Positions 1-64,000 of a stretch of 64,000 nucleotides of DNA are shown here, piece after piece. Each line of letters begins with the position of its first letter. Within the stretch, counting starts at the first letter, position 1. The stretch covers positions 1 to 64,000 of the forward strand of contig JACPGE010000073.1 in the NCBI GenBank assembly GCA_016182605.1, in the 5' to 3' direction. A program made the position numbers and the translations under genes. The stretch comes from Candidatus Hydrogenedentota bacterium. Lineage in GTDB: Bacteria > Hydrogenedentota > Hydrogenedentia > Hydrogenedentales > JAEUWI01. The notes beneath the pieces are model-generated. The model saw only the letters and a program-made list of their open reading frames with translations, did not search any database and was not told the DNA's origin.

Positions 1-2
1 CA

Positions 3-125
3 ATCCTACAGATCCTGAGCATCGGCCTATTCGAGAAAACGCCCATTTTACAGGCCTTTTCGAAGCATGACTCCACCAACAATACAGATGAATGTTGTAA
101 CCAATTGGAATTATTCAACTTCTAA
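3..125 (+). pseudogene. C-terminal end of an IS4-family transposase (cut by window edge)
   Basis: The reading frame entering the window from the left ends at TAA 123-125 after 40 codons. It reads like the extreme C-terminus of IS4-type DDE transposases: an FEKTPILQAF segment, then a Cys/Asn-rich stretch, ending NQLELFNF just before the stop. Only the tail is visible, so whether the element is intact cannot be judged. It lies about 250 bp before a degenerate cas6 tail, which suggests the element inserted in or near a cas6 copy. Family assignment is by recognition of this characteristic tail. Confidence 0.6.
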
Positions 126-702
126 CCGGACACGAGTGATGGCCCTTGTTGGTCTAGAAGTCATCGTGGGTTACATAATGCTGGGGGGGCTCTTATCCAT
201 ATTGTCTAACTTCATAGCGAGGAGAAGCTAGGCGGCCAATGTTCGATCATGCTGGGTTCCACGAGCCAGTGCTGTCGGCAGCGAGGTCTGTAGCAGGTAG
301 ACTGTACGTGGTTAACAATCGAGCACTGTTTCGGTCGATGTAACGCTTCACGCGCCAAATTATTTTGCCTGTCACCCTGCCCGCCGCATAACCGGTGAAC
401 CTTCTGGCGCAAGTTGGCATGTCGTTTGCTTTACCACCGAAGGTTTGGGGGGAGTTCAGGCGGGTTCGAGGCGACAAGGTCTCTTCTACCGGAATCCATA
501 GCCCTCTATCCCCCCCACCTCACCCCCCTGGCCCTCTGCGGAGGGAATCCAACGGGAAATCCGGGCGGGACGCCCAGCCTCCTGGAGGAAAACTCGATCC
601 CCTTGGCCCTCTGCGGAAGGAGACACTTTCACCCCTCGTCTTGCCCTCACCTTCCATGCGATTTCAACTGCATCAGCGTTGCTTCTCTGCTACACTGTGC
701 GC
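126..702. other. Stretch without an intact gene between IS4 remnant and cas6
   Basis: Apart from the cas6 remnant (372-501) I see no gene. Two direct repeats reading GGCCCTCTGCGGAGGGA-like lie at about 531-547 and 604-620. A REP-C-type copy (CCGGGCGGGACGCCC) is at 561-575. No CRISPR repeat-spacer periodicity is present. Confidence 0.6.
372..501 (+). pseudogene. Degenerate tail of a second cas6-like gene
   Basis: This stretch copies two blocks of the intact cas6 at 703-1683. TCACCCTGCCCGCCG (372-386) matches 1366-1380, and the 433-462 segment encoding TTEGLGGVQA matches 1507-1536 closely. The sequence between the blocks is shortened and diverged, and the upstream part of the gene is missing. 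The frame then stops at TAG 499-501. It is best read as a decayed paralogue, probably broken by the adjacent IS4-type element. Confidence 0.55.
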
Positions 703-1683
703 ATGAACACCGATTGGATGGAAGCCATCACTCTCGCTCCGCGGCGCCTGCTTCTGACGGGGGACGTTGGCGCGGTGCCGGTGACGCGGTGGCGCGGCGT
801 CTGGGGCATGGCGTTGAAAGAATGCTGCCCGGCGGCGTATGCGGCCGTCTTTGAGGGGATTGTGGAGGGGGCGCCCGCGCGCCCGGCCTATGTCTTGCGC
901 GAAGTGCCTTCCCCGGTCCCAGGCCGGCGCACGCTGTCGTGGACCCTGATCGGGCGCGAGGCGATTGCCCACGAGGCCGCGCTGATGGAGGCGTGGGCGC
1001 TGGCGGGCCGGCAGGGCGTGGGGAGGGGGCGATCGGCCTTTCGCGTGGCGCAGCGCCAGCCCTTGGGTCCCGATGGCGCCCCTGCGGCGCGGGGCATGGC
1101 GTCTTGGCCCCTTTCCCGCGCGTCTTGGCCCCTTCCGGGCGATCCGCAATGCACCCCGTGCCGCGTCTCCTTCCCCGCGGGCATTCACCTGCGCTACAGC
1201 AACCGCTTTCTCGATGCGCCCACCTGGCCGGATCTCCTCCATGCCATGTACAAGCGGGCCCTCGGCTGGCTGCCCGAAGACGCCCAGGCCACCCTCGCGG
1301 CAGCGTGGCCCGAATGGGAACGCGCCGCGCTGGCGCGACCCGCGCAGGTGGAGACCGCGCCGCTCACCCTGCCCGCCGTGTGGTCGGGCAGGCAGGAGCG
1401 GGAGCGGGTCTATCTCGCCGTGGCGGGCCGGGCGGATCTGCCGGCGGGCCCGGGCCCCGCGTGGCCTGTGTTGCTGGCGGCCCAATGGCTCCACGTGGGC
1501 CGCCACACCACCGAAGGCCTGGGGGGAGTTCAGGCCTGCGCTGCGATAGCCTTGAAAAGCAACGGGCTGTCTGGCGATAGCCCGGATAAATCACGGGCTC
1601 CAGCCGACGGGGCCATAACGCTCACTCACACTTGTTGTTGCCCAAACCTTGGATCCGGAAATAACAGACAGCCCGTGATTTAG
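703..1683 (+). CDS. cas6: Cas6-type CRISPR RNA endoribonuclease
   Basis: This is a putative CRISPR RNA-processing RAMP ribonuclease. The N-terminal third has the Cas6 layout: a hydrophobic strand, the loop VPVTRWRGVWGMAL (residues 25-38) that matches the family's LRGAFG element, then PAYVLREVPSP. The diagnostic Gly-rich box is HVGRHTTEGLGGVQA, ending near residue 278, equivalent to the family's hvGkgttfGLG. The last 48 residues run into a dispersed repeat (from about 1578), so the original C-terminus may have been replaced. The ATG at 703 is chosen over a TTG at 679; no good Shine-Dalgarno is seen. No other cas gene or CRISPR array is present here, so it is an orphan in this window. The proposed catalytic His is not assignable by eye. 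Confidence 0.7.
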   Translation: MNTDWMEAITLAPRRLLLTGDVGAVPVTRWRGVWGMALKECCPAAYAAVFEGIVEGAPARPAYVLREVPSPVPGRRTLSWTLIGREAIAHEAALMEAWALAGRQGVGRGRSAFRVAQRQPLGPDGAPAARGMASWPLSRASWPLPGDPQCTPCRVSFPAGIHLRYSNRFLDAPTWPDLLHAMYKRALGWLPEDAQATLAAAWPEWERAALARPAQVETAPLTLPAVWSGRQERERVYLAVAGRADLPAGPGPAWPVLLAAQWLHVGRHTTEGLGGVQACAAIALKSNGLSGDSPDKSRAPADGAITLTHTCCCPNLGSGNNRQPVI

Positions 1684-1700
1684 CCTGCCCGGTGAACGCC
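1578..1700. repeat. Dispersed ~120-bp repeat, copy 1 (overlaps cas6 end)
   Basis: The left end reads CCCGGATAAATCACGGGCTCCA and the right end CAGACAGCCCGTGATTT followed by GCCTGCCCGGTGAACG. The two ends are mutually complementary over AAATCACGGGCT/AGCCCGTGATTT. ACGGGCTGTCTG (1562-1573) is also complementary to CAGACAGCCCGT (1665-1676). A further arm, AGCCCGTGATTTATC, is at about 1848-1862. Copy 2 is at 4001-4130. Confidence 0.6.
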
Positions 1701-1881
1701 AGCACCATCGTCACGCTGAGCATAGTTCACCACGTTCCAAGATGAACTCGTTGCCAGAAAGCTTTGAAGTGGTGAAATATGCGGGATACCGCTGGGCATG
1801 TTGCCGCAACGACGGATGTGGGATGGAGTTATGGAACAAATGCATGAAGCCCGTGATTTATCGGGGTAGAGGAGCGGATTC

Positions 1882-2010
1882 ATGGCCATGTCGAAACGCG
1901 ATAGAATCGGTGTCCTGATCCTGGTGGGGATCTTTCTGATCCTGCTGGTCTTGTTGTATTTCACCGCGAATCAGCCCATCGGCACGGGGCAGTACTTCGA
2001 TGATTTTTGA
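1882..2010 (+). CDS. 42-residue single-span membrane peptide
   Basis: This is a small gene with ATG at 1882, an AGAGGAG ribosome-binding site 7 nt upstream, and TGA at 2008-2010. The product begins with a basic stretch (SKRDR, residues 4-8). One strongly hydrophobic helix follows (about 9-27, Ile/Leu/Val-rich), then a short polar tail ending QYFDDF. This is the layout of small regulatory or structural membrane peptides. The family is not recognised. A second in-frame ATG at 1888 is possible. It lies alone between cas6 and the convergent response-regulator gene. Confidence 0.55.
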   Translation: MAMSKRDRIGVLILVGIFLILLVLLYFTANQPIGTGQYFDDF

Positions 2011-2088
2011 TCGGTGCGCATTGCGCTCCAGCGGGGGGCCACCTGGAGCGGCCGGCGCTTCATTGGGGAGAGGGGGCGGCGGCCCCGG

Positions 2089-2790
2089 TCAACCCAAGAG
2101 CCGGTTGCGTTCCCGCTCGTAGCACGTTGGGCAGTAGCCGTGCGAGATCCGGGCCTGCAGTTTGCTGCTGAAGTACTGATCCATCGGCTGCCATTCCTGT
2201 TCCGTGACCTTCACATTCTTGCAGTGGACGCAGACCTGGACGAAGGACTGCAGCATGCGAATGGTTTCGAGCGCCTCGGACATGCGGTGGAGCAGCGTGT
2301 CCCGCTCCCGGGCGAGTTGCCGTTCCTTGAGAATGCGCGCAATGGTGTTGGGGATGAGTTTGAGGTAGTGCCCGCCCACGTCCTTCACGAGGTAATCGGA
2401 GGCGCCGCTATTGAGGGCGTTCACCGCAACGCGTTCGTTTCCCACGCCGGTGATGAGGACGACGGAAATGCCGAGTTCCATCGCCTGTTCAATAATGGAG
2501 AGCCCCACGCCGTCGGGCAGATCGTGGTCGAGGAGAATCAGATCGATGCCTGGCTGAAGCATGCGGTCGCGCGCGGCGCGGAGATGTCCCACCGATTCCA
2601 CAGAGGCCACGCACCGTGTGGCAGCGGCGGTCTTTACCAGTGCGATCCGGTCTACAGCGTCATCATCGATGACGAGGATACGCAATGCGATTTCATCCTG
2701 AGCGGGGGGCGTCCGCTGTAATTCGCTGGAGCCGAAGAGGCTTCGAAGTTCCACAATCCAGGGCGGCGCGACGGTCGATTGGTGCGACAT
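2089..2790 (-). CDS. Response regulator with C-terminal Cys-rich output region
   Basis: This is a receiver-domain protein of 233 aa. The acidic pocket is DDD (42-44), the likely phosphoacceptor is D88 in LLDHDLPDG, with T114 and K136 completing the active site. After a linker/coiled-coil (about 150-180) comes a small region with CVHC (187-190) and HGYCPTC (217-223). This resembles the CxxC..HGxCPxC module found at the C-terminus of some signalling proteins, which may bind zinc; there is no classical DNA-binding domain. The start is supported by GGAGGTG just upstream. It lies 77 nt downstream of the kinase gene on the same strand, so it is probably the kinase's partner. Confidence 0.85.
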   Translation of the reverse strand: MSHQSTVAPPWIVELRSLFGSSELQRTPPAQDEIALRILVIDDDAVDRIALVKTAAATRCVASVESVGHLRAARDRMLQPGIDLILLDHDLPDGVGLSIIEQAMELGISVVLITGVGNERVAVNALNSGASDYLVKDVGGHYLKLIPNTIARILKERQLARERDTLLHRMSEALETIRMLQSFVQVCVHCKNVKVTEQEWQPMDQYFSSKLQARISHGYCPTCYERERNRLLG

Positions 2791-2867
2791 GATTCACACC
2801 TCCATCTAGTTAAGTGGGGCAAGGCACAATGGCTCAGTATGGATCATTACCGGCAAAATTGCACGCA

Positions 2868-3938
2868 CTAATTTGGCCAGGTGAAGTAAAAGCGGCATCC
2901 GGCGCCGAGGGTCGATTCGACCCAGGCCACACCGCCGTTGCGTTCGACACAGCGCTTTACGATGGCCAGGCCGATTCCTGAATGGGCGGGGTTCTCCGTC
3001 TCTGAGGTGTGAAAGAGGCGAAACACGCGTTGAAGGGACTGCGGGTCGATGCCGGGCCCGTTGTCCTCAATGCAGAAAGTGTGAAATCTATTGCCGGAGA
3101 CGACGGAAATGCGAACAGCGCCCGAATCCGCATCGCAATAGCGCAGGGCATTCTCCAAGAGATTCTGAAAAATCTGATGAAGTTGGGTTTCGTTTCCACG
3201 AAGTTCGGGAAGAGCGCCCTGAATCCGAATGCGATTGCGCTGTTCTCCGGTGAGACTCAGCATGACTTCGTTGAGCACTTCGATCACCGGTACGGTTCGT
3301 TGAATCGAGGTGTTCCGCGCTATGCCGCTGTATTCGAGCACATCGTTGATCAGGCGATCCATTTTGTCCACACGGTGCTGCAACTGTATCAGCTTTTCCC
3401 GCGTGTCGGTACTGGCGCTGGAAAGATCGTCGTCGATCCATTCGGAAAGCCGGCGGATGCCCCGCAACGGCGCCTTCAGGTCGTGGGAGACGACATGCGC
3501 AAAATCTTCGAGATCGGTATTGGCCTGTTGGAGCTGCAGATTGACGGATTCGAGACCGGGCAGGCGCAACGCCAGGGGAATCGTACGGATGAGCGCGACA
3601 ACCGTGAGCCACGATACGAGCGCTGTAAGAATCTTCGCGAGGGCGCTGAGCCGGTAATTGGGCCACCAGAAGATGGAGGCCTCTATAAGATGGGTGGAGC
3701 CGCAGGCAACGATGAAGGCCCCGAAGAGCCAGAAGACCCTGGGAAAGGGCACGTCGGGGCGCCGGAGAACAAAAGAGACGATAACGATGGGGATCGCCAT
3801 ATACGCGCCCCAGATGAGCACGTCGGAGGAGATGTGCAGCCACCCCAGGAGGGAACTCCATTGGCCGCATTGCCAGCGGGGCGGAAAGCCGGAGGTGTCG
3901 AAGAGCAAGCCGGCGGAAAGCTGTGAAATGTCGAACAT
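2868..3938 (-). CDS. Membrane histidine kinase with ethylene-receptor-type sensor domain
   Basis: This is a 356-aa sensor kinase. The N-terminus has three membrane helices whose sequence matches plant/cyanobacterial ethylene-binding domains. D39, Y46, P50, I76, C79 and H83 align with ETR1 D25, Y32, P36, I62, C65 and H69 at a constant offset of 14. In ETR1 the Cys and His hold the copper cofactor. The kinase core follows: H152 in SHDLKAP, N-box around N263 (NLLENALRY), D292 in DNGPG, and a GIGLA box at 321-325. AGGAGT precedes the ATG. It forms an operon with the downstream response regulator. Ethylene sensing is an inference from the conserved residues. Confidence 0.88.
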   Translation of the reverse strand: MFDISQLSAGLLFDTSGFPPRWQCGQWSSLLGWLHISSDVLIWGAYMAIPIVIVSFVLRRPDVPFPRVFWLFGAFIVACGSTHLIEASIFWWPNYRLSALAKILTALVSWLTVVALIRTIPLALRLPGLESVNLQLQQANTDLEDFAHVVSHDLKAPLRGIRRLSEWIDDDLSSASTDTREKLIQLQHRVDKMDRLINDVLEYSGIARNTSIQRTVPVIEVLNEVMLSLTGEQRNRIRIQGALPELRGNETQLHQIFQNLLENALRYCDADSGAVRISVVSGNRFHTFCIEDNGPGIDPQSLQRVFRLFHTSETENPAHSGIGLAIVKRCVERNGGVAWVESTLGAGCRFYFTWPN

Positions 3939-4000
3939 GGCGCGACTCCTTGCCTGGGCTGTCCGATCATGTGCGCTTCAGCGGTGTCCAGTATTCTAGC

Positions 4001-4130
4001 ACGGATAAATCGCCGGCTCCACCCCTTTTCTCATAGCGCCTTTTCCCGCATATCGTTGCACAGCGTGCACGGCGCCGCCGCCAGACAGCCCGTGATTTGG
4101 CCTGCCCGGTGAACGTCAGCGGCATCGGCG
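4001..4130. repeat. Dispersed ~120-bp repeat, copy 2 (intergenic)
   Basis: This copy has the same architecture as that at 1578-1700. The left end is CGGATAAATCGCCGGCTCCA. The right end (4081-4118) has CAGACAGCCCGTGATTT, then GCCTGCCCGGTGAACG. The roughly 70-bp interior is unrelated between copies. The rest of the gap between the kinase and the 4265 gene shows nothing else. Confidence 0.55.
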
Positions 4131-4264
4131 CGCCTGTGCCTGTGGGAAGCCTTCTGCGCCCCTCCACTTTGAAGCCGCCCCGCGATGCGTGCTATTAATT
4201 AGGGGTCAAGCCTTGATACGCCCCGGCCACGCCCCGCCATGAAGACCAGGAAGTACCCACTGCC

Positions 4265-6112
4265 ATGCGACACCGCCCCAAGCTTGTGTTTTCCCTCACG
4301 TGCGCCTTGTTCCTGTTGGCCCGGGCCGCCGTTGCGGTTGCGCCCGAAAAAATGCGGGCCGTGGCCGCGGAGCACAAAGCCGCGCTTCAATTGCAGACCT
4401 ACCTGACGGCGGACGCGGTCCGCCAGTTGGGGGAGGACGCGCCGGCACGCAAGGCATCGGCGGAGGCCTTTCACCGGCTCGGCATTCAGACAGTCATACT
4501 GGAGGTCTATCGCGGCGCAGTGCTTCCTTCAGACGCGGCGTTGACCGTGCTGCGGGACTTCTACCGTGAACAGGGCTTCGCGGTCATGGCGGGCATGGCC
4601 ACGGTTCCCGGGGAGGGCTTTGGCGTTGCCGCGAATACCGGGTTGCACTGGTTCAACTGGCAGGCGGCGAAGACCCGGGAAGACCTGGAGCCCGTGGTGC
4701 GGCGCGCGGCGCGGTTATTCGACCGCATCGTGATCGACGACTTTCTGTGCACGGGCGACACGAGCGATGAATCCGGGGAAGCGCGGGGGGATCGGAGCTG
4801 GAGCGCCTACCGCATGGATCTGCTCACCGGGCTTTCGCACAGTCTTTTCATCGGCCCGGCGAAAGAAGAGAATCCGGACGTCACCATGATCGTCAAGTAT
4901 CCGCAATGGTACGACCGCTATCATCAATTTGGATACGACGTGGAGCGGGAGCCCCAGCTTTTCGACGAGGTGTGGGTGGGCACGGAGACGCGGGGCGCGC
5001 GCACGCAGCGCTTCGGCTTTACCCAGCCCTACGAGGGATTTTTTGCCTACCGCTGGATGGAGAGCCTCGCCGGCGCGAAGCTCCAGTCGGCATGGTTCGA
5101 TCATGGCGATTGCACCGATATCGATTTTGTGGAGCAGGCGTGGCAGACCGTGCTCGCGGGCGCGAAGCAGATCGTGATCTTCAATGCGCAGGAAGTGATC
5201 GCGGGGCACAACGGCCATGACCGCTTGCGCGAGGACTTTGACGGGTTGGTGGAACTCGCGAAGGCCGTGGCGCTCCATCCGGTTTCGGGCGTGGCGAGTT
5301 ACAAGCCGGCCCACAGCGAGGCGGGCGGCGATCTCTACGTGAACGATTTCGTGGGCATGCTCGGCGTGCCCCTGGTGCCTTCCGCGCACTATCCGGACGA
5401 AGCGGCCAACCTCTTCCTGCCCGCGCAGGCCGCGCACGACCCGGATATCGTGAAGAAAATCGCCGCGTCGCTCGTGGCGGGGAAGAACGTGGTGGTGACC
5501 GCCAGCCTGATTGCGAGTGTGGCGGAGAGCGAGACGCTCTGCGAGTTGGCGGGATTGCAGGGGCCGCTAAAGTCCGATCCCTTTCGCACGGAGGCGCTGG
5601 TCTTCGGCGAGAGCCGCATTGCGGCGCAGAACGGCCTCGATCTGGAGGCGCGCCCCGTGGTGAGCACCGCCGAAGTGTTGCTGGCGGTCTATGACAACGA
5701 CACGGCGGTGCCCTTCCTGACGCGGCATCAGGTGGGGTCGGGCACGCTGAGCGTGCTGAACAGCCACACCTTCTCCCAGGCCGATTTCGACGCGGTCGGG
5801 GAGGTGCTCTTGTCCCCGCGCGATCTGGGGCTGCTCTATCTCCCGGCGAACTGGGCCGATGCGATTCGGGCGCTCTTCGGCGGCACGCCGGGTGTGAAGA
5901 TGAGCGCGCCGAGCCGCGTGACGCTCCAGCCGCTCGGGGCAACCGGTTGGTTTATCCAAAACTACAACGATACAGCGGCCAACATCCGCTTGGACTTCGA
6001 GCAGGCCGGGAAATATCTCATCCGCTTGCAGGGCGATCCCCGCACGGTGGAAGAGCAGACCCTGACACTGGAGATGGCCCCGCGCTCCCGGGTCTGGATC
6101 GCGAAGGAATAG
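4265..6112 (+). CDS. Secreted TIM-barrel hydrolase-like protein
   Basis: The protein has 615 aa with an N-terminal signal peptide (hydrophobic core about 8-24, cleavage near AVAVA). The body reads like a glycosidase-type barrel. Strand-like segments alternate with helices, and there is a conserved-looking acidic strand end FDRIVIDDFLCTGD (near residue 156), followed by YPQWYDRYHQFG and DEVWVGTETRG. The C-terminal ~70 residues look like a small beta domain. The family is not confidently named and catalytic residues are not assigned. It lies immediately upstream of another glycoside-hydrolase-like gene in the same direction (71-nt gap), which suggests a carbohydrate-utilisation operon. The Shine-Dalgarno is weak. 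Confidence 0.6.
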   Translation: MRHRPKLVFSLTCALFLLARAAVAVAPEKMRAVAAEHKAALQLQTYLTADAVRQLGEDAPARKASAEAFHRLGIQTVILEVYRGAVLPSDAALTVLRDFYREQGFAVMAGMATVPGEGFGVAANTGLHWFNWQAAKTREDLEPVVRRAARLFDRIVIDDFLCTGDTSDESGEARGDRSWSAYRMDLLTGLSHSLFIGPAKEENPDVTMIVKYPQWYDRYHQFGYDVEREPQLFDEVWVGTETRGARTQRFGFTQPYEGFFAYRWMESLAGAKLQSAWFDHGDCTDIDFVEQAWQTVLAGAKQIVIFNAQEVIAGHNGHDRLREDFDGLVELAKAVALHPVSGVASYKPAHSEAGGDLYVNDFVGMLGVPLVPSAHYPDEAANLFLPAQAAHDPDIVKKIAASLVAGKNVVVTASLIASVAESETLCELAGLQGPLKSDPFRTEALVFGESRIAAQNGLDLEARPVVSTAEVLLAVYDNDTAVPFLTRHQVGSGTLSVLNSHTFSQADFDAVGEVLLSPRDLGLLYLPANWADAIRALFGGTPGVKMSAPSRVTLQPLGATGWFIQNYNDTAANIRLDFEQAGKYLIRLQGDPRTVEEQTLTLEMAPRSRVWIAKE

Positions 6113-6183
6113 GGCGAAATCCGGGGGAGCGTCTCCAAGGCTGGGGACTCGGCCCTGAATGATCGATAGAAAGCAGGGTGCTT

Positions 6184-8490
6184 ATGGGCTGGCTGTTGTC
6201 TGGGCTGGTAGTGCTGGGGATTTTGGGGGCGGATCTTCCACAAGATGGGGTGCTGGCATTCGATGCCGCGGCGCCGGGAACGGCTGTCCTGCTGAACGGC
6301 AGGATCGAGGGCGTGGGGGACGCGGCCCACGTGGTGGCGGAAGACAGTACCGATCCCTACGCGCAGGTCTACCTGGAAATCCCGCTGCAGGGCCTCCCGG
6401 ATTCCCTGCCGGAAACGATCTTGCTCGAAGTGCGCTTTCACGATGAGGGCGCCTGTCTCATCGAGCCGGGTTTGCAGTGGGGGACGGAGAAGCTCCGCCT
6501 CGCACCCGTGCGCCGCTCCGGCTACACGCGCCTGAACACCCACGCGGAACGCACCGGGTGGTACGCCTTCACCTTGCCCGAAGCGGCACGAACTGCGCCA
6601 ACGCTCAGTTTCGTCTCCACCGGCCTTCAGCATGTGCGCAGCATACAGGTATTGCCGATGCCGGAAGAGGCTGCGTGGACCGCCCATGACGCGGCCATTC
6701 CCAAGAAGGTGGAGCCCATGGTGAGACTGAAGCGGCCCATTGAGGCCGTGACCACCGCGGGGGTCGATGTGCGTGGCGGGATGGACACCCTGGAGGCCTC
6801 GCTGAAGAACCTGAACGAGATTGCGCCGCTGACGCGGGTGCTGGGCTTTAGCTCCATCGAAAGCTATGTGACTTGGAAACGCCTCGAACCCAATGCGGAA
6901 GGAGACTTCGATTTCAGTTACTACGATGCGGTGGTAAAGAAGCTGGCGGAATACGATCTGAAATGGTTTCCATTGCTTATCGTGGGCTCGGCCTATGCCC
7001 TGCCCGAGTGGTTTCTCGATCACAAAGAGAACGTGGGGATGGTTTGTCTGGAGCACGGACTCTCCAACCCGGTGCAGAGCATCTGGTATGCGCCGCACCG
7101 CCGCCACGTGGAGCGCGTGCTGCATGCCTTTGGCGATCACTACGAGCCGATGGGCGTGATCGAAGGCGTGCGCCTGGGACCCAGCGGAAACTATGGCGAA
7201 TCCCAGTATCCGGCCGGCGGCAACTGGGGCATTCGGGGCAACGAAATGCACATCCACATCGGGTGGTGGGCCGGCGACCCCTATGCGCTGCAGGATTTCC
7301 GGCGCTTCCTCCTCGAGAAGTACGGCACGCTCGACGCCCTCAACGCGGCGTGGGAATCCCACTATGCGGCAATCGGCGACGTGCGGCCGGAACTGCCCAG
7401 CAGCAACTATATTATGCGGCGCCGGCTCGACTTCACCCAGTGGTACACCGATTCCATGACCCAATGGTGCGAGTGGTGGGGGGAGGTGGCGCGCGCGGCC
7501 CTGCCGAAGACGGTGATTTACCAATCCGCCGGGGGTTGGGGCTTCCGCGAATCGGGCACGGACTACAGCGGCCAGGCGAAGTCCATGGTCAAGATCGACG
7601 GCGGCATCCGCCTTACGAACGAGACAGACAGCTACGAGCAAAATATATACGCGACACGGCTTGCGACGACCGCGGCGAAATTCTACGGACTGGATATTGG
7701 TTTTGAGCCCGCGAGTTCCCACACGGCGCGGGGTGTGGTGGGGCGGCTCTACAACCTGATTGCGACGGATGGCCGCCACTTCTTCACCTACGAGGGCAAC
7801 ATCATCAATCACCCCATGGAAGTGGAGCGGTGGCTGAAGTACCTCCCGCTGGCCGAGACGCGCCAGAGGCCCGTGGTCGATGTGGCGGTCTACTACCCGG
7901 AGACTGCCAACCAGATCGACGACGGCGCGTTTCGCCATCTGTATGCCTGGGGCTTCAATCCCCGGGCCGCGGCCGTGCGCCGCGTGGTGGACGTGGACTA
8001 CCTGGATGAGCGCCTCATTCGCGAAGGCGCGCTGGACCAGTACAAGGTGCTCGTCTTCGCTTGGGGCGACACCCTGGAAGAAGACGTGCTCCAGGCGATG
8101 GATGCGTGGGTGCAGCGCGGCGGCGTGTTGATTTATCCGGCCTTCCCGCGCGGATTGGCGGGCATGATCGAAGGAGACACGGCCATCTTCAAACGATGGC
8201 AGGCGGGGGAGACGGGCCAGGGCGCCTTTCACCGCTTTCAGGGGGACATGGAGCCCACGAGCGAGTACGGCGATTTCGTGAAGAAGGTATTGGCGGGCGT
8301 GCCAACGCTGGATGCCCGTGTGCAGGCCGTGCTGAAAATCAATGCGCCGGATCAGGTCTTTTTTACGGTGCAAGAAGACGGCCATGCGATCGCCCTGAAT
8401 TATCGCGACGAGGCGGTGACGCTTGCGGTGCCCGGCGCGGGAAACCTGACGATTGAACCCTATGGGATCGCGCGCTTCAGGACGGAGTGA
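6184..8490 (+). CDS. GH42/GH14-like glycoside hydrolase, secreted
   Basis: The protein has 768 aa. The N-terminal ~20 residues are hydrophobic (signal peptide or anchor), then a beta-sandwich-like region precedes a TIM barrel. The barrel carries NYGESQYP, with E339 as candidate acid/base, in a context (GPSGNYGES) reminiscent of the GPAGE box of GH14 beta-amylases and of GH42 barrels. Residues about 564-680 (VVDVAVYYPE to GGVLIYPAFPRG) look like the glutamine-amidotransferase-like trimerisation domain of GH42 enzymes. The substrate is not deducible. ATG 6184 is preferred to GTG 6178. It is probably co-transcribed with the 4265 gene. Confidence 0.7.
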   Translation: MGWLLSGLVVLGILGADLPQDGVLAFDAAAPGTAVLLNGRIEGVGDAAHVVAEDSTDPYAQVYLEIPLQGLPDSLPETILLEVRFHDEGACLIEPGLQWGTEKLRLAPVRRSGYTRLNTHAERTGWYAFTLPEAARTAPTLSFVSTGLQHVRSIQVLPMPEEAAWTAHDAAIPKKVEPMVRLKRPIEAVTTAGVDVRGGMDTLEASLKNLNEIAPLTRVLGFSSIESYVTWKRLEPNAEGDFDFSYYDAVVKKLAEYDLKWFPLLIVGSAYALPEWFLDHKENVGMVCLEHGLSNPVQSIWYAPHRRHVERVLHAFGDHYEPMGVIEGVRLGPSGNYGESQYPAGGNWGIRGNEMHIHIGWWAGDPYALQDFRRFLLEKYGTLDALNAAWESHYAAIGDVRPELPSSNYIMRRRLDFTQWYTDSMTQWCEWWGEVARAALPKTVIYQSAGGWGFRESGTDYSGQAKSMVKIDGGIRLTNETDSYEQNIYATRLATTAAKFYGLDIGFEPASSHTARGVVGRLYNLIATDGRHFFTYEGNIINHPMEVERWLKYLPLAETRQRPVVDVAVYYPETANQIDDGAFRHLYAWGFNPRAAAVRRVVDVDYLDERLIREGALDQYKVLVFAWGDTLEEDVLQAMDAWVQRGGVLIYPAFPRGLAGMIEGDTAIFKRWQAGETGQGAFHRFQGDMEPTSEYGDFVKKVLAGVPTLDARVQAVLKINAPDQVFFTVQEDGHAIALNYRDEAVTLAVPGAGNLTIEPYGIARFRTE

Positions 8491-8552
8491 CGCCGCGTGA
8501 CAACCCCGTCTTCCCAAACGCAGGCGGAACTTCTCGCATCCGGGTAGGCGAA

Positions 8553-8602
8553 AAAGAGATCTCTCGCTTCGTTCAAAATGATATTTCGTTCGAGATGACA
8601 AG
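8553..8602. repeat. REP-D-like repeat in host intergenic gap
   Basis: AGAGATCTCTCGCTTCG is followed by TTCGAGATGACAAGG. It is the same frame of conserved ends as the REP-D copies inside the prophage, which shows that this family exists in host DNA outside the phage. The rest of the 8491-8684 gap shows no gene. Confidence 0.55.
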
Positions 8603-8684
8603 GCCTTCGGGAGGGAGAGATTCCCTGCGCCCCGTGTATTCGTGCGGCCGTTGAACGGTGGACCGGAGCCGGTGCTCCGTGACG

Positions 8685-10754
8685 TCACGTCTGCGGAAAG
8701 ATCGCGGGCAGGATCGAAGCGCGCGAACCCAAAACGCGCTCATTTGCCACGGCGGGCGCCTCCGCTTTGGCCTCATCCGCAATTGCGGCTTCCGCGGGCG
8801 GGGCCGTCGTCTCCTTCGCGGCAGGCGCAACTTCGGGCGTCCCCTCGGGCGTGGCCGCGGGCGGCGCGTCCCGCTCGGACTGCACCCGCGCGAGCACGGC
8901 TTCGAGCGGTTCCAGCACCACAAACTGGGGATAGGTCCCGGGCGATTTCTCCTGATCGAGGCGGGAGTAAAGCTGTATGCCGCGCACCTCGCTGCGCGGC
9001 GTGTTTTCCTGCCAGCGCAGGCCGATGCCGTGCAGGGGTTGCGCACCGCCGGCGCGCACCGCCTCCGAAACATCGATAAAGGTCCAGACATTCACCTGCT
9101 TTCTCAGTTCTTCCCGGCCCGCACTCCAGAGGGGCGTGGCGTCGAAACGCAGGATCTTTTCCTGGCCGTCTGCCGTCCAGGGGGTCCGAAGGGCATAGGC
9201 GGCCAGCACATTCTCGACATTCCACGTAAAGGAGAAATCATTCTTGTTCCCATCAAGCAGGATGCGATCTGCGCTGCCCTCGCCAGACTTGCAGTTGAAG
9301 GCCACCAGATACCGCGCCGCTTCGGAGAATTTCTGCCCTTCCATCTCCGGAAAATCCATGACCACCATGCCTGCCCCGCCGCCCACGGGCTCAAAGACCA
9401 CAAGCCGCGAGCTGGTGAACGGCGCAAACTGCACGGCGCCGCCCGCTTCCTTCCAGTAGCCGGTCTTGACACTGGGAAACTCGCTGTGAAAGGTGGGGGC
9501 GAAGCCGTCGAAGCGTTCGATCAGAGACGGCAGTATGGCGCCAACGCTTTGCACGCCGAGGGCCGAAGTAAGTTTTTGCATTGCGGCGTAGGTGTACTGC
9601 TTGAGCGTTTCCTCGCCCGGCGCGCCAAGCCGGATCGCCCAGGATCCGTCAAGTTCAACGGTCATACGTGCCAGGTCACGGCAGTGAGCGGTGGCCGCAT
9701 CCCCGCTTTCCTGAACATCGTAGAAGTAGAAATCTGATAGCTCGATCTCACTGCCCGATACCACCAGAGGAATCTTTCCAGTCTGAATCTCCGCCAGGGG
9801 GATGGGCAGTCTGGTGATCGCTCGCGGGTCTGCGCGGCGCACGCCCCAGGAATTGTCCTTCCCTATCATTATCATGCCACCCGCATGCCACCGTTGCGGC
9901 GCTTCTCCCCAGAAGGTGCCATAGCTCGCACAAAAAAACTGATCCTCGTCCCGGCCCACGGCCGGTAGATCCATCGTGCACTGCAAGGGCCGCGCCTCCT
10001 GATCCGGCGCCACAACCTGCACCTCCTCCTGCCCGCGTCCCGCGAAGCGCACCACCTCGAAGCCCTCCAGCCACATCTGCGATTGCGGATCACGCAGTGC
10101 CAGCCAGTAGGCGCCGTCCGCCACCGGTCCGAAGGACACCCGGCCTTCGTGATTGGTCACGTCGCGCACCGTCAGGCTTTCGTCTCCCGTGGAGGTAAAC
10201 GATACTTCAACGCCCACCGCGGGCGGGCCTTCTGCCGTGCCCCGCCGCACTACAATGTCTACCAGGGATTCCTTGGCAGGCAGGGGCAACGCGCCGGCCG
10301 CGGGTGCCGCGTTGTTGCGCAGGGCTTCCGCCATCTGCGTATTCGTTGCGCTAAGCTCCGCCAGCGAGCGGAGCATCGCCTCGTTGCTGGAGGCCATCGC
10401 GTCGAGCATGGCCCGGTTGTTCGCCTGAATCTGCTGGATGGCAACAAAGCCAAAGGCACACATCGCCACCGCCATTACCGCCAGGAACGCCGTCTGAATC
10501 CATTCGCGCATGATCTGCTCCTTCATGGCGTCCCACCACAGCCTGCGGGCCAGGGCATCGGGATCGCCAAATCGTTCCAGCGCCTGCTGCCAAGCCGCCG
10601 TTTCCGACGCGCCGTGCGCGCGTTCGTCTTCCGCCGCAAGCGCAAGATGATCGGCCAACTCATCCGTAATATCTTGTCGTAGGTGCTCCGGTTCCCGGGG
10701 ATGACGCGGAAAGAGCCCTTCGTGGCTTTCAGGCCACACCGAATTCCACTCCAA
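8685..10754 (-). CDS. Membrane protein with permease-prefix-like N-terminus
   Basis: The protein has 689 aa. The N-terminal 70 residues (ITDELADHLALAAEDE..FGDPDALARRLWWD) resemble the permease-prefix domain that heads some ABC permeases. One membrane helix (about 87-106) and a coiled-coil-like Asn/Gln/Ala stretch follow, instead of a permease. The large C-terminal part contains a carboxypeptidase-regulatory-like beta segment (about 150-210, GVEVSFTSTG..GRVSFGPVADG). It ends in an Ala/Pro/Glu-rich tail. The gene overlaps the end of the PadR gene by 26 nt, the usual arrangement when PadR controls a permease-prefix protein. Function unknown. Confidence 0.65.
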   Translation of the reverse strand: MEWNSVWPESHEGLFPRHPREPEHLRQDITDELADHLALAAEDERAHGASETAAWQQALERFGDPDALARRLWWDAMKEQIMREWIQTAFLAVMAVAMCAFGFVAIQQIQANNRAMLDAMASSNEAMLRSLAELSATNTQMAEALRNNAAPAAGALPLPAKESLVDIVVRRGTAEGPPAVGVEVSFTSTGDESLTVRDVTNHEGRVSFGPVADGAYWLALRDPQSQMWLEGFEVVRFAGRGQEEVQVVAPDQEARPLQCTMDLPAVGRDEDQFFCASYGTFWGEAPQRWHAGGMIMIGKDNSWGVRRADPRAITRLPIPLAEIQTGKIPLVVSGSEIELSDFYFYDVQESGDAATAHCRDLARMTVELDGSWAIRLGAPGEETLKQYTYAAMQKLTSALGVQSVGAILPSLIERFDGFAPTFHSEFPSVKTGYWKEAGGAVQFAPFTSSRLVVFEPVGGGAGMVVMDFPEMEGQKFSEAARYLVAFNCKSGEGSADRILLDGNKNDFSFTWNVENVLAAYALRTPWTADGQEKILRFDATPLWSAGREELRKQVNVWTFIDVSEAVRAGGAQPLHGIGLRWQENTPRSEVRGIQLYSRLDQEKSPGTYPQFVVLEPLEAVLARVQSERDAPPAATPEGTPEVAPAAKETTAPPAEAAIADEAKAEAPAVANERVLGSRASILPAIFPQT

Positions 10755-11064
10755 GCACGCCGTTCACCCCCACCGCGAAATGCTCCCACTCTTTCCGCTT
10801 CGACTCCAGCGCCCGCGAACCCTCCGCCGTGATCCGGTAAAACTTGCGCCGCCGTCCCGCTTCCGGCTCCTCCCAATACGACTCCAGCAGCCCCGCCCGC
10901 TCCAGCCGGTGCAGCGCGGGGTAGAGGCTCCCCTCCTTCAATTCCAGGCTCCCCCCGGAGCGCCGCAGCACCGCCTGCGTAATTTCGTACCCATACGTCG
11001 GCGCGGGCAACACCACGTGCAAAATGATCATGTCGACGGTACCCGTGAGCAGGCGGCTATCCAT
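10729..11064 (-). CDS. PadR-family transcriptional regulator
   Basis: The protein has 111 aa and is a winged-helix repressor. The signature is clear: LLTGTVDMIILHVV, then TYGYEITQAV, then the wing-helix ELKEGSLYPALHRLERAGLL, and GRRRKFYRITAEG before the C-terminal dimerisation helix. The ATG at 11064 is preferred because GGAG lies 8 nt upstream; a further in-frame ATG at 11082 is less likely. It is the first gene of a two-gene operon with the overlapping membrane-protein gene. A perfect palindrome just upstream (11089-11100) is a plausible autoregulatory operator. Confidence 0.88.
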   Translation of the reverse strand: MDSRLLTGTVDMIILHVVLPAPTYGYEITQAVLRRSGGSLELKEGSLYPALHRLERAGLLESYWEEPEAGRRRKFYRITAEGSRALESKRKEWEHFAVGVNGVLGVEFGVA

Positions 11065-11088
11065 GGCGCATCTCCAATACAAAGATTA

Positions 11089-11126
11089 TCTATGCATAGA
11101 ATGGCACATGCACGCTGCCTTGTCAA
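11089..11126 (-). promoter_or_regulatory. PadR-operon promoter region with palindromic operator
   Basis: The perfect 12-bp palindrome TCTATGCATAGA (11089-11100) lies 25 bp before the padR ATG. A consensus -35 TTGACA on the minus strand (11121-11126) lies upstream, so the palindrome would overlap the -10/start region. This is a classic position for autorepression. It was found by reading only. Confidence 0.45.
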
Positions 11127-11608
11127 GACTCCACATGCCCCGCTCCCCCGACATGATTCTCTGATCCTGGCATTAAGCACGACTTATTATGTATTCATGA
11201 TATCAGTCAAGTAAATCCCCCTCGTTCAGACAATCGCCCTTCTTCCCATTCGCGTGCATGGGTGTTCATTCGTGGTTTGATTCCTCCCCCATCCGTGTTC
11301 ACCGGTGTTCATCCGTGGTTTGTGCTTTCCCCCCTCCTCTGCGAAAACCAGCGCCCTCCCCCGTTTCGCAACGCCAACCTAAGCCCGAGTGCAACATCGT
11401 CCCATAAGTGCAAGAGGAGCTTGCATTCCTGGCAATCTACACTTTCTCCTCCGTGCCAGTATCTCCTCGCCGCACTCAGAGAGCCACAATCACAATTGAA
11501 CGCATCCAACTGTGCAAACATCACGGTCGCATTCATTCGCAACTCACGATGGCAGAACTACTTCCAACGGACCTCGTGCAGCCCGCGCGCTGCTTTCAAA
11601 GCCAACCC
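11127..11608. other. Gene-free gap with GTTCATCCGTGG repeats
   Basis: No credible gene is seen. GTTCATTCGTGGTTTG (11265-11280) and GTTCATCCGTGGTTTG (11306-11321) are direct repeats of a common dispersed motif. The remainder up to the tRNA promoter is non-repetitive, with only short open frames of poor coding character. Confidence 0.5.
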
Positions 11609-11637
11609 TTACTTGAAGGGCCCCGCGGCCCTATGCT
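11609..11637 (+). promoter_or_regulatory. Probable promoter of the tRNA-Ser gene
   Basis: TTACTT (11609-11614), a 17-nt GC-rich spacer, and TATGCT (11632-11637) would start transcription about 12 nt before the tRNA. It is plausible but weakly consensus. Confidence 0.35.
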
Positions 11638-11656
11638 AAAGTCTTCATCCTGCCCC

Positions 11657-11746
11657 GGAGAGTTGACCGAGTGGACGAAGGTGGCGCCCTGCTAAGGCGT
11701 TGTGCGCGCAAGCGTACCGAGGGTTCGAATCCCTCACTCTCCGCCA
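11657..11746 (+). tRNA. tRNA-Ser (anticodon GCT), phage integration target
   Basis: This is a class II tRNA of 90 nt with encoded CCA. The acceptor stem pairs GGAGAGT (11657-11663) with ACTCTCC (11736-11742). The anticodon loop CTGCTAA (11689-11695) gives GCT, reading AGC/AGT serine codons. A long variable arm (GTTGTGCGCGCAAGCGTAC) follows. The T arm is GAGGG-TTCGAAT-CCCTC (11719-11735). The 3' end overlaps the phage attachment core, and the prophage supplies the sequence after it. Confidence 0.96.
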
Positions 11747-11747
11747 T
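11730..11747 (+). other. attL core
   Basis: TCCCTCACTCTCCGCCAT, shared exactly with 59345-59362. It covers the T-arm 3' strand, the acceptor stem and the CCA end of tRNA-Ser, so integration regenerates the tRNA. Confidence 0.93.
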
Positions 11748-11760
11748 TAATAGACAGATC

Positions 11761-11805
11761 GAGCGGTATCAACAGGTTATGTTGATACCGCTCGTTTTCT
11801 TTTTG
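11761..11805 (+). terminator. Phage-borne terminator replacing the tRNA terminator
   Basis: A perfect 13-bp stem (GAGCGGTATCAAC with GTTGATACCGCTC, 7-nt loop) is followed by GTTTTCTTTTTG. It lies 14 nt after attL, inside the phage. The host-side hairpin after attR starts with nearly the same GATCGAGYGGT, so the phage appears to carry a substitute for the displaced tRNA terminator. Confidence 0.8.
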
Positions 11806-11827
11806 TTGCGTTTTTGGGCTCTTTTTT

Positions 11828-11876
11828 CGTGGTGCTGCCAGATTGGCAGGGGGTTTGGCATGATTCCCTGCCAAAT
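11828..11876. repeat. Putative integrase arm-type sites next to attL
   Basis: TGCCAGATTGGCAGG (11835-11850) and CCCTGCCAAA (about 11867-11876) contain TTGGCAGG-type units. They match the three CTTGGCAGG/CTGGCAGG units found just inside attR at about 59276-59308. Repeated short sites on both sides of the core are typical of integrase arm-binding sites. Confidence 0.4.
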
Positions 11877-11882
11877 TACGTA

Positions 11883-12980
11883 TTAGTGGTCTAGCAGGTC
11901 TGCGTATTGCTCGATGTAGTCGACTCCGCCTTCTGCGCGGACGTAGCGCATGGTGGTGGCTATGTCGGTGTGGCCCATCAGCACCTGTAGGGTGGGGAGG
12001 GTGCAGCGGATCGGGGGGTTGGCCATGGCGGTGGCGAAGGAGGATCGGAAGGCTTTGAAGTTGACGCCGTCGTGGCCGGCGGCTGTGAGGGCGCGGGTGA
12101 AGGCGTTATAGAGGCTGTTCTTGGACCAAGGGGTGCCGTTGTCGCGGAGGAAGATGGGATCGGCGGGGCGCATTTTGCGGGCGCCAATGGCGTCTGTGAT
12201 GGCATTTAGGGCGCGGGTAGAAATTTTGTATTTGCGGAGTGCTCGGACTTTGACGCTGACGCGGTCTATGTGTTGGGTCTCCCAAATAACTTGGCTGTAG
12301 GTGAGGCTTATGGCGTCGCTTGGGCGGTTGCCGGTGTAGGCAATAAAGCGGGCGATGCACCAGAGGTTGTATTTTGGGTGGAGGGTGTCGAGGTAGGTCT
12401 TGATCTGGGCGGGGCTGTAGGCTTGGATCTCTTTGTCGTCGACGCGGCCCAGGGGCCATTTGGTGACGGGGTTGGTGGTGAGGATGCCGGCGACGATGGC
12501 TTCGTTTACGGTGGCGCGGATGGCGCTGATGAAATTGTTCGTGGTCTGCTGGGTGTGGGTCTTTTGCAGGTGGAGGGCGTAGCGTTGGATGGTTTCGCGG
12601 TTGACCTGGCTCCAGCGGCCAATATTGTTGGCGTTGCACCAGGATTGCCAGGTGCTGAGGTGGTTTAGGTAGGCGCCGTGGGTGCGGGGTGCGGCGCTGG
12701 CTGTGGGGAGGTAGGTGTAGAGGTAGTGATCGTTGGTCTCGCGGATGCGTGGATCTGGGCCTGCTTGGCGGGTGGGGGCTTCGGGTGGCACGATGGTTTG
12801 GACCATGGCATCGAAGAGGCGCTGGGCTACGGATGGGTCTTTGGTGGGGTATTTGCGGCCGGCGTGGGTGAACTTGAGCCGGGGGCGCTTGCGGGTGCCG
12901 GTGTCGTCGAGGTAGTCGATGATGTAGAAGCCTTCGGAATCCTGGCGGAGCCTGGGTGGGTTGTTGTACTGCTTGGGCAT
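11883..12980 (-). CDS. int: Phage integrase (tyrosine recombinase)
   Basis: The protein has 365 aa and catalyses integration/excision at the tRNA-Ser site. It has an N-terminal arm-binding region, a SAM-like core-binding domain (about 85-165) and a catalytic domain. Visible catalytic residues are R219 (GNRPSD), R312 (FKAFRSSFA), H337 (LMGHTDI) and the nucleophile Y346 (MRYVR). The usual His of the HxxR box is Lys309 here. The ATG at 12980 is chosen over 13022 because AAGGAGG lies 8 nt upstream. The gene ends about 135 nt from attL. Confidence 0.92.
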   Translation of the reverse strand: MPKQYNNPPRLRQDSEGFYIIDYLDDTGTRKRPRLKFTHAGRKYPTKDPSVAQRLFDAMVQTIVPPEAPTRQAGPDPRIRETNDHYLYTYLPTASAAPRTHGAYLNHLSTWQSWCNANNIGRWSQVNRETIQRYALHLQKTHTQQTTNNFISAIRATVNEAIVAGILTTNPVTKWPLGRVDDKEIQAYSPAQIKTYLDTLHPKYNLWCIARFIAYTGNRPSDAISLTYSQVIWETQHIDRVSVKVRALRKYKISTRALNAITDAIGARKMRPADPIFLRDNGTPWSKNSLYNAFTRALTAAGHDGVNFKAFRSSFATAMANPPIRCTLPTLQVLMGHTDIATTMRYVRAEGGVDYIEQYADLLDH

Positions 12981-13084
12981 GGTGGCGGCCTCCTTGTTGG
13001 GTCTGGCTGGGGAGGCTAGCATATCTGGGCGCGGAAAGTATGGTGTTTTTTTGGTGCTTTTTCTTTGCTGGGGGGGAGGGGAGG

Positions 13085-13175
13085 GAGGAGTCTGGAGGGC
13101 ACCCTTAAACCAGGAGCGAAGCGGAGCTTCGGGGACTGCATTACCAAGGGGGACCTTGGTAACGAGGGGGAATAG
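13085..13175. repeat. REP-G copy between int and the Sel1 gene
   Basis: GCGGAGCTTCGGGGACTGCATT is followed by ACCAAGGGGGACCTTGGTAACGAG-like sequence (split at a short palindrome CCAAG..CTTGG). It is the same family as at 30446-30497 and 31589-31640. It fills most of the gap. Confidence 0.55.
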
Positions 13176-13181
13176 GCCTTG

Positions 13182-13922
13182 TCATTGCTGGGTGCCTTCG
13201 AGGGTGATTTGGCTTTGGGTACGATTGTGTTCCCAATCGAGGGCCTTTTTCTGGGCAAAGTCTATTTGCTCCTTGGTTAGCACTTCGGCGACTTCGTCTC
13301 TCCAGTCTATGAAGGAGGGCTCGTTTGCACTGGCCAAGGCGAGCCATAGATAGGCGGTAGACTTATCTTGGGGAACGCCCCACCCGTTGGAAAAGCACAG
13401 CCCCATAAGTGCTTGGGCGGGGGCAAAGCCTTGCTCGGCAGATTGAATGGCCCAATCTGTTGCCAGTTCGTAGTTCTGCGGAACGCCTTCGCCGCGGGTG
13501 TACATCGTGGCGACCATGAATTGCCCGTATGCCCCGCCTTGGGCCCCGGCTTTCCTGAACCATTCGAAGGCGTCCTTGAATTCCTTGTATTCGTAGGCTT
13601 CTGCTCCGGCTAATCCCAGTGCTTCGATGTTGCCTTTGGCGATCGCGGGCTGTAACCAGAGGACTACCTGATTCACCTGCATTTCTGACCGTGGCTCTTC
13701 CAGGAAGATCTTTGCGAGGGTGAGTTGCTGACTGACGTCTCCTGCCTGTGCTTCTTCCACCATCCATTGGGCTTCTTCAGGCGTGACGTGCTTCAGCACA
13801 GTCTCCTGGAAAAACACTACTTCTGGGTCTGGTGGTTTCGGTGCCGGTGGCTCTGGCGGCGGTGGCGGGGTGCAGGCCCCTATGAGTAGAAGGGTGAATA
13901 CCATAAGGGCCTTGGCTGGCAT
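13182..13922 (-). CDS. Sel1-repeat lipoprotein (prophage moron)
   Basis: The protein has 246 aa. It has a lipoprotein signal peptide with lipobox LIGAC (lipidated Cys17), then a Pro-rich linker, then Sel1/TPR-like alpha-helical repeats (about 60-215, e.g. GNIEALGLAGAEAYEYK, YGQFMVATMYTRGEGVP, APAQALMGLCFSNGWGVP). It should be a membrane-anchored, periplasm- or surface-facing scaffold. It lies between int and the repressor on the lysogenically expressed strand, where prophages commonly carry lysogenic-conversion genes. AAGGGG precedes the start. Confidence 0.8.
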   Translation of the reverse strand: MPAKALMVFTLLLIGACTPPPPPEPPAPKPPDPEVVFFQETVLKHVTPEEAQWMVEEAQAGDVSQQLTLAKIFLEEPRSEMQVNQVVLWLQPAIAKGNIEALGLAGAEAYEYKEFKDAFEWFRKAGAQGGAYGQFMVATMYTRGEGVPQNYELATDWAIQSAEQGFAPAQALMGLCFSNGWGVPQDKSTAYLWLALASANEPSFIDWRDEVAEVLTKEQIDFAQKKALDWEHNRTQSQITLEGTQQ

Positions 13923-14074
13923 GGTGTGAATCCCCTTTTCACCACGTTTTCACTGCAAGATTAAAGAAATTGCACCATATTCTTATGTCCCTTGGATGAT
14001 AGGTTGGCTAAGTATCAACCAAAGGGGCAATGAGCATGCTAGCAGAAAACGAATTGCGGGACCAGTTGTTGGAG

Positions 14075-14548
14075 TTAATCCGGATCTTCGGGCCATTGCG
14101 CGAGGGTCTCGGTGATGAGGGCAATGCGGCGCTTGAGGACGTCGAGCCGATGGGGGCCGGGCAGGGCCTCGTTGCTGATGGTGTCTGCAAGGGAGTGGAG
14201 ATCCCCTGAAACGGACTGGAATAGGGCGCTTGCACGGGCTTGGGTATTGGGATAGGGTCTGTTTTCTTCGGCTATGCGTGGCCATGGGTTCATTGGGGCT
14301 TCTGGGTTCCTTACCCCGGCGTCGATGGATGAATTTGGATCCACATAAAGATAATGCTTCCTGACTAGCCACTTCTCTAATTTGTTTCTATGATCCGGCC
14401 CTAAATGCTTGGTTTTATTGAAATTATATAGAGAGTTCTTAGGGATGCCACTTTCTTTAGAAATTTGCACAATCTTTACTCTCTTAGAGGCTTCCTGAAG
14501 CGCTCTATAGAGATGTTCTTTCCATTCTTCTCTGATCATGGGCAACAT
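14075..14548 (-). CDS. Putative phage repressor (HTH protein)
   Basis: The protein has 157 aa from ATG 14548; a TTG at 14575 would add nine residues. Residues about 25-60 form a lambda/XRE-type helix-turn-helix (VQISKESGIPKNSLYNFNKT) and the remainder is a short undefined C-terminal part with no LexA-type protease site. It faces away from the Cro-like gene across a 139-nt region holding divergent promoters and repeated TTACGAAAG boxes. That position argues for a role as lysogeny repressor. The local sequence is more AT-rich than its neighbours. Confidence 0.65.
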   Translation of the reverse strand: MLPMIREEWKEHLYRALQEASKRVKIVQISKESGIPKNSLYNFNKTKHLGPDHRNKLEKWLVRKHYLYVDPNSSIDAGVRNPEAPMNPWPRIAEENRPYPNTQARASALFQSVSGDLHSLADTISNEALPGPHRLDVLKRRIALITETLAQWPEDPD

Positions 14549-14593
14549 TCTATCAATCTCTATCTTGTTTTGCAATATAGACTTACACCGTTT

Positions 14594-14622
14594 CTTATAG
14601 TTACGAAAGTTTACGAAAGAAA
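14594..14622 (-). promoter_or_regulatory. Candidate repressor promoter with operator boxes in its spacer
   Basis: On the minus strand there is TTTCTT (14617-14622), a 17-nt spacer, and TATAAG (14594-14599). The spacer is occupied by two directly repeated TTACGAAAG boxes (14601-14609 and 14611-14619), spaced by one helical turn. Bound protein would therefore block this promoter. Confidence 0.45.
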
Positions 14623-14627
14623 ACCTA

Positions 14628-14656
14628 TTGACAACTGAGTAAAAATCATGTATCTT
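14628..14656 (+). promoter_or_regulatory. Early rightward promoter
   Basis: Consensus -35 TTGACA (14628-14633), a 17-bp spacer, then TATCTT (14651-14656). It drives the Cro-like gene and the early operon. TTACGAAAG boxes flank it upstream (14601-14619) and a third TAACGAAAG (14692-14700) lies over the start of the Cro-like gene. Confidence 0.65.
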
Positions 14657-14687
14657 GAGTCTTGTAGCGTTAAGGAGAGGTTAAGCA

Positions 14688-14972
14688 ATGGTAACGAAAG
14701 CACGACGTAGACGGCGGAAGCTGCCGGTACCTTCGGCGGGTTTGCCGAATCGGTTACGGAAGCTTCGCGTGGACCGTAAGTGGACGCTTTTTGACGTGTC
14801 TTTGCGAACGATGATTCAGCCTTCGGTATTGAGCCAGTACGAACGTGGAAAGCTTGAAGTTTCTCCTGAGCGCGCGCATCTGCTTGCGGAGTTGTTTGGG
14901 GTGCCGGTTTCGGAATTCTGGACGCCTCCGACGTTGGCCGATGTGGCCTATCCGGGGGTGGCGAATGGGTAG
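14688..14972 (+). CDS. Cro-like HTH regulator
   Basis: The protein has 94 aa. A very basic N-terminus (RRRRRK) precedes an XRE-type helix-turn-helix. The pattern is LRKLRVDRKWTLFDVSLRT, then PSVLSQYERGK and SPERAHLLAELFGVPVSEF, as in Cro/CI-family proteins. It has a strong AAGGAGAGG ribosome-binding site. It is the first gene after the early promoter, divergent from the repressor. It overlaps the next gene by 8 nt. Confidence 0.8.
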   Translation: MVTKARRRRRKLPVPSAGLPNRLRKLRVDRKWTLFDVSLRTMIQPSVLSQYERGKLEVSPERAHLLAELFGVPVSEFWTPPTLADVAYPGVANG

Positions 14973-15279
14973 CCTACTGACGATAGCGACGGTGGCTGCG
15001 CGGCTGTCGGTGGATCGGGGCACGGTGTACCGGTGGGCGAAGAACCGGGCTTGCAAGTTTCCTGTGGTGCGCTTCCCGAATGGGCGGATGAAGGTGGACG
15101 CGGATGATCTGCAGGATTGGTTGAACCGGTGCAAGGGCGTGGTGAATCCGCAGCGGGGCACTTCGGTGGAGCAGGCGATGGCGCTGGCTGGGGATGAGGT
15201 GGGGAGGATGCTGGAGATGGAGGGGCGGATCGAGGAGGCGATCGGGGGGCGGAGGCGAGGTCCATTGTCTGATTGCTGA
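14965..15279 (+). CDS. Excisionase/MerR-like HTH protein
   Basis: The protein has 104 aa. The N-terminal half has the helix-turn-helix of the HTH_17/excisionase group: LTIATVAARLSVDRGTVYRW, then a beta hairpin VVRFPNGRMKVDADDLQDWL. Proteins like this act as Xis, Cox or early regulators. The C-terminal part is a short acidic helix. ATG 14965 overlaps the stop of the Cro-like gene, which indicates translational coupling. Whether it is the excisionase cannot be decided from sequence alone. Confidence 0.65.
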   Translation: MGSLLTIATVAARLSVDRGTVYRWAKNRACKFPVVRFPNGRMKVDADDLQDWLNRCKGVVNPQRGTSVEQAMALAGDEVGRMLEMEGRIEEAIGGRRRGPLSDC

Positions 15280-15337
15280 TGGTAGTACATATTTTTTTAT
15301 GCCTGTGGTTTGAACGGAATTGGAGAGGGTTTTTCCG

Positions 15338-15844
15338 ATGCGCAAGATTGAGGGCCGGTTGCCGGAGACGTGGTTTGAGGCTGTGGAGGCGGATCGGGTG
15401 TCGGCGGGGTTGAGTGTGCCGCAGTTTGGCCAACTGTTTGGCAAGGAGAAGACTTGGGCCTACGACATGCTCCATGGGGAGGCTTCGCCGGGGATGGAGG
15501 GGCTGGAAATTCTGGTGAGGGGCACGGGGGGCTGGAATCTGTTTGATTGGCTGGCGCGGCTGGCGGGTGCGGTTTGGGCGCCGCTGCAACCGGCGGAATC
15601 TGCGTTAGAGCAGACGGCGGACACTCTTCAGGAGGTGAGTGAGTATCTGCGGGAGCTGGCCGGGGTGCGGGATGAGAACGGCCGGGTCTCGGCACTTCAA
15701 CTGGCGCGTGTGAAGAAGGAGGGGTGGGAGGCTATCCGTGCTATGGCGGCGCAGATGCAGGCGCTGGAGCGGGAGAGCCTCCGGATAGTGGATGGGCGGG
15801 CGAATAGCCTGGCGGCGGCTTCGATGATGGAGGGGGGGCGATGA
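15338..15844 (+). CDS. Early phage protein, possible regulator
   Basis: The protein has 168 aa. The N-terminal 60 residues (EADRVSAGLSVPQFGQLFGKEKTWAYDMLHG) look like a degenerate helix-turn-helix of phage CII/Mor-type regulators. The rest is Ala/Glu-rich and helical (SEYLRELAGV, AIRAMAAQMQALERE). ATG 15338 is chosen because GGAGAGGG lies 9 nt upstream, rather than the TTG at 15320. It overlaps the next gene by 4 nt. No specific family recognised. Confidence 0.55.
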   Translation: MRKIEGRLPETWFEAVEADRVSAGLSVPQFGQLFGKEKTWAYDMLHGEASPGMEGLEILVRGTGGWNLFDWLARLAGAVWAPLQPAESALEQTADTLQEVSEYLRELAGVRDENGRVSALQLARVKKEGWEAIRAMAAQMQALERESLRIVDGRANSLAAASMMEGGR

Positions 15845-16428
15845 AGGTTTTGGATTGGTTCCGCGGTGGGAAGCGCGATCGCAAGGATTGGTACGCGGAA
15901 GCACTGTATATGAAGCGGCTCTATCGGGAAGCGGTGATGATGGTGGCCCGGTATAAGCACCGGGTGGTAGTGCTGGAGGTGTTGCTGGGGGAGGCGCGCC
16001 GCGCGAATGCGAGGCAGGCAGAGCGATTGTTGGCTTTGCGGCGGGTGGTGGACCGGATGCACGTGCTGTGGCACGCGAAGCTTGATTCAACTAACCCTTC
16101 GGTGCATTGGCGCTCGGAGGATACGCGCGCCCTTTCCTATGCTCAGGCCTGCACGTTGGAGCAGTGCTGTGAGGCGCTCTATGAGGCGCTGGGTATTCCC
16201 CTGGAGTGTGAGCCGGGCGATCCGTGTCCGGTGTCGATGCGCTTGGCGTCGGAATCGCAGGCGCCCCCTTGCCCGGAGGCCCCTGGCCTCCCGCAAGCGG
16301 GGGGATCTGGAGGGAATGGACAGACACGGACGGACACTGACCTGCACGGACAGGAGTGGCCTGAATCGGCCGGCGGTGACGGCCAAGCGTGGGCACGGCC
16401 AGATAACACGAAAGGACCCAAGGTATGA
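15841..16428 (+). CDS. Hypothetical early phage protein with repeat-derived tail
   Basis: The protein has 195 aa. The N-terminal half is basic and helical (ALYMKRLYREAVMMVARYKHR). The middle ends in an acidic segment (ALGIPLECEPGDP). From about residue 140 the sequence is encoded by a REP-A-like element (about 16261-16305, GCCTCCCGCAAGCGGGGGG-like) and a GGACAGACACGGACGG-type repeat (16317-16360), giving a low-complexity tail. Coupled on both sides by ATGA overlaps. Function unknown. Confidence 0.55.
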   Translation: MKVLDWFRGGKRDRKDWYAEALYMKRLYREAVMMVARYKHRVVVLEVLLGEARRANARQAERLLALRRVVDRMHVLWHAKLDSTNPSVHWRSEDTRALSYAQACTLEQCCEALYEALGIPLECEPGDPCPVSMRLASESQAPPCPEAPGLPQAGGSGGNGQTRTDTDLHGQEWPESAGGDGQAWARPDNTKGPKV

Positions 16429-16754
16429 CAACGGAAAACACGCCCGCGCAGGAGGTGCAGGCGCGGTACAGCGAGGCGCTCTATCGCCTGAATCAGGCTG
16501 AGGACGAATTGAATCGGGCCACGTTGCTGGAGGACTTCGGCGAGGTGCTGGAGGACGGGCACTACAAGGTTGTGCCCATGACCAAGTCAAAGTCGAAGTT
16601 CGGGCTCAACCCAAACGTTGATTGTGCCCCGATCACCATCGACCGTGCTTCGGCAGAGGCCATCCTTCGATTGAATCGGGAGCGGAAGGTCGCGGAGGTT
16701 CGGCTGGCACAGAAGCTTTTTCAGGAGGCCGCGGCGCTGCGGCTGGCGGAGTAG
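16425..16754 (+). CDS. Hypothetical early phage protein
   Basis: The protein has 109 aa, translationally coupled (ATGA) to the previous gene. It is mostly helical: an N-terminal coiled-coil-like stretch (EVQARYSEALYRLNQAEDELNRATLLEDFGEVL), a polar middle containing PMTKSKSKFGLNPNVD, and a C-terminal Arg/Glu/Ala helix. No family recognised. Confidence 0.5.
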   Translation: MTTENTPAQEVQARYSEALYRLNQAEDELNRATLLEDFGEVLEDGHYKVVPMTKSKSKFGLNPNVDCAPITIDRASAEAILRLNRERKVAEVRLAQKLFQEAAALRLAE

Positions 16755-16757
16755 CGC

Positions 16758-16964
16758 ATGTCTGATCCGCTCCTCATTCGCGACCTGAACGATTGGTGCC
16801 AGCGCCAGACGGATCTTTGCAATGCGGTGCTGGACAGCGAGGGGACGGAGGGTGAGTTTTCGATTTCGGAGGCCCATGGTGGTCTTCGTGTGCTGCGGGA
16901 TTTGGCGAGTTGGCTTCGATACAAGGATCCGCGTGGGGTCCTGACGAATGGAGAAAGGGAATAG
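16758..16964 (+). CDS. Small hypothetical early phage protein
   Basis: The protein has 68 aa and starts 4 nt after the previous stop. It is acidic at the centre (DSEGTEGEF) and probably helical. It is supported as a gene by its tight packing in the early operon. Function unknown. Confidence 0.45.
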   Translation: MSDPLLIRDLNDWCQRQTDLCNAVLDSEGTEGEFSISEAHGGLRVLRDLASWLRYKDPRGVLTNGERE

Positions 16965-16967
16965 GGT

Positions 16968-17327
16968 GTGGATTACGTAAAACTGAGCCTGGATTCGATT
17001 GACGCCGGCGAGGCGGTGCGGGCAGTGAATGACGAGATTGCCCGCGTGGTGGCGGATGTGGTTGCGCGTCCGCAGAAGAAGCGGTCGCGAACCGTGACGC
17101 TCAAGATCGAGGTCACCCCGGATTTCAACCCAGAAACGGGCCGTACGATGGTGACCACGGAGTATGGCGTCAGCACCAGTCTGCCCGGGCAGAAGGGGTC
17201 GAAGACGATCGGCACGTTGGAACGTGATGCGGTGATGGTGGTTTCGTCGCCGCATCTGAGCAACCTCGAGGAGCGGCAGACGAATATTGCCGAGTTCGAG
17301 GCTGCCCGCCTGGCAAAAGGGGAATAG
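16968..17327 (+). CDS. Hypothetical early phage protein
   Basis: The protein has 119 aa with a GTG start three nt after the previous stop. Basic PQKKRSR precedes alternating beta-type segments (TVTLKIEVTPDF, TMVTTEYGVSTSL, DAVMVVSS). It belongs to the run of small genes between the immunity switch and the DUF2303-like gene. No family recognised. Confidence 0.5.
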   Translation: MDYVKLSLDSIDAGEAVRAVNDEIARVVADVVARPQKKRSRTVTLKIEVTPDFNPETGRTMVTTEYGVSTSLPGQKGSKTIGTLERDAVMVVSSPHLSNLEERQTNIAEFEAARLAKGE

Positions 17328-17395
17328 GGAAAGGGACGACAGGCCCAAAGGGCCCAAAACTACATTGGCTCTTTGAGCCTGGGAGATTCTACGCG

Positions 17396-18292
17396 ATGGC
17401 GAAGCAGAACGAGTTTGAAGCAATGACCTTTGAATCCGGCGAGGTTGGCGGCTTGGCCGCGCTGGCCAGCTTCATTAAGCACGAGGTGCGCGGCGGTGCT
17501 GCCCTTACCAATGTAGACGAGACGCGCCACCGGCGGCTTGTACTGGTGGACAAGGGCGTGGGCGAGCCGGAATTGATGTCGTTTCTACAGGAGCCGCTGG
17601 CGGCGCACCACTCGATCACGCAACTGGACAGTTACGTCCAGGCGGTGAGGGACTGGCGGCGTGAGGAGTGCCCTGTGTATACGGAGACGCCCGCTGCAGA
17701 CGTGGCGGCTTCGGAGGCGCGGGCAGTTACGTGGGTTAAACCGGCGCGCGTGGATACGGTGCTTTGGTATGGCACGGTCCATGATCATTCGCTGACGCTG
17801 CCTCTGCGCCTTCACCCTGCCCGGGCGGCGTTGGACCAGTTGATCAAGCCGGGTGCGCGCTGGAGCCAGCAGGCGCTGTGGGAATTGCTGAATGGGGATC
17901 TCTGGACGGGCATGGACCCTGCGCTCCAGATGTCGGTAAGTGGCATTAGCGTGTCCGGAAAGCGCGACACCGATATCAGCATCGATGAGTTTGGTCAGGC
18001 GAGCGGGAGCGCTGGGATTTCCTACAAGGTGAACTTCCGCAAGGGTGGATCCGACCCGCAGAGCGGGACCATTCGCAAGGAATGGGTCTATGACGGCCCT
18101 TGGTTCGATTGCGTGGACAACAAATACAAGATCACGCTTGTCTTGATGTTGGACGCCGATGACGAAAAGGGCCTCCAGTTTCGCTTCATCGCCCGGGGCT
18201 TGCAGGAGGTCCGGGACGCTGTGTACGCAGACCTGCGGGCCCGGCTGACATTGGAATTGGCTGGCGTGGCCAGCGTCTACGTGGCGGAATAA
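17396..18292 (+). CDS. DUF2303-like (YfdQ-type) early phage protein
   Basis: The protein has 298 aa. Its layout is like the DUF2303/YfdQ proteins of lambdoid early regions: an N-terminal Ala/Glu helix, a core with FLQEPLAAHHSITQLDSYVQAV, and a C-terminal beta-rich half (GISYKVNFRKG, YKITLVLMLDAD, LQFRFIARGLQEV). Its role in phages is not known. It follows a 68-nt gap with GGGAGA before the ATG. Assignment is by overall resemblance, not a hard motif. Confidence 0.5.
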   Translation: MAKQNEFEAMTFESGEVGGLAALASFIKHEVRGGAALTNVDETRHRRLVLVDKGVGEPELMSFLQEPLAAHHSITQLDSYVQAVRDWRREECPVYTETPAADVAASEARAVTWVKPARVDTVLWYGTVHDHSLTLPLRLHPARAALDQLIKPGARWSQQALWELLNGDLWTGMDPALQMSVSGISVSGKRDTDISIDEFGQASGSAGISYKVNFRKGGSDPQSGTIRKEWVYDGPWFDCVDNKYKITLVLMLDADDEKGLQFRFIARGLQEVRDAVYADLRARLTLELAGVASVYVAE

Positions 18293-18320
18293 CGCGCCAC
18301 CCGGCGCTGGGAGATTTGGA

Positions 18321-18566
18321 ATGGTGCTGAGACGATTGCTGCGGTGGCTGGTTAGCCGCGAGGTGTTCTTCTATGGGATTGGCGCGGACGGTTCGCGCTG
18401 GCGGGCGCGGGTGAAGCGGTTCACCCCACAATGCATTGCGATGCAGTTGCGCCGTCGCTTCTTCCTGTATGGACACCAGGTGCGGGTGGATTTGGATGCC
18501 TGGCGTGGCTTCGGCACGGTTTATGTGGATGACCAAGTCTTCGGCTTCGTGCGGCGATTGAATTAG
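18321..18566 (+). CDS. Small basic hypothetical phage protein
   Basis: The protein has 81 aa and is strongly basic (LRRLLRWL, RWRARVKRF, LRRRFF). It has no membrane span or family motif. It ends just before a 256-nt non-coding stretch that contains three perfect hairpins. Confidence 0.45.
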   Translation: MVLRRLLRWLVSREVFFYGIGADGSRWRARVKRFTPQCIAMQLRRRFFLYGHQVRVDLDAWRGFGTVYVDDQVFGFVRRLN

Positions 18567-18574
18567 GCCTCTTC

Positions 18575-18796
18575 CCGCGGCGGGCCGTGTGAGACGCACG
18601 ACCCACACATGGCCCGAGATAGAGGCCCGCCGCGGTGCAAATTTGAAACGGTCTTGTCATCGGCCTGTTATGCCTGATGGCAGGAGAGCCCCGGGGCGCA
18701 AAGCTATTTGGAAAGAATCGGGGCTCTCCATGATCTCTCCAATGCGGGGGCCTATTGTTCCCGCGGCGGGCGGCCATCGGCCTTTGGCCGCCCGCC
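18575..18796 (+). ncRNA. Structured non-coding region with three perfect hairpins
   Basis: Three inverted repeats lie in 222 nt: CCGCGGCGGGCC (18575-18586) with 18624-18635; GGAGAGCCCCG (18683-18693) with 18719-18729; and GGCGGGCGGCC (18765-18775) with 18786-18796. CCGCGGCGGGC recurs at 18761-18771, so the arm at 18624-18635 could pair with either copy. That gives two mutually exclusive folds, as in attenuators. It lies between an early gene and the Dam-type methyltransferase gene, as a leader or a small RNA. No known RNA family recognised. Confidence 0.5.
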
Positions 18797-18822
18797 ACTA
18801 TTGAATTGTAACGGAGGCTCGA

Positions 18823-19509
18823 GTGGAAATGTTGCCGGAAAATCCGCGCAGTTGCTGGCGCACCCCGAAGGAGATCTTCGGGCCGCTGAACGTGCGGTTC
18901 GGGTTCACGCTGGACGCGGCGGCCGATGGCCACAATGCGCTGTGCCCGGAATGGATTGATCGCGGGCAGAACGCCCTGAATACGGCGTGGCATGGCCGCG
19001 CGGTCTTCGGCAACCCTCCGTACAGTGGGCCGCGGGCGGCGAAGGGCGGCACGTTTCTTCCGGAGGCGCCGCTTCGTCAGTGGATGCAGCATGCCCATGA
19101 CCAGGCCGCCCAGGGGAATGCGGAGACGGTTGTGATGCTGGTGGCGTGCCAGCCTGCTAATCGCTGGTTTGCGGATTTTGCACAACTGGCCCAGGAGGTC
19201 ATTTTCCCGACGCCGCGCATCGAATTCGACGCGCCGGCGGCGCTGGTGGACTCTTCAGATAACCGGGGAGACAACGCGATTTTTGTATTTGGCAGGCACG
19301 TGCGCCGCGTGGGCGCATGGTGGTGGCATTGGCAGACCAATGTGACCTGCACTCCTCCCACCGCCAGTGAACTGGCGTTAGAGCGCCGCGTTCACGAACT
19401 GGAATCGGCAGTGGCCGTCCAGCGTGCTAACTGGGACGCCGAGCGGCGAGGTATGCAGGAGATCATTGCCGATTTGAAGCGCGGAAGGCTGCTGGAGGAT
19501 GTTGCGTAG
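18823..19509 (+). CDS. Phage DNA N6-adenine methyltransferase (Dam-type)
   Basis: The protein has 228 aa. It matches phage Dam-family methyltransferases (PF05869): WRTPKEIFGPLNVRFGFTLDAAA, a Cys/Asp segment around LCPEWIDRG, and the catalytic motif NPPYS (residues 64-68). The C-terminal ~45 residues form a coiled-coil-like tail (LERRVHELESAVAVQRANWDAERR). GTG 18823 has GGAGG 6 nt upstream; ATG 18829 is the alternative. It likely protects phage DNA or alters regulation. It is the first of three DNA methyltransferases in the prophage. Confidence 0.85.
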   Translation: MEMLPENPRSCWRTPKEIFGPLNVRFGFTLDAAADGHNALCPEWIDRGQNALNTAWHGRAVFGNPPYSGPRAAKGGTFLPEAPLRQWMQHAHDQAAQGNAETVVMLVACQPANRWFADFAQLAQEVIFPTPRIEFDAPAALVDSSDNRGDNAIFVFGRHVRRVGAWWWHWQTNVTCTPPTASELALERRVHELESAVAVQRANWDAERRGMQEIIADLKRGRLLEDVA

Positions 19510-19625
19510 TGTGTGCAGAAGAAACTCTGCGAATGAAAAAGCTTGCACCCAATATTGACGGTATTTTTTTGGCAATCTGTGTCCGAAAAAACACTCTTAT
19601 GGTGCACTGGTTAGAGGTGATGGTG

Positions 19626-20582
19626 ATGGAGTTGGAGGAGTTGAGGGAATTGGCCGGGCGGTATGCCCGCGGGATCGGCGCGGACAATACCGCGGCCGCG
19701 TATACGCGCCAGTGGGAGGCGTATCAGGCGTGGCTGCGGGTGAACAACATCGACCTAAACCCCGTGGACCCATCCCCGGTGACGATGTATCTCACCCACC
19801 GCGTGGTGGATGACGGCGTGGCCATGACCACGTTGGTGCAGGCCCTGAGTGCCATTCGGTGGCATTACCGGGTGAACTGGGGCGAGCACACAGGGGCGTT
19901 TGATCCCTCGTTGAAGGCCCTTGTACGCAATCTCAGGCGAGACTATGGCCGGGCCGCCGCGCAGAAGAAGCCGTTGCTTGCGGTCCATGTCCGGGAGATC
20001 ATCGCAGCGGGTGAGGCTAACGTCACGCGGTGCAAGAAGGCAATTTGGCGCCGTGACAAAGCCCTCCTCTTAACAGCTTGGGCAAGCGCCTGTCGCAGGT
20101 CAGAACTGGCTGCCTTGGAAATCGTGCACGTTCATTTTTCAAAGGCTGGTGGATGCATATTGACCGTGGAATCGTCGAAGACAGACCAATTTCGCCATGG
20201 CGTGAGGCTGACATTGCGGTCTGGTGCGCACGCTGTAACGTGTCCAGTCTGTGTCTTGAACGCCTGGTGCACTGAACTGAAGAGTGTCGGCTGCAGATGG
20301 CTCTTTCCAAGTGTGCAGGCGGGCCATATCACTGACGTCGCGATAAACCCGAGCGACATCGGCCGGATCGTGAAGGGCTTAGTGCAGAGCATTGGTCTCA
20401 ATCCCAGTGAATATTCGGCGCACAGCACCCGCGCGGGCTGGGTCACGGATGCCCTCGCGCAAGGGCGCCCGGAATCGACGGTGATGATGCATTCACGGCA
20501 TCGTGACCAGCGCATGATGACGGTGTACAACCGCGGCGACACCTCTGCATTGGCGGACGTGACTGCGGCGGCCGGCCTATGA
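19626..20582 (+). CDS. Second tyrosine recombinase
   Basis: The protein has 318 aa, XerC/D-like. The N-terminal SAM-like domain includes TAAAYTRQWEAYQAWL. The catalytic set is complete: R157 (ACRRSEL), K185 (SSKTDQ), H266 and R269 (AHSTRAG), H292 (SRHRDQ) and Y301 (TVYNRGD). ATG 19626 is selected because GAGGTG lies 6 nt upstream; the frame opens earlier at 19509 but that part looks non-coding. It is distinct from the attL-proximal integrase and sits within the modification block. It may resolve multimers, invert DNA, or be a relic of another inserted element. Confidence 0.85.
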   Translation: MELEELRELAGRYARGIGADNTAAAYTRQWEAYQAWLRVNNIDLNPVDPSPVTMYLTHRVVDDGVAMTTLVQALSAIRWHYRVNWGEHTGAFDPSLKALVRNLRRDYGRAAAQKKPLLAVHVREIIAAGEANVTRCKKAIWRRDKALLLTAWASACRRSELAALEIVHVHFSKAGGCILTVESSKTDQFRHGVRLTLRSGAHAVTCPVCVLNAWCTELKSVGCRWLFPSVQAGHITDVAINPSDIGRIVKGLVQSIGLNPSEYSAHSTRAGWVTDALAQGRPESTVMMHSRHRDQRMMTVYNRGDTSALADVTAAAGL

Positions 20583-20801
20583 GTGGGCAAAATTTGCCTA
20601 CCCCCCGGGGCGGCGGGTCCTTCCCAGGGGCCCCCCAAGGCCCGAGCCCCCCTGTATGGTGGTGGGTGAAAACGTACATGGTGTGAATGTCCAAGTAAGT
20701 AATTGTGATTGTGGGTGTGTTTTTGATGGCGGTTGCGTTGTTTTATGGCGGTCCGATAGCGGTGTGGTGTGCTGACGGCATGTAGATTTGGAGGTGAACG
20801 G

Positions 20802-21167
20802 GTGTCGAGATTGAGTGTTTCAGAGCATTTGAGGTCGGGGATTTTCCGGCGCCTTGGGATGGTTGCGGTGCCGTCGTATGGAGTACTAGTTCAATCGGAG
20901 TGGTCTCCAGAGTTTGAACAATTGATGCGGAACCGGATGATTTCCGGGGCGTTCCGGTATGGCCGGCTGGGTGCCGAGGACAAGCCGGGGTATGACCGGG
21001 TGGGGAGCGCGGTGGCGCGGCTGGAACGGTACCGGCTGGATGGAAACCTCGAGCACCTGGTGGACGTGGCAAACATGATGCTGGTGGAGTTTGTGGAGGG
21101 GGAGCACCCTGGCCGGCACTGGGCCGCGGGGGATGATGGCACCCATGCGGAGGTGGTGGGCCGATGA
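20802..21167 (+). CDS. Conserved-type hypothetical phage protein
   Basis: The protein has 121 aa with a GTG start and GGAGG 7 nt upstream. The pattern FRYGRLGAEDKPGYDRVGSA, then RLERYRLDGNLEHLVDVANMM and VEFVEGEHPG, recurs in many phage early regions as an uncharacterised protein. It overlaps the C5 methyltransferase gene by 4 nt. The 219-nt gap before it contains a C/G-rich stretch (about 20599-20650) and nothing else recognisable. Confidence 0.55.
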   Translation: MSRLSVSEHLRSGIFRRLGMVAVPSYGVLVQSEWSPEFEQLMRNRMISGAFRYGRLGAEDKPGYDRVGSAVARLERYRLDGNLEHLVDVANMMLVEFVEGEHPGRHWAAGDDGTHAEVVGR

Positions 21168-22876
21168 CACAAAGAGCGTTTCATAGTGCGTCGACAATGC
21201 GCCGGTGGCCGTTGCATCCTCTGGTATTGCAGGACCGGGAGGAACTGGTCATTGACTCCTTTGCGGGCGCGGGTGGCGCGAGTATCGGGATTGAGCGTGT
21301 GATCGGGCGGCCTGTTGATATCGCCATCAATCATGACGACGCGGCGCTGAAGGTGCATCAGTTGAACCATCCCCGGACGCTGCACTACCGGGAAGATATT
21401 TGGAAAGTGGACCCGCGGACGGCTACGCAGGGGCAACCTGTTGGGTTGGCGCATTTTTCGCCTGACTGCACGCATTTCAGCAAGGCGAAGGGCGCCACGC
21501 CACGGAAGAAGGAGATACGTGGGCTGGCTTGGGTGGTGCTGCGCTGGGCGAGCCAGGTGCAGCCACGCGTGATCGTGCTGGAGAACGTGGAGGAGTTTCA
21601 GACGTGGGGTCCGCTGACGCGGAAGGGCCAGCCGTGCAAGCTGCGAAAGGGCGAGACCTTCGAGCGCTGGTTGGGACATCTTCGGGCTTTGGGGTACGTC
21701 GTCGAGTGGCGGGTATTGCGGGCGTGTGATTACGGCGCCCCGACAACGCGGAAGCGGTTGTTCTTGGTGGCGCGCTGCGACGGGGAGCCTATTGTGTGGC
21801 CGGCGCCGACGCACGAGGAGAAGAAGAGGAACATCCCCCCTACCCCCCTTCGAAGGGGGACTAAGAGGAAGCCGTGGAGGACGGCGGCGGAGTGTATTGA
21901 CTGGACGCTGCCGTGTCCGAGCATTTTTGACCGGAAGAAGCCGTTGGCGGAGAACACGCTGCGTCGGGTGGCGAAGGGAATTAGACGGTTTGTGATCGAG
22001 TGCGCCGAGCCCTTTATTGTGATCAACACGACTGGGCACGCGTCGGCCTCGATTGACGATCCGCTGGCCACGGTGACGACGGGAAATCACCATTACCTGG
22101 TGGCGCCGACGCTGATTCAGACGGGGTACGGAGAACGCGAGGGCCAGGCCCCGCGGGCGCCGGGGTTGGAGAAGCCGATCGGCACCGTGACGGCGGTTGA
22201 TCATCACTCGTTGGTGATGCCGTTTTTGCAGCGGTACCAGGGCCCGAAGCGGGAGGACGTGGAGTTTCGTGGGAACGGCCCGGGCGAACCTGTGGGCACG
22301 GTGACGGCGGAGAACCGGTATGGGTTGATTGCGCCGGTGCTGGTGGGAGTTGGCGGCCGGGCGGGGCAGAGTCCGCCGTGTGGGTGCGACGAACCTGCGC
22401 GGACAGTGACGGCGAAAGGGGACCGTGCAGTTGTGGCGGCGTTTCTGGCGAAGCACTACGGGCAGGGACACGGCGCGGACCTTCGCGGGCCGATGCCGAC
22501 GATAACGGCGGGGGGCATGGGGCACATGGCCGAGGTTCGGGCGTTTTTGGTGAAGTATTACGGCAGTGGAGGTGGGCAATCGTGTAATGAGCCTATGCAC
22601 ACATTGACGGCGAAACACCGCTTGGGCCTGGTGACGGTGCACGGGGTGGACTATCAGATCGTGGATATTGGCATGCGGATGTTACAGCCGCACGAGCTGG
22701 CGCGGGCGCAGGGGTTCCCGGACGACTATCAGATTCCGGGGACGAAGAGTGCACAGGTGCGGATGATCGGGAACAGCGTTTGCGCGGACATGGAAGCCGC
22801 GCTGGTGCGCGCGAATTTTAAGCCCCGGGCGATCGGTGCGCGGATGCAGGGCCCGCTGCGGGGAGTGCAGGGTTGA
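21164..22876 (+). CDS. DNA cytosine-5 methyltransferase
   Basis: The protein has 570 aa. Motif I is SFAGAGGASIGIE. The catalytic loop is SPDCTHFSKAKG with nucleophile C102 (DC instead of the usual PC, as in a phage subgroup). Motif IV is ENVEEF, motif VIII-like is TTRKRLFLVA, and the C-terminal motif X is GNSVCADM. Residues about 222-236 (NIPPTPLRRGTKRK) are encoded by a REP-I element (21831-21873), an in-frame insertion in a variable loop. The central target-recognition region shows internal repeats of the form GTVTA. It is coupled by ATGA to the previous gene. Confidence 0.9.
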   Translation: MTQRAFHSASTMRRWPLHPLVLQDREELVIDSFAGAGGASIGIERVIGRPVDIAINHDDAALKVHQLNHPRTLHYREDIWKVDPRTATQGQPVGLAHFSPDCTHFSKAKGATPRKKEIRGLAWVVLRWASQVQPRVIVLENVEEFQTWGPLTRKGQPCKLRKGETFERWLGHLRALGYVVEWRVLRACDYGAPTTRKRLFLVARCDGEPIVWPAPTHEEKKRNIPPTPLRRGTKRKPWRTAAECIDWTLPCPSIFDRKKPLAENTLRRVAKGIRRFVIECAEPFIVINTTGHASASIDDPLATVTTGNHHYLVAPTLIQTGYGEREGQAPRAPGLEKPIGTVTAVDHHSLVMPFLQRYQGPKREDVEFRGNGPGEPVGTVTAENRYGLIAPVLVGVGGRAGQSPPCGCDEPARTVTAKGDRAVVAAFLAKHYGQGHGADLRGPMPTITAGGMGHMAEVRAFLVKYYGSGGGQSCNEPMHTLTAKHRLGLVTVHGVDYQIVDIGMRMLQPHELARAQGFPDDYQIPGTKSAQVRMIGNSVCADMEAALVRANFKPRAIGARMQGPLRGVQG

Positions 22877-23565
22877 TGTCAAAACTTGCTGCGCAATTTA
22901 TGGCAAATCATGGGCGTGGGACTGTGAAGGCGGGCACGCGGTTCAAGTTGCGGCCACTTCAGTTCGTTTTATCGATGCATTCTTCGCTTCATTGGCACGG
23001 TTTTTCCCGCGGGAATATGGCCGCCATGTGGGAATGGTTCGTGATTCTTGGTGAGAAGTCGAATCCGGTCTGGTCTTCACTCATTAGCAACAGCGGATTA
23101 ACGAGCGTTTCGTGTCCAGGGCTTGGTCTGCCCTTGAACGATCGCGACATCGAGGCGGGGCTGAGCCGGGTGCTGGTAGATCATATTATTGACGGCACGC
23201 CGGGGCAGTCGGTGATGGTGAACCGTTCGTTTTCGGATCCCTTTTTCCCCGAGACGGACCACTTCTTTCGGGAAGCATTTAAGGGTAGTCCGCTTTTTCG
23301 GCGATCTCCGAACCGGTACTGGAAGGCTGCGCGAGAGATTTACAGTGCGCAGCTTATTTATTCCCTGCGTCGTGGCTGGTATTTAAAAATCAAATATGGG
23401 TTCGATGGATCCTCTTGGGACATTGCGCTATGCCGGGCGGACGCGAAGGATTTAGGGGTGTGGCCGCATGTGTGTTTTCCGGAGGGAATATCGAATCTGG
23501 AGTTTGATGCATTGTTGCTGGCATGGTTGCTGAAGCACGTGCGGACGGAAGGGAAAACGAGGTAG
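22876..23565 (+). CDS. Hypothetical phage protein
   Basis: The protein has 229 aa. ATG 22876 overlaps the methyltransferase stop. It has no recognised motif; its Trp/Phe-rich composition and mixed alpha/beta character suggest a folded soluble protein. It lies between the C5 methyltransferase and the Gp37/Gp68-type gene, so a role in DNA modification is possible but unproven. Confidence 0.5.
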   Translation: MSKLAAQFMANHGRGTVKAGTRFKLRPLQFVLSMHSSLHWHGFSRGNMAAMWEWFVILGEKSNPVWSSLISNSGLTSVSCPGLGLPLNDRDIEAGLSRVLVDHIIDGTPGQSVMVNRSFSDPFFPETDHFFREAFKGSPLFRRSPNRYWKAAREIYSAQLIYSLRRGWYLKIKYGFDGSSWDIALCRADAKDLGVWPHVCFPEGISNLEFDALLLAWLLKHVRTEGKTR

Positions 23566-23567
23566 GT

Positions 23568-24872
23568 ATGGGTAAGAAGAGCGCGATCGAGTGGACGGAC
23601 GAGACGTGGAACCCGCTGGGTGGGTGCAGCAAAATCAGTCCAGGGTGCAAGAACTGTTACGCGGAGAAGATGGCGGCGCGGCTTCAGGCGATGGGCCTGC
23701 CTTTGTATGAGGGGGTGATCGGCGCGGATGGGCATTGGAGTGGCCGGATTAATTTGGGCGATCAGGAATTGATGAAGCCGCTGTGGTGGCGGAAGGGGCG
23801 CAGGGTTTTTGTGAATTCGATGAGCGATCTATTTCACGAGGGGGTGCCGTTTGAGTTCATTGATCAGGTGTTCGCGGTGATGGCGCTGTGTCCGCAGCAT
23901 ACGTTTCAGGTGTTGACGAAGAGGCCGGAGCGGATGGCGGAATACTTGCGGAGCGGCGACGGCGTGGCGAGTCGCGAGGAATGCATTGCAATGTCCTCCC
24001 CCCAAGATTTGAATGGCCGCCAAGTGCTTTTTGGAAAAAGAAAGGGGCCATTCGACGGGCCCGCGAATGAAAAATACGATGTGCGCCCATGGCCGGGCTG
24101 GCCGCTGCCCAATGTCTGGCTGGGCACGAGCGTAGAAAATCAGGCGGTGGCGGACGAGCGGATCCCGGCGTTGTTGGGGTGTCCCGCGGCGGTGCGGTTT
24201 TTGAGCTGTGAGCCGCTGTTGGGTGCGGTGGATATTCGGCAATATCTACAGAAGACCACACGGACTCATTTTTCCATTTGTGTGGATGGTGCGCTGCGCA
24301 ATAAGAGTTTTGACGGATTCACCCATGATGGCGGGCGGTGGATGACTCGCGAGGAGGCGAAGGCGGAATTGCTGCGCCTGCAAGCGGAGGGCGTGCAACT
24401 GTTGCCGATGGGGGCTTGTGAGGGGTTCAGTTCGGAGACGGGGTGTCCTGGGCATCCGCAGCCGCGCATTGACTGGGTGATCTGCGGTGGTGAGAGCGGG
24501 AAGGACGCGCGGCCAATGCATCCGGACTGGGCGCGGGATTTGCGAGAGCAGTGTGTGGATGCCGGTACGAAGTTTTTTTTCAAGCAGTGGGGGGAGTGGG
24601 CGCCGCACAGGCCTGTGCCTGGTGGAAATCTGGGCGGCGATGTCCGATCTGGTCGAGTTCGGATCGTGCATCCAACGGGCGAATCTGATCTGGAGATATT
24701 TGATCGTACTGGCGGCCGCAACACGATCCCTGGATCTCAATATATGGGGAAGGTGGGGAAGAAGGCGTCGGGGCGGGTGCTGGATGGTCGGACGTGGGAC
24801 GAGATGCCGGGCGGTGGTGTGGGCGGTGGACGAACACGGACTTGCACGGACGATCGGGGGGGGGTGGCATGA
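23568..24872 (+). CDS. Gp37/Gp68 (DUF5131) family protein, radical-SAM-like
   Basis: The protein has 434 aa. The N-terminus carries the family signature IEWTDETWNPLGGCSKISPG and KNCYAEKMA, with C20, C27 and C30, a three-Cys arrangement like that of radical-SAM clusters. Further family blocks are FVNSMSDLFHEGVP, FQVLTKRPERM, VWLGTSVENQ and WVICGGESGKDARPMHPDW. The molecular function is not established. The final ~20 residues are encoded by an ACACGGACTTGCACGGAC repeat (about 24834-24851). Start ATG 23568, two nt after the previous stop. Confidence 0.85.
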   Translation: MGKKSAIEWTDETWNPLGGCSKISPGCKNCYAEKMAARLQAMGLPLYEGVIGADGHWSGRINLGDQELMKPLWWRKGRRVFVNSMSDLFHEGVPFEFIDQVFAVMALCPQHTFQVLTKRPERMAEYLRSGDGVASREECIAMSSPQDLNGRQVLFGKRKGPFDGPANEKYDVRPWPGWPLPNVWLGTSVENQAVADERIPALLGCPAAVRFLSCEPLLGAVDIRQYLQKTTRTHFSICVDGALRNKSFDGFTHDGGRWMTREEAKAELLRLQAEGVQLLPMGACEGFSSETGCPGHPQPRIDWVICGGESGKDARPMHPDWARDLREQCVDAGTKFFFKQWGEWAPHRPVPGGNLGGDVRSGRVRIVHPTGESDLEIFDRTGGRNTIPGSQYMGKVGKKASGRVLDGRTWDEMPGGGVGGGRTRTCTDDRGGVA

Positions 24873-25183
24873 GGACGGACTACAAAAACTGGCACGTAGC
24901 CACCAAAGACCGAAAGACCATCGAGCAGATCGCAAAGCGGGCGCAACGTACGCTTGGCGCTCAAGGGCTCAGGATCGACTGGGACTCGATCCGGATAGAT
25001 TTGACCCTCTGCCATGCCAACGGTTGCCCGCTGCGATTGATGGATCTCTTGAATGCGGACGACTTGCATCTTATGTCTGATGTGCTTGGCGTACTCAACC
25101 ACATCGACGGCGAGACCGGCAAGCTGGACGGCGGCTTCGTGCCCCGGTTCGCGGCCCAGCAGGGCGGGGAGGCAGGTGCATGA
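24869..25183 (+). CDS. Hypothetical phage protein
   Basis: The protein has 104 aa, coupled by ATGA overlap on both sides. It contains DWDSIRIDLTLCHANGCPLRL and a helical second half. No family recognised. It is placed between DNA-modification and replication genes. Confidence 0.5.
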   Translation: MRTDYKNWHVATKDRKTIEQIAKRAQRTLGAQGLRIDWDSIRIDLTLCHANGCPLRLMDLLNADDLHLMSDVLGVLNHIDGETGKLDGGFVPRFAAQQGGEAGA

Positions 25184-25473
25184 AGCGTAAATACCCGTTT
25201 CATTTCGTCCATCGCGGTGCGCGATGCGTGATAGACAGAAACATGATGGATGACAAGGTGCGATTTTCAGCGAAGGTCACAATCGGGGGATATTGTGACA
25301 TTTGGTTGACGTTAGAAACGTGGGACATGGGCAGCCTGGACTCACACCGGGAGGCGCGGAAAGCGGCCATCAGGTGGGCGAAACGCATTGGAGTCATATG
25401 GATGGAGTTGAAGGCGCAGGCGGTTTTAACCACACAGAGCGCAGAGAGCACAGAGAAGGAGGTGGGCTCATGA
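25180..25473 (+). CDS. Hypothetical phage protein with REP-F-encoded C-terminus
   Basis: The protein has 97 aa. The folded-looking part (beta segments RFSAKVTIGGYCDIWLTLE, then helix SHREARKAAIRWAKRIG) is followed by a tail that starts VLTTQSAEST. It is produced by translation of a REP-F element (25425-25463, GGTTTTAACCACACAGAGCG). The element therefore supplies the last ~17 codons and the sequence leading into the next start. Confidence 0.5.
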   Translation: MKRKYPFHFVHRGARCVIDRNMMDDKVRFSAKVTIGGYCDIWLTLETWDMGSLDSHREARKAAIRWAKRIGVIWMELKAQAVLTTQSAESTEKEVGS

Positions 25474-25814
25474 CGCGACGCAGGCGCGTGAAACGCGAGC
25501 CGCGGGGGTATGTGCGGCGGTCTGCTACTGGTGAGTTGCCGCGGCGGCTGGTGATCGATGTGCGGTTTACGCGGGAGGAGTTGGTGGAGTATGTGTGCTG
25601 GTTAATTTGGGTCACTGAGCAGTGCTGTGAGGAGGATACTTCTGTTGTTGAGGAGTTCTCTGATCGTGAGTTTTGGAATGCAATGAAAGCCGAGGTGGCC
25701 GATCAGGGCCGGTTGAATTTCTCGGATTGGGGTGGTGGTGATAAGGAGGTGGATCAGGTGATCGTGTCGCGTGCGCGCGCGCTTGTGGCGCGGGTGTGGC
25801 CTGCGCATGGGTGA
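25470..25814 (+). CDS. Hypothetical phage protein
   Basis: The protein has 114 aa. The N-terminus is basic (TRRRRVKREPRGYVRR), followed by an acidic alpha-helical part. ATG overlaps the previous stop and AAGGAGG, contributed by the end of the REP-F element, lies 8 nt upstream. It overlaps the helicase gene by 8 nt. No family recognised. Confidence 0.5.
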   Translation: MTRRRRVKREPRGYVRRSATGELPRRLVIDVRFTREELVEYVCWLIWVTEQCCEEDTSVVEEFSDREFWNAMKAEVADQGRLNFSDWGGGDKEVDQVIVSRARALVARVWPAHG

Positions 25815-27204
25815 TCAATACCGTATAGCGCCGCAGGCGGTGGAGGCGGAGCGGAGTGTGCTGGGTGCGCTGCTGGTGGAGCCGGATGAGGTGGTGGGTG
25901 AGGTGGTGCGGGTGCTTGGGGCCACTGCGCGGATGTTTTATGTCGAGCCGCATTCGATGCTTTACGCGCATTTAACGCAGATGTATTTGCAGCGGACGCC
26001 TATCGACCCGACGACGGTGCTGGAGCGGCTGAGCCGGGCTGGGCGGCTGGAGGAGATTGGGGGGAGCGCGTACCTGGCGGAACTGATCAGTGCGGTGCCG
26101 AGCACGGCGAACGTGGGGTATTACGCGCAACTGGTTCGGGACGCGTTTGTGCTGCGGGAGTTGATGGCGCTGGGGGAGCAGTTGACGCGGGCCGCGGGCG
26201 CTGGGAGCGGGAGCCCGATGGAGGTGCTGGAGTCGACGGAGGGCGCGTTGCTGGCGCTGCGGGATGCGGCGCACGGGGGGCGGGAATTGACGCCGGTGGC
26301 TGTGGGGCTGGAGGAGGATATTTCGGCGATCATGGATATTTACGCGTCGGGTACGCTGGGGGGGTTGAGCACGGGCATCAGTTCGCAGGATCGCATCCTT
26401 GGGGGATTGCAGCCGGGCGATGTGACGATACTGGCGGCGCGTCCGAGTGTGGGGAAAACGGCGTTTTCGTTGAATGTGGCGCGGTATGTGGCGATGGAGC
26501 AGGAGAGCGCGGTGGCTTTTTTCAGCCTGGAGATGAGTGCGCGGAAGCTGCGCACGAGGCTGCTGTATATGGTGGGGCGCGTGAGCAAAATGGAGGTGGT
26601 GGACCGGCGGTGCAAGCAGATCGACTTGGAGCAGCGGCTGGAATATGCGCGTGGGCGTTTGTCAAAAATTCCGCTGTATGTTTTCGACGGCGGCGGGATC
26701 ACGCCGGCGACTATCCGGGGGGAGCTGCGGCGCTTGAACCGGAAGCAGCCGCCGCATGGCCGGGTGAAATTGGTGGTGGTGGATTATCTTCAGTTGATGA
26801 CGCATCCGGAGAAGTCGAACCAAAACCGTGAAGCGGAGGTGGCGGCGCTGTCGCGGGAGCTGAAGGCGTTGGCGGTTGAGGAGCACGTGCACGTGATGGC
26901 GCTGAGTCAGTTGAGCCGTGCTGGGGATGGGGAGCCGGATTTGAAGCACCTGCGCGAGTCTGGGGCTATCGAGCAGGATGCGGACGCGGTGATTTTCCTC
27001 TACCGGGCGCCGGATGCGCAGGAGGGGTTGATCACGCTGAAGATCGCAAAAAACAGGGATGGTGAGACCGGGGTATGTGAGGCCTATTTCCGGAAAGACT
27101 ACCAGGAGTTTCGGGCGGTGGTGCGGGAGCGGGACCCGGCAACGGTGACGTCTCCTGTGCAGAGTGAGTATGAGTATGACGAGGATGAACACGGCGCGTT
27201 TTGA
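25807..27204 (+). CDS. dnaB: Replicative DNA helicase, DnaB-like
   Basis: The protein has 465 aa. The N-terminal helical DnaB domain is IAPQAVEAERSVLGALLVEP. The RecA-type motor has Walker A RPSVGKTAF (K217), Walker B VVVDYLQLM (D326), motif ALSQLSR and the C-terminal DADAVIFLYR. It unwinds the phage origin together with the initiator encoded next. It is close to full length for bacterial DnaB, so it may replace rather than recruit the host helicase. It overlaps the upstream gene by 8 nt. Confidence 0.95.
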   Translation: MGDQYRIAPQAVEAERSVLGALLVEPDEVVGEVVRVLGATARMFYVEPHSMLYAHLTQMYLQRTPIDPTTVLERLSRAGRLEEIGGSAYLAELISAVPSTANVGYYAQLVRDAFVLRELMALGEQLTRAAGAGSGSPMEVLESTEGALLALRDAAHGGRELTPVAVGLEEDISAIMDIYASGTLGGLSTGISSQDRILGGLQPGDVTILAARPSVGKTAFSLNVARYVAMEQESAVAFFSLEMSARKLRTRLLYMVGRVSKMEVVDRRCKQIDLEQRLEYARGRLSKIPLYVFDGGGITPATIRGELRRLNRKQPPHGRVKLVVVDYLQLMTHPEKSNQNREAEVAALSRELKALAVEEHVHVMALSQLSRAGDGEPDLKHLRESGAIEQDADAVIFLYRAPDAQEGLITLKIAKNRDGETGVCEAYFRKDYQEFRAVVRERDPATVTSPVQSEYEYDEDEHGAF

Positions 27205-27224
27205 GCGCGGGAATTGGAGGGCGT

Positions 27225-28163
27225 ATGGCCGGGACGTATCGGCGGGTGGATGTTCGGGTGTGGAGCGATAAGCGGGTCCGTGCGCTGCCTGAGCGCGCCC
27301 GGCTGCTGTGGCTGTGGTTTATGACGAATGACCAGATCACGGCCGTGGGGGTGATGCGGCATCATCCTGGGGCTATCGCGCACGATCTCGGGTGCACGGA
27401 AGCGGAGTTGGCGGAGCCCGTGGGCGCGCTGCTGGCGGCCGGGATGATCCGGTACGAGTCCAGGGAAATGCTGTGGTGCGTGTGGAATTTCGTTCGATAT
27501 AACCTGCCGGACAATTGGAAGCAGATTATTAGCTGGGGCCGTACGATAGACCGGATGCCTGAGTGCGATCTGTTGGGTGAGTATCTGTTGCACGTGCGGG
27601 AGATACTGGCGAGCGAGGGCCGGGAAGCGCTGTTGGAGCGATTTGATACCGCAGTTTTACGGCGTTCTGGTGGTGCTGGAGAGGGTATGGATATGGGTAT
27701 CCAGACCGGGAAATCTGATTCAGGATTGGGTATGCCATTGGGTATAGGGAACCCAGAATCAGAAACGGAAACCGGGTATGCAATATCAGGAACAGGATCA
27801 GGAACAGGATCAGGAACAGAAACAGGAACAGGATCAGAAGGGCGGAGCGAGTCCGCCCCGATGGTGGAGGGTGATAGCGGATTGGGATTGTTTGCGGTGC
27901 TGCATGGTCCGCCGACGCCGGTGCCTGAGGCGTGGGTGCGCGCCTGGCGGGTGACGTTTCCGGGATTGGAGGTGCGCGCGGAGTTGTTGTCCGCGCGGCA
28001 GTGGCTGGAGGATAACCCCGCGCGGCGGAAGAAAAAAATCAAGGCGTTTCTTGGGGGTTGGTTGCGACGGGCGTGGGAACGTCTGCCGGAGGAGCGGCGC
28101 CGAGTGAAGGCGCCCGTTGCGCGGGTGGCGATTCGGACGGTTGAACTGGGTGCCCGGCAATGA
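27225..28163 (+). CDS. Replication initiator-like protein with internal iterons
   Basis: The protein has 312 aa. Residues 1-110 resemble the winged-helix N-terminus of phage replication proteins (YRRVDVRVWSDKRVRALPERA, LLWLWFMTND, VWNFVRYNLPDNWKQII). A Gly/Ser/Thr/Glu low-complexity linker (about 188-206, GTGSGTGSGTETGTG) is encoded by 12-bp iterons. A basic C-terminal helical region follows (ARRKKKIKAFLGGWLRRAWERLP). The position next to dnaB and the iterons inside the gene parallel lambda O. ATG 27225 has GGAGG 8 nt upstream. Confidence 0.7.
   Translation: MAGTYRRVDVRVWSDKRVRALPERARLLWLWFMTNDQITAVGVMRHHPGAIAHDLGCTEAELAEPVGALLAAGMIRYESREMLWCVWNFVRYNLPDNWKQIISWGRTIDRMPECDLLGEYLLHVREILASEGREALLERFDTAVLRRSGGAGEGMDMGIQTGKSDSGLGMPLGIGNPESETETGYAISGTGSGTGSGTETGTGSEGRSESAPMVEGDSGLGLFAVLHGPPTPVPEAWVRAWRVTFPGLEVRAELLSARQWLEDNPARRKKKIKAFLGGWLRRAWERLPEERRRVKAPVARVAIRTVELGARQ
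27786..27833 (+). repeat. Four 12-bp iterons, candidate replication origin
   Basis: Tandem units TCAGGAACAGGA, TCAGGAACAGGA, TCAGGAACAGAA and ACAGGAACAGGA lie within the initiator-like gene, followed by a partial TCAG. Iterons inside the initiator gene are how the lambda origin is organised. The 12-bp period also keeps the reading frame, so it could alternatively be a simple-sequence linker. Confidence 0.45.
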
Positions 28164-28417
28164 GCACCAAGGAGGGAATCATGATTGACAGGTTACCGAG
28201 CACGGACGATGTTGAGGCTTTCTGGAAGTTGAAGCCGGTATTCGATGGGTATTTTTCCAGCCGGGACGGGGCGACTGAGCATCGGTGGCGGCAGGAGCTT
28301 GGGCGTCCGGCGGATCGGTGGGTGAGGCTATTGCCGCGGCGCGCTCGAAACTTAGGAAGGAGGTTGACCGGGTGGGGATTTGTCGCTTACGTGAAGGGGC
28401 GGAAATATGACACCTGA
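28160..28417 (+). CDS. Small hypothetical phage protein
   Basis: The protein has 85 aa. ATG overlaps the previous stop; a second ATG at 28181 is possible, after AGGAGG-like GGAGGGAATC. It has a basic C-terminal half. It overlaps the next methyltransferase gene by 11 nt. Function unknown. Confidence 0.45.
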   Translation: MSTKEGIMIDRLPSTDDVEAFWKLKPVFDGYFSSRDGATEHRWRQELGRPADRWVRLLPRRARNLGRRLTGWGFVAYVKGRKYDT

Positions 28418-29390
28418 TTGGGCGATCGAGACTGGAGACTGTTTGGAGGTATTGAAGGGGATGGAGTCGGTCACTGCGCAGTGTTGCGTGACGAGTCCGC
28501 CGTATTTTAGGCTGCGGGATTATGGCCATGCTGGGCAGATCGGTCTGGAGTCCACGCCGGCGGAATACGTGGAGCGGTTGGTGGAGGTGTTCCGCGAGGT
28601 GTGGCGCGTGCTGAAGGATGACGGGATTCTGTGGCTAAACCTTGGAGATAGCTACTCGAGCTGCGGGAAGAACCGGACCGAGGCGCAGGCCACGGCGAAG
28701 ACGGGGCTGGGCGGCGGCGTGCGCACCCAATGCGCGAGCCTGGTGCAGCTGTCGAAGTTGTCGAAAGGGCTTAAGCCCAAAGACCTGATCGGTATTCCGT
28801 GGCGCGTGGCGTTTGCGTTGCAGTCGGATGGGTGGTATTTGCGGCAGGATATTATTTGGAGCAAGCCCAATTCGATGCCTGAGAGCACGCGGGACCGGTG
28901 CTCGCGGAGCCACGAATATATTTTTATGTTGACGAAGCGCCCGCGGTATTACTACGACTACGAGGCGGTGCGCGAGCCGATGACGACGCGGCGGGCATCT
29001 GCATTGAATTGGTGTCGTGACAGCAAGGAGGGGGAGGTGCCTGGCGCGAACAACAAGCAGCACCGGCTGGAACGCAAGGACAAACAGGCTGGTCATGGGC
29101 GGCGACGAGGGGTAGGGTTTCGCAACAAGCGGGACGTTTGGACGGTGAGTACACAGCCCTATACCGCGGCGCATTTTGCGACGTTTCCCCCCAAGTTGAT
29201 CGAGCCGTGCGTATTGGCTGGTAGCCGGGTGGGCGATCTGGTGATCGACCCCTTCAGCGGGGCCGGGACTACTGGCTTGGTGTCTGTGGTGCATGGGCGC
29301 AAGTATTTGGGGATTGAGTTGAATCCGGAGTATGTGGCGATGAGCGAGGCGCGGATTGAGGCGGCCACGCGGCAGGGCGTGTTGTTTTGA
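28407..29390 (+). CDS. TSPPY-type DNA methyltransferase (beta class)
   Basis: The protein has 327 aa of the N6_N4 methyltransferase family. Catalytic motif IV TSPPYF is at 29-34 and the SAM-binding FSGAGTT at 283-289. This order is typical of beta-class N4-cytosine or N6-adenine enzymes. Other blocks are LWLNLGDSYSS, IPWRVAFALQSDGW, DIIWSKPNSMPES and KLIEPCVLAGSR. There is no restriction partner nearby, so it is an orphan phage methyltransferase, the third in this prophage. Confidence 0.92.
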   Translation: MTPDWAIETGDCLEVLKGMESVTAQCCVTSPPYFRLRDYGHAGQIGLESTPAEYVERLVEVFREVWRVLKDDGILWLNLGDSYSSCGKNRTEAQATAKTGLGGGVRTQCASLVQLSKLSKGLKPKDLIGIPWRVAFALQSDGWYLRQDIIWSKPNSMPESTRDRCSRSHEYIFMLTKRPRYYYDYEAVREPMTTRRASALNWCRDSKEGEVPGANNKQHRLERKDKQAGHGRRRGVGFRNKRDVWTVSTQPYTAAHFATFPPKLIEPCVLAGSRVGDLVIDPFSGAGTTGLVSVVHGRKYLGIELNPEYVAMSEARIEAATRQGVLF

Positions 29391-29409
29391 AAGATGCGAG
29401 GACAAGAAC

Positions 29410-29715
29410 GTGAGCCAGTCCAGAACAGATACCGAACTTCAAGGGGAGCCCTGCATTGTGGGGCTCATCGAGGACACGGCGGATCTCATCTTTGCAAATT
29501 GTGGGCGCTGGCCCACGCTGTTGCGGTTTACTGAAACGGCCTTCTTCCGGTTCACCTTTTCTGAGACGGCCCGGTCGCGGCTGGCTGGGTTTGGATTGGG
29601 GTGGGTGTCCGCGGAGCAGATGACGTTGCGGCATGTGTCGGCGGTGTTCGGGGGGCGGTTCAGGGTTGAGATTTTACCGGATGGTGACTGTCCGGGGTTG
29701 ATGTGGTTGTTTTGA
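29410..29715 (+). CDS. Hypothetical phage protein
   Basis: The protein has 101 aa from GTG 29410. It has mixed alpha/beta sequence with no motif recognised (FRFTFSETARSRLAGFGLGW, GGRFRVEILPDGD). It is the last gene before the packaging block and the first repeat-loaded gap. Confidence 0.4.
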   Translation: MSQSRTDTELQGEPCIVGLIEDTADLIFANCGRWPTLLRFTETAFFRFTFSETARSRLAGFGLGWVSAEQMTLRHVSAVFGGRFRVEILPDGDCPGLMWLF

Positions 29716-29728
29716 CGAGGTGAAAACA

Positions 29729-29812
29729 GCCCCCCCTGCCCCCCCGCAAGCGGGGGGGAGGAATTGGGGCGAAGAAGAACTCGGACAGGAATGTCCAAGA
29801 TCCTTGGGAAGG
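29729..29812. repeat. Stacked REP-A and REP-B
   Basis: A REP-A hairpin (29729-29758) and REP-B (29781-29810) fill the gap; the downstream ATG follows 9 nt after REP-B. Confidence 0.8.
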
Positions 29813-29820
29813 GAACGGTT

Positions 29821-30369
29821 ATGACGGATTTAGATCTCTCAGTGTACAGTGAAGATGAAGTGCGGGCGATGCGAACGGCGCTGGGCATGGCGCTGGCTGG
29901 TGTGCCGCGGGACCGCGTTGTTGAATCGGTAACGGCCCAGGGGGTTGCGGATCCGGAGGGGTTCGTGACGGCGGCTGTGGAGCATGTGTGGCAGTTGCTC
30001 GGCCTGGAGGGGATGACGCGGGAGTTTCACGTGGCTGCGCGCTGGAGCTTGTATGGTTCGGCGCGGGCGGCAGGGGAACTGAAGATCTGCCGGGAATTGC
30101 TCACGGATTTGGCGCGGCTGCAGGGGCTGTATCCGGGGCAGCGCGCGGTGACAACGCCTGGCGGGGGGAGTGTGGAGTCTGGCGGGAAGGGGCCTGGTGT
30201 GGCAGTGGCGCCGGGGAAAATTACCAGTTTGGATGAGTGGTTGAATGCGCCTGTGTCCGGGCAGGCTGGAGGGAAGAAGAAGGGTTCTTCGAGGGGCCCT
30301 TCGACGGGATCCAGGAAGAAGAGCGCAACCACGAACGGCACGAAAGTCGCGAAAGGGAAAAAGGGATGA
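29821..30369 (+). CDS. Hypothetical protein at head of packaging block
   Basis: The protein has 182 aa. It is acidic and helical in the first 110 residues (EDEVRAMRTALGMALAGVPRD, ARWSLYGSARAAGELKICRE). The tail is Gly/Ser/Lys-rich and ends in KVAKGKKG. The tail overlaps a repeat-like stretch (about 30326-30369). It lies just before the small terminase gene and may assist packaging; no family recognised. Confidence 0.5.
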   Translation: MTDLDLSVYSEDEVRAMRTALGMALAGVPRDRVVESVTAQGVADPEGFVTAAVEHVWQLLGLEGMTREFHVAARWSLYGSARAAGELKICRELLTDLARLQGLYPGQRAVTTPGGGSVESGGKGPGVAVAPGKITSLDEWLNAPVSGQAGGKKKGSSRGPSTGSRKKSATTNGTKVAKGKKG

Positions 30370-30550
30370 AAACCGGACAGGAATGTCCGGGCCCCTTGGG
30401 AAGGGATCTCTCAGTCGCGGAACTCCTTCGAGATGACAGGGAGAGGCGGCGCGGAGCGCCGGGGACGGCATTCCCAAGGGGACCTTGGGAACGAGAAAGC
30501 AGAGATCCATGGGTAAGCATGGGTATTTCTAGAAACGGACAGGAGTGATC
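30370..30550. repeat. Stacked REP-B/C, REP-D, REP-G, REP-B
   Basis: In order: a B/C hybrid (GGACAGGAATGTCCGGGCCCC, 30376-30396), REP-D (30404-30443), REP-G (30446-30497) and a partial REP-B (GGACAGGAGTGATCC, 30537-30551) whose AGGAG serves as ribosome-binding site for the next GTG. Confidence 0.8.
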
Positions 30551-30552
30551 CA

Positions 30553-31155
30553 GTGCATGAATTGACGGCGGAGGAGCGGGAGGCGATGCGTTCCGCGCTG
30601 GCGCGGCGGAACGGGGGGATTCCGTTGACGCAAGAGGATCGGCGGTGGCTGCGGAAGGCGGAGAAGCTGCACGCGCAGGCGTTGCGCATTCAGGTATTCA
30701 AGGCGGTGCCGAAGGGGGAATATGCCGATATTTCGGGGCGGCAGGTGAAGGTTTTGAACGAACAGGCGTCCCGGTATGGATTGCCGTTGGCGGGTGCGAC
30801 GGTGGACCTGACGGTATTGATTCCGCGGTTCCATGATTTTCTGGCGGAGAACCGGTATAAGTTGCGGGCGCCGGAGGAGGAGGATCCGCTGTTGGCCGGC
30901 GCGGTTAGTCCGGGGTTGGAAAAGTACCGGAACCACAAGGCCGCACGAGAGGAGATTCGGCTCCGGGAGGACCTGGCGCAGAGCATTCCCCGGGAAGACG
31001 TGAAGGCCGGGTTCGGGTTGGTGGCGCAGCGGCTGCGACGGCTGGGCGACAAGCTGGCGGATCTCTATGGAGAAGAGGCCCGCGGGGTGCTGGAGGCATG
31101 TTTGGAGGATTGCGCTGTGGCTGTCCGGGAGTTGTTGGGCGCCGATGACGAGTGA
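30553..31155 (+). CDS. Terminase small subunit (putative)
   Basis: The protein has 200 aa. The N-terminal region (TAEEREAMRSALARRNGG) may be a recognition module. GEYADISGRQVKVLNEQASRY and GLPLAGATVDLTVLIPRFHDFL resemble Nu1-type helix-turn-helix small terminases, and the C-terminal half is long helices (KYRNHKAAREEIRLREDLAQ, RLRRLGDKLADLYGEEARGVL). It binds phage DNA for packaging with TerL, encoded two genes downstream. The GTG start has AGGAG 8 nt upstream. Confidence 0.65.
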   Translation: MHELTAEEREAMRSALARRNGGIPLTQEDRRWLRKAEKLHAQALRIQVFKAVPKGEYADISGRQVKVLNEQASRYGLPLAGATVDLTVLIPRFHDFLAENRYKLRAPEEEDPLLAGAVSPGLEKYRNHKAAREEIRLREDLAQSIPREDVKAGFGLVAQRLRRLGDKLADLYGEEARGVLEACLEDCAVAVRELLGADDE

Positions 31156-31180
31156 GGCCCTACTGGCCCCCCTGGGAGGC

Positions 31181-31250
31181 CCCTCCTGACGCCCCCGCAA
31201 GCGGGGGGGGAGGAAGGAAGGAATTCACGCAAAGCCGCGAAGGCGCAAAG
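31181..31250. repeat. Stacked REP-A and REP-E
   Basis: A REP-A hairpin at about 31190-31212 is followed by REP-E (TTCACGCAAAGCCGCGAAGG, 31223-31250) before the 31280 gene. Confidence 0.75.
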
Positions 31251-31279
31251 GGAAACACACGAATGGGAAGGATGAATAG

Positions 31280-31699
31280 ATGAAGATTAATGTGGCCGAG
31301 GATTTTTCAATGGTGCCCGGGGGGCGGTATCGGGCTGATGGGCCTTGGAGCGGGGAGCAGTTCCTGGAGGAGGTATTGGTTCCGGCGTTTCAGAAGCTGG
31401 CCCGGACTGAATTGCTGGAAATTGATTTTGATGGGGTGTTCGGGTGCGCGCCGTGTTGGATATCTGAGGTGTTCTATGGGCTGGGGTTGCGGTTCCCAGA
31501 AGATGAGGTGGCTGGCCGGATTGTGATTGTCGGGGAGAACAAGGCGCTTTTTTTGGAGGATGTGCGGGAGTCGCTGCGAGAGGGTTTGGCGGCGCGGAGC
31601 GCCGGGGACTGCATTCCCACGGGGGACCGTGGGAACGAGAGGAAATTGGACTCGGACAGGAATGTCCAAGATCCTGGTGGGTTACGAACTGAAGGGTAA
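31280..31699 (+). CDS. STAS-like DUF4325-type protein with repeat-encoded tail
   Basis: The protein has 139 aa. Residues 1-95 fit the DUF4325 STAS-like layout: GGRYRADGPWSGEQFLEEVL, then LLEIDFDGVFGCAPCWISEV and FPEDEVAGRIVIVGEN. The last ~36 residues are translated REP-G and REP-B (31589-31676, giving ARSAGDCIPTGDRGNE and DSDRNVQDPG), so the original stop was lost or bypassed. Its role in a packaging block is unknown. Confidence 0.55.
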   Translation: MKINVAEDFSMVPGGRYRADGPWSGEQFLEEVLVPAFQKLARTELLEIDFDGVFGCAPCWISEVFYGLGLRFPEDEVAGRIVIVGENKALFLEDVRESLREGLAARSAGDCIPTGDRGNERKLDSDRNVQDPGGLRTEG

Positions 31700-31702
31700 T
31701 TG

Positions 31703-33835
31703 ATGGCGGTGATGGTGTGGACAGAACCTCGCGTGCGGCCGGCGCTGGAGGAGTTGCTGTGGATGCTGGGGGAGGCGCGTTCCCGGGCACGGCGGCCGCT
31801 TTCGCGGTTCATGGTGGAAGAGGTACGGCTGCCGACAGGGCCGATGGCGGGCGAACCTTACAACCTGGCCACACAGCCGTATTCGCGGTTGTTCTGCGCG
31901 GCGGTGGACTCGGGCCGGTACACGGATTTCCTGTCCACGGGCCCTACGCAGAGCGGGAAGACGTTGACGACGGCGCTGGGCCCTATGGCGTGGCACCTCT
32001 TCGAGTGGCAGGAGCCGGTCATTTTTGGGCTGCCGAATGATGATATGCGCAGGGACAAATGGGAAGACGATGTCCTCCCAATGATCGAGGCCACGCGGTA
32101 CCGGGAGCTGTTGCCGACGCGCGGCCCGGGCAGCCGCGGTGGTGATCCGGGCGCCCGGATTCGATTTTCCCACGGGGTGGTGGTCCGGTTTATGACCGGC
32201 GGCGGTGCGGACAAGTCCCGCGCGGGAAAGACGGCGCGGGTGTTGGTGGCGACGGAGGTGGAAGCGTTCGACCTGGTGAAGAGCACGAGCGCGGAGGGTA
32301 CGCAGATTGAGCAGTTGGAGGCACGGACGCATGCGTTTGGGAGCCGTGCGCGCAAGTACAAGGAGTGCACGGTGACGACGAGCACCGGCTACGTGTGGCG
32401 CAAGTACGCCGCGGGCAGTATGACGCGGCCCTGGTATCCGTGCGCGCATTGCGGCACGTGGGTGAGTTTGGACCGGGAGAATTTTCACGGGTGGCAGGAG
32501 GCGGAAACGGAAGTGGATGCGTTCTCGAACGCACGATTGGTGTGTACGGCGTGCGGCGTGCTCTGGACGGACGACGAGCGGCGTTGGAGTGTGGGGCAGA
32601 TGGCGGCGGTGCACCGGGGCCAGCGGATAGTGGAAGCGTCGGGCCCCACCGCAAGCGGGCCCCCCATTCCCCCCCCCGCAAGCGGGGGGGGATGGGAGGG
32701 GAATCTCGGACAGGAATGTCCAAGATCCTTAGGTGTGCCTGTGATCGAGGGGGATGCGCCGAAGACGTTCAGTTTTACGTTGCGGTGGAACGGGGCTGAA
32801 AATTTATTGATGGACCAGGGCCAGATCGGTGTAGCGGAGTGGCAGTCTGCGCGTGCGGAGAAGGCGGACGAGGCGGAACGGGCGATGTGCCAGTTCTACT
32901 GGGCGCGCGCGATCGACGACGACACCGAGAACAGCGTTGATCTGACGGTGCAGAGTCTGACGGAGCGCTTGGGTGATTGGGTGCGCGGTGTGTGCCCGGC
33001 GGACACGATGTGCGTGACGGCTACGCTGGACATGGGAAAACACGTGGCGCATTGGCTGGTGCTCGCGTGGCGGGAGGACGGATCGCCGCACGTGGTGGAC
33101 TACGGGACGATTACTGTGCGGTGGCGGGAGTTGGGGCTGGAGAACGCGATCACGAGCGCGTGCTGGGAATTTGCGGAGATTTGCGAGGCAGGCTGGCTTC
33201 ATGAGAATCAGAGCCGGGTGCCTGATGTGCGCTGGATCGATTCGGGTGGCGAGTGGGCTAAGCAGGTCTATGATTTTTGTAAGACAACGAACTACGCGTA
33301 CAGGCCGATGAAGGGCTTCGGGGCGAGTCAGGATTTTGAAAAGAGCTACATGCAGCCGAAGAGCACGGGGAGCACTGTGCTGCACATCGGGGAGCAGTAT
33401 CACGTGGCGTTTGTGGCAGAGACGGGCGTTCGGTTGATCGAGGTGAATGCGGATTACTGGAAGAGCTACGCATATCGCCGGCTGATGACGCCAGTGGAGA
33501 AGCCGGGTGGTCTGACGCTGTACCGGACGCTGAGCAGGGATCACAGGGCATTCGCGCTGCATTTACTGGCGGAGCGCCGTGAACTGGAGTGGGTGCCTGA
33601 GACGGCGCGATCGTTGGGCCCGCGGAAGGGCGGCTGGCGGGAGCGGTGGGTGAAGGTGAACCGGAACAATCACTGGGGAGACACGTTCTATATGGGGTGC
33701 GCGGCTGCGCATCATGGCGGGGTGCGGTTGGAGATAGATAGCGCTGAGGGTGATGGGGGACCCCGCCCCGTGGTGGCTCCGCCGCGAAGAGTGGCGGGGC
33801 GCAAGCGGCGGGGTGTGGTGATGTACAGGAAGTGA
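31703..33835 (+). CDS. Terminase large subunit (GpA-type) with in-frame repeat insertion
   Basis: The protein has 710 aa, the phage packaging ATPase/nuclease. Walker A is STGPTQSGKT (K86). GpA-type features include VLVATEVEAFD, the zinc-like CAHCG and CTACG, FSFTLRWNGAENLL, the nuclease-region TLDMGKHVAHW, and IDSGGEWAKQVYDFC. Residues about 312-347 are encoded by REP-A plus REP-B (32641-32735): PIPPPASGGGWEGN, then GQECPRSLG. The insertion lies in the linker between ATPase and nuclease halves and keeps the frame. ATG 31703 is used. Confidence 0.92.
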   Translation: MAVMVWTEPRVRPALEELLWMLGEARSRARRPLSRFMVEEVRLPTGPMAGEPYNLATQPYSRLFCAAVDSGRYTDFLSTGPTQSGKTLTTALGPMAWHLFEWQEPVIFGLPNDDMRRDKWEDDVLPMIEATRYRELLPTRGPGSRGGDPGARIRFSHGVVVRFMTGGGADKSRAGKTARVLVATEVEAFDLVKSTSAEGTQIEQLEARTHAFGSRARKYKECTVTTSTGYVWRKYAAGSMTRPWYPCAHCGTWVSLDRENFHGWQEAETEVDAFSNARLVCTACGVLWTDDERRWSVGQMAAVHRGQRIVEASGPTASGPPIPPPASGGGWEGNLGQECPRSLGVPVIEGDAPKTFSFTLRWNGAENLLMDQGQIGVAEWQSARAEKADEAERAMCQFYWARAIDDDTENSVDLTVQSLTERLGDWVRGVCPADTMCVTATLDMGKHVAHWLVLAWREDGSPHVVDYGTITVRWRELGLENAITSACWEFAEICEAGWLHENQSRVPDVRWIDSGGEWAKQVYDFCKTTNYAYRPMKGFGASQDFEKSYMQPKSTGSTVLHIGEQYHVAFVAETGVRLIEVNADYWKSYAYRRLMTPVEKPGGLTLYRTLSRDHRAFALHLLAERRELEWVPETARSLGPRKGGWRERWVKVNRNNHWGDTFYMGCAAAHHGGVRLEIDSAEGDGGPRPVVAPPRRVAGRKRRGVVMYRK
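32641..32735. repeat. REP-A plus REP-B inside the TerL gene
   Basis: CCCCCCCCGCAAGCGGGGGG lies at about 32669-32690, and TCGGACAGGAATGTCC with its AAGATCCTTAGG tail at 32705-32732. The order matches the intergenic stacks. Confidence 0.85.
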
Positions 33836-33840
33836 GGGGA

Positions 33841-33925
33841 GGCCCCTTCGGCAGGCTCAGGGACCGGCAAGGGAATAGGTCGTATAGGACGTATACCGGG
33901 CGGGATGTCCGGGCTCCTGGGGGAA
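33841..33925. repeat. REP-H and REP-C-like
   Basis: CCCCTTCGGCAGGCTCAGGG (33843-33862) is followed by GGGCGGGATGTCCGGGCTCC (33898-33917) in the gap after TerL. Confidence 0.7.
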
Positions 33926-33977
33926 TGCCCGCTGTGAATTGTTCAGGGCTTGGAGAGGCCCTGGTTACTCTTGAAGG

Positions 33978-34445
33978 ATGTCGACCATGACGGAAATAGT
34001 TTTGGAGCGGAGGATGGTGGAAGTGCCCATGGCCGTGGAGACGGAAGGGTACGTGAGTGGGCATGTGGAGGTGCAGTTGCGCACCCGTGAACAGAAGCTT
34101 GCCCTGAAGCGCGTGACGGTGGCGCTGAAGGAAAGCGGGGCGCGATTGGTGAACGGGCGTGTGGTGGATAATGGCGGCGATGCGATCCGCTGGTTGCTGG
34201 AGCAGCTGGCCGGGGTGGGCGTATCGGCGCCGGTGGTGACGTGGGCCGACGCTGCTGAAGCGGCCCCTCCTGCCTCACCGCAATCGGCCCCCCCGGGCCC
34301 CCCCTGCCCCCCCGCAAGCGGGGGGGTGCCGAGTGCGGATGGTTTTCCGCCGGTGCCCAGTGTGCAGGCGGTGTCCGTTGGTGGCCGCCGGGTGAAGGGG
34401 AAGAAAGGGAAGAAAGGTGTCGGCGCCGCCTTGGCCGCCAACTAG
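33978..34445 (+). CDS. Hypothetical protein with REP-A-encoded Pro-rich segment
   Basis: The protein has 155 aa. Residues 1-90 look folded (VEVQLRTREQKLALKRVTVALKE, DAIRWLLEQLAGVG). A Pro/Ala stretch PPGPPCPPASGGV around 108-120 comes from a REP-A copy (34285-34328). A basic tail GKKGKKGVG follows. It lies directly after TerL. Function unknown. Confidence 0.5.
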   Translation: MSTMTEIVLERRMVEVPMAVETEGYVSGHVEVQLRTREQKLALKRVTVALKESGARLVNGRVVDNGGDAIRWLLEQLAGVGVSAPVVTWADAAEAAPPASPQSAPPGPPCPPASGGVPSADGFPPVPSVQAVSVGGRRVKGKKGKKGVGAALAAN

Positions 34446-34452
34446 CCCCCTG

Positions 34453-34580
34453 CAAGCTCCCCCACTGCCCCCCCCCGCAAGCGGGGGCGCAGGGGGGGGA
34501 GGCGGTAGGAGTCTGGAGTCTGGAGGGATAGAAAGAGGGGGAGGCACGCAAAGCCGCAAAGGGGAACAAGATCCTTTGGG
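34453..34580. repeat. REP-A and REP-E between converging genes
   Basis: A long REP-A variant (34459-34500) and REP-E (CACGCAAAGCCGCAAAGG, about 34543-34562) fill the gap between the plus-strand gene and the end of the antisense cassette. Confidence 0.7.
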
Positions 34581-34582
34581 GA

Positions 34583-35050
34583 TTAATCGGGGAGTAGTGC
34601 TGCGGCGGCGATGACGCCGGCGCTGATCTCGTTTTCGGGTGTGGCGTGGATGAGCTTTTGGGCGATGCTGGGGGGTATGTAGATGCTATAGGTTTGGCCG
34701 CGTTCACCGTGTTTTGATGGCCGCCCGGTGGATCGGCCCGTGGGTCGGCCTTTGACGATCTCGGGAGGGAGCCCCCCCTGCCCCCCCGCAAGCGGGGGGG
34801 TGGGCATGGGGGCGTAGGTGGAGAATTTCCGGGCGGTGCTGTAGTAGCGGGCCTGTGGGTTCGACTGGCTGGAGACGGTTTTGGGGCAGTGCCACCAGAC
34901 GGAGCAGGCGGGCGCCACGATGCGTTCCGCGATGCGCTGGGCATCCGCGGGGTCGTGGTAGTTTTTGGTGCCTACGGCGTACCAGCGGCCCGTTTTGGGG
35001 TGTTTGGCGCGGATCGAGAACATTACCTGGTAGTGGGTATTCGGGGTCAT
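34583..35050 (-). CDS. Antisense cassette gene 5: two-part protein joined by REP-A
   Basis: The protein has 155 aa. Residues 1-78 form one module (YQVMFSIRAKHPKTGRWYAVG, DAQRIAERIV). A segment PTPPLAGGQGGLP, encoded by a REP-A copy read in reverse (34771-34801), joins it to a C-terminal part. That part (GRPSKHGERGQTYSIYIPPS, then AQKLI) looks like a ribbon-helix-helix DNA-binding protein. AGGAG precedes the ATG, which overlaps the upstream gene by 4 nt. The repeat may have fused two genes or replaced a linker. Confidence 0.6.
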   Translation of the reverse strand: MTPNTHYQVMFSIRAKHPKTGRWYAVGTKNYHDPADAQRIAERIVAPACSVWWHCPKTVSSQSNPQARYYSTARKFSTYAPMPTPPLAGGQGGLPPEIVKGRPTGRSTGRPSKHGERGQTYSIYIPPSIAQKLIHATPENEISAGVIAAAALLPD

Positions 35051-35364
35051 TGGGTGGGCTCCTGTTTCAGCCGGTGGCGACGGATTTTTACGGCGGTTTG
35101 TGAGATGCCGAGCTTTTCCGCCGCTGTGGCGTTATTGTGTTGTATTACAGTTTTATTCATGGCGGGAGACCATGTGATCTCTCGCCGGAAGGCGGGGATG
35201 CCGAGCGCCACGCGGCGGCGGCGGACAAACTCCGCAGACCTCCCTATGTCGGCTGCTATGGCCGCGTCGGGCTCTTTGCCTAACCGCTTGAGTGTGCGCT
35301 TGTCGAGGGATTCTTTTGCCGCGTCTGCGGTCATCACAGATCGGGGTGTATGCTTTGTGCGCAT
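35047..35364 (-). CDS. Antisense cassette gene 4: HTH-like protein
   Basis: The protein has 105 aa. It has two helix-turn-helix-like halves. The first is AIAADIGRSAEFVRRRRVAL (about 35-54). The second is AAEKLGISQTAVKIRRHRLK near the C-terminus. It is very basic. It is likely a DNA-binding regulator, possibly of the cassette or the surrounding late genes. GAGGG lies upstream of the ATG. It is coupled to gene 5. Confidence 0.65.
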   Translation of the reverse strand: MRTKHTPRSVMTADAAKESLDKRTLKRLGKEPDAAIAADIGRSAEFVRRRRVALGIPAFRREITWSPAMNKTVIQHNNATAAEKLGISQTAVKIRRHRLKQEPTQ

Positions 35365-35367
35365 CGT

Positions 35368-35598
35368 CTAAGCCCTCGGCTTGTACCAGTCGGGGGCCTG
35401 GTATCCGGCGCGATACTCGGCGGCGATGCGGCGGCGGGTGGCGGCGGCATGCTCGTAGGGCGCTGCCTTATATGGCCCGCCGAGCATGCCGTTGGTTCGC
35501 TCGGCAGTCTCATAGCAGGCGCGGGCGTAGCGGTCCAGAATGCGGGCTTTCGCTTCTTGTTCGGCGGCGCAGGCGTCGAGTTCTTCTTGGGTTTTCAT
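35368..35598 (-). CDS. Antisense cassette gene 3: small helical protein
   Basis: The protein has 76 aa, Ala/Glu/Arg-rich and helical (EELDACAAEQEAKARILDRY, HAAATRRRIAAEYRAG). AGGAG lies before the ATG. It ends 3 nt before gene 4. No family recognised. Confidence 0.55.
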   Translation of the reverse strand: MKTQEELDACAAEQEAKARILDRYARACYETAERTNGMLGGPYKAAPYEHAAATRRRIAAEYRAGYQAPDWYKPRA

Positions 35599-35629
35599 GG
35601 TTTTTGGCTCCTTTTTGGGGGTTAGTCTA

Positions 35630-35839
35630 TTACCAGGCTTTTCCGACGGGACTGTTCCCGTCAGTATTTAGGTAACCGATCTGTCCGTCACTTGCCCGAT
35701 ACCATTGGGCAAATATTTGATCATCAGGGTATTCTCGCGCCGCAGTGATTGCCGCCGCCCGTGCCGCATTGTCTGTTTTGCACTCGGATAATATCTCCGA
35801 TTTTCCGCCTGCCGCTACTCTCACAATCTTGATCTTCAT
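35630..35839 (-). CDS. Antisense cassette gene 2: small protein
   Basis: The protein has 69 aa. The pattern is KIKIVRVAAGGKSEILSECK, a helix, then FAQWYRASDGQIGYLN. GGAGAGAGAAG lies directly before the ATG, and a CTCCCC/GGGGAG hairpin lies just upstream (about 35850-35870). Unknown function. Confidence 0.55.
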   Translation of the reverse strand: MKIKIVRVAAGGKSEILSECKTDNAARAAAITAAREYPDDQIFAQWYRASDGQIGYLNTDGNSPVGKAW

Positions 35840-35880
35840 CTTCTCTCTCCGTGGGGAGGTTGCCCTCCCCGGTTGGGGGG

Positions 35881-36114
35881 TTAGTCCTGGACCTCGCGGG
35901 CCGCGCCTGCGGCTGCACGGACAATGCGGTTGAGGTCTGATTTTTGGGCGTACTGGAGCGCGCGGGCGCCCATCCAGGCCGGGGTAATGGTATAACTGTA
36001 GTCTCCGTAGACTATGATCTCGCCGGTTTTCCCCGCTACGGCTATCGTGCCCGCCGTGCGAGCCGCCTCGCCCTCAACTCGCGTTACCGTTATCTGGATT
36101 TTGTCGTTTTCCAT
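35881..36114 (-). CDS. Antisense cassette gene 1: small beta-rich protein
   Basis: The protein has 77 aa from ATG 36114 with GGGAGA upstream. It has beta-strand-like sequence (KIQITVTRVEGEA, GEIIVYGDYSYTIT) and then an Ala-rich helix. It is the first gene behind the strong minus-strand promoter at 36164-36192. Unknown function. Confidence 0.6.
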   Translation of the reverse strand: MENDKIQITVTRVEGEAARTAGTIAVAGKTGEIIVYGDYSYTITPAWMGARALQYAQKSDLNRIVRAAAGAAREVQD

Positions 36115-36163
36115 CGTTCTGTCTCCCTGTTGTCTCAGCGCCCCGTGCGCCATCTATGTTTGA

Positions 36164-36192
36164 ATTATACAATGTAGATTGGAGAATTGCAA
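36164..36192 (-). promoter_or_regulatory. Near-consensus promoter of the antisense cassette
   Basis: On the minus strand there is -35 TTGCAA (36187-36192), exactly 17 bp, then -10 TATAAT (36164-36169). It lies in an AT-rich island unlike the surrounding DNA. It should be active in the lysogen with host sigma-70-type polymerase and opposes late transcription. Confidence 0.75.
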
Positions 36193-36597
36193 GAGGGAAA
36201 TTTTGTTCAGTGGAAGGGCGAGGAGTGTGGAGGAGGAGGAGGAGATCTCTCCGTCGCGTGGCTCCGTTCGAGATGACAGGGTGTGGGTGGCGTCCGGGGT
36301 GTCCGGGCTGTCCGGTTCCGGACGGGGCGGAAGGGGTTCCAATTATTCCGGGGGCGTGCTACGGTTGGGGCTGATAAAGTTGAATTCAGGTATTCCCCCC
36401 CACCCAGGGGCGGTCTTCGGTGATGTCCGGGGCCGCCCCGCCCTTTTTTCGCGGCGGTGATGGAGATGGAGTTTTTCCCCGTGGATGCGTGTGCTACCTC
36501 CTGCCCCCGGAGCCCTCACCGGTGCATGTGTCCACGGGGAGATTTTTAGGGATGGGGACCTTGGTAACGAGGCTGTAGGGCCTACGTGGAGGTGGTG
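36193..36597. other. Gene-free gap with REP-D, hairpin and REP-G fragment
   Basis: It contains REP-D (36239-36282, GAGATCTCTCCGTCGCG to TTCGAGATGACAGGG). A hairpin GGGGCGG..CCGCCCC lies at 36407-36439 with TTTTTT at 36444-36449, a possible plus-strand terminator. A partial REP-G (GGGGACCTTGGTAACGAG) is at 36553-36570. No gene seen. Confidence 0.6.
36407..36449 (+). terminator. Possible intrinsic terminator in the late-operon gap
   Basis: A 7-bp GC stem (GGGGCGG with CCGCCCC), a 19-nt loop, and TTTTTT four nt after the stem. The long loop makes it weaker than a canonical terminator. Confidence 0.35.
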
Positions 36598-36900
36598 ATG
36601 GCGTTGCTGGATGCGGATGCGACATTTGAAGAGATTCAGGCCGCGGTGCTGGGCAATGCGGACTATGACGTGTCCAACAGCACTGAGAAGGCGCGTGCGT
36701 TCATTCAGGCGTGCCGGATGTATCTGATCCTGCTGACGGATGAAACGGAGGCGGGCGCCAACCGGGTGCGTGAGGATCCGGTGAAGGTGCGGGAGATGCT
36801 GACGCGGGCCGAGGTTTGGCTGAGGCCGCGGGATACTTCGGGTGGCATGGGCCGGACGCCGGGTCACGTGCGGCGATTTGACCTTCGACGGTTTCGGTGA
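36598..36900 (+). CDS. Small head protein at gpW position (putative connector)
   Basis: The protein has 100 aa. GGAGGTG lies 6 nt before ATG 36598. It is helical: ALLDADATFEEIQAAVLGNA, EKARAFIQACRMYLILLTDE, VREMLTRAEVWL. In lambda the small head-tail joining protein W sits between TerL and portal, as here, but sequence similarity to gpW is not evident to me. Confidence 0.5.
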   Translation: MALLDADATFEEIQAAVLGNADYDVSNSTEKARAFIQACRMYLILLTDETEAGANRVREDPVKVREMLTRAEVWLRPRDTSGGMGRTPGHVRRFDLRRFR

Positions 36901-36907
36901 GTGGCGA

Positions 36908-36942
36908 GGACCCCCCTTTATCCCCCCGCAGGCGGGGGGAGA
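36908..36942. repeat. REP-A before the portal gene
   Basis: CCCCCCTTTATCCCCCCGCAGG followed by CGGGGGGAGAG. It is a REP-A variant with GCAGGC in place of GCAAGC. Confidence 0.7.
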
Positions 36943-37049
36943 GAGGAAGCCAATCGGGAGATTGGCGGTCCCAGTAGGACTTGGCGATCCCAGGGAACGG
37001 ATAATCGGAGACGGTGGTGAAGCGATCTGGACGACACAGAGACGCAGCG

Positions 37050-38627
37050 ATGAATCCGGTAGCGGCCTTTTCCGGGCTGCGATCGGATTACGAGCAGGTG
37101 AAGGCCAATCGCTGGCGTTCGTTTATCATAGGTGGGTGCGGTCAAGGTACTGACGGCGACTTCTCCTATCGGAGCGACGCCGACTATTACCGCATCATGT
37201 CCCTGGCGCGCCAGTTCGACGAGAATGATTCGCTGATTGGCCAGGGGCTGGACCGTCTTGAGCGCAACGTTGTTCAGGACGGGATGCAACTGGACCCAAA
37301 GACGGGGCTCGCGGAACTGAACACCTACCTCGCCGCGAAGTGGAGCGCCTGGTGCGACACCCCCGAGGCCTGCGATATGTCGCAGGAACGGGACTTCCAC
37401 GGGATGGCCCGGATGGTGCTGCGGAGCGTAATCCGTGACGGTGACATTCTTGCGCTGATGACGAACACGGGCGCGGTGGAACTGATCGAGGGCCACCGGC
37501 TCAAGACCCCGCACCGCACCCGGAAATCCGTGGTGCATGGCATCCTGATCGACCGGTACCGGCGGAAGCTTGAGTACTGGATTACGCGATCGGACCTGGG
37601 CATTCTGGGCACGGTGACCCGTGCCGATCAGGTGGAAAAGGTGCCCGCGCGCGACCGTGCCGGCAACCTGCAGGCCCTACACATTTGCGATCCCCGGCGC
37701 GTCACCCAGACCCGTGGTGTCAGCGCGCTGGTGCGGGTCTTCGATATGATCGGCATGCTGGGCGATATCAATTTTGCGAAGCTGGTGCAACAGCAGATTC
37801 TGTCCTGTTTTGCCATTCTCCGGACTCGGCCCCTCGGCGGCGCGGACGGTTTTGGTCAACCCACAGGCTACGGTGACAGCACTACCGAGGCCAAGGCTGA
37901 CGGTAGCGGTACGGAATTGCTCGAGGGCATTGGCCCGGGCATGGAGGTCACCGGCGAGCCCGGTGAACAACTCGAGGGGTTCTCCCCGAACGTGCCAGGC
38001 CAGGGGTATTTTGAACAGGCGAAATTAATCATAACGATCATCGCCATCAATCTCGGGTTGCCCGTGCACGTACTGTTGCTCGACCCGAGCGACACGAATT
38101 TTTCCGGCTGGCGTGGTGCCATCGACCAGGCCCGCTTGGGCTGGCGCCACTTGCAGTACGGTATTTTGGTCAAGCAATTCTACCGGCCTGTGTACCAATG
38201 GAAACTGCGGGATTGGCTGGTTACGGACCCGGAATTGCGCCGGTTGGTGGCGACCCTCGACAATCCCGAGGATGTTTTCAAGGCGCGTTTTCTCACTCCG
38301 CGCTTCCCCTATATTCAACCCGAGGTGGATGCGCAGGCGGACGCGGAGATCATCGGCAAGATGCTCGACTCCCGCCGGGGCGTGCTCGCGATGCGCGGAC
38401 GCGATATCGAGCACGTGGATCAGGAGATTGTTGATGACAATGCGTCCCTGATCACGCGCGCGCTGGAGAAGCTGGCCGAGATCAAGGGAAAGTTTGGGGA
38501 GTTGGCGGAGGATGTGAGCTGGCGCGATATGCTGGGCCTGTGGGAAGTGCAGCCCGGGAGTGCGCCGGCGGCGGCGGGTCAAGACGGCGCCAAGGGGCGT
38601 AAGGTTCCGAAAGGGAAGGCGGCGTAG
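37050..38627 (+). CDS. Phage portal protein (lambda B family)
   Basis: The protein has 525 aa. It forms the dodecameric DNA-entry vertex. Family-typical segments are ADYYRIMSLARQFDENDSLI, GQGLDRLERNVVQDGMQLDP, RDGDILALMTNTGAVELIEG, HVLLLDPSDTNFSGWRGAID and KARFLTPRFPYIQPEVDAQAD. ATG 37050 is given; a GTG at 37017 has a better-spaced GGAG and would add 11 residues. It precedes the protease gene as in lambda. Confidence 0.92.
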   Translation: MNPVAAFSGLRSDYEQVKANRWRSFIIGGCGQGTDGDFSYRSDADYYRIMSLARQFDENDSLIGQGLDRLERNVVQDGMQLDPKTGLAELNTYLAAKWSAWCDTPEACDMSQERDFHGMARMVLRSVIRDGDILALMTNTGAVELIEGHRLKTPHRTRKSVVHGILIDRYRRKLEYWITRSDLGILGTVTRADQVEKVPARDRAGNLQALHICDPRRVTQTRGVSALVRVFDMIGMLGDINFAKLVQQQILSCFAILRTRPLGGADGFGQPTGYGDSTTEAKADGSGTELLEGIGPGMEVTGEPGEQLEGFSPNVPGQGYFEQAKLIITIIAINLGLPVHVLLLDPSDTNFSGWRGAIDQARLGWRHLQYGILVKQFYRPVYQWKLRDWLVTDPELRRLVATLDNPEDVFKARFLTPRFPYIQPEVDAQADAEIIGKMLDSRRGVLAMRGRDIEHVDQEIVDDNASLITRALEKLAEIKGKFGELAEDVSWRDMLGLWEVQPGSAPAAAGQDGAKGRKVPKGKAA

Positions 38628-38633
38628 GGAAGA

Positions 38634-38672
38634 AACATCCCCCCTTCCCCCCTTCGAAGGGGGACCAGGAGC
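38634..38672. repeat. REP-I before the protease gene
   Basis: ACATCCCCCCTTCCCCCCTT followed by CGAAGGGGGACCAGGA. It is the same family as at 42836-42874 and as the insertion in the C5 methyltransferase (21831-21873). Confidence 0.75.
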
Positions 38673-38688
38673 GGGAGAGGAAGTTGGC

Positions 38689-40146
38689 GTGAAGGATGAG
38701 ACCGCGATAAACGGGGACTTGGTGCAGGCGCTGGCGGGCCCTTGGGCCATGGCCGAAGAGCATGCGCTGATGCTTGGTGCCTGGTTGCGCGCCGCGCAGG
38801 GCACGGTTCGCGCCACTCCTGCGGTTGATACCGGCTACCTCGATCGGGGCGTGCACGTGATCGAGATCGTTGGGACGCTGTACAAGGGCAGCGTGAACGC
38901 CTATGGCATGCAGTTCGCGGGCACGCTGGAACTGGCAGCGCGGGTGCGCGCGGCGGACAGTTCCCCGTCTTCCAAGGCGATCGTGTTGTATATGGACACG
39001 CCGGGCGGCATGGTGGCGGGGACGAACGAACTGGCGATGGCGGTGCGTGACTGCAAGAAGCCGACGATAGCCGTGGTGAGTGACCTGTGCGCGAGCGCGG
39101 GGTACTGGGTGGCATCGCAGGCCGATTACATCATTGCCAACGAAACATCGCTGAACGGCAGTCTGGGCACCTACGCGCTGCTTTATGACTGGAGCGGCAT
39201 GTTTGCCTCGGTTGGGGTCAAGGCCTACGTGGTGCGCGCCGGTGAATTCAAGGGCGCCGCTGCAATGGGTACCGAGATCACAGAGAAGCAGTTGGCAGAA
39301 TTTCAGCGGACGGTGACCGATATCAATGGGATTTTTCTGCGTAGCGTGGCCAATGGCCGTGGTGCGCGGTTGCCGGACGTTTCCCAGGTGGCCACAGGCC
39401 AGGTGTGGATTGCCGAAGAGGCCCTTTCCAAGGGGCTGATCGACGGTATTGGCACACTGGACGAGGTGGTTGATCGGTTGGTGAAGTCGGGAGTCTTTAG
39501 TCTGGAGGGGGGAGGGGGGAGGAGATCTCTCAGTCGCGGAACTCCTTTCGAGATGACAGGGGGAAAGAGCGTCAGTGGCGTGGATGGGGAAGAAAAAACT
39601 TTAACCGGCGGCGTGGCCGCTTTGAATATGGAGGACGATGCGATGGATCCGGTAAAAACCGAGACTGCCGCGGCGCCGGTGGCGGCGACGTTGGCGGAGT
39701 TGAAGGGCAAGTTTGCCGATGCGGGTTCCGATTGGCTGGTGGCGCAACTGGAATGCGGCGCCACGATGGCGACGGCTCAGGACGCCTACACGACGCTGTT
39801 GCGCGAGCGCACGAAGGCCGCGGAAGCGCGTGCCGTGGCTGCGGAGGCGGCAGCTCTGGAAGCGCAGAAGACGCCTGCGGCGGCGGCCGCGGCGCTCTCC
39901 AAACCGGAGAAGGGCGCGGAAAGCTTCACGGGTGTGGCTGCGGTGGGGGACAACGGCGTGTCCGCGTCTTCCGGCACGGGCGGTGCAGACGGCGGCTTTC
40001 AGGCGCGGCTGGACGAACTGACGGCGCAGGGAAAGACGTCGCAGGAGGCCATGCGCATTGCCGCGAAGGAGGACCCGGATGGCCGGGTGGCCTGGGTGGC
40101 GGCGCACAACCGGAGCAAAGGGAACTCGGCTGCGGTGACGGTGTAG
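38689..40146 (+). CDS. S49 prohead protease with C-terminal scaffold (lambda C-like)
   Basis: The protein has 485 aa. The SppA-like protease has catalytic S136 (LCASAGYW) and K188 (AGEFKGA), with LYMDTPGGMVAGT forming the oxyanion region. Residues about 276-295 (RRSLSRGTPFEMTGG) are translated REP-D (39516-39560) at the boundary to the scaffold part. The scaffold part is Ala/Glu-rich (LLRERTKAAEARAVAAEAAA) and ends with a helical tail. As in lambda, the C-terminus probably acts as scaffold for capsid assembly. GTG 38689 is used, with GAGAGG 8 nt upstream. Confidence 0.9.
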   Translation: MKDETAINGDLVQALAGPWAMAEEHALMLGAWLRAAQGTVRATPAVDTGYLDRGVHVIEIVGTLYKGSVNAYGMQFAGTLELAARVRAADSSPSSKAIVLYMDTPGGMVAGTNELAMAVRDCKKPTIAVVSDLCASAGYWVASQADYIIANETSLNGSLGTYALLYDWSGMFASVGVKAYVVRAGEFKGAAAMGTEITEKQLAEFQRTVTDINGIFLRSVANGRGARLPDVSQVATGQVWIAEEALSKGLIDGIGTLDEVVDRLVKSGVFSLEGGGGRRSLSRGTPFEMTGGKSVSGVDGEEKTLTGGVAALNMEDDAMDPVKTETAAAPVAATLAELKGKFADAGSDWLVAQLECGATMATAQDAYTTLLRERTKAAEARAVAAEAAALEAQKTPAAAAAALSKPEKGAESFTGVAAVGDNGVSASSGTGGADGGFQARLDELTAQGKTSQEAMRIAAKEDPDGRVAWVAAHNRSKGNSAAVTV

Positions 40147-40152
40147 GCCTTC

Positions 40153-40237
40153 GGCCCCCCCTGGCCCCCCCGCAAGCGGGTGGGATAGGGAAATTCTAAC
40201 CACAAAGAGCGCAAAGAGCGCAGAGAAAAAAGAGACA
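40153..40237. repeat. Stacked REP-A and REP-F
   Basis: REP-A (40154-40184, GCAAGCGGGTGGG variant) is followed by REP-F (40196-40235, TAACCACAAAGAGCGCAAAG). Confidence 0.8.
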
Positions 40238-40272
40238 AACAGCCGCCGGTGGCGGTGATGGAGGAGACGACG

Positions 40273-40908
40273 ATGACACAGATGGTGTCCGGTGCCAAGA
40301 AGGCATTTACGGCGGGCGCGGCTATCCCGCTGCACGCGCGCGTTAAGTTGACGGCGGGCAAGCTGGCTTTGGCCGGCCTTGCAGACGGCGGCGCAGAACT
40401 CGGTGTGATGGACGCGGAAGCGTTCGCAGACGGTGATTACTGCGCCGTGATACTTCCGAATGCTCCCGGCACCCGCATCGGGATTGCCGCGGCGGCAATT
40501 ACGCTGGGCGCGCTGATCTACAGCGCTGCGGACGGCAAACTCAGTTCGACGGCTGCGGCGGGCAGTTACCTGCGCGGTGTTGCCGTTCAGGCGGCTGGCG
40601 CGAACAACGACTGGTTCGAATACGCTCCGCTGGCCGGCGGTGTGGCGATCGACTCGAGCAGCGTGGTTCGCGCGGGAATCGCGACGGCTGGCGCTGGCGA
40701 AGCGACGGCGAATCTGATGGACATCACGACAGGCCTTGCGGCGATCACGGGGTGGCAGATTCAGATTTTGCGGTCGGGTGTGCCGGTCATTCTGGATCAG
40801 GTGCTGAGTTCGCCGAGTGCAGGTGTGCTTCGCGTGGCGGACGGCGCGAGCACGTTCCAGGTGACCAATGGCGACAAGTACAACTGGATTGCTTACGGCA
40901 CGCTGTAA
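40273..40908 (+). CDS. Head decoration/DUF2190-like protein
   Basis: The protein has 211 aa. Residues 1-110 are a beta-rich Ala/Gly module of the type found in capsid decoration proteins (FTAGAAIPLHARVKLTAGKL, LGALIYSAADGKLS, GSYLRGVAVQAAG). The C-terminal ~80 residues (ITGWQIQILRSGVPVILDQV, GDKYNWIAYGTL) look like a second beta domain. It sits between protease and major capsid genes, where lambda has gpD. GGAGGAG lies 8 nt before ATG 40273. Confidence 0.65.
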   Translation: MTQMVSGAKKAFTAGAAIPLHARVKLTAGKLALAGLADGGAELGVMDAEAFADGDYCAVILPNAPGTRIGIAAAAITLGALIYSAADGKLSSTAAAGSYLRGVAVQAAGANNDWFEYAPLAGGVAIDSSSVVRAGIATAGAGEATANLMDITTGLAAITGWQIQILRSGVPVILDQVLSSPSAGVLRVADGASTFQVTNGDKYNWIAYGTL

Positions 40909-40939
40909 GCGCAGTTGAATTGGACAATTGAAAACAGCG

Positions 40940-41013
40940 GAGGGGAGATGGGATCTCTCCTTCGCTTAGGCTCAGTCGAGATGACAATCTCAGGCAGGAA
41001 TGCCTGAGCCCAT
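40940..41013. repeat. REP-D and REP-C variant
   Basis: GGATCTCTCCTTCGCTTAGG to GTCGAGATGACAATC (40951-40990), then the palindrome CTCAGGCAGGAATGCCTGAG (40989-41008), which is a B/C-like unit with changed arms that still pair. Confidence 0.7.
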
Positions 41014-41074
41014 AATGGCTAATTGAAGAGGAAGACAACTTTCGCCGTGGTGGCGATGATGGAGGAGCTAGGCG

Positions 41075-42049
41075 ATGCGGCCAGGCAAACAATTGACGAC
41101 ATTGCGCCCGGATCTGGCGGGCGGAATCAGGGCCTTCGATACGATGGCCAACGAGGGCGGCTTCATCGCCCACCAGGTGTTTCCCGTGACGGAGGTGGCG
41201 AAGCAGAGCGGTACCTTCCCGAAGATCGATTTGAAGGAATCGTTGCAGAGTCCGGAGACCCGGCGCGGATCCCGTGCCGAGTACAACGAGATCGGCTGGA
41301 AGTTCACGGACGACAACTACGCAACCCAAGACCATGGTCTGCAACACTTCATTGACGACCGTGACGCGGAGATCTACTCTGAGTACTTCGACGCGGAAGT
41401 GGAAGGCGCGGAGCTGGTGGTCAGCAACATTTTGCTGGCCGAGGAGCTTCGTGCTGCGACGACGCTCTTCAACCCGACCACATTCTCCGGCAAGACGGCG
41501 GGTGTCACCAACGAATGGGATGATTTCTCCGCTGCGACGCCGATCACCGATGTGGATAACGCCGTGGAAACGATCTACGACAACAGCGGTGTGTGGGCGA
41601 ACGCGCTGGTCATCAGCCACAAGGTGTTCCGTAATCTGAGCCGCTGTGACGAGATCCTTGAAGCGATCGCGTCGAGCGGCGCCGGTGACAGCATTTTGCC
41701 CGGCAAGATTACTGCTGCCCAACTGGCCCAGGCCTTTCGCCTGGATCGGGTTATTGTGGGTGGTGGTACGAAGAACACGGCGAATCAGGGTCAGACCGCG
41801 GTACCGGGTCAAATCTGGTCCGGCGAATACGCCCTGGTTTGCCGCGTGGTGACCGAGCCCGGCAAGTTCAAGCAGCCGGGCATCGGCCGTACTTTCCACT
41901 GGGATGCAGACGGGTCCCAGGTGGGCGGTACCATCGAAAGCTGGCGTGTGGCTGGCCAGCGCGGCGGATGGGTTCGCGCGCGGCACGAGGTACAGCAGAA
42001 GCTGATGCTCCTGGAGTTGGGCTACCTGCTGAGCAACATCACGACCTAA
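41075..42049 (+). CDS. Major capsid protein
   Basis: The protein has 324 aa, about the size of lambda gpE. It has the typical Ala-poor start (TTLRPDLAGGIRAFDTMANE), GGFIAHQVFPVTEVAKQSG, and a helix ELVVSNILLAEELRAATTLF. It also has VVSHKVF-like ALVISHKVFRNLSRCDEILE and a C-terminal RHEVQQKLMLLELGYLLSN. GGAGGAG precedes ATG 41075. Position and size strongly support the capsid subunit. Confidence 0.85.
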   Translation: MRPGKQLTTLRPDLAGGIRAFDTMANEGGFIAHQVFPVTEVAKQSGTFPKIDLKESLQSPETRRGSRAEYNEIGWKFTDDNYATQDHGLQHFIDDRDAEIYSEYFDAEVEGAELVVSNILLAEELRAATTLFNPTTFSGKTAGVTNEWDDFSAATPITDVDNAVETIYDNSGVWANALVISHKVFRNLSRCDEILEAIASSGAGDSILPGKITAAQLAQAFRLDRVIVGGGTKNTANQGQTAVPGQIWSGEYALVCRVVTEPGKFKQPGIGRTFHWDADGSQVGGTIESWRVAGQRGGWVRARHEVQQKLMLLELGYLLSNITT

Positions 42050-42051
42050 TC

Positions 42052-42075
42052 GCCCTTCGGCAAGCTCAGGGACCG
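42052..42075. repeat. REP-H after the capsid gene
   Basis: GCCCTTCGGCAAGCTCAGGG at 42052-42071. Confidence 0.7.
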
Positions 42076-42158
42076 ATAAAATGTCCGCCTGGGTCCTGCT
42101 GTGGCAGGGCCCAGGCGGTTAAACAGCCGGTGTAATGCCGGTCATGAGGATATGAACG

Positions 42159-42467
42159 ATGCGCGAAAACGTGATACTACGCCGGGACATGCCGGTGAAC
42201 GATACCGTACTGCCTGCGGGCAGCCTCCTGGGTGTGATCGAAACGGCGGATGGCGTGAGCTGGAATCTGCTGGTTTCCGCGGTCAGCAACGATTTGGCCC
42301 GGGTGGAAGCGGAGGTCTCTGATCCGCCCGCGTCGACCGATGCCCCCGAGCAAGCGCCCCCCCCTGGCCCCCCCGCAAGCGGGGGGGAAGAGCCGGTGGC
42401 GCCCGAGGTATCTGATCCGCCCGCGTCGATCGATGCCGTCGCGTCCACTCAGCCGCCTGCGGAGTAA
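42159..42467 (+). CDS. Head-completion protein with REP-A insertion and local duplication
   Basis: The protein has 102 aa. Residues 1-50 are a small folded part (MPVNDTVLPAGSLLGVIE, SWNLLVSAVSNDLARVEA). The segment EVSDPPASTDA is duplicated as EVSDPPASIDA, and the two copies flank a REP-A-encoded stretch (PPPGPPASGGEEP, 42354-42389). Placement matches lambda FI. The duplication could be a footprint of repeat insertion. Confidence 0.6.
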   Translation: MRENVILRRDMPVNDTVLPAGSLLGVIETADGVSWNLLVSAVSNDLARVEAEVSDPPASTDAPEQAPPPGPPASGGEEPVAPEVSDPPASIDAVASTQPPAE

Positions 42468-42473
42468 GGCGGC

Positions 42474-42833
42474 ATGAGCAGCCAACTGGAATTGCGTGGT
42501 CTTCGTGGTGGCCGGTCCCGCTTGTTGCAGGGAGCGGCCACAGACGTGACGTATCACGTCTTTGGAGGCGCGGACCTGCCTATCAGGGCCACGTGGGCGG
42601 AAGAGGCGCATGAGCGTCAGGAGGCCGAGCGCGGCGTAGATTCGGCGCGCACGGGTGTGCTGCAGGTGTCTGTGGCAGATGTGGCCAGCCCGCAGATACG
42701 CCGGGACCGGGTGACTATCGATGGTGACGTGTGGACGGTGATTCGATCGCTGTCGCGGGGCCTTGGCCTGGTGAATCTGGCCTGCGAGATACGGGATCTT
42801 GTGGAAGTTCGGCGCGGGAATCGGGAACGGTAG
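42474..42833 (+). CDS. Head-tail joining protein (putative, FII-like position)
   Basis: The protein has 119 aa. The C-terminal part IRRDRVTIDGDVWTVIRSLS resembles head-tail connectors of the ATP-binding sugar transporter-like/FII group. It follows the FI-position gene as in lambda. The first 45 residues are less typical. AAGGCGGC precedes the ATG. Confidence 0.55.
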   Translation: MSSQLELRGLRGGRSRLLQGAATDVTYHVFGGADLPIRATWAEEAHERQEAERGVDSARTGVLQVSVADVASPQIRRDRVTIDGDVWTVIRSLSRGLGLVNLACEIRDLVEVRRGNRER

Positions 42834-42835
42834 GA

Positions 42836-42985
42836 AACATCCCCCTTAATCCCCCTTTCGAAGGGGGACCAAGAGGGGAAATTTTAACCACAAAGATCGC
42901 AGAGAGCGCAGAGAGGAAGCCGGGCGGGATGCCCGGGCCCCTTTGGGATGGGGCTCGGACAGGAATGTCCAAGATCCTTTGGGAG
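42836..42985. repeat. Stack of REP-I, REP-F, REP-C, REP-B
   Basis: In order: REP-I (42837-42874), REP-F (42881-42917, AATTTTAACCACAAAGATCG), REP-C (42919-42940, CCGGGCGGGATGCCCGGGCC) and REP-B (42955-42983). The last GGGAG of REP-B is the ribosome-binding site of the next gene. Confidence 0.85.
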
Positions 42986-42991
42986 TGATTG

Positions 42992-43486
42992 ATGCCGATA
43001 ACGCCGGTTGGAACATTGCATGAAGGGCCGATGGCGCTGGCAGCGTTGCTGGCGGCAAGTCCGACGTTTCAGGAGGTCTGGGGCGCTGCGGATGCGGCAG
43101 AGGCGCTGGAGCAGATCTGGTTGTACGATGTTGACCTTGAAGGGGAAGAGGGGTTGGAACTGCCGGCGGTTGTCGTTGACTGGGCGGGCGATTTTGACGA
43201 AGAGGTGGCGGCTGCGGGTAGTGGGGGGGTGTTTTCCAGCCGGGGTGAGTTGCGGTTGACGGCCTTCCTGGAAGTGCCGGAGGAATATCGGGTGAACAAG
43301 CGGCAGGCGTTGATCTGGGCGGGTAATGTGGAGAGCGCGATTTTTGAGGAGATGCGAGCGCTGTGTAATCAGGGGACGTATTTGTGGGTGAACCGGTGGC
43401 GGGTGTTGACGCCGGTGTTGGGACCGGCGAGCGGCACTGTGCTGACGGTGGAATGGGATATTTTTGCTGGTGTTGGGATGGGGTAG
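42992..43486 (+). CDS. Minor tail/tail-completion protein (putative)
   Basis: The protein has 164 aa. It has an alpha/beta sequence with LPAVVVDWAGDFDEEVAAAG, then ELRLTAFLEVPEEYRVNKRQ, LIWAGNVESAIFEEM and a beta C-terminus. Gene position between head connectors and the tail tube corresponds to the Z/U/completion proteins of siphophages. Start ATG with GGGAG 7 nt upstream from a REP-B. Confidence 0.55.
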   Translation: MPITPVGTLHEGPMALAALLAASPTFQEVWGAADAAEALEQIWLYDVDLEGEEGLELPAVVVDWAGDFDEEVAAAGSGGVFSSRGELRLTAFLEVPEEYRVNKRQALIWAGNVESAIFEEMRALCNQGTYLWVNRWRVLTPVLGPASGTVLTVEWDIFAGVGMG

Positions 43487-43494
43487 GGCCGCGG

Positions 43495-43527
43495 AACCCC
43501 CCTGGCCCCCCGCAAGCGGGGGGGGGA
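43495..43527. repeat. REP-A
   Basis: CCCCCCTGGCCCCCCGCAAG followed by CGGGGGGGGAG, in the short gap before the next tail gene. Confidence 0.8.
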
Positions 43528-43557
43528 GAGAAGAGGCCGAGTGAAGAAGGTGACACG

Positions 43558-44091
43558 ATGACGCTGGTGACGAGCACAACGACGGGTGTTTTTACGGTCG
43601 CATGGGAGAATCCCCCGCGTGGGATGCGCAAGGCGTATGCTCAAGCGCGGCGTGAGTCCCTCGAGAGCGCTATTACGCACTGGTTTGTGAATCGGTTGCC
43701 GGTGCACTTCACGCGTGCTGCCGTGGCGTTGTATGGGTTTAAGTCGCGGACGCGGGAGCACGAGATTCGGAAGGCGCGGCGGTATGGTCACCGTGATCCC
43801 CTGGTGTTCAGTGGGACGATGAAGCGTGCCATTCTACGGCGCATGCCGCCGGTGGTGCATCGTGGCCGGTACAGTCAGATCCGTTGGACGCAGTTGCCGC
43901 GGTACACCTACATCGTGAGCACGCTGGAGCCGGTGGGTAAGGGAAAGAAGCGGCGTGCGGTGTGGATTCAGCGTCCGGATAAGACGGTGGAGTTGACGAC
44001 GGTGGCGCCACAGGAGGCGCAAGCGTTGGGCGAGATCTTTGAAAAAGGGTTTTCGCGCCGGGTGATGCGTTTGAGCAAGGGGAAGGGGTAG
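43558..44091 (+). CDS. Minor tail protein (putative, gpZ-like position)
   Basis: The protein has 177 aa and is very basic. MRKAYAQARRESLESAITHW, then LPVHFTRAAVALYGFKSRTR and HRDPLVFSGTMKRAIL suggest a nucleic-acid- or connector-facing protein. It sits directly before the tail-tube gene. Assignment to gpZ/tail-completion is by position. Confidence 0.5.
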   Translation: MTLVTSTTTGVFTVAWENPPRGMRKAYAQARRESLESAITHWFVNRLPVHFTRAAVALYGFKSRTREHEIRKARRYGHRDPLVFSGTMKRAILRRMPPVVHRGRYSQIRWTQLPRYTYIVSTLEPVGKGKKRRAVWIQRPDKTVELTTVAPQEAQALGEIFEKGFSRRVMRLSKGKG

Positions 44092-44205
44092 GAGATCTCT
44101 CAGTCGCAGAACTCCTTCGAGATGACAGTGGGCGGGGTGAAGGCAATGGACGTCATAGACTGAATGGACAGCGGGACGCCCGGGCCCCTTTCGGGGCGGC
44201 GTGGA
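44092..44205. repeat. REP-D and REP-C
   Basis: REP-D (44092-44128, GGAGATCTCTCAGTCGCAG to CTTCGAGATGACAG) is followed by ATGGACAGCGGGACGCCCGG and the REP-C end (44163-44190). Confidence 0.75.
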
Positions 44206-44258
44206 AGTTGGTGATGAAGATGGGCTGATTGCCCGTAATTTTACTGGAGGTGATGGCG

Positions 44259-45152
44259 ATGGCGCAGCAACTGTACAAGGCAACGCACCTGATCATCAAT
44301 GGGACGACGATTCCATTCATGGAAATGGGCATTGATCCCAAGATTGAAAAAATGGCGCTGTGGCACGGCAGCTACGGGAGCCCGGCGTGGCTTTCGAATC
44401 AGGGGCAGAAGCCGATGAAGACGCTGGTGACGCCGGCGATTGCCAGCACCATAACCGCGCTGGGGGGCATCCGTGGCGCTGTGATCGGCGCGAACGTGAC
44501 GATGTACCTGGGCCAGTGGAGCGGCCTGGCGCAGGCTGCGGGGTCCGTGCACAAGCGCGCCGTGATCAACGATGGGTTGGTGGTGGTGCGCGGTATCCGG
44601 GCGCCGGGCGACAAGTACGCGACGATGGCCCTGGACGTGTATGCAATTTCGGACGGGACCAATGCCCCGATGATCATCGAGGAAGGCGTAGCGGCGCCCA
44701 CGGAGACGCTCCTGGATGAACTGTTTTTCGGGGGTCCGATGAAGCTCGGCGCGACGTTTTACGAAACCCGGAGTTGGGATTACAACGCGAACCCGAAGGT
44801 GGACGTTGAATTTCAGAGTGGCCGGGGTTGGCCGACGCGGGTGGACCTCACGAGTGACGAACCCGTATTTAGCGCCGACACGACGGATCCGGATTTGATT
44901 GCGGATCTGACGCTGGCCGGCAGCGCGGTGGCCGATGCGTACTTTTTCCTGCGGCGTGCGACGGCGGGCGGGCTTCGCGTGGCGGATGCGACGGAGACCC
45001 ATATCAGCCTTCGTGTGCCTGCCGGGTTTGGTTGCCCGGGCGAGACCCGCGGGACGGCGCCGGAGAAGGTGAGTCAGGCGGTGACGGTGAACGCGCGGTA
45101 TGACGGGACGAACGCGCCGGTGATCCCGGACGTTACCGCGGCGGTGGCGTAA
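44259..45152 (+). CDS. Major tail tube protein (putative)
   Basis: The protein has 297 aa. It has beta-rich sequence with YKATHLIINGTTIPFMEMGI, ALGGIRGAVIGANVTMYLGQ, ALDVYAISDGTNAPMIIEEG and a C-terminal Ig-like part (VSQAVTVNARYDGTNAPVIP). It lies immediately before the G/GT chaperone gene, as for V in lambda. ATG 44259 has GGAGGTG 7 nt upstream. Confidence 0.7.
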   Translation: MAQQLYKATHLIINGTTIPFMEMGIDPKIEKMALWHGSYGSPAWLSNQGQKPMKTLVTPAIASTITALGGIRGAVIGANVTMYLGQWSGLAQAAGSVHKRAVINDGLVVVRGIRAPGDKYATMALDVYAISDGTNAPMIIEEGVAAPTETLLDELFFGGPMKLGATFYETRSWDYNANPKVDVEFQSGRGWPTRVDLTSDEPVFSADTTDPDLIADLTLAGSAVADAYFFLRRATAGGLRVADATETHISLRVPAGFGCPGETRGTAPEKVSQAVTVNARYDGTNAPVIPDVTAAVA

Positions 45153-45165
45153 GGAGGGGAAGAAC

Positions 45166-45226
45166 ATCCCCCTGGCCCCCCGCAAGCGGGGGGGAGTAAA
45201 TCCGGGCAGGATGCCAGGGCTCCTCT
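45166..45226. repeat. REP-A and REP-C
   Basis: REP-A (45168-45195) is followed by REP-C (45198-45222, AATCCGGGCAGGATGCCAGG) before the tail chaperone gene. Confidence 0.75.
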
Positions 45227-45266
45227 TTGGAGTGTGGTAGCAAGTACTAGTACGAGGATAGGCACA

Positions 45267-46028
45267 TTGGACAATCCATTGCTTTATTTTGTGGAAGGCC
45301 GGGCATCGGTGACGGCGGCGGAGCTGGCGGCGCTTGGTCTTCCACATTTATTTGATTGCGAGCCGGTGGCGCGGGAGGTGAACACGGGCCCGAGTGGCCG
45401 ACCCGGGTGCGTGTTCTGGCCGCGTCCGGGTGGCAGCCAGGAACAGGTTCGCCTGGGGTACTTTCCCGGCGAGCAGAGTTGGTGTGCGATCCCCGTTGAA
45501 GCGCCGCTGGAGAAGACCCCCCCTGCCCCCCCGCAAGCGGGGGGGATGGCGACACCCGCGGTGTGGGCGGGGTGGTTCACTGCGCTGCGGCCTGGTCCGG
45601 GGAGCCTGGCGCGTGCCGTGGGACTGTTGGGGGAACGCGGGTACCGGGTGGCGCTGGGCGATGGTGCTGAATGGACCTTCACGCCCCCGGCGCTGTTGCC
45701 GCGTGCGTGGGGTCTTGATGGCGCGGGGCAGTTTGCGCGGTTGCCGGACCCGCGGTATCAGCGGCAGTATGATGCGGCTGCCTGGCTGCTGGATTTTGAA
45801 ACGGGCGGGTTGGAGCCGCGGGACTTCCTCGATGTGGCGGGGAATATCGCCACGTGTTTGAGCATCAACTATCGGGTGGGGCTGGGTGAAGTGCTGGCTT
45901 TGACGCTGCTGAGTGACGAATTGATGCACCGGGCGGCGATGGCGGCGATCGGGGTGGAGGAATACCGTGCGGCCATGGAAAAAAAAACTTCCGTTGGCTC
46001 CGCTGGCGGGCCTGGCGCGAAGGACTGA
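45267..46028 (+). CDS. Tail assembly chaperone G (frame-0 product)
   Basis: The protein has 253 aa from TTG 45267 (GAGGA 8 nt upstream; a GTG at 45234 is an alternative). The C-terminal half looks like the helical G domain (LDVAGNIATCLSINYRVGLG, LTLLSDELMHRAAMAA). A REP-A copy (45518-45546) encodes the internal segment TPPAPPQAGG. Translation in frame ends at TGA 46026-46028. Just before that, at 45979-45987, nine A residues form a slippery site that gives the GT fusion. Confidence 0.7.
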   Translation: MDNPLLYFVEGRASVTAAELAALGLPHLFDCEPVAREVNTGPSGRPGCVFWPRPGGSQEQVRLGYFPGEQSWCAIPVEAPLEKTPPAPPQAGGMATPAVWAGWFTALRPGPGSLARAVGLLGERGYRVALGDGAEWTFTPPALLPRAWGLDGAGQFARLPDPRYQRQYDAAAWLLDFETGGLEPRDFLDVAGNIATCLSINYRVGLGEVLALTLLSDELMHRAAMAAIGVEEYRAAMEKKTSVGSAGGPGAKD

Positions 46029-46081
46029 TGCCGGGATATGCCCCCGAGTGGTGCGATCTGTACTGGCTGCGGTTTGAGTGA
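45267..46081 (+). CDS. Tail assembly chaperone GT (-1 frameshift fusion)
   Basis: Ribosomes slipping back one base on A-AAA-AAA (45980-45986) would continue as NFRWLRWRAWREGLMPGYAP and end EWCDLYWLRFE at TGA 46079-46081. That adds 31 residues and gives about 271 aa. This extension has the Trp/Arg-rich 'FRWL..EG' look of GT T-domains and is otherwise untranslated. A hairpin GGC-CCG..CGG-GCC at 45996-46012, 9 nt after the slip site, could stimulate shifting. As in lambda, GT would bind the tape measure. Confidence 0.75.
45979..46012 (+). promoter_or_regulatory. Programmed -1 frameshift site with downstream hairpin
   Basis: A run of nine A (45979-45987) placed as GAA AAA AAA ACT in frame 0. The stem at 45996-46012 has a CTGG loop and one bulged T. 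It is in the canonical place between tube and tape-measure genes. Confidence 0.75.
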
Positions 46082-46107
46082 CAAAGAAGTGACGGAGGTG
46101 CTGGCGG

Positions 46108-46494
46108 ATGGCGAGTATCGGCGGGATAACGGTCTGGGCTCTGGATGGCCCGGTTCAACTGCCGGGGTATTTCACGCGTGACGAGGTGCGCGATGCGGTG
46201 GACGGCCAGGACGTTGTGTTGATTGGTATCCGAGGGGAGGAGTTTCCCCTGGGCATCACGACGGATGCTTCTTCGGCGGCGAATCGCGCGGCGCTTATCG
46301 TGAGCATGGCGAGTTTACAGGGGTTTCGGGTGGACGTCCAGGACAATGATGGCATCTGGTGGTATAACCTGCGGGTGAAGGGTTTCCGGGTGCTGGCTGT
46401 TGCGAATTCGTTGGTTGCGGCTGGGGGTCTGTACGGAGGTTTGTACAAGTTGAAGGTTCAGTTTTTGTTGAAGAATGAGAGTACGTATTTTTGA
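46108..46494 (+). CDS. Hypothetical tail protein
   Basis: The protein has 128 aa. It has beta-rich sequence (TRDEVRDAVDGQDVVLIGIR, GFRVDVQDNDGIWWYNLRVK). GGAGGTG lies upstream of the ATG. It stands between the chaperone and tape-measure genes, a position that is usually empty in siphophages. Role unknown. Confidence 0.5.
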   Translation: MASIGGITVWALDGPVQLPGYFTRDEVRDAVDGQDVVLIGIRGEEFPLGITTDASSAANRAALIVSMASLQGFRVDVQDNDGIWWYNLRVKGFRVLAVANSLVAAGGLYGGLYKLKVQFLLKNESTYF

Positions 46495-46503
46495 GGTGAC
46501 CTA

Positions 46504-47013
46504 ATGGCCAGTGTGGTTTTTAGCGTGCAGAAGGTTGGGCATTGGAGCTGGCGGTTGACCCCGTCGAGCGTGGCGCCGGGCACGCCGATCTATTGGTATT
46601 ACGATGGGGCGTTTCAGGAGTTGAGTGATCGTCCGTTCCGTCAGATTGACCTGGCACCCGGGGAATCGATGCGGGTGGAGGGCTTTACGAGCGGGAGCGA
46701 TGTGCCATCGGCGGCGTATCCGGGGCGGCTGACGGTTGGATGGGATGTAAGCGCGGGCGCGACTGCGTTTCACGTGGATCGCTGGACGGGTGCGGCGTGG
46801 GAAGCGGGCCAGTTGCAGCAGGCGGCAGGCCGGTCGCACCTGCGGTGGACGAGCCCGGTGCTCTCCGATGAGACGGAGCATCGATATCGGATCGTGCCTG
46901 TGGGTGTGAATGAGGGTGCGGGCCGGGAGATTGTGGTGTATTTGATACGGCGGCCGGATGCGGTGGCGGCGACGTTTTCGTATGCTGGCGGGGAGTTGGA
47001 GGCGGTGTTTTAG
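46504..47013 (+). CDS. Hypothetical tail protein, Ig/FN3-like
   Basis: The protein has 169 aa. Two beta-sandwich-like halves are suggested by WSWRLTPSSVAPGTPIYWYY, LTVGWDVSAGATAFHVDRWT and EHRYRIVPVGVNEGAGREIV. Start ATG nine nt after the previous stop. It is likely a structural tail accessory. Confidence 0.5.
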   Translation: MASVVFSVQKVGHWSWRLTPSSVAPGTPIYWYYDGAFQELSDRPFRQIDLAPGESMRVEGFTSGSDVPSAAYPGRLTVGWDVSAGATAFHVDRWTGAAWEAGQLQQAAGRSHLRWTSPVLSDETEHRYRIVPVGVNEGAGREIVVYLIRRPDAVAATFSYAGGELEAVF

Positions 47014-47023
47014 GAAAGGCCCA

Positions 47024-47202
47024 GGCCCCCCCGGCCCCCCGCAAGCGGGGGGAGGAGGAGGGAATTTTGACCACAAAGAACGCATAGAGCACAGAGGAAG
47101 AACGGGCGGGACGCCCGGGCCCCGGGTCGAAAACCGGACAGGAATGTCCGGGCCCCTTTGGAGGAGATCTCTCAGTCGCGGAACTCCTTCGAGATGACAG
47201 GG
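47024..47202. repeat. Five-repeat stack: REP-A, F, C, B/C, D
   Basis: The densest stack: REP-A (47026-47056), REP-F (47064-47100, TTTTGACCACAAAGAACGC), REP-C (47104-47124), a B/C hybrid (47133-47156, CCGGACAGGAATGTCCGGGC) and REP-D (47163-47202). It ends 17 nt before the tape-measure ATG. Confidence 0.9.
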
Positions 47203-47218
47203 AAGAGGATAGGTAATT

Positions 47219-48868
47219 ATGGCTGAGGAAACAAAGGTTCTATTTCGGGTGGACACGGAAGAGGCGAAGGCCGTGGCCGGTTTCCTGAAGCTGGTGGATA
47301 AGCAGCGGGCTGTGGAGGATCAGTCGGAGCGTGTGTCGAAGTCGTTGAAGGCGCAGGGGAAGGCCGGTGAGGATGCTGCGCAGAGCCTGATGAGCATTGC
47401 GAAGGCGGGTGCGGGATTGTTGGGCGTGGGGAGTCTGATTGGTACCGTGACGGCGCTCCTCGAGAAGCTGGACGCGCGTGCCACGGCGCTGGCGGAGAAG
47501 AGCCGGGAGAGTGCGGTAGGCCTGCGCGAATTTTTGCTGTTACAGCCCCCTGGCGCTGGCGGGCGCGACTTTGTGCGCGACGTGGTGATGCGCGGGGCCA
47601 AGGAATTTGGGTTGCAGCCGGATCAGTCTGGTCAGATTGCTCAGCCGTTGCAGAGCCTAATCGGTGGCCCGGTGGACACGTTTTCCAAGAAGCTGGTATT
47701 TGACAGCGGCTTCGACACGGCGGCGAAACTGGTGGCGCAGGGCGTTGACGCTGAGACTGCGGTGGGCGTGGTGAAGAGCGGCAAGGCGATGGGCAAGTAT
47801 GGGTCTGAGGTGGGGGATATTTTCATGGCGGCCGCGGACGCGTCGTCACTGGGTCCTCGAGAATTGGGCACGGCGCTGCCGAACGCCTTGGCGTACAGCA
47901 ACATCGAAGAGGCACTGGCACAGATCGCGAGTCTGACGAACGAGGAGACGAATGCGGGGAAGATTCCGGCGTTGACGGAGCAGTTGGGCCGGGTGATTGG
48001 GCGGGGTACTGAGGGCGAGGGTATCCAGAAGCGGTTTAAACTGGGCGGTCGCGGGTTGAGCGAATCGGAGAAACTGGAGGAACTGTACAAGATCGCGCAA
48101 GTGGAGGGTGAGGGCGCCAACGAAGCCGAGCGCGTGAAGGATTTCACATCGCGGTTGAAGCAATATGACGTGAGTTCCTCTGAGGAGGCGAAGGCGCTGG
48201 GGATTGCTATTCGCCAGGTGCCGTTTACGCGGGAAACGCTCGCGAAGTTCGACTCCAGCCGCGGAAATCTCGATTCGAAGATGGGCATGATACCTGCGGA
48301 CCCATTGTTGGACAACGAGATGTTGCAGCGCAAAACTGAGGCAATGATGAGCGTTTACAACACGTATTCCGACGAGGCGGCTCGTGCGCGTGAGTCGGAG
48401 GCGAAGAAGCGCGGCTTAGGCCTGGAACTGGTGGGCAGTGGCTCTGGATTTCTTGCCGATCCCAACACGGCAAGTGTCGGCTGGTTTGGTAGCGCCATGG
48501 TGAACCAGGCCCGATCCATGAGTTTCTTGGGCGATGTCGCCAATCCTAATTTTGGCGACGCACCGGCGTATACACCATCCAAACTTCCTCCCCCTCCTCC
48601 GCAATCGGGGGCAGAGTATCAGGCGTCTGGAAACGATGAAATTGTCTCGTTGCTGCGGGAACAGAATTCATTGTCTGGGCAGGTTATGGAAAAGGTATTC
48701 AGGGCAGATGAACAGTTTTTAACAGCGATCAAGGATCTGAACGCTATCGTAGGGCAATTCTTTGCGGAGGTCTCGGCGGACAATAAGGCGCGGCGCGCCA
48801 AGTCTCCCTTGAACATTCAAAATCCGGCCCGGGCGGATTGGTTGCGAAACGGGCCGAACGGGAGTTAG
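47219..48868 (+). CDS. Tape measure protein (putative)
   Basis: The protein has 549 aa and is almost entirely helical. The start is VLFRVDTEEAKAVAGFLKLV, followed by an Ala/Gly-rich hydrophobic stretch (about 60-80, SIAKAGAGLLGVGSLIGTVT). Long Lys/Glu helices follow, then a Pro-rich hinge (SKLPPPPPQSG) near 465, and a C-terminal coiled coil. Size and position after G/GT fit a siphophage tape measure; helix length would set a tail of roughly 80 nm if mostly extended. Confidence 0.7.
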   Translation: MAEETKVLFRVDTEEAKAVAGFLKLVDKQRAVEDQSERVSKSLKAQGKAGEDAAQSLMSIAKAGAGLLGVGSLIGTVTALLEKLDARATALAEKSRESAVGLREFLLLQPPGAGGRDFVRDVVMRGAKEFGLQPDQSGQIAQPLQSLIGGPVDTFSKKLVFDSGFDTAAKLVAQGVDAETAVGVVKSGKAMGKYGSEVGDIFMAAADASSLGPRELGTALPNALAYSNIEEALAQIASLTNEETNAGKIPALTEQLGRVIGRGTEGEGIQKRFKLGGRGLSESEKLEELYKIAQVEGEGANEAERVKDFTSRLKQYDVSSSEEAKALGIAIRQVPFTRETLAKFDSSRGNLDSKMGMIPADPLLDNEMLQRKTEAMMSVYNTYSDEAARARESEAKKRGLGLELVGSGSGFLADPNTASVGWFGSAMVNQARSMSFLGDVANPNFGDAPAYTPSKLPPPPPQSGAEYQASGNDEIVSLLREQNSLSGQVMEKVFRADEQFLTAIKDLNAIVGQFFAEVSADNKARRAKSPLNIQNPARADWLRNGPNGS

Positions 48869-48876
48869 GGAACAGT

Positions 48877-50838
48877 ATGGCGGCGGAGGCGTTGGGAATT
48901 TACTTGACCGGTGCGAGCGCTACAGGGCGTTCGCAGCGGGACGCGCGTGCTTCGCTGGGTGGATTCCGGAGCGGGGTGCGCGCGGAGGTGCTGGTGTGCG
49001 ATCGGCCTCAGGCGCTGCCGGGCGTGGCGGTTCGGTATGTGGCGGGTGAGAATGGTGCGGGCATTGGCCAGTTGGCGGCGGTGGGGCTGAATACGTTGAC
49101 GTGGCAACCGCCGGGCGCGGCGCTGGCTGGCGCCGCGGTGGAGGTGCTGGCGGGTGCGCGTGCGGTGTTGCGGGGTCCTGTTGGGGAGGATGAGGCCGGT
49201 GCGTGGATCGAGGTGGAGCGTACGGGTACCGAGAACTTGGCGGGTGTCGAGTCGATCGGTATTCGGGACGTGTACAACAATGTGATTGGTGGCGCCCATA
49301 TATTCGCGGCGGCGGCGCTGGCGGGAACCGCGGAGCATGCTGCGGTGATGCTGGTGAATGAAGGGGCTGGGGATATCACGGCGCTGACGGTGTGGATTGA
49401 CGCGGCGAGCAGTGCCGGGCTGGCCTTCGCGGGTGAGGCGGTGGACGTGGATGGGGCAATACAGGTTATTGCGACCGCGACGACGGCGCCCACTGGGCTG
49501 ACGTGGCAGACGGGCGAGAGCGTGGGGACGGGGCTGGTCATCGGCACGCTGGCTGCGGGTGCGCAGGTGGGGCTGTGGGTGCGCCGGACGGTGGGGCCTG
49601 CGGCAGCGCAGGGCCCGCTGGAGACGGTGATCTTGCGGCTGGGTTTTACGCATGCGGCGGAGACGAGCGCTGCGGCGCTGCGGGGGCTGTACGCGGTACA
49701 GGGCGTGGCTCAATATGAGCTGTATGCGGAGCTTGGCCACATGCCCGATCCTGCAACGGATACCCTGCGGGCGAGCGGCGCTGGGAGTCCGCTGGCGTGG
49801 GCGACGGCGCTGGCGGCCGGGGTGTGGTATCCCGTGGTGTACCGGCGGAACTCGTGGGGCCTGCTGGGCGCGGCACACGAGCAACAGCCGATGGTTATTG
49901 ATGGTGCGGGCGATGCCTACAGCGGGCCACCGTCTATTCCGCAGGTCGTGAGTCTGACGGCGGTGAGTGGGGGCCGCGTGACGCTGAAGGCGGTTTATCA
50001 CGCGGTGCAGGATAGTGCGGCGCGGCGTGCCACGCATTGGCGGGTGTGGATGAACTTCGACGGGACGACGCCCGATCCGGACGTGGATGTGCCTTATCTG
50101 GAGACGGCCATGAACGGGCAGCGGCGGGAGGTACTGAGCCACACAACGGGTGCGCTGCTGGACGATACGGAAGTTGTGGCGGTGGTGCGGACGGTGCGCG
50201 ATCTGGGTGAGGCTACGGAGGTTTGGAGCGCGGACTCCGAGGAGGTGAGTGCGACGGCGGTGCTTCATGCGCCGATGCGCGTGCGCGCGGTGGCGCTGCG
50301 GGGCGGGCACGGTCTGACGTATCCGCCGGCGGTGGGACCCGAGGGCGCTGTGGAGTACCTGGACGAGGACGAGACCATCCGGTTTGTGTTCTGGCCTGGG
50401 CGGACCGAGTTTTGGATCGACACGGAATTGGTGTGGGTGATCGGCTACGACGCGCAGGCTGCGGAGACGTATTGGTGGTACATTCCGAGTGAGTGGGAGA
50501 TCAGCACGGGCACTGTGAGCGGCGCCGCGAGTATTGCGGGTGGGGTGGAGGTCGTGAGCCCGACCGAACTGTATGTGGTGGTGAACCAGGTTCGCCGACT
50601 GGCGATTGACGTGACGGCGATGACGATTACTGCGGCGTCGTGGAGTGTGAGCGACGATCTGCCCGTGATCGTGCCGACTGTGGGCGCGTGGGGCCGTTAC
50701 GGAGACACGCTGTTTCCTGTGTGGGACCCCGACCGTGAGGACTATCGGCCCGTGGTGCGGGTCACTGTGGCTGGCGTGGACAGTGCCGTTAATTACGATG
50801 CAACATTGGACCAGGCTGCTGTAGAAGCGCTCTGGTAG
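48877..50838 (+). CDS. Large tail protein
   Basis: The protein has 653 aa, Val/Ala/Thr-rich, beta-type throughout. It contains repeating Ig-like modules (AGVESIGIRDVYNNVIGGAH, DITALTVWIDAASSAGLAFA, TATTAPTGLTWQTGESVGTG). It is probably a distal-tail or tail-tip structural protein. It follows the tape measure by 8 nt. No specific family recognised. Confidence 0.6.
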   Translation: MAAEALGIYLTGASATGRSQRDARASLGGFRSGVRAEVLVCDRPQALPGVAVRYVAGENGAGIGQLAAVGLNTLTWQPPGAALAGAAVEVLAGARAVLRGPVGEDEAGAWIEVERTGTENLAGVESIGIRDVYNNVIGGAHIFAAAALAGTAEHAAVMLVNEGAGDITALTVWIDAASSAGLAFAGEAVDVDGAIQVIATATTAPTGLTWQTGESVGTGLVIGTLAAGAQVGLWVRRTVGPAAAQGPLETVILRLGFTHAAETSAAALRGLYAVQGVAQYELYAELGHMPDPATDTLRASGAGSPLAWATALAAGVWYPVVYRRNSWGLLGAAHEQQPMVIDGAGDAYSGPPSIPQVVSLTAVSGGRVTLKAVYHAVQDSAARRATHWRVWMNFDGTTPDPDVDVPYLETAMNGQRREVLSHTTGALLDDTEVVAVVRTVRDLGEATEVWSADSEEVSATAVLHAPMRVRAVALRGGHGLTYPPAVGPEGAVEYLDEDETIRFVFWPGRTEFWIDTELVWVIGYDAQAAETYWWYIPSEWEISTGTVSGAASIAGGVEVVSPTELYVVVNQVRRLAIDVTAMTITAASWSVSDDLPVIVPTVGAWGRYGDTLFPVWDPDREDYRPVVRVTVAGVDSAVNYDATLDQAAVEALW

Positions 50839-50851
50839 TGGAGGTGATGGC

Positions 50852-51910
50852 GTGCCGGAACTGAGTAAATACCTGAACATGTTTGCCGAGCGGCTACGGT
50901 TGCACCCGGGCGGTGCGAAGGTTGCGCCGACGAAGCTGCTGGAGGCGGTGGAGGATAACACGGAGGGTGCGGCGACGGTGGCGGCGGAGGTGGTGGCGTA
51001 TTTCCAGAATAATGCGACGAGCGCGACGGATCTGCTGATCGCGTTGTTGAGCGGGACGGCGGGTGAGGCGGGGATCGTGTTTGGGGATAAGGATGGGCAG
51101 CAGGGGAAGCTGTACTTCGACAATGTGACGGGGTCAATCATTATTAAGACGTCGACCGGGATTTTTACGATCGATTCGACGGGCTCGGTGACGATGACGA
51201 AGGCAGGGGGGAATGCCTGGCTGGCGGTGAATGAGACGGCCACGAATAACACAGTGGCGCAGACGGCAGCTATCCGCGCCACATTAACATCGGGATCTTT
51301 GGCTGATGGGTTTGGTCCGGGATTGGCGTTTCAGAATCGCACCGGCGCGGGCGGGGCGGTGCGCATGGGTATCCTGACGTTTGTGCGCGCTGGCGCGGAC
51401 AACACAGCGGATTTTGTTGTGAGGCCGGATGCGGCAGGGAGTGGCGCGGAAAAATTTCGGGTAGGTAGCGACGGCAAGATCACGATTCCGGGATACATCA
51501 TCAACGCCGGCATTCGCGCGGTGAGTGCGACAGGTGCGGCGAGTGCGCCGGAGCTTGGACATGCGAGCCACACGCCTGCGGGTACGAATGTGGCGAATGC
51601 GCCGACGATCACGCCGGGGGTGTTCCGGAATTGCCGGGTGGGGAATGGGCTGCCTGGGATCGTGGGTCAGTTTACGTGTGTGCCCACTGCGGGGAGCACG
51701 TTGACGAAGGTGGGGTTGAGCCTGCCGTTGTCGAGCAATCTGGCGGCTGCGGGGGATCTGCGGGGGCTGGCGAATTGTATTTCGCCGACGCTGGCGGGTC
51801 CGGTGAGTGTGTATGTGGATACGACGAATGACCGGATCGAGGTGGCGTTTACGAGTAATGGGACGGGGACGCATACGATTGATGTGGTGGTGCATTCGGT
51901 GGTGATTTAG
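50852..51910 (+). CDS. Tail fibre-like protein
   Basis: The protein has 352 aa, GTG start with GGAGGTG 6 nt upstream. The N-terminus may be an attachment helix (LSKYLNMFAERLRLHPGG). The middle has beta repeats of fibre type (GKLYFDNVTGSIIIKTSTGI, FTIDSTGSVTMTKAGGN). The C-terminal domain (LAGPVSVYVDTTNDRIEVAF) could be a receptor-binding head. Assignment is by composition and position. Confidence 0.6.
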   Translation: MPELSKYLNMFAERLRLHPGGAKVAPTKLLEAVEDNTEGAATVAAEVVAYFQNNATSATDLLIALLSGTAGEAGIVFGDKDGQQGKLYFDNVTGSIIIKTSTGIFTIDSTGSVTMTKAGGNAWLAVNETATNNTVAQTAAIRATLTSGSLADGFGPGLAFQNRTGAGGAVRMGILTFVRAGADNTADFVVRPDAAGSGAEKFRVGSDGKITIPGYIINAGIRAVSATGAASAPELGHASHTPAGTNVANAPTITPGVFRNCRVGNGLPGIVGQFTCVPTAGSTLTKVGLSLPLSSNLAAAGDLRGLANCISPTLAGPVSVYVDTTNDRIEVAFTSNGTGTHTIDVVVHSVVI

Positions 51911-51911
51911 G

Positions 51912-51950
51912 ACCCCCCCTGGCCCCCCCGCTTGCGGGGGGTTGGGGGGT
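51912..51950. repeat. REP-A variant with CTTG loop
   Basis: CCCCCCTGGCCCCCCCGCTTG followed by CGGGGGGTTGGGGGG. The loop is GCTTGC rather than GCAAGC, that is, the reverse-complement orientation of the core. Confidence 0.8.
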
Positions 51951-51969
51951 GGAAACGGAAAGGATTTGG

Positions 51970-52374
51970 ATGATGGGTAAGATTTTTGTGAGAGGTGAAG
52001 TTTTTGAGAGCCGGAAGGCGGCGCTTTTTTTCACTGAGGTGAAGGCGGCGGAGTATGTGCACCTTAATGAGCAGGCGCATGCGGCGCTGGCGGGGTGGGA
52101 CCCGGAGGGGGTGGAGGATGTGGTTATCGATACGGTGGAGGTGCCGCTTCGGGATGGGACGGGGATCGCGATCTCGGGGCGGGTGGATGCAGAGAAGGTG
52201 CGGGAGGCTGTGGGGGTGTGGGAGGTGCAGCAGGCGGCGGAGCGTGCTGCGCGGGATGCGCAGTTGGAGGCGCAGGCGGTGGCTATTCGGGAGCGTGAGT
52301 GGGCGGCGGCGCAGATGGTGGTGGAGGTGCAGGATTTGCGGGCGGAGGTGGAGCGGCTGAAGGGGGGGAAGTAG
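51970..52374 (+). CDS. Hypothetical tail-associated protein
   Basis: The protein has 134 aa. An N-terminal alpha/beta part (KAALFFTEVKAAEYVHLNEQ, DVVIDTVEVPLRDGTGIAIS) is followed by a C-terminal coiled coil (QQAAERAARDAQLEAQAVAI, VEVQDLRAEVERLKGG). It may be a fibre-assembly chaperone, as often follows fibre genes. ATG 51970 has AAGGA 6 nt upstream. Confidence 0.55.
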   Translation: MMGKIFVRGEVFESRKAALFFTEVKAAEYVHLNEQAHAALAGWDPEGVEDVVIDTVEVPLRDGTGIAISGRVDAEKVREAVGVWEVQQAAERAARDAQLEAQAVAIREREWAAAQMVVEVQDLRAEVERLKGGK

Positions 52375-52398
52375 GGGGAGGAGGAGAGCGAAGGCGAT

Positions 52399-52540
52399 TT
52401 CACGCAAAGGCGCAAAGGCGCAAAGGGGACCGAGGAATTTTTAACCACAGAGAGCACAGAGAGGCAGAGAGAATAACTCGGACAGGAATGTCCAAGATCC
52501 TTGGGGAGTAAATCCGGGCGGGACGCCCGGGCCCCTGCGG
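52399..52540. repeat. Stack of REP-E, F, B, C
   Basis: REP-E (52399-52427, TTCACGCAAAGGCGCAAAGG), REP-F (52438-52472), REP-B (52477-52505) and REP-C (52510-52536) lie in the 211-nt gap before the 779-aa tail gene. Confidence 0.85.
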
Positions 52541-52585
52541 GAAATTGAACCTGTAAGAGGGGCTTACAAGTTGGAGGAGGTGTAG

Positions 52586-54925
52586 ATGGCGTTTGTGGAT
52601 CTGACAGCCGGACCGGCGCAGGAGGAGTATTCTCTTGCGGGTGCGGAGGTGTATGCGCGCCGGCGCTGGTCGGACCCGTGGACGTGGCTGCCGTTTGTGC
52701 AGCCTGTGACGGTGACGGAGGGGCATGGTGGCGCCGTGGGTAGTGCCACGTTCCGCTACATCTATGGCCCGATCGCCCGGGCAGAGGATGGTCTCGACGA
52801 CATCTACAACCCCTATTATCTGAGCGGGGCGTACGTGTGCGTGTGGGTTTACGATGCCTACGGCGCGGCAGACCTTTGGTATGGCCAGTGCGAAGTGGAA
52901 CAGTCGATGCCGCGGGGCGGGGAGGTGGCCGCGGGCGAGCAACGTTTTACCGCGTATGAAGTGAGCCATATGTTCGGGCGCATCCCTGTGATTGGCAGCT
53001 ATACGTGGCTTGGGTTCATCAACCGGCCCATCGTGTTCAACCGGAGCCGGAGTGCGGGCCTGGGTCTGAATGGAAACCGGCATGGTGGTGTGCTGAGTTC
53101 GCGGCTGGGTGGTACCTGGAATGCGCTCCAGCTTATTGAATACCTCCTGTATTTCTTCATCAACAACGACGAGGACGGGAACCCGCGGCCTATTCAGTGG
53201 CAGTTGGCGGGTGACCTGAGGCAATTGGAGTACATCGAGCAGGAGTGGGACCTGCACGGGCGCTACTGCGATGCGTGCCTGGCGGAGTTGATACCGCGCA
53301 ATCGGGGGCTGGGGTGGCGCCCGGTGATCTTCGCGGACGGGAGCGCGTACATCTACGTGTTCAACAGCTTCTCTTCTGGCATTGTTGCCTGGGATGGCTA
53401 CCTGGCGCCGAATAGTCTGCAAACGCAGATCGACTACACGGGGGTACGGGCGTTTGATTCGGAGATCAGCATTAACAGGCTGGCCGAGTATGCGACCGTG
53501 GAAGTGCTTGGGGGCTATGTCTACTCGTGTTTTACGGTTTCTGTGGCGGATGGCACGCTGGTGCCGGGGTGGTCTGAGGGTGAGGAGACGGCCTACAAGG
53601 CGGGGAGCAGCAAGGAGGACGCGACTGCCGAGGACCACGACAACGCCCGGAGCGCGGAATCGCTGGACTATGTGTATCAGCGCTTCGAACTGCCCTACGA
53701 TTGGAATTTTTTCGCCGGTGATGGTCTAGGCGGTGATCAATACAATGTTGTGCCTGGCGTGTGGCCGTTGGGCGAGATCGACCCGGAGATCCTGGCGCCG
53801 ATGTATGGCGAGGATCAGAGTTTCGAACGCGAACTGCCCTTTGACGTGGTGTCGGACACGCCTGTCGGGTTCACGAAATTGCGCCCGTTTGTGTTGGTCA
53901 ACATCATTGCCGAAGAGGAAGACCCCGAGGACCCCGAAGAGACGATTTTGGTCGATCACTGGTGGTATGTGGACAAGATGCAGGCTGGGGAGCGGCCCGC
54001 GGCCAGCGTGACGCTGGGCAGTGGCGAACTGGTGATCAATGTGCGTCCGCCCATGAATCACGTTGCCGCATTGGGGAGCTTTGAGGCCGGTGCGGAGGGC
54101 ACTGCGGACAGCAACCACGAGACCAAATACGACTGGCAGAACTACCTGGCTACGGTGAACCTGCGGACGGATACCCGCCTGCGCGTTGCGGGGTATGTGC
54201 CGGGCTGGCTGCCGGGGGAACAGGGCCGGAAGAAGGTGATCGATGTGCCTGGGGCGCAGGCTTGGTATGTGGTGCCTGGGACGGTGACCCGGGCTGAGGA
54301 CGGGGAGCTTGTGCACCACGAAGGCGGGCTGGTGCGCGATGACACGATCGCACTGCAGCGGATTGCGGTAATGGCCGCGTGGTGGTACGCGCAGGCGCAG
54401 AACGTGGTGCGGTGTGACATTGGCTGGATCACGCTGGCCCACCCGGTTGGGTATATGGCCACGGGGATCTGGACCCGGGAGGGCTACACGGAACTGGGCA
54501 CGGTCATCACTCAGCGGACGTGGCAATTTGGGCAGGGCGTGGCGCCGCAGCGGACGACGATTGAGACCTCGTACGCCGAACTGGATTTCGTGGCGATGAG
54601 CGGCGATGTGGCCCGGGCACACGGGGTGCCTGCGCTGCTCGATGGAACGAGCGGTGGTAGCAGCGGCGTTGCCTCTGACTTCCAGGCGTTTCGCGAGCAG
54701 ATGACGCAACTGCCGTTGCGCCCGACCAGCGTGGGTGTGGACGGTATTGAGCGGGTGAAGGTGCTGCCTCCGTTGGTGACGACGGGTGGGGTGCGTGAGG
54801 TCTGGTGGCTGACGGCGGCGGACGGGGGCACGGGTGATGGGCAGGTCTGGGAGACGTTCCCGGGCGCGACGCGGTGGTATCCGCGGACGGGGCTGTGGAG
54901 TGATAAGAGTGGGGTGCCGGTGTAG
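52586..54925 (+). CDS. Large tail-tip/baseplate protein
   Basis: The protein has 779 aa. The first 400 residues have mixed beta structure with PWTWLPFVQPVTVTEGHGGA, FTAYEVSHMFGRIPVIGSYT and VFNRSRSAGLGLNGN, resembling the tail-hub proteins that follow distal-tail genes. A Glu/Asp-rich loop EEEDPEDPEE is near 450. The C-terminus (VDGIERVKVLPPLVTTGG) may bind fibres. GGAGGTG lies before the ATG. The family (J-like or gp27-like) could not be decided by eye. Confidence 0.6.
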   Translation: MAFVDLTAGPAQEEYSLAGAEVYARRRWSDPWTWLPFVQPVTVTEGHGGAVGSATFRYIYGPIARAEDGLDDIYNPYYLSGAYVCVWVYDAYGAADLWYGQCEVEQSMPRGGEVAAGEQRFTAYEVSHMFGRIPVIGSYTWLGFINRPIVFNRSRSAGLGLNGNRHGGVLSSRLGGTWNALQLIEYLLYFFINNDEDGNPRPIQWQLAGDLRQLEYIEQEWDLHGRYCDACLAELIPRNRGLGWRPVIFADGSAYIYVFNSFSSGIVAWDGYLAPNSLQTQIDYTGVRAFDSEISINRLAEYATVEVLGGYVYSCFTVSVADGTLVPGWSEGEETAYKAGSSKEDATAEDHDNARSAESLDYVYQRFELPYDWNFFAGDGLGGDQYNVVPGVWPLGEIDPEILAPMYGEDQSFERELPFDVVSDTPVGFTKLRPFVLVNIIAEEEDPEDPEETILVDHWWYVDKMQAGERPAASVTLGSGELVINVRPPMNHVAALGSFEAGAEGTADSNHETKYDWQNYLATVNLRTDTRLRVAGYVPGWLPGEQGRKKVIDVPGAQAWYVVPGTVTRAEDGELVHHEGGLVRDDTIALQRIAVMAAWWYAQAQNVVRCDIGWITLAHPVGYMATGIWTREGYTELGTVITQRTWQFGQGVAPQRTTIETSYAELDFVAMSGDVARAHGVPALLDGTSGGSSGVASDFQAFREQMTQLPLRPTSVGVDGIERVKVLPPLVTTGGVREVWWLTAADGGTGDGQVWETFPGATRWYPRTGLWSDKSGVPV

Positions 54926-54935
54926 GACCAGGAAG

Positions 54936-54964
54936 ACTCGGACAGGAATGTCCAAGATCCTTTG
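54936..54964. repeat. REP-B supplying the ribosome-binding site
   Basis: CTCGGACAGGAATGTCCAAG, then ATCCTTTGGAGG, with ATG 54975 nine nt later. Here a single repeat makes up almost the whole 49-nt gap. Confidence 0.85.
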
Positions 54965-54974
54965 GAGGTGATTG

Positions 54975-56375
54975 ATGGCGTGTTATGCGGGTGCGACGGT
55001 GGATATTACGCGGGTGGTGACTTGGCACGTGCTGGAATCCGTTTGGGACCGGCAGGCGGGGCAGAGCCCTATCATGCAGGTGCTGCGGGAGATTAATGCG
55101 CGTGAAGATCAGGTGGGGATTACGAAGACGGCTTGGTATTACGTGGGGGCGGATCCGGTGGATACGGACCTGGCGACGGATAGTGTTTTTGGTGGGGTGT
55201 ACGCGGGCGGGCGGCTGTGGGTGCAGGCGATGGATGCGTTGCTTGCGGTGCTGGCGCTCGGGGGAATCGTGGGGGATGATGGAATCCGCTGGACCGTGAC
55301 GGATGTGAGCACGATCCGGACTGCGCTGCTGGCTACGGTGGGTAGTAGCAGCGGGACGCGGCAGACGAATGCGCGGCTGCTGGAGAAGTGGAAGATGATT
55401 ATTGAGGCGCTGCGGGATGCGCTGGATGCGATTGAGGAGAAGGCGAGTGCGGCTTGGACGGCGAGTTATATTGATATTTACCTTGGCGTGGTGCCCGATA
55501 CGCTGGAGCGCAGCGGGTATGCGTCCAGTTGGAACAGCGGGTGCAAGGTGGAGCGGGTGGCCGTGGTTGACGGCTTCAGTGGATCGGAAGACCTGTTGTT
55601 CTACGATTTCATTGGCGGCGCGGGCGGAAATAGCTTTCCTGGCGTGAGCACGCCGCACGATAATTTTGTGGAGACATCGCGTACTAATTTTACGGGGGGG
55701 CCAGGGGGGGACACCATCTCCGAGGGGGAGTTGAGCAGTAGTGCGTTGTGTGCTGGGCATAACTATTTTTCTTGGGGGGACGACACGTGGGACGATCACG
55801 CCCCTGATGATTTCGGGTTTGCATTCGGGGAGGATGGCGTGGGTACCAATACCGCAGAATGGGAGGCATTCAACGATCCTCCGCATCAGACCGATGGGCT
55901 GGGGTGGTTTTGCTTTAATGTTTTCGATGTGGAATTTTTTTATCAAATTGGGTTTGGTTCGGATGTTCTGGCTCCGGACTCGGAAATATCCGTGGTTGTC
56001 GCGCTGGTGGTGGTCGCTGCTGATATAGATGGCGTGAGCAACGTGTGTAGCGGGACGTGGAGTAATAACCTCTATTCGGCCACCCATGATGAGAGTGATG
56101 CGATTGGCGTGCACTCCATTGGCGGGCGCACGCTGACGATGACCGATGCGGGGTTGAGTAATGAGGACCCCGAAGGCACTTATTTTGCTCCCGATGTGGG
56201 CAACTTCTCCGCCGCGGCGGCGCGTGCGGTGCTGACGGTGAATGGGGATGCGGCGTCGCTGATCACGTGGACGGATGGGGTGCTTGCCGGGGGGAATTTT
56301 GGGAGCGGCGCGGGGACGCGTATCCGTCTGGCGACGTGTGTGGACGCCTTGAACAGGCATCATCTGGACGCATAG
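54975..56375 (+). CDS. Tail-associated structural protein
   Basis: The protein has 466 aa. The N-terminal ~160 residues are helical (LRDALDAIEEKASAAWTASY). The C-terminal ~290 are Gly/Asp-rich beta sequence (FIGGAGGNSFPGVSTPHDN, FGFAFGEDGVGTNTAEWEAF, GDAASLITWTDGVLAGGNFG) that could be a receptor-binding or adhesin-like domain. It lies just before the lysis block. No family recognised. Confidence 0.55.
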   Translation: MACYAGATVDITRVVTWHVLESVWDRQAGQSPIMQVLREINAREDQVGITKTAWYYVGADPVDTDLATDSVFGGVYAGGRLWVQAMDALLAVLALGGIVGDDGIRWTVTDVSTIRTALLATVGSSSGTRQTNARLLEKWKMIIEALRDALDAIEEKASAAWTASYIDIYLGVVPDTLERSGYASSWNSGCKVERVAVVDGFSGSEDLLFYDFIGGAGGNSFPGVSTPHDNFVETSRTNFTGGPGGDTISEGELSSSALCAGHNYFSWGDDTWDDHAPDDFGFAFGEDGVGTNTAEWEAFNDPPHQTDGLGWFCFNVFDVEFFYQIGFGSDVLAPDSEISVVVALVVVAADIDGVSNVCSGTWSNNLYSATHDESDAIGVHSIGGRTLTMTDAGLSNEDPEGTYFAPDVGNFSAAAARAVLTVNGDAASLITWTDGVLAGGNFGSGAGTRIRLATCVDALNRHHLDA

Positions 56376-56387
56376 AACGGAGGCTGT

Positions 56388-56765
56388 ATGGCCGAGCATG
56401 GCGCGGAGGGATTTTGGACGCAGGTGGGGCTGGCGGCGGGTGCTGTGGGTGCGGGGGTTATCGCTGTGGCGCGGGCGATGATGCTGCGGGAGCGGAAGGC
56501 TGGGCATGCGGAGGGGAGTGTGGAGCGGCGGGAGACGGATCAGACGCTGGGGGTGAAGCTGGCTGCGTTTGAATTGCGGCTGGCGGCGATGGAGAAAAAT
56601 ATTACGTCGCTTTTCGAACGATTCGAGGAGTTGCTGGAGCGGGTGGCGTTTGGGGAGGGGGTGCGATCTGCGCATGAGGAGCGGCCACATCGGCAGGACG
56701 CGCATCGGGCGGACCCGCCCTGGCAACCGCGCAAGCGGGGGGGTGGGGATGAGGAGCGGTTTTGA
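56388..56765 (+). CDS. Small membrane protein with coiled coil (possible holin)
   Basis: The protein has 125 aa. One N-terminal membrane helix (about 10-33, WTQVGLAAGAVGAGVIAVAR) is followed by a coiled coil (LAAMEKNITSLFERFEELLE). The C-terminal DPPWQPRKRGGG is encoded by a REP-A variant (56714-56746). This hydrophobic-helix-plus-coil layout upstream of lysozyme fits a holin or spanin-like component. GGAGG lies before the ATG. Confidence 0.55.
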   Translation: MAEHGAEGFWTQVGLAAGAVGAGVIAVARAMMLRERKAGHAEGSVERRETDQTLGVKLAAFELRLAAMEKNITSLFERFEELLERVAFGEGVRSAHEERPHRQDAHRADPPWQPRKRGGGDEERF

Positions 56766-56766
56766 T

Positions 56767-56888
56767 GCCCTTCGGCAGGCTCAGGGACCGGGCGGGGAAT
56801 GGACGAGATGGACGGAATGGACAGCCGGGCGGGACGCCCGGGCCCCTGTGTGGGAAACTCGGACAGGAATGTCCAAGATCCTGGGTTG
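56767..56888. repeat. Stack of REP-H, ATGGAC repeat, REP-C, REP-B
   Basis: REP-H (56767-56790), direct repeats ATGGACGAGATGGACGG and AATGGACAG (56798-56822), REP-C (56823-56847) and REP-B (56857-56883) precede the lysozyme gene. Confidence 0.85.
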
Positions 56889-56910
56889 GCCCAGGGAATG
56901 GAGGTGAGTG

Positions 56911-57360
56911 ATGCGGCAGGTAAATCAGGCTGGGATTGAGTTGGTGAAAAAGTGGGAGTCGTTGCGGTTGAAGGCGTATTTGTGCAGCGCGGGGAAGGCG
57001 ACGATCGGGTGGGGGCACACGGCTGGGGTGGTGATGGGGATGCAGTGCAGTGAGGCGCAGGCGGTGGCGTGGCTTCGGGCGGACCTGGCGCATGCGGGAG
57101 AGGCTGTGAGCCGGTATATCACGGTGCCGCTGTCGGACAATCAGTTTGCGGCGCTGGTGAGTTTTGTGTTTAACGCGGGGCGGGGTGCGCTGCAAACGAG
57201 CACGCTGCGGAAGAAGCTGAACGCGGGGGACTATGGGGCTGTGCCGGGGCAGTTGTGGCGCTGGAACAAGGAGACGAAGGGGGGAAAGAAAGTGGTTTCG
57301 CAGGGTCTGGCGAATCGCCGGGCGGCAGAGATTGAGTTGTGGAATAGAAACGACGGCTGA
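56911..57360 (+). CDS. Endolysin, GH24 lysozyme
   Basis: The protein has 149 aa and degrades peptidoglycan at lysis. It has catalytic E16 (KKWES) and T31 in KATIGWGHT. The usual Asp at the second catalytic site is Cys25 (AYLCSAG), a variant seen in many phage GH24 enzymes. Other family segments are DNQFAALVSFVFNAG, LRKKLNAGDY and LANRRAAEIELW. There is no signal peptide, so it is holin-dependent. GGAGGTG lies before ATG 56911. Confidence 0.93.
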   Translation: MRQVNQAGIELVKKWESLRLKAYLCSAGKATIGWGHTAGVVMGMQCSEAQAVAWLRADLAHAGEAVSRYITVPLSDNQFAALVSFVFNAGRGALQTSTLRKKLNAGDYGAVPGQLWRWNKETKGGKKVVSQGLANRRAAEIELWNRNDG

Positions 57361-57380
57361 GGCCGGAAAGGACGTGGAAC

Positions 57381-58124
57381 ATGAACTATTACGGTGTAGT
57401 GAAATTTGAAAAGTGGCCGCCATTGTTCAAGGCGCTGTGGTCGGTGGTTATTACGACACTGGCCTTCGAGGTGACGCGCATGGACTTTCCAACGACGGCG
57501 GAGGAATTCCGGTTGCGCGGACAGCAGCTTGCGGTGACGGTGGGCCTGGCTGTCTATGTGGCGCTGAAAAATCTTTTCAAGAACCGAAAGCTGCGCGACA
57601 ATCCGTTGCCTGACTTCATCCGGGCGTGGATGGCGCTGGTGCTGGTGCCGTTGCTGGGGCTGAGCGGGTGCGCAACGCTGGGCGTTGCTGGGGTGGCAAG
57701 TAGTGCGAAGCAGACCACGCGGGAAACGACGCACGATGAAAACGGCAACGCGAACACCTTTGAGCACATCACAGAGGCGAAGGGCGAGGTGGATAAGGCG
57801 CTGTTCGACTTCCAGTATAAGGGGCACCCGGATGAATCTTGGGAAATGTCCATCGGGCAGGATAGTGAGGGCGTGACGAGCCCTGCGATGCAGGCGGCGA
57901 TCATGGCGAACACGATGCAGATGCAGGCGTTTGCTGATATCGTGAAGGCGCTTGTGCCGCTGATCCCTGGGGCGGGCGCGCCTGCTGGTGGCGGGGTGAC
58001 GCTGCCGGTGGAGAGTCCGGAGTTTGAACTGCCGGCGGAATTGCCGACTGACCTGGCGGGGTGGATCGCGTTTGCCCGGGCGAATCCGGAACTGATGCAG
58101 GCGCTGGAAGGGCTGAGGCCGTGA
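57381..58124 (+). CDS. Membrane protein with internal lipobox (holin/spanin-like fusion)
   Basis: The protein has 247 aa. A first membrane helix (about 13-31, PPLFKALWSVVITTLAFEV) and a possible second (50-62) are followed by a perfect lipoprotein signal at 84-97, MALVLVPLLGLSGC, with lipobox LSGC. The rest is a polar, Pro-rich tail. An internal ATG at 57630 could start the lipoprotein alone, giving a holin-like and an outer-spanin-like product from one frame. No ribosome-binding site is obvious for that start. It directly follows lysozyme. Confidence 0.6.
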   Translation: MNYYGVVKFEKWPPLFKALWSVVITTLAFEVTRMDFPTTAEEFRLRGQQLAVTVGLAVYVALKNLFKNRKLRDNPLPDFIRAWMALVLVPLLGLSGCATLGVAGVASSAKQTTRETTHDENGNANTFEHITEAKGEVDKALFDFQYKGHPDESWEMSIGQDSEGVTSPAMQAAIMANTMQMQAFADIVKALVPLIPGAGAPAGGGVTLPVESPEFELPAELPTDLAGWIAFARANPELMQALEGLRP

Positions 58125-58432
58125 GCTATTACGTGGACCTGGATGGGACCCTCGCACAGTATGAGCAGTGGGAGGGTCCCGAGGTTATCGGAGAGCCTGT
58201 GCCTGCGATGATGGAGCGGGTGCGGGCGTGGCAGCGGGCGGGGAAAACGGTGAAGATTTTCACGGCGCGCGCGAGTGTGCCGGAGAATATTCCGCCGGTG
58301 GAGCGGTGGCTGGCGAAGCATGGGCTGCACCAGTGCGAAGTGACGGCGATCAAGGGATTCGACGGGCTCGAATTCTGGGACGATCGCGCTGTGACGGTGG
58401 AGAAAAACACAGGAAGGATACTGACACGATGA
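58121..58432 (+). CDS. HAD-family phosphatase-like protein
   Basis: The protein has 103 aa. The HAD motif I DLDGT is at 6-10, motif II is KIFTAR near 47, and FWDDRAVTVEKNTGRIL is a motif IV-like end. Such short HAD proteins occur in phages, perhaps as nucleotide phosphatases. The GTG start overlaps the stop of the previous gene. It is coupled to the CAP gene. Confidence 0.75.
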   Translation: MSYYVDLDGTLAQYEQWEGPEVIGEPVPAMMERVRAWQRAGKTVKIFTARASVPENIPPVERWLAKHGLHQCEVTAIKGFDGLEFWDDRAVTVEKNTGRILTR

Positions 58433-59241
58433 TTTGGAAATACTTGCTGATAGTGATGGCGCTTTGCGTGAGTGCGTGGGGCCAGCCTGCGGAACTGACG
58501 CGGGAGCGGGCCATGGAACTGTGGCCGGTGTATGTGGCGACTCAGGCGGCGCCGAATGCGCCTGGGGCAATCGTGGAACGGCTGAACATGTATCGGGCGG
58601 CCGCGGGGTTGGGGCCCGTGGCAGTGGATGCGGCGCTGAACCCGGGGAGCCAGCAGTGTGCCCGGGTGTTGGCGTTGAATCCGACGTGGGTGATCTCGCA
58701 TACATTGCCGCGGCCGCTGAAGGGCTGGACGGCCGCGGCGTCGACGGCTGCGAAAAATGGGTGTATAGACCGGTATGACGATGGGGCCCGGGCGGTGGCG
58801 GATTTCATGCGGGACTGGGGCCTGACGTCGCTGAATAAGTACGTGGGACATCGGCGCTGGCTGATGCACCCGGGGCTTCAGACGGTGGGTGTGGGAGCTG
58901 TGGCGTCGAGCCTGGGGAATCCCGCGGCTGTGTGCATTTACGTGCGGACGCCCATGGGCGCGTCAACGCAGGCGGTGGCCTGGCCGCCTGCGGGGGATGT
59001 GCCGATCGGGTGGGTGCCGGAGAGGTGGTCCTACAGTGCCCCGGGCTCCGATTTGAGCGCCGCGGCGGTGTGGATGGATGGCCGGCGCGTTAGCGTGGCG
59101 CGGCAGGCCGGGACGAGTCCGCCGGGGGTGATCGTTTGGCAGCCAACTTTGCCTTTCAACGTGGAGAGTCGCCACGTGGTGCGGATCGAGGGCCTGCCTG
59201 GGGGGCGGGTGGAGTATGAGGTGCGGAGGTTCAGGCCGTGA
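58429..59241 (+). CDS. Secreted CAP/SCP-domain protein (moron)
   Basis: The protein has 270 aa. Signal peptide residues 1-18 (cleavage near VSAWG). The CAP domain follows: IVERLNMYRAAAGLGPVAVD, ISHTLPRPLKGW with the conserved His, YDDGARAVADFMRDWG, and VGHRRWLMHPGLQTVGVG. The C-terminal ~90 residues are beta-rich, Ig-like (HVVRIEGLPGGRVEYEVRR). The export signal and last position before attR suggest lysogenic conversion rather than virion function. Confidence 0.8.
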   Translation: MIWKYLLIVMALCVSAWGQPAELTRERAMELWPVYVATQAAPNAPGAIVERLNMYRAAAGLGPVAVDAALNPGSQQCARVLALNPTWVISHTLPRPLKGWTAAASTAAKNGCIDRYDDGARAVADFMRDWGLTSLNKYVGHRRWLMHPGLQTVGVGAVASSLGNPAAVCIYVRTPMGASTQAVAWPPAGDVPIGWVPERWSYSAPGSDLSAAAVWMDGRRVSVARQAGTSPPGVIVWQPTLPFNVESRHVVRIEGLPGGRVEYEVRRFRP

Positions 59242-59275
59242 GAATGCGCCGCCATTTCGCTGGTTTTGGGCTTTT

Positions 59276-59311
59276 CTTGGCAGGTCTGGCAGGACGCTAT
59301 CTGGCAGGCCT
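59276..59311. repeat. Putative integrase arm-type sites next to attR
   Basis: TGGCAGG-type units occur three times: CTTGGCAGG (59276-59284), CTGGCAGG (59286-59293) and CTGGCAGG (59301-59308). They match units inside attL at 11835-11876. Confidence 0.4.
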
Positions 59312-59344
59312 ATAAACAGGGCACGCGGAGTGATGTAAGGAAAG

Positions 59345-59362
59345 TCCCTCACTCTCCGCCAT
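59345..59362 (+). other. attR core
   Basis: TCCCTCACTCTCCGCCAT, identical to 11730-11747; here it is preceded by phage sequence rather than the tRNA body. Confidence 0.93.
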
Positions 59363-59372
59363 CTAAGAATTG

Positions 59373-59418
59373 ATCGAGTGGTTTCGACGCATTGGCGCCG
59401 GAACCGCTCGATTTTTTT
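59373..59418 (+). terminator. Original tRNA-Ser terminator (host side)
   Basis: A long stem (ATCGAGTGGTTTC pairing with GGAACCGCTCGAT, with wobble pairs, plus GGCGCC-type inner arm) is followed by TTTTTTT. It begins like the terminator just after attL. Confidence 0.75.
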
Positions 59419-59614
59419 GAGGCCGCTGTGGGGCGCTGGGTTCCGGCACGGGCCGGACGAACAAGTCGCGATGAAAACGGATTCGGCTATTGGGATGGCC
59501 CGGTAAAGCCGCATTGAGCCCTCCCGCGTCCCCCGCTATTCGCGGATGAATGCTAAACAGCCCCGCCGGGCGATCCCGGCGGGGCTGTGTGATTCGGTCT
59601 ATATTTCTTGGCGG
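59419..59614. other. Gap between terminator and surface-protein gene
   Basis: No gene seen. A GC hairpin ACAGCCCCGCC..GGCGGGGCTGTGT (59553-59591) precedes T-rich sequence and could terminate the minus-strand surface-protein gene or both directions. Confidence 0.5.
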
Positions 59615-62600
59615 TTAGTGACGGCGCATCCGGGCGTAGCTGTACAGCGTGCAAAACGCCAGCCCAATCAGCAGCAGATCGCCGAAGTACTTCTTGATGC
59701 TCATCGTCACCGGATTGTTCGGCGCACAGCAACCGGTCGGCTGCAAGAGCACAGCGTCAATTTCATCCAGCGTGATCAAGCCATCGGCGTCCGCGTCGAT
59801 CTCGTCGAATTGCGCTTGCGTCAGTGCGCCAAACGCCATCCGGGCTTCGTCGAAGGAGAGCGCCTCGTCGCCGTTCAGATCCGACGCTTCGAAGGCGTTA
59901 TCCAACGCTTCTGCAACCTCCTCGATCGGTGTTTCACCCTCGCCTTCACCTTCACCTTCACCCTCGCCTTCACCCTCGCCTTCACCTTCACCTTCACCCT
60001 CGCCTTCACCCTCGCCTTCACCTTCGCCTTCGCCTTCACCCTCGCCTTCGCCTTCACCTTCGCCTTCACCTTCGCCTTCACCTTCGCCTTCACCCTCGCC
60101 TTCACCCTCGCCTTCACCTTCGCCTTCACCTTCGCCTTCGCCTTCACCTTCGCCTTCACCTTCACCCTCGCCTTCACCTTCGCCTTCGCCTTCACCCTCG
60201 CCTTCACCCTCGCCTTCACCCTCGCCTTCACCACCTGGAACATCCACAACGGTGATGGTGATCGTTTCATCATCGCTCAACTGGGGCGCGCCATCGTCGG
60301 TCACCGTGAACGTGATGTCATAGTCGCCCGCATCCTGGAAGTTTGGCGTCCAGCTCAGCGTCTGGGTCTGATCGTCGAAGGTCGCGCCCGTGGGCAGGAT
60401 CTCCGCAGTGAAGACCAGCGCGTCACCGTCGGGGTCGCTGCCGGTCACCGTGACGTTCAGTGCCACGCCTTCGTTCACCTGGCGGCCGCCGACGGGATCG
60501 AGCACCGGCGCGCGGTTCACGTCGCCCACCGAGATCGTGATCGTCTCGCTGTCGGACTCGTTCGGCACACCGTCATCGGTTACCGTAAAGGTCACATCAT
60601 AATTGCCGGCATCGCCGAATCCGGGCGTCCAACTGAAGGCCTGGGTATCCGGATCGAAGCTGGCGCCCGTGGGCACATCTTCTGCCATGAAGCTGAGGCT
60701 GTCGCCATCCGCATCACTCGCGGTAACCATGAAGTTCAGCGTGGCGTTCTCATCTACTTGGCGGTCGCCGATGGCATCCAGTTCCGGCATGCGGTTCACA
60801 TCGCCCACGGTAATGGTGATGCTCTCCGAGTCGCCCTGCGGCGGCACGCCATCATCGGTCACCGTGAACAGCACGTTCGGGTAAACCCCGGCGTCGCCGA
60901 AGCCCGGCGTCCAACTGAAGACTTGGGTGTCCGGGTCGAAGCTGGCGCCCGTGGGCAGGTTGGATGCGCTGAAGGTCAGGCCGTCACCGTCGGGATCGTC
61001 CGCGGTAACCGTGAAGCTTAGCGTGGCGTCTTCGTCCACGTTCTTGTTTCCGATCGCGTCGAGCACGGGCGGCTGATTCACGTCGCCCACCGTGATGGAG
61101 ATGGTCTCCGTGTCAGTAAGCATGGGGGTGCCGTCGTCCGTCACGCGGAGGAGCACGTTCATATAGACGCCGGCGTCATCAAAGGCCGGGGTCCAACTGA
61201 AGGTGTCGGTATCGGGATCGAAGCTCGCGCCCGACGGCAGGCTGGCCGCGTCGAACGTGAGATCGCCGCCTTCCGGATCGGTGGCGGTCAGGGTGAATTC
61301 GAGGAGTTCGCCTTCATCCACCGTCCGGTTTCCCACCGCGCCCAGCACAGGCGGATCGTTCACCGGAGTCACGGTTATGTTGAAGATGCCTTCGACAGGC
61401 TCAGCGCCATTTTCGCCGCCGTCGGCAAGCTCGAACTCGAAGACATCCACGGGCTCTTCACTGCCTGCGTTGACATAGACCACCCGGTTGGCCGCCAAGT
61501 CCGCCTGTGTGAAGTTTGCAATGGCCACACCAGGATTGGTGCTCAATTCCAATTGACCATTCTCCGTGGGGCTCGTCACGGTGAAGACCAGGCCCGCGCC
61601 CGCGTCATCGACATCCGAGGAGGACAGCGATGCCGTGCCAATAATCACGGAGCTGCCTTCGGCGACGGTTGCGCCGGCGTTCGTGGCGAGCAACGGCGCA
61701 TCGTTCAGGGGATTCACCGTCACGTCGATCGTGATCGTATCGATGCCGCCGTTGCCATCGCTCACCTGCACGGTGAAGCTGTCGGCACCGGCGTAGTTTG
61801 CCGCGGGCGTATAGCCGATGACCTTGCTGGCGCCCGTGCCGGAAGCGGTTGCGGCGCCGTTGGAGGCCGCGCTGGAGATGCTCCAGGTCAGGGTGTCGGT
61901 TTCGGTGTCGGTAGCATTCAAGGTGAGGCTGAAGGCGGTAGGTGTCCCGTCTTCGTCCAAGGACTCTGCCAGCGGTCCGGCGCCCTCGGTAATGACCGGC
62001 GCGTCGTTCTGCGCGGCAATCGTCACATTGACCACGATGGTGTCGGAGCCGCCGTTGCCATCGCTCACCTGCACGGTGAAACTGTCTGCGCCATTGTAGT
62101 TTGCCGTGGGCGTGTAGCCGATGACCTTGCTGGCGCCCGTGCCGGATGCCGTTGCGGCGCCGTTGGAGGCCGGGCTGGAGATGCTCCAGGTCAGGGTGCC
62201 GGCTTCGGTGTCCGTGGCGTTCAGGGTAAGGCTGAAAGCGGTGGGCGCCCCGTCTTCGTCCATGGACTCGGCCAGAGGCCCGGCGCCTTCGGTGATGATG
62301 GGCGCATCGTTCTGCGCATCAATGGTCAGGTTTACGACGATGGTGCCGGTACCGCCGTTGCCGTCGGAAACCTGAATGGTAAAGCTGTCACTGCCGTTGA
62401 AGTTGGCATCCGGCACATAGGTGAAGGTGCCGGGGCTCGCGCCCATGCCGCTCACCGTCGCCGTGCCATTGCTCGCAGCGGAGGAGACCGACCAGCTAAG
62501 GGTGTCGGACTCCGTGTCGGTCGCACCAAGCGTTGGCGCGGCGAACGCCGTGGGCGTGCCGTCTTCATCCATGGTCACGGCCAGCGGTCCGGCGCCCTGG

Positions 62601-64000
62601 GTAATGACGGGCGCGTCATTCTGGGCGTCAATGGTGACGTCGACCGCGATCGTGTCGGTGCCGCCGTTGCCATCGGAGACCTGGATGGTAAAGCTGTCGC
62701 TGCCGTTGAAGTTGGCATCGGGCACATAGGTAAAGGTGGATGGGGAGCCCCCCGTGCCACTGACCGTAGCCGTGCCATTGCCCGCTACGGACGACACGGA
62801 CCACGTCATGGTGTCGGACTCTATGTCCGTCGCACCGAGGGTAGGCGCCACGAAGGCCGTGGGGCTGCCATCTTCATCCAGGCTTACGGCGAGCGGCCCG
62901 GCGCCCTGGGTAATGACGGGCGCATCGTTTTGCGCATCAATGGTCAGGTTTACGACGATGGTGCCGGTACCGCCGTTGCCGTCACTCACCTGCACGGTAA
63001 AGCTGTCGGCGCCGTTGAAGTTGGCGTCAGGCACATAGGTGAAGGCGCCGGGGCTCGCGCCCATGCCGCTCACCGTCGCCGTGCCGTTGCCCGCGGGCGT
63101 GGAAACGGACCACGTCAGGGTGTCCATCTCAATGTCGGCTGCACCCAGGGTGGGCGCCACGAAGACAATAGGGGAGCCGTCTTCATCGAGGGTCACGGCC
63201 AGCGGGCCCGCGCCCTGCGCAATGACCGGCGCGTCGTTTACTGCGTCGACGGTCACGTTTACGGTAATGGAATCGATCGCATCGTCCGCGTCGGAAACGT
63301 CGACGGTGAAGCTGTCCATGCCGTTGAAGTCGGCCGTGGGCACATAGGTGAATACGGTGGGGCTTGCGCCGGTGCCGCTCACCGTCGCCGTGCCGTTGCT
63401 GGCGGGGGAGGACAGGGACCACGTCAGTCCATCCATATCCGCATCGGTCGCGTCGAGGGCAGGCGCCACGAAAGCCGTGGGCGCGCCGTCCTCGTCCATC
63501 GTCACGCTAAGAGGACCCGCGCCCTGGGTGATGACGGGATCGTCGTTGAGGGGACTGAGGGTGACATCCACGGCGATCGTATCCGTGCCGCCGTTGCCGT
63601 CGCTCACCTGCACCGTGAAGCTGTCCATGCCGAAGTAGTCGGCGTCGGGCACATACGTGAAGGCGCCGGGGGCGGCGCCCATCCCGCTCACCGTGGCGGT
63701 GCCGTTGCCCGCGGGCGTGGAAACGGACCAGGTCAGGGTGTCCATCTCAATGTCGGTCGCGCCCAGGGTGGGCGCCACAAAGGCCGTGGGCGTGCCATCT
63801 TCGTCCATGGAGACTGCCAGGGGACCTGCGCCCTCGTCAATGACCGGCGCGTCGTTCTGCGCGTCAATGGTAACGTCGACCACAATGGTGTCGGCGCCGC
63901 CATTGCCATCGGAGACCTGAATCGTAAAGCTGTCGCTGCCATTAAAGTTGGCGCCGGGCACGTAGGTGAAGGTAGATGGAGAGGCGCCCATGCCGCTCAC
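59615..64000 (-). CDS. Giant cadherin/Ig-repeat surface protein (5' part outside window)
   Basis: At least 1461 aa; the N-terminus lies beyond 64000. About eight tandem ~100-aa cadherin-like (VCBS/tandem-95-type) repeats come first, with motifs [21 protein letters not shown] and [13 protein letters not shown]. Next is a variant cadherin domain (around 61390-61690), then five putative-Ig repeats ([36 protein letters not shown]). A (Gly-Glu)n linker of about 50 dipeptides (59932-60233) and two EF-hand loops ([24 protein letters not shown]) follow. It ends in GCCAP, a membrane helix and MRRH, like a C-terminal sorting signal. Probable calcium-dependent adhesin. Confidence 0.85.
59932..60233. repeat. 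Hexanucleotide microsatellite coding for Gly-Glu repeats
   Basis: About 50 units of CCTTCA, CCCTCG or CCTTCG on the plus strand encode (GE)n on the minus strand. The array is free of stop codons in all six frames, which explains long spurious open frames across it. Confidence 0.95.

What the first reader, a model, noticed from the sequence alone, without database searches (positions are those of the whole stretch)
2868..3938. Bacterial kinase with the complete ethylene-receptor copper/ligand site
All residues known to be important in the ETR1 binding pocket (Asp25, Tyr32, Ile62, Cys65, His69) align at a fixed offset, plus Pro36. The kinase domain is orthodox, and the partner regulator ends in a Cys-rich module rather than a DNA-binding domain. 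This suggests ethylene or another small-molecule/copper sensing in a free-living bacterium that is not a cyanobacterium.
Basis: partly seen in the sequence, partly recalled or inferred. Interest (0 to 1): 0.7.

Follow-up and report, generated by a model that had tools for sequence, protein, structure and literature searches.

The report
Bacterial ethylene-receptor-type sensor kinase
This bacterium carries a sensor kinase with the same copper and ethylene binding site as the plant ethylene receptor ETR1; it is a real but ordinary member of a protein family that is already known in many bacteria, here paired with a regulator whose cysteine-rich tail has no name in the libraries searched.

Summary
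The ORF at 2868-3938 (-) encodes 356 aa: an N-terminal Pfam ETR1_N domain (123 bits, E 5e-36), then HisKA and HATPase_c. All seven residues that ETR1 needs to bind ethylene (D25 Y32 I35 P36 I62 C65 H69) are present, plus K91. AlphaFold gives three membrane helices running into a coiled-coil kinase. Best reading: a copper-dependent ethylene sensor kinase signalling to the regulator 78 bp downstream. Binding itself is inferred.

It is not unusual in kind. One scan found 80 further loci in Planctomycetota, Bacteroidota, Verrucomicrobiota and Cyanobacteriota, almost all with the full site. AzoEtr1 of the non-cyanobacterium Azospirillum brasilense is an experimentally proven ethylene receptor with the same domain (42% identity to the window). 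Within the window's phylum only its own family carries the domain (4 of 68 genomes).

The regulator's Cys-rich tail is real and conserved, but it is not an ethylene part. The genome has about 10 copies on receiver, PAS and membrane proteins, and families of the phylum without the ethylene domain have it too. It matched no Pfam, NCBIfam or PDB entry by sequence. Verdict: new member of a known kind.

The parts
2868..3938 (-). Ethylene-receptor-type sensor histidine kinase, 356 aa, whole ORF
   Evidence: ETR1_N + HisKA + HATPase_c
3561..3860 (-). Ethylene-binding domain (aa 27-126): three predicted membrane helices 29-59, 66-88, 95-125; copper ligands C79 (3702-3704) and H83 (3690-3692); pocket D39, Y46, I49, P50, I76; K102
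3327..3512 (-). HisKA dimerisation/phosphoacceptor domain, H152, joined to the third membrane helix by a coiled coil (helix 129-174), with no PAS or GAF between
2874..3197 (-). HATPase_c catalytic ATP-binding domain
2089..2790 (-). Partner response regulator, 233 aa, starting 78 bp after the kinase on the same strand
2374..2679 (-). Receiver domain of the regulator (aa 38-139, phosphoacceptor D88)
2089..2280 (-). C-terminal module: end of a coiled coil plus CxxC (C187, C190), beta hairpin, helix, H217, CPxC (C220, C223), helix; zinc-ribbon/treble-clef-like, no named family

Best explanation
The locus encodes a minimal two-component ethylene-sensing system. The 356-aa protein sits in the inner membrane through a three-helix ethylene-binding domain in which C79 and H83 hold Cu(I), with D39, Y46, I49, P50 and I76 lining the site. 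Ethylene (or a like small olefin) binding at the copper changes the coiled coil that leads directly into the kinase, and so alters autophosphorylation of H152. From what is known of ETR1 and inferred for SynEtr1, it most likely lowers it. The phosphate passes to D88 of the regulator encoded just downstream, whose output is carried by a coiled-coil plus four-Cys module, probably a zinc-binding protein-protein interaction module rather than a DNA-binding domain. Shown here: domain identity, full set of site residues, intact kinase and receiver motifs, predicted fold, gene pairing. Inferred: copper and ethylene binding, sign of the response, cognate phosphotransfer, zinc binding, and what the module does.
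For: ETR1_N at E 5e-36. All seven binding residues and K91 present, and near-invariant in 86 bacterial homologues: C65 and H69 in 86/86; D25 in all 83 and Y32 in all 84 sequences that reach those columns. AzoEtr1, with the same residues, shows saturable 14C-ethylene binding (PMC11819568); the window's domain is 42% identical to AzoEtr1 and 37% to ETR1. AlphaFold: mean pLDDT 90.7, helices 29-59, 66-88, 95-125, then a continuous coiled coil into the kinase; the cytoplasmic part matches solved kinases such as ZraS and HK853. The regulator follows on the same strand; AzoEtr1 and many Bacteroidota relatives also have a receiver gene directly downstream. A copper P-type ATPase is present in the genome, though such pumps are near universal.
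Against: Conservation of the site shows family membership, not the natural ligand. No ethylene-linked or copper-linked gene lies beside the pair (neighbours: Cas6-like gene, glycoside hydrolase-like gene). The domain is patchy in the phylum (4 of 68 genomes). Model coordinates could not be inspected, so the pocket geometry was not measured.
Confidence: 0.8

Rival explanations
1. The domain holds Cu(I) in the same site but the natural signal is copper itself, redox state/oxygen, or another small molecule; ethylene binding is incidental.
For: Ethylene is not an obvious cue for a heterotroph without a known plant partner. The Cu ligands C79/H83 are the most conserved residues of all (86/86). The idea that ethylene sensing grew from copper handling is mentioned in PMC10452086.
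Against: The non-metal pocket residues (Y32, I35, P36, I62) are conserved nearly as strictly as the metal ligands, and the two best-studied bacterial members (SynEtr1, AzoEtr1) respond to ethylene (PMC11819568).
Confidence: 0.15
2. A degenerate or decoupled ethylene-binding domain: it folds but no longer senses, and the kinase is driven by something else.
For: The protein has no PAS relay as in several family relatives, and its branch in the domain tree is fairly long (0.57).
Against: No site residue is lost. Many other bacterial members also join the domain straight to the kinase. The kinase and receiver motifs are intact.
Confidence: 0.05

Closest known systems
AzoEtr1 of Azospirillum brasilense (PMC11819568; frame read at L107)
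   Same: Same ETR1_N domain with all seven binding residues, same N-terminal FDTS...C...SD region, histidine kinase, receiver gene directly downstream; non-cyanobacterial.
   Different: AzoEtr1 has a PAS domain between the ethylene domain and the kinase; its regulator is a receiver alone (135 aa by the paper) without a Cys module; 42% identity in the sensor region.
SynEtr1 (slr1212) / slr1213 of Synechocystis (from papers)
   Same: Ethylene-binding domain plus histidine kinase signalling by phosphotransfer to a neighbouring regulator.
   Different: SynEtr1 also senses light through a GAF domain, and its regulator activates transcription of a small RNA; the window protein has no light domain and its regulator shows no DNA-binding domain.
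Plant ETR1/ERS1
   Same: The three-helix copper/ethylene site, residue for residue (37% identity over 103 positions).
   Different: Plant receptors act mainly through CTR1, with a GAF domain; here a plain bacterial kinase/regulator pair.
Minimal ethylene-domain kinases of Bacteroidota (e.g. Spirosoma L050, 388 aa) and of Planctomycetota/Verrucomicrobiota (L030, L015)
   Same: Same minimal layout: ethylene domain straight into HisKA/HATPase_c, about 355-415 aa, often with a receiver gene next door.
   Different: Their downstream receivers lack the Cys module (a Spartobacterium, L012, has it); Bacteroidota mostly have Arg in place of K91.

Membership tests
Ethylene-receptor-type (ETR1_N / EBD) sensor kinases | Significant match to the ethylene-binding domain profile | tested here: met
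   PF25487, 123 bits against cut-off 27
Ethylene-receptor-type (ETR1_N / EBD) sensor kinases | Seven residues needed for ethylene binding (D25 Y32 I35 P36 I62 C65 H69) | tested here: met
   All present; seven residues are cited from Wang et al. 2006 in PMC11819568 and PMC6944256; which seven is partly from own knowledge
Ethylene-receptor-type (ETR1_N / EBD) sensor kinases | Three transmembrane helices at the N-terminus | tested here: met
   AlphaFold helices 29-59, 66-88, 95-125, pLDDT about 90-97 over most of the domain
Ethylene-receptor-type (ETR1_N / EBD) sensor kinases | Copper-dependent, saturable ethylene binding | not testable with these tools
   Needs a radioligand assay
Two-component system (HisKA kinase + receiver partner) | HisKA with phosphoacceptor His, HATPase_c, adjacent receiver with phosphoacceptor Asp | tested here: met
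   H152 and D88 read from sequence
Two-component system (HisKA kinase + receiver partner) | Phosphotransfer between this kinase and this regulator | not testable with these tools
   Only adjacency and strand are shown (78 bp apart)
Transcription-factor response regulators (OmpR/NarL/NtrC type) | A DNA-binding output domain | tested here: not met
   No DNA-binding family matched after the receiver
Known zinc-ribbon families | Match of the Cys module to a named Pfam/NCBIfam family or PDB chain | tested here: inconclusive
   Only sub-threshold hits, several to zinc ribbons; none in NCBIfam above cut-off; no PDB sequence relative; Foldseek no confident match

The most novel reading that the evidence does not exclude
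An ethylene receptor outside plants and cyanobacteria that signals not to DNA but through an undescribed coiled-coil/four-Cys output module, which this phylum uses as a common endpoint for many receptors (receiver, PAS, membrane receptor-like proteins).
Probability: 0.25. Interest if true: 0.45.

Novelty: new member of a known kind. Interest (0 to 1): 0.25.

Why it matters
If it binds ethylene it adds one more phylum to the bacteria that can sense this gas, and a very small (356 aa) receptor, easier to study than ETR1. The more open question is the recurring Cys module: an unnamed signalling endpoint that would, if understood, explain the output of a whole class of receptors in this phylum.

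Tried and rejected
Ethylene-specific role for the Cys module: rejected, because it occurs 10 times in the genome and in families of the phylum without the ethylene domain (G010, G012, G035). Named fold for the module: Foldseek best E 4.9 and VIA-align only a helix match over residues 1-35; no named relative found, which does not show a new fold. Copper or ethylene genes next to the pair: none. Viral relatives: none (close relatives only). Naming the phylum: the genome's phylum has one order among 68 held genomes, which fits Hydrogenedentota from memory, but this was not tested; the 16S pieces were not placed. Origin by gene transfer: the domain tree (126 columns) has too few resolved forks near the window to say. 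Promoter scan: nothing found. Literature on the module: nothing found with one search.

Full report
Observation. The window's ORF 2868-3938 on the minus strand encodes 356 aa. Pfam gives ETR1_N at aa 31-126 (123.3 bits, E 5.2e-36), HisKA at 143-204 and HATPase_c at 248-355. It is the only ETR1_N match in the 6.76-Mb genome, and 14 control genomes have none. I49 (ETR1 I35), also one of the seven binding residues, matches too, and K102 stands at the place of K91. The ETR1 sequence was supplied from memory; the AzoEtr1 frame read from a public A. brasilense Sp7 plasmid aligns in the same register and agrees with the numbering in the paper (D35, C75, H79).

Fold. With an alignment of 50 sequences AlphaFold gives mean pLDDT 90.7: helices 29-59, 66-88 and 95-125, then a continuous helix 129-174 into the kinase. 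The cytoplasmic half matches solved kinases (ZraS, HK853). There is no PAS or GAF domain between sensor and kinase, unlike AzoEtr1 and several of the family relatives.

How common it is. One scan of genome contigs gave 96 confirmed relatives, 80 kept: Planctomycetota, Bacteroidota, Verrucomicrobiota, Cyanobacteriota. Plasmid records add Alphaproteobacteria such as Azospirillum, Novosphingobium and Rhizobium. In 86 aligned domains C65 and H69 are in all, and D25 and Y32 are in all that reach those columns; K91 is Lys in 40 and Arg in 45. The complete site is thus the rule for the family and not a distinguishing mark of this protein. Published work already states that putative ethylene receptors occur in other bacterial phyla and with varied outputs (PMC11819568, PMC7700396), and AzoEtr1 is shown to bind ethylene and affect biofilm and root colonisation. 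In the window's own phylum, 4 of 68 genomes carry the domain, all in the window's family.

Partner. The regulator 2089-2790 (-) begins 78 bp after the kinase stop, same strand. It has a receiver domain and a tail with no DNA-binding family. The tail has an invariant pattern C-x2-C ... W ... Y ... H-x2-C-P-x-C, with only sub-threshold Pfam and NCBIfam matches and no PDB sequence relative. The model is a long helix, a hairpin and two helices with the Cys pairs at hairpin and helix start, as in zinc ribbons or treble clefs; metal binding is inferred. The same module occurs 10 times in this genome, on receivers, a PAS protein and large membrane proteins, 6-11 times in family members, 2-3 times in other families of the phylum that lack the ethylene domain, and not in the Bacteroidota and cyanobacterial ethylene-domain genomes tested. 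It is linked to ethylene-domain kinases in three other family genomes (ethylene domain-PAS-kinase, receiver, receiver-Cys) and in a Spartobacterium, but also follows other kinases. It is therefore a general output part of this lineage.

Mechanism. Best supported: Cu(I) held by C79/H83 binds ethylene, the helices and coiled coil shift, kinase activity at H152 changes (probably falls), and phosphate flow to D88 of the regulator changes; the Cys module then acts through a partner not identified here. Shown: sequence identity, motifs, predicted fold, pairing. Not shown: ligand, metal, direction, phosphotransfer, output.

Verdict. Real, correctly read by the first stage, but a new member of a known kind. 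The unnamed Cys module and the split receptors seen in Bacteroidota (listed among things noticed) are the parts a specialist may not have seen.

Noticed in passing
L036, L037, L039-L044, L046-L049, L053-L056, L058, L060, L067, L077 (around 5926-6405 in most): In about 20 Bacteroidota (Algoriphagus, Aquiflexum, Cyclobacterium, Marivirga, Ekhidna and others) the ethylene-binding domain is a separate gene of about 160 aa with a coiled-coil tail, followed at once by a histidine kinase gene with its own hydrophobic N-terminal segments and, in most, a receiver gene: a split receptor. A Planctomycetota contig (L016) has a similar layout.
   Followed up: partly
L098-L105 and window 2089-2280: Recurring C-terminal coiled-coil/four-Cys module on receiver, PAS and multi-pass membrane proteins (7TMR-like by eye), with no named family; about 10 copies in the genome.
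   Followed up: partly
aligned position K91 of ETR1 in L025-L090: Most Bacteroidota ethylene domains have Arg where ETR1, AzoEtr1, the cyanobacterial and most Planctomycetota members and the window have Lys; this position is said to matter for receptor output.
   Followed up: no
L007 4621-8174: Two ethylene-domain kinases in tandem in G001, a relative of the window, followed by a receiver and a receiver-Cys gene.
   Followed up: no
679-1683: Cas6-like endoribonuclease ORF (Pfam 27.2 bits against cut-off 25) near the contig start; a piece of its C-terminal coding sequence is repeated at 433-461, and no CRISPR array was seen in the first 2.1 kb.
   Followed up: partly
window 3867-3869 (aa 24 of the kinase): A near-invariant Cys (PRWxCGxW) lies before the first membrane helix in bacterial members, also in AzoEtr1 (C20); possibly a counterpart of the ETR1 N-terminal Cys pair.
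   Followed up: no

What the first reader, a model, noticed from the sequence alone, without database searches (positions are those of the whole stretch)
29716..56910. Late operon of the prophage is paved with stacked short repeat families
At least nine repeat families (REP-A to REP-I) occur in nearly every late-operon gap, stacked in combinations of two to five (e.g. 47024-47202: A-F-C-B/C-D; 42836-42985: I-F-C-B; 52399-52540: E-F-B-C). REP-A alone appears about 15 times, REP-B about nine. The order is not random: A or I tends to lead, and B, C or D sits next to the following start codon. REP-C-like (561), REP-D-like (8553) and REP-H-like (about 61386) copies occur in host DNA too. A phage genome normally cannot afford such filler, so either a host repeat-spreading activity targets intergenic gaps of resident prophages, or the repeats have been recruited as expression elements.
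Basis: seen in the sequence. Interest (0 to 1): 0.85.

Follow-up and report, generated by a model that had tools for sequence, protein, structure and literature searches.

The report
Prophage late genes studded with host repeats
A virus integrated in a Hydrogenedentota bacterium carries, in almost every gap between its virion genes and in frame inside several of them, dozens of short repeats that belong to bacteria, several of them from bacteria other than its present host, so the repeats may be a readable record of past hosts in a place where such repeats are normally missing.

Summary
The late operon (29716-56910) of an intact-looking tRNA-Ser prophage (att 11730/59345) holds at least 47 copies of eight repeat families, 17.3 per 10 kb, against 0.43 in 464 kb of host DNA and about 0.2 copies in shuffled sequence. 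Twenty of 22 gaps of 30 bp or more carry them.

B is a genuine RAYT-linked REP of this host. A (15 of 17 genome copies are in the prophage), F and the prophage's form of D are nearly or wholly absent from the rest of this genome. A (55 copies) and F (21) are dispersed in a species of another genus of the same family. About 55 related phages have repeat-free late operons; one (L066) and, weakly, another (L064) carry different families. Terminase and protease carry repeat-coded in-frame segments that relatives lack.

Best reading: mobile REP/MITE-like half-elements collected over time in more than one host, or in one unsampled host, kept where harmless: after stop codons, in termini and linkers. 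A leads every stack, is diverged and foreign; B is identical in seven places and native. How they insert, and why so densely, is not shown.

The parts
11730..59362 (.). Prophage, bounded by an 18-bp direct repeat (3' end of tRNA-Ser at 11730-11747; second copy 59345-59362)
   Evidence: integrase 11883-13022 (-) PF00589
29716..56910 (+). Late operon region with the repeat stacks (47 pattern-defined copies, 17.3 per 10 kb)
   Evidence: terminase, portal, protease, MCP identified
29728..29808 (+). Gap stack A-B
30371..30499 (+). Gap stack B/C-D-G; its B/C-D part (30363-30442) is 94% identical over 80 nt to 47124-47203
31179..31255 (+). Gap stack A-E
31585..31676 (+). G-B forming the 3' end of the coding frame 31280-31699, beyond its DUF4325 domain
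32638..32730 (+). A-like, A and B in frame inside TerL, between ATPase and nuclease domains
33844..33921 (+). Gap stack H-J-C
34296..34326 (+). A in frame near the C-terminus of gene 33987-34445
34459..34571 (+). Convergent-gap stack A-K-E
34770..34800 (+). A in + orientation inside the minus-strand gene 34583-35050
36235..36281 (+). D (variant loop) in the divergent gap
36910..36940 (+). Gap copy of A
38632..38674 (+). Gap copy of I (right arm truncated)
39489..39561 (+). K-D in frame in the head protease, absent from the relatives L118 and L114
40154..40226 (+). Gap stack A-F
40944..41013 (+). Gap stack D-C upstream of the major capsid gene
42053..42075 (+). Gap copy of H
42357..42387 (+). 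A in frame inside gene 42159-42467
42834..42981 (+). Gap stack I-F-C-B
43494..43524 (+). Gap copy of A
44091..44195 (+). Gap stack D-J-C
45164..45226 (+). Gap stack A-C
45516..45545 (+). A in frame inside gene 45276-46028
47023..47203 (+). Gap stack A-F-C-B/C-D
51912..51952 (+). A-like symmetric hybrid (left arm +, loop and right arm -), resembling a collapsed REPIN doublet
   Evidence: sequence; interpretation by inference
52396..52540 (+). Gap stack E-F-B-C
54936..54964 (+). Gap copy of B directly before the ribosome-binding region of the next gene
56714..56743 (+). Degenerate A at the C-terminus of gene 56388-56765
56766..56883 (+). Gap stack H-J-C-B before the endolysin gene
13115..13167 (+). 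G in + orientation in the gap between the minus-strand integrase and its minus-strand neighbour
16287..16304 (+). Early-region A
21830..21868 (+). Early-region I
25424..25456 (+). Early-region F

Best explanation
The stacks are host-type REP/MITE-like short mobile repeats (mostly half-elements) that entered the phage genome one after another while its lineage lived in hosts where each family was active. They survive where an insertion is tolerated: right after stop codons, in protein termini and in interdomain linkers. The mixture of families fits more than one host genus, or one unsampled host carrying all of them. A, which leads every stack, is diverged and is foreign to the present host, looks like an old layer; B, identical in seven places and native to this host, looks like a recent one. 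Shown: the copies, their density, the foreign and native distributions, relatives without repeats, and the in-frame insertions. Inferred: insertion by a single-strand (Y1/RAYT-type) mechanism, supported only by B lying next to RAYT genes; the order of arrival; passage through more than one host.
For: Density 17.3 per 10 kb late, 2.2 early, 0.43 host. A: 15 of 17 genome copies in the prophage, 55 in G034, another genus of the family, mostly as convergent pairs. F: 5 of 11 genome copies in the prophage and 5 at one other locus; 62, 30, 21 and 21 in G035, G037, G034, G036. D: all 6 prophage copies have a 34-35-nt form, all 27 other host copies a 26-27-nt form. B: 27 exact host copies outside the prophage, next to Y1_Tnp genes in two genera (237-aa proteins, 68% identical). 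Seven B copies are identical over 24 nt with unrelated flanks; A averages 82%. A first in 6 of 6 stacks, p = 0.004. TerL: about 33 repeat-coded residues absent from L067, L141 and L150; protease segment absent from L118 and L114. About 55 relatives of 7 kb or more without dispersed repeats; L066 with other families. First unit a median of 7 nt after the stop codon.
Against: No sampled genome contains all families, and the prophage form of D was found nowhere else, so the donors are partly hypothetical. No Y1 transposase gene lies within 2 kb of the listed A copies in G034, and E and F are not palindromes, so one RAYT mechanism cannot cover all families. Even the richest hosts seen are far sparser than the phage, so the enrichment needs a further cause (preferred target, many replicating copies, or selection). 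A shared 80-nt B/C-D segment shows that some spread happened inside the phage.
Confidence: 0.58

Rival explanations
1. Recruited expression elements: hairpins between cistrons stabilise, process or tune the late mRNA, and selection retained or multiplied them.
For: Enriched in the late operon, about 8 times denser than the early region; first unit a median of 7 nt after the stop codon; several families form hairpins; uniform orientation. Cluster K mycobacteriophages have start-associated repeats in mostly one orientation (PMC3203893).
Against: About 55 relatives lack such repeats. In-gene copies serve no intercistronic role. The two copies in minus-transcribed stretches still face +. A 213-nt stack folds no better than shuffles (z = -1.2).
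Confidence: 0.2
2. Single unsampled donor: the phage recently arrived from one Hydrogenedentota species that has all these families; no series of hosts is needed. (This overlaps with the best explanation, which leaves the number of hosts open.)
For: Prophage forms of C and D differ from host forms. Genomes with several families exist: G034 has A and F, G000 has B, D, G and I. B is shared by G000 and G036.
Against: No such genome among the 68 searched of the phylum; A and F occur in genus g3 where the D core was not found, and D in genus g1 where A and F are nearly absent. The different divergence of A and B suggests different ages.
Confidence: 0.3
3. Amplification inside the phage: a few captured repeats were copied from gap to gap by phage recombination.
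For: An 80-nt B/C-D segment in two gaps at 94% identity; J-C recurs three times; phage-specific D form; uniform orientation.
Against: Seven B copies share only the element, with unrelated flanks. Most families occur in varied combinations.
Confidence: 0.2
4. Assembly or binning artefact: contig C129 comes from another species.
For: A, F and the prophage form of D are nearly absent from the other 129 contigs.
Against: Tetranucleotide classification puts the left flank with G000 (P 0.95-1.00); B identical to the copies on other G000 contigs; the flanks themselves hold almost none of the repeats. The right flank is compositionally atypical and uninformative.
Confidence: 0.05

Closest known systems
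REP/REPIN elements with RAYT (TnpA-REP, Y1 HUH) transposases
   Same: Short palindromic, mostly intergenic, many copies; in host genomes A and B form inverted pairs or arrays and B flanks Y1_Tnp genes in two genera.
   Different: In the prophage only single half-elements occur, several families are stacked, they sit in a phage and inside genes, and density is far above the host. In the P. fluorescens group mobile elements fall in REP deserts (PMC3390384), the opposite of this. Singlets were read as immobile remnants of REPINs (PMC3116915).
Start-associated sequences (SAS/ESAS) of Cluster K mycobacteriophages
   Same: Repeats in front of phage genes, mostly in one orientation; ESAS are inverted repeats (PMC3203893).
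   Different: SAS are phage-specific, typically 3-7 bp from start codons, associated with non-structural genes and conserved at the same genes across the cluster. Here there are eight or more bacterial families, at structural genes, near stop codons, absent from relatives.
Rickettsia palindromic elements (from own knowledge)
   Same: Palindromic repeats inserted in frame into coding genes.
   Different: Sequence relationship not tested; there in a bacterial chromosome, here in a phage.
PeSL mobile cassettes of T4-type phages (from own knowledge)
   Same: Stem-loop elements in phage intergenic gaps.
   Different: PeSLs carry early promoters and are phage-borne; no promoter function was tested here.

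Membership tests
REP/RAYT | Short palindromic repeat, many intergenic copies in a bacterial genome | tested here: met
   A in G034, B in G000 and G036; not for E and F, which are not palindromic
REP/RAYT | The same REP flanks a Y1/RAYT transposase gene (family B) | tested here: met
   G000 C59 RAYT ends at 894 with B at 911; G036 C452 RAYT 4223-4936 with B at 4112 and 4942
REP/RAYT | The same REP flanks a Y1/RAYT transposase gene (family A) | tested here: not met
   No Y1_Tnp hit within 2 kb of the listed A copies in G034
REP/RAYT | Inverted doublets (REPINs) as the usual form | tested here: not met
   Met in host genomes but all prophage copies are singlets; one A (51912-51952) looks like a collapsed doublet
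REP/RAYT | Mobilisation by the transposase | not testable with these tools
   Needs a transposition assay
SAS/ESAS | Conserved at the same genes in related phages | tested here: not met
   About 55 related late operons without such repeats; caveat: the relatives are distant (MCP about 50% identity)
SAS/ESAS | Within a few bp of start codons | tested here: not met
   Last unit to start codon 10-83 nt, median 33; stop codon to first unit median 7
Rickettsia palindromic elements | In-frame insertion into coding genes | tested here: met
   TerL against three homologues and protease against two
Rickettsia palindromic elements | Sequence relationship to RPE families | not tested
   No comparison with RPE sequences was run

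The most novel reading that the evidence does not exclude
The late operon of this phage is a layered archive of its former hosts. Each family was deposited in a different host, successive insertions stacked between stop codon and ribosome-binding site, so the sequence of repeats reads as a host history, with strand-specific insertion into replicating phage DNA fixing the orientation.
Probability: 0.27. Interest if true: 0.85.

Novelty: new variant of a known kind. Interest (0 to 1): 0.62.

Why it matters
REP-type repeats are thought to move inside one bacterial genome and to be missing from prophages and other mobile DNA. Here a temperate phage with intact-looking genes carries several families at about 40 times the density of its host, including families found in other bacterial genera. 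If confirmed, phages could carry such repeats between species, which would help to explain their scattered distribution, and the repeats could serve as host-history markers for uncultured phages. The in-frame copies in the terminase and protease would also show natural tolerance sites in essential virion genes.

Tried and rejected
Resident-host origin for all families: rejected by genome-wide counts. Chance: rejected. Misbinned contig: unlikely. Other prophages in the genome as comparison: none; a portal search in ten genomes of the phylum rang only here, and no TerL homologue was found in 68 genomes. Exact A, B and prophage-D patterns in viral contigs: none; F in one and H in two contigs, single copies. 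Prophage-D in 84,980 species genomes: none. Host orientation as a test: D mixed (3 same, 4 opposite in codirectional gaps), F mostly with transcription (8 against 1), so orientation does not separate the hypotheses cleanly (rough gene calls). A GTAG target at stop codons was considered; TAG stops are common in the repeat-bearing genes, but flanking patterns gave no clear motif. One search scored only 11 candidates per genome and is not used for absence claims. E and H were not counted genome-wide outside the samples.
Full report
Setting. The window is G000:C129:1-64000, from a 6.76 Mb genome in 130 contigs of the phylum Hydrogenedentota; the phylum is inferred from a related genome in the same search whose contig is also held under its public name. 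An 18-bp direct repeat at the 3' end of tRNA-Ser (11730) and at 59345, with an integrase next to it, bounds a prophage of about 47.6 kb. Terminase, portal, S49 head protease, major capsid protein and endolysin are recognisable, and the identified late genes are open frames (a few of my hand-typed start coordinates there were out of frame, but one search lists open frames over most of those genes).

Observation. The stacks exist as described. A scan with family patterns gives 47 copies in 27.2 kb of late operon, 4 in 18 kb of early region, 20 in 464 kb of host stretches (some chosen because they contained a copy, so the host figure is if anything too high) and 0-1 per shuffled operon. Twenty of 22 gaps carry at least one unit and units fill about 47% of gap DNA. 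The first unit begins a median of 7 nt after the stop codon, units are a median of 4.5 nt apart, and 10-83 nt remain before the next start codon. A is first in 6 of 6 multi-unit gaps that contain it (p = 0.004). Every orientable late copy faces the + strand, apart from the symmetric A hybrid at 51912-51952; that includes an A inside the minus-strand gene 34583-35050 and, in the early region, a G in the minus-strand integrase operon.

Insertions inside genes. Twelve units are in genes, none breaking the frame. In TerL an A-like piece, an A and a B encode about 33 residues between the ATPase and nuclease domains; homologues L067, L141 and L150 (36-37% identity) pass from one domain to the other without them. 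In the protease a K-D unit encodes a stretch that L118 and L114 lack. These are the clearest repeat-free versions of occupied sites. Kept reading frames suggest that selection still acts on the genes, so this is not simply decay of a dead prophage (inference).

Where the families live. A: 17 near-exact copies in the genome, 15 in the prophage and two on C70, but 55 exact copies in G034, a different genus of the same family, mostly in convergent pairs, and a few copies in a Hydrogenedentota MAG and a Poribacteria MAG. F: 11 in the genome, five in the prophage, five at one locus of C13, one on C128; 62, 30, 21 and 21 copies in four genomes of genus g3. D: 27 host copies in a 26-27-nt form, six prophage copies in a 34-35-nt form; the prophage form is unique in 68 genomes of the phylum and its core was not found in 84,980 species genomes or in IMG/VR. 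B: about 40 host copies in arrays, 8 exact in G036 and single copies in three relatives. In both G000 (C59) and G036 (C452) B lies directly beside a 237-aa Y1_Tnp protein, 68% identical between the two, the layout of a RAYT with its REP. G and I also occur in the host, I there as a longer palindrome of which the prophage has half.

Relatives. A profile of the major capsid protein found 80 related contigs. Of the roughly 57 of 7 kb or more, exact 14-mers repeated at three or more separate places cover 31.6 bp/kb here, 29.7 in L066, 2.3 in L101 and zero in the rest. L066 has different families, in several cases beginning right after stop codons; L064 has an imperfect 36-nt family on both sides of its capsid gene. 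So repeat-free gaps are the usual state, and the filled state has arisen at least twice with different repeats. The relatives share only about 50% capsid identity, so close comparison is not available.

Mechanism. Shown: dense, mixed, mostly single elements; some native and some foreign families; sharp insertion of B (seven identical 24-mers with unrelated flanks); in-frame insertions absent from relatives. Inferred: element-by-element insertion during residence in successive hosts, with loss of harmful ones. The layering (A foreign, diverged at 82% mean identity, first; B native, identical, usually later) fits a time order but rests on few stacks. Why the late operon is so much denser than any host is open: many replicating single-stranded copies, a target preference near stop codons, and selection are all possible. 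That only singlets occur may reflect instability of long palindromes (inference); the A at 51912-51952 looks like a collapsed doublet.

Known ground. REP, REPIN and RAYT are well described (PMC3116915, PMC3390384, read), and in the Pseudomonas fluorescens group mobile elements are REP-poor. SAS/ESAS in Cluster K mycobacteriophages (PMC3203893) resemble this superficially but are conserved, phage-specific and placed at start codons. In the searches of the paper library that bear on repeats in phages I saw no report of multi-family host repeats paving a phage late operon; I did not search exhaustively.

Verdict. Observation confirmed; the resident-host explanation is only partly right; most likely host-derived mobile half-elements gathered across hosts or in an unsampled host. 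New variant of a known kind.

Noticed in passing
19509-20582: A second integrase-like protein (phrog_1, E = 1.3e-17) in the early region, besides the tRNA-proximal integrase at 11883-13022.
   Followed up: no
18823-19509, 21164-22876, 28407-29390: Three DNA methyltransferase-like genes in the prophage.
   Followed up: no
34583-36153: A small block of minus-strand genes between terminase and portal, against the direction of the late operon.
   Followed up: partly
42302-42437: A 43-nt duplication (86% identical) flanks the A copy inside gene 42159-42467.
   Followed up: no
L066 (IMGVR_UViG_3300048930_000654): A distant relative whose late gaps carry other repeats (GGGATTGGGGATNAGGG tracts, GCGCGGCTTCGCCGCG hairpins, GCACGGAGGCACGAAGG); host unknown.
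   Followed up: partly
L002 to L012 (G000 contigs C43, C12, C36, C59, C77, C91, C103, C108, C122): Host B copies mostly sit in arrays embedded in a larger repeated block with conserved flanks.
   Followed up: no
59615-64000: Large multi-domain cadherin/Big_9 protein with a long GEGEGE-type tract, compositionally atypical for the genome.
   Followed up: no

Follow-up and report, generated by a model that had tools for sequence, protein, structure and literature searches.

How has a block of short repeats come to lie, in frame, inside the gene for the motor that packages a phage's DNA, and what has become of the gene product? REPs have mostly been studied as extragenic repeats of chromosomes. 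The locus considered here lies in a 64-kb stretch of DNA (the window), which makes up most of the 67,516-bp contig C129 in a draft genome of 6.76 Mb from a Candidatus Hydrogenedentota bacterium, and which holds a prophage (Table 1). The att core of the prophage is an exact 18-bp repeat (11730–11747 and 59345–59362), the left copy of which overlaps the 3′ end of a tRNA-Ser(gct) gene (11657–11746) and is adjoined by an integrase gene (11883–13022). Among the prophage genes are those for DnaB, methylases, the terminase large subunit (TerL), portal, an S49 protease and the major head protein. An initial annotation had proposed that a REP-A and a REP-B element together add about 35 residues to TerL, between its ATPase and nuclease halves and without breaking the frame.

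Table 1. Coordinates of the prophage, the terL gene and the repeats discussed in the text (positions in the window).
Feature	Coordinates	Strand	Basis
Prophage	11730..59362	.	bounded by two 18-bp direct repeats (att core)
A-B cluster, order as in the TerL insert	29739..29805	+	repeat scan, cluster order
E and B repeats in 3′ tail of DUF4325 ORF (31280–31699), just upstream of terL	31586..31676	+	ORF overlap; not coding by codon test
terL, predicted GpA-type terminase large subunit, 711 aa from TTG (ATG at 31703)	31700..33835	+	PF05876, PF20454, phrog_15
Region within which the net insertion of 99 nt (33 codons) lies; its ends cannot be placed exactly	32637..32745	+	alignment gap in L140–L142
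A-like hairpin, first unit of insert	32641..32662	+	sequence by eye; paired in fold
Repeat A, GC hairpin, core CCCCCGCAAGCGGGGG	32660..32700	+	A repeat family
Repeat B, exact copy of GGACAGGAATGTCCAAGATCC with flanks	32705..32730	+	B repeat family
Repeat A in ORF 33987–34445	34307..34324	+	codon test
Repeat D in head maturation protease gene, past the S49 domain	39518..39561	+	repeat scan, codon test
Repeat A in ORF 42159–42467	42368..42385	+	codon test
Repeat A in ORF 45267–46028	45526..45543	+	codon test
Longest intergenic cluster, A-F-C-B'-D	47016..47202	+	repeat scan, cluster order

The terL reading frame is open over its full length, and its predicted product is a GpA-type terminase in which both GpA domains exceed the curated Pfam cut-offs: PF05876 (GpA_ATPase) matches residues 54–298 (E 1.1e-26) and PF20454 (GpA_nuclease) residues 378–676 (E 2.1e-20). 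The protein also matches phrog_15 (E 2.9e-40). As a single-protein query, TerL found no relative in viral contigs or genome contigs, two partial matches among plasmids and 31 records in a phage collection, none of them spanning 80% of the query; PDB sequences gave no match at E <= 1, and an alignment of seven distant TerLs offered no stretch sufficiently conserved to serve as a query. Close relatives were reached through the head protein, followed by two-sequence alignment, a route that led to five loci. Three of these, L140, L141 and L142, carry the closest TerLs found, all full-length, at 41, 39 and 38% identity. In the alignment of TerL with these relatives (A3, which excludes the TerLs L143 and L144 that the wider alignment A4 includes), K86, E185, D443, D513, D660 and four cysteines (C247, C250, C281 and C284) are invariant, and K86 is nearly invariant in A4. 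We take K86 to be the Walker A lysine, the three aspartates to be acidic nuclease residues, the cysteines to be paired and residues 184–185 to be the Walker B site. The latter pair (numbered from the ATG) reads T-E in TerL and its three close relatives, and D-E in most distant homologues.

Alignment A3 contains the unaligned stretch that the initial annotation led one to expect, where L140 and L141 each show 33 gap columns and L142 shows 34, between conserved flanks. From the GQ of HRGQ to the first G of GDAP there are 42 residues in TerL against 9, 9 and 8 in L140, L141 and L142, a gain of 33 or 34; a cruder landmark count (71 residues against 40, 40 and 39) gives 31–32 rather than 33, because the landmark string starts two residues earlier in TerL. 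The extra stretch occupies the linker between the ATPase and nuclease domains, and the frame runs through it, the sequence on either side scoring 0.35 and 0.41 for coding. An in-frame insertion between the two halves of the protein is thus borne out, in an open frame that retains the residues invariant among the close relatives. Its size and content need amending: the net gain is 33 residues, and the insert comprises two A-type GC hairpins and one exact B. The AlphaFold2 model of TerL is poor (mean pLDDT 47.2); residues 312–346 appear in it as low-confidence coil, which lends weak support to a predicted position in a linker. Positions 32653–32703 fold with −36.1 kcal/mol and the 109-nt insert region is more stable than its shuffles (z −3.10). 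Three block-shuffled windows yielded no match to B, C, D, E or F, and 0, 1 and 1 to A.

Several other origins for the stretch were set aside. Chance resemblance to the repeats is ruled out by the exact copies, and splitting of the gene followed by re-fusion by L140, L141 and L142, which are single chains. An intein or intron was set aside by size alone, 33 residues being far below the size of an intein. Among the relatives searched we found no near-identical phage free of the insert, so the empty site is one that we infer across 38–41% identity.

Is the linker itself a place where terminases vary? Between the second cysteine pair and the landmark that follows, nine of 11 homologues have 27–40 residues and L143 and L144 have 80, against 71 in TerL. 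L143 and L144, at 16–17% identity, carry an unrelated segment at the insert site, some 40 residues above the others, so linker length is not constant outside this lineage either. The long extra loop is absent from all three close relatives and from six of the eight distant homologues measured, the eight being our own selection (L010, L048, L053, L056, L057 and L059 were excluded). Homologues with an equivalent loop of the same length but unrelated sequence had been named as what would tell against the reading; L143 and L144 partly answer to this, the other nine homologues do not, and the unrelated segments do not undo a repeat-made insert in TerL. They do indicate that the site varies, which makes an insertion there less surprising. 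In-frame REPs in conserved genes, too, are already described in passages of PMC3733652.

The insert belongs to a larger population. Inside the att sites lie 45 repeats of families A–F, and 44 of them are on the + strand, the strand of the late genes (two-sided p 2.6e-12); one E copy, at 13128, is antisense to its neighbours. This count comes mainly from one scan, from which the weak matches A 48596 (in a gene) and C 44169 and the minus-strand duplicates of palindromic A were removed, with E1 merged into E and D 40952 and C 45202 added; the D scan that gave 40952 covered the + strand only. Two more matches in the window fall outside the att sites, one to C (562) and a loose one that is D-like (8558). 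When gaps are measured between + strand genes scoring >19, a repeat is found in 15 of the 18 gaps of at least 40 nt from 29716 onward, against 1 of 9 earlier, and 9 of 16 A copies stand 13–35 nt past a stop codon. There is also order within the clusters. For ten multi-repeat clusters, listed by hand and leaving aside A and D copies that stand far from each other in two long gaps, the order A, F, C, B, D, E fits 25 of 27 pairs (counting B' as B), the best that any order attains and equalled by 31 of 4000 permutations. In the eight that lie outside both terL and the DUF4325 ORF, 24 of 25 pairs follow an order (equalled by 11 of 4000); one of the eight, whose A falls within the end of ORF 56388–56765, is 'intergenic' only loosely. 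The A-B insert in TerL fits this order, which for two families alone is an even chance, and the same A-then-B arrangement recurs in the cluster at 29739–29805. Recurrence and non-random order lend indirect support to the earlier suggestion that the repeats are mobile as blocks; movement itself we infer.

The same regularities would suit a different reading, that the clusters are working elements of late-operon mRNA, as 3′-end hairpins or gene spacers, with the copy in TerL misplaced or even at work, for example in slowing ribosomes between the two domains. Placement on the late-gene strand, the position of A copies just past stop codons, the filling of gaps from 29716 onward and the recurring order all favour it, and the strand bias is compatible with strand-specific insertion and with a role in RNA alike. 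Against it, families B, C and E are spread across the host genome as well, the E copy at 13128 is antisense to its neighbours, and for several repeats taken singly the fold is no more stable than that of shuffles (z +0.85 and +0.92 for D, −0.60 for C and 0.01 for A at 42350). The term 'palindromic' suits A and B better than D. On balance we regard a working mRNA element as possible, though improbable.

The repeats generally keep out of genes. By a codon-score test, with a model trained on 13 window genes that include TerL itself, 6 of the 45 prophage repeats lie in coding sequence compared with 930 of 1500 random places; the six fall in five genes, namely TerL (twice), the protease and three small ORFs. 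Plain overlap with the gene list gives 10 of 45, in eight ORFs. In the host, B, C and E give 104 matches, one of them coding, compared with 1020 coding places among 2120 random ones; overlapping stretches caused at least one match (C90:54073) to be counted twice. The lone coding match is marginal and adjoins a RAYT-like gene on contig C59. The proportions 6/45 and 1/104 are not like for like, since five of the six are A or D, families scarce in the host; with B, C and E alone, the coding share is 1/18 in the prophage and 1/104 in the host. The data show that the repeats avoid genes in both prophage and host, while greater permissiveness of the prophage is not proved. The D repeat in the protease gene lies in a stretch of low similarity, with no net gain in length demonstrable against the related phage contig L068.

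Where do the families come from? B has 43 copies in the genome at <=1 mismatch, against none for a reversed-pattern control, a number below the >100 usual for REPs according to passages of PMC2817692. Seven are on C129, all on the + strand; of the 36 elsewhere, 32 belong to groups in which both orientations occur within 400 bases (hand count). E has 74 copies at <=2 mismatches, including about a dozen inverted pairs 50–54 nt apart. Host copies of B and E thus often form inverted pairs, and prophage copies of B are single; inverted doublets, the unit by which REPINs are recognised, are formed by the host pairs and not by the prophage copies. Among 100 genomes searched, B is present in five, that of the window and four of the six from its family, these four belonging to a single genus, and exact B occurs in a named genome collection at five loci in two isolates, all Candidatus Hydrogenedentota. 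By contrast with B, 15 of 17 genome copies of A are on C129, the other two being on C70, and D is confined to C129 (4/4 copies). No donor for D was found in the 99 other genomes searched, nor any exact match in viral contigs; the B'-D-E stretch has no match among phages, and its two plasmid matches cover the E part only. B is a host REP-like family, and A, nearly private to the prophage, is REP-like only. Next to the two A copies on C70 (L077:4240-5040) is sequence that, in translation, looks like a CRISPR repeat array. L065, a viral contig whose head protein gene is related, has interspersed repeats of its own (9909–11046 and 17931–17966) that differ from those in the window; one family was found there in four direct-repeat copies.

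RAYT-like genes accompany two of the families. On C59 a RAYT-like ORF runs to 894, and inverted pairs of B follow from 912; no B was found in the ~180 bases between the gene and the contig end upstream, and the B units examined near this gene have no GTAG or CGTC tag by eye. On C45, inverted copies of C at 622(−) and 1361(+) surround a RAYT-like gene ending at 1310, the upstream C lying outside the gene only with the chosen start at 687, since the longest ORF, from 468, includes it. The C59 and C45 proteins score 68.1 and 78.4 bits against an NCBIfam cut-off of 80 (for C59, NF047646 at E 7.2e-19) and exceed the Pfam Y1_Tnp cut-off. Beside the A copies on C70, the listed ORFs include no RAYT-like gene and the contig has no Y1_Tnp match.

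We therefore favour, as the probable history, entry of a small palindromic repeat block (A-like, A, B) into terL in this phage lineage, where it was retained in a tolerant linker. Behind this reading stand the extra stretch relative to three relatives, the intact frame, the retained invariant residues, the identity of the repeats, the linker site, the spread of B through the host and the RAYT-like neighbours of B and C. Retention would follow from the position between ATPase and nuclease, from a length that is a multiple of three bases and from the lack of an in-frame stop. The block could have been moved by a RAYT acting on single-stranded DNA or by recombination between repeat clusters. Counting against this account are the lack of a RAYT-like gene, among the listed ORFs, by the A copies on C70, the single state of prophage B and the scores of the RAYT-like proteins below the NCBIfam cut-off. 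Selection would remove most other insertions into genes, leaving survivors between genes and in linkers. TerL with the insert reads on and may be functional; it would then still package DNA.

Two further readings seem unlikely to us. The prophage could be decaying and the insert a neutral scar in a dead gene, for which one might cite the stretch 34446–36585, 2.1 kb of the late region with no + strand gene above the score limit (two A repeats and one D lie there). Yet both att repeats are present, the TerL, portal, protease and head protein ORFs are uninterrupted and each matches its own family, and TerL retains its invariant residues. Similarly doubtful is the idea that the A-F-C-B-D cluster is a mobile unit of the phage, which would borrow host RAYTs and insert into one strand of replicating phage DNA while single-stranded, the copy in TerL being a unit caught in a gene; phages would then be carriers of REP families between hosts. 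Less probable still is that the insert splits TerL, a start after B (GTG at 32735 or 32741) yielding a separate nuclease half. B does shortly precede start codons elsewhere (42954–42979 and 54937–54962), and in terL it is followed by GTG codons with a nearby AGG (by eye), but the open frame, the coding scores on either side and the single chains of the three close relatives oppose it. That the lineage has a native loop whose likeness to the repeats is coincidental, or that the assembly is at fault, is hardly credible given the exact B, the matching A and the A-B order repeated at 29739–29805, even with two distant TerLs carrying unrelated long segments at the site and the sequence coming from one assembly.

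Entry of a repeat block into terL has parallels in known systems. In Rickettsia, palindromic elements in frame within conserved protein genes are tolerated, as passages of PMC2229807 and PMC10969869 describe; those elements are ~105–150 bp long and lie in Rickettsia genes, which distinguishes them from the insert here, made up of three short units (net 99 nt) and located in the gene of a phage. Also related are the intragenic GTAG/CGTC REPs, single or grouped within ORFs such as uvrA, dnaE2 and recB, the grouped inserts encoding 20–30 or more residues (passages of PMC3733652). The tag, present in most but not all REPs of that study in the same passages, was not seen by eye in B, and the target here is a phage terminase; the main text of PMC3733652 has no word-start match for 'phage'. 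RAYT-associated REPs and REPINs, as described in parts of PMC2817692 and PMC3116915, resemble the short palindromes B and C beside RAYT-like genes and the inverted B and E pairs of the host, and differ from the prophage copies of B, which are single and all on one strand. The start-associated sequences of Cluster K mycobacteriophages are likewise short scattered phage repeats, mostly in one orientation and scarce in the host (passages of PMC3203893), but they lie at start codons, whereas here A is mostly just past stops and B, C and E are also host-wide. No report of a REP in a terminase was found in the open-licence literature, among the matches listed. In-frame intragenic REPs are thus already published; the novelty lies in the target, a phage terminase, and in the swarm of repeats on one strand between the att sites. 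REP-like repeats are densely set there, and one block of them sits in the packaging motor gene. If this TerL works, the insert marks a naturally tolerant insertion point in the protein, and offers a direct way into two questions: whether REP families travel between bacteria with phages, and by what route RAYT-linked repeats arrive at new sites.

Three minor observations concern the surroundings. The prophage has a DUF5131 gene (23523–24872), a relative of which lies directly downstream of terL in L068. In the host flank there is a weak Cas6 match at 679–1683 (E 6.8e-6; score 27.2 bits, cut-off 25). Just beyond the right att site, a large Big_9/cadherin-like repeat gene (59615–64000) runs off the window.
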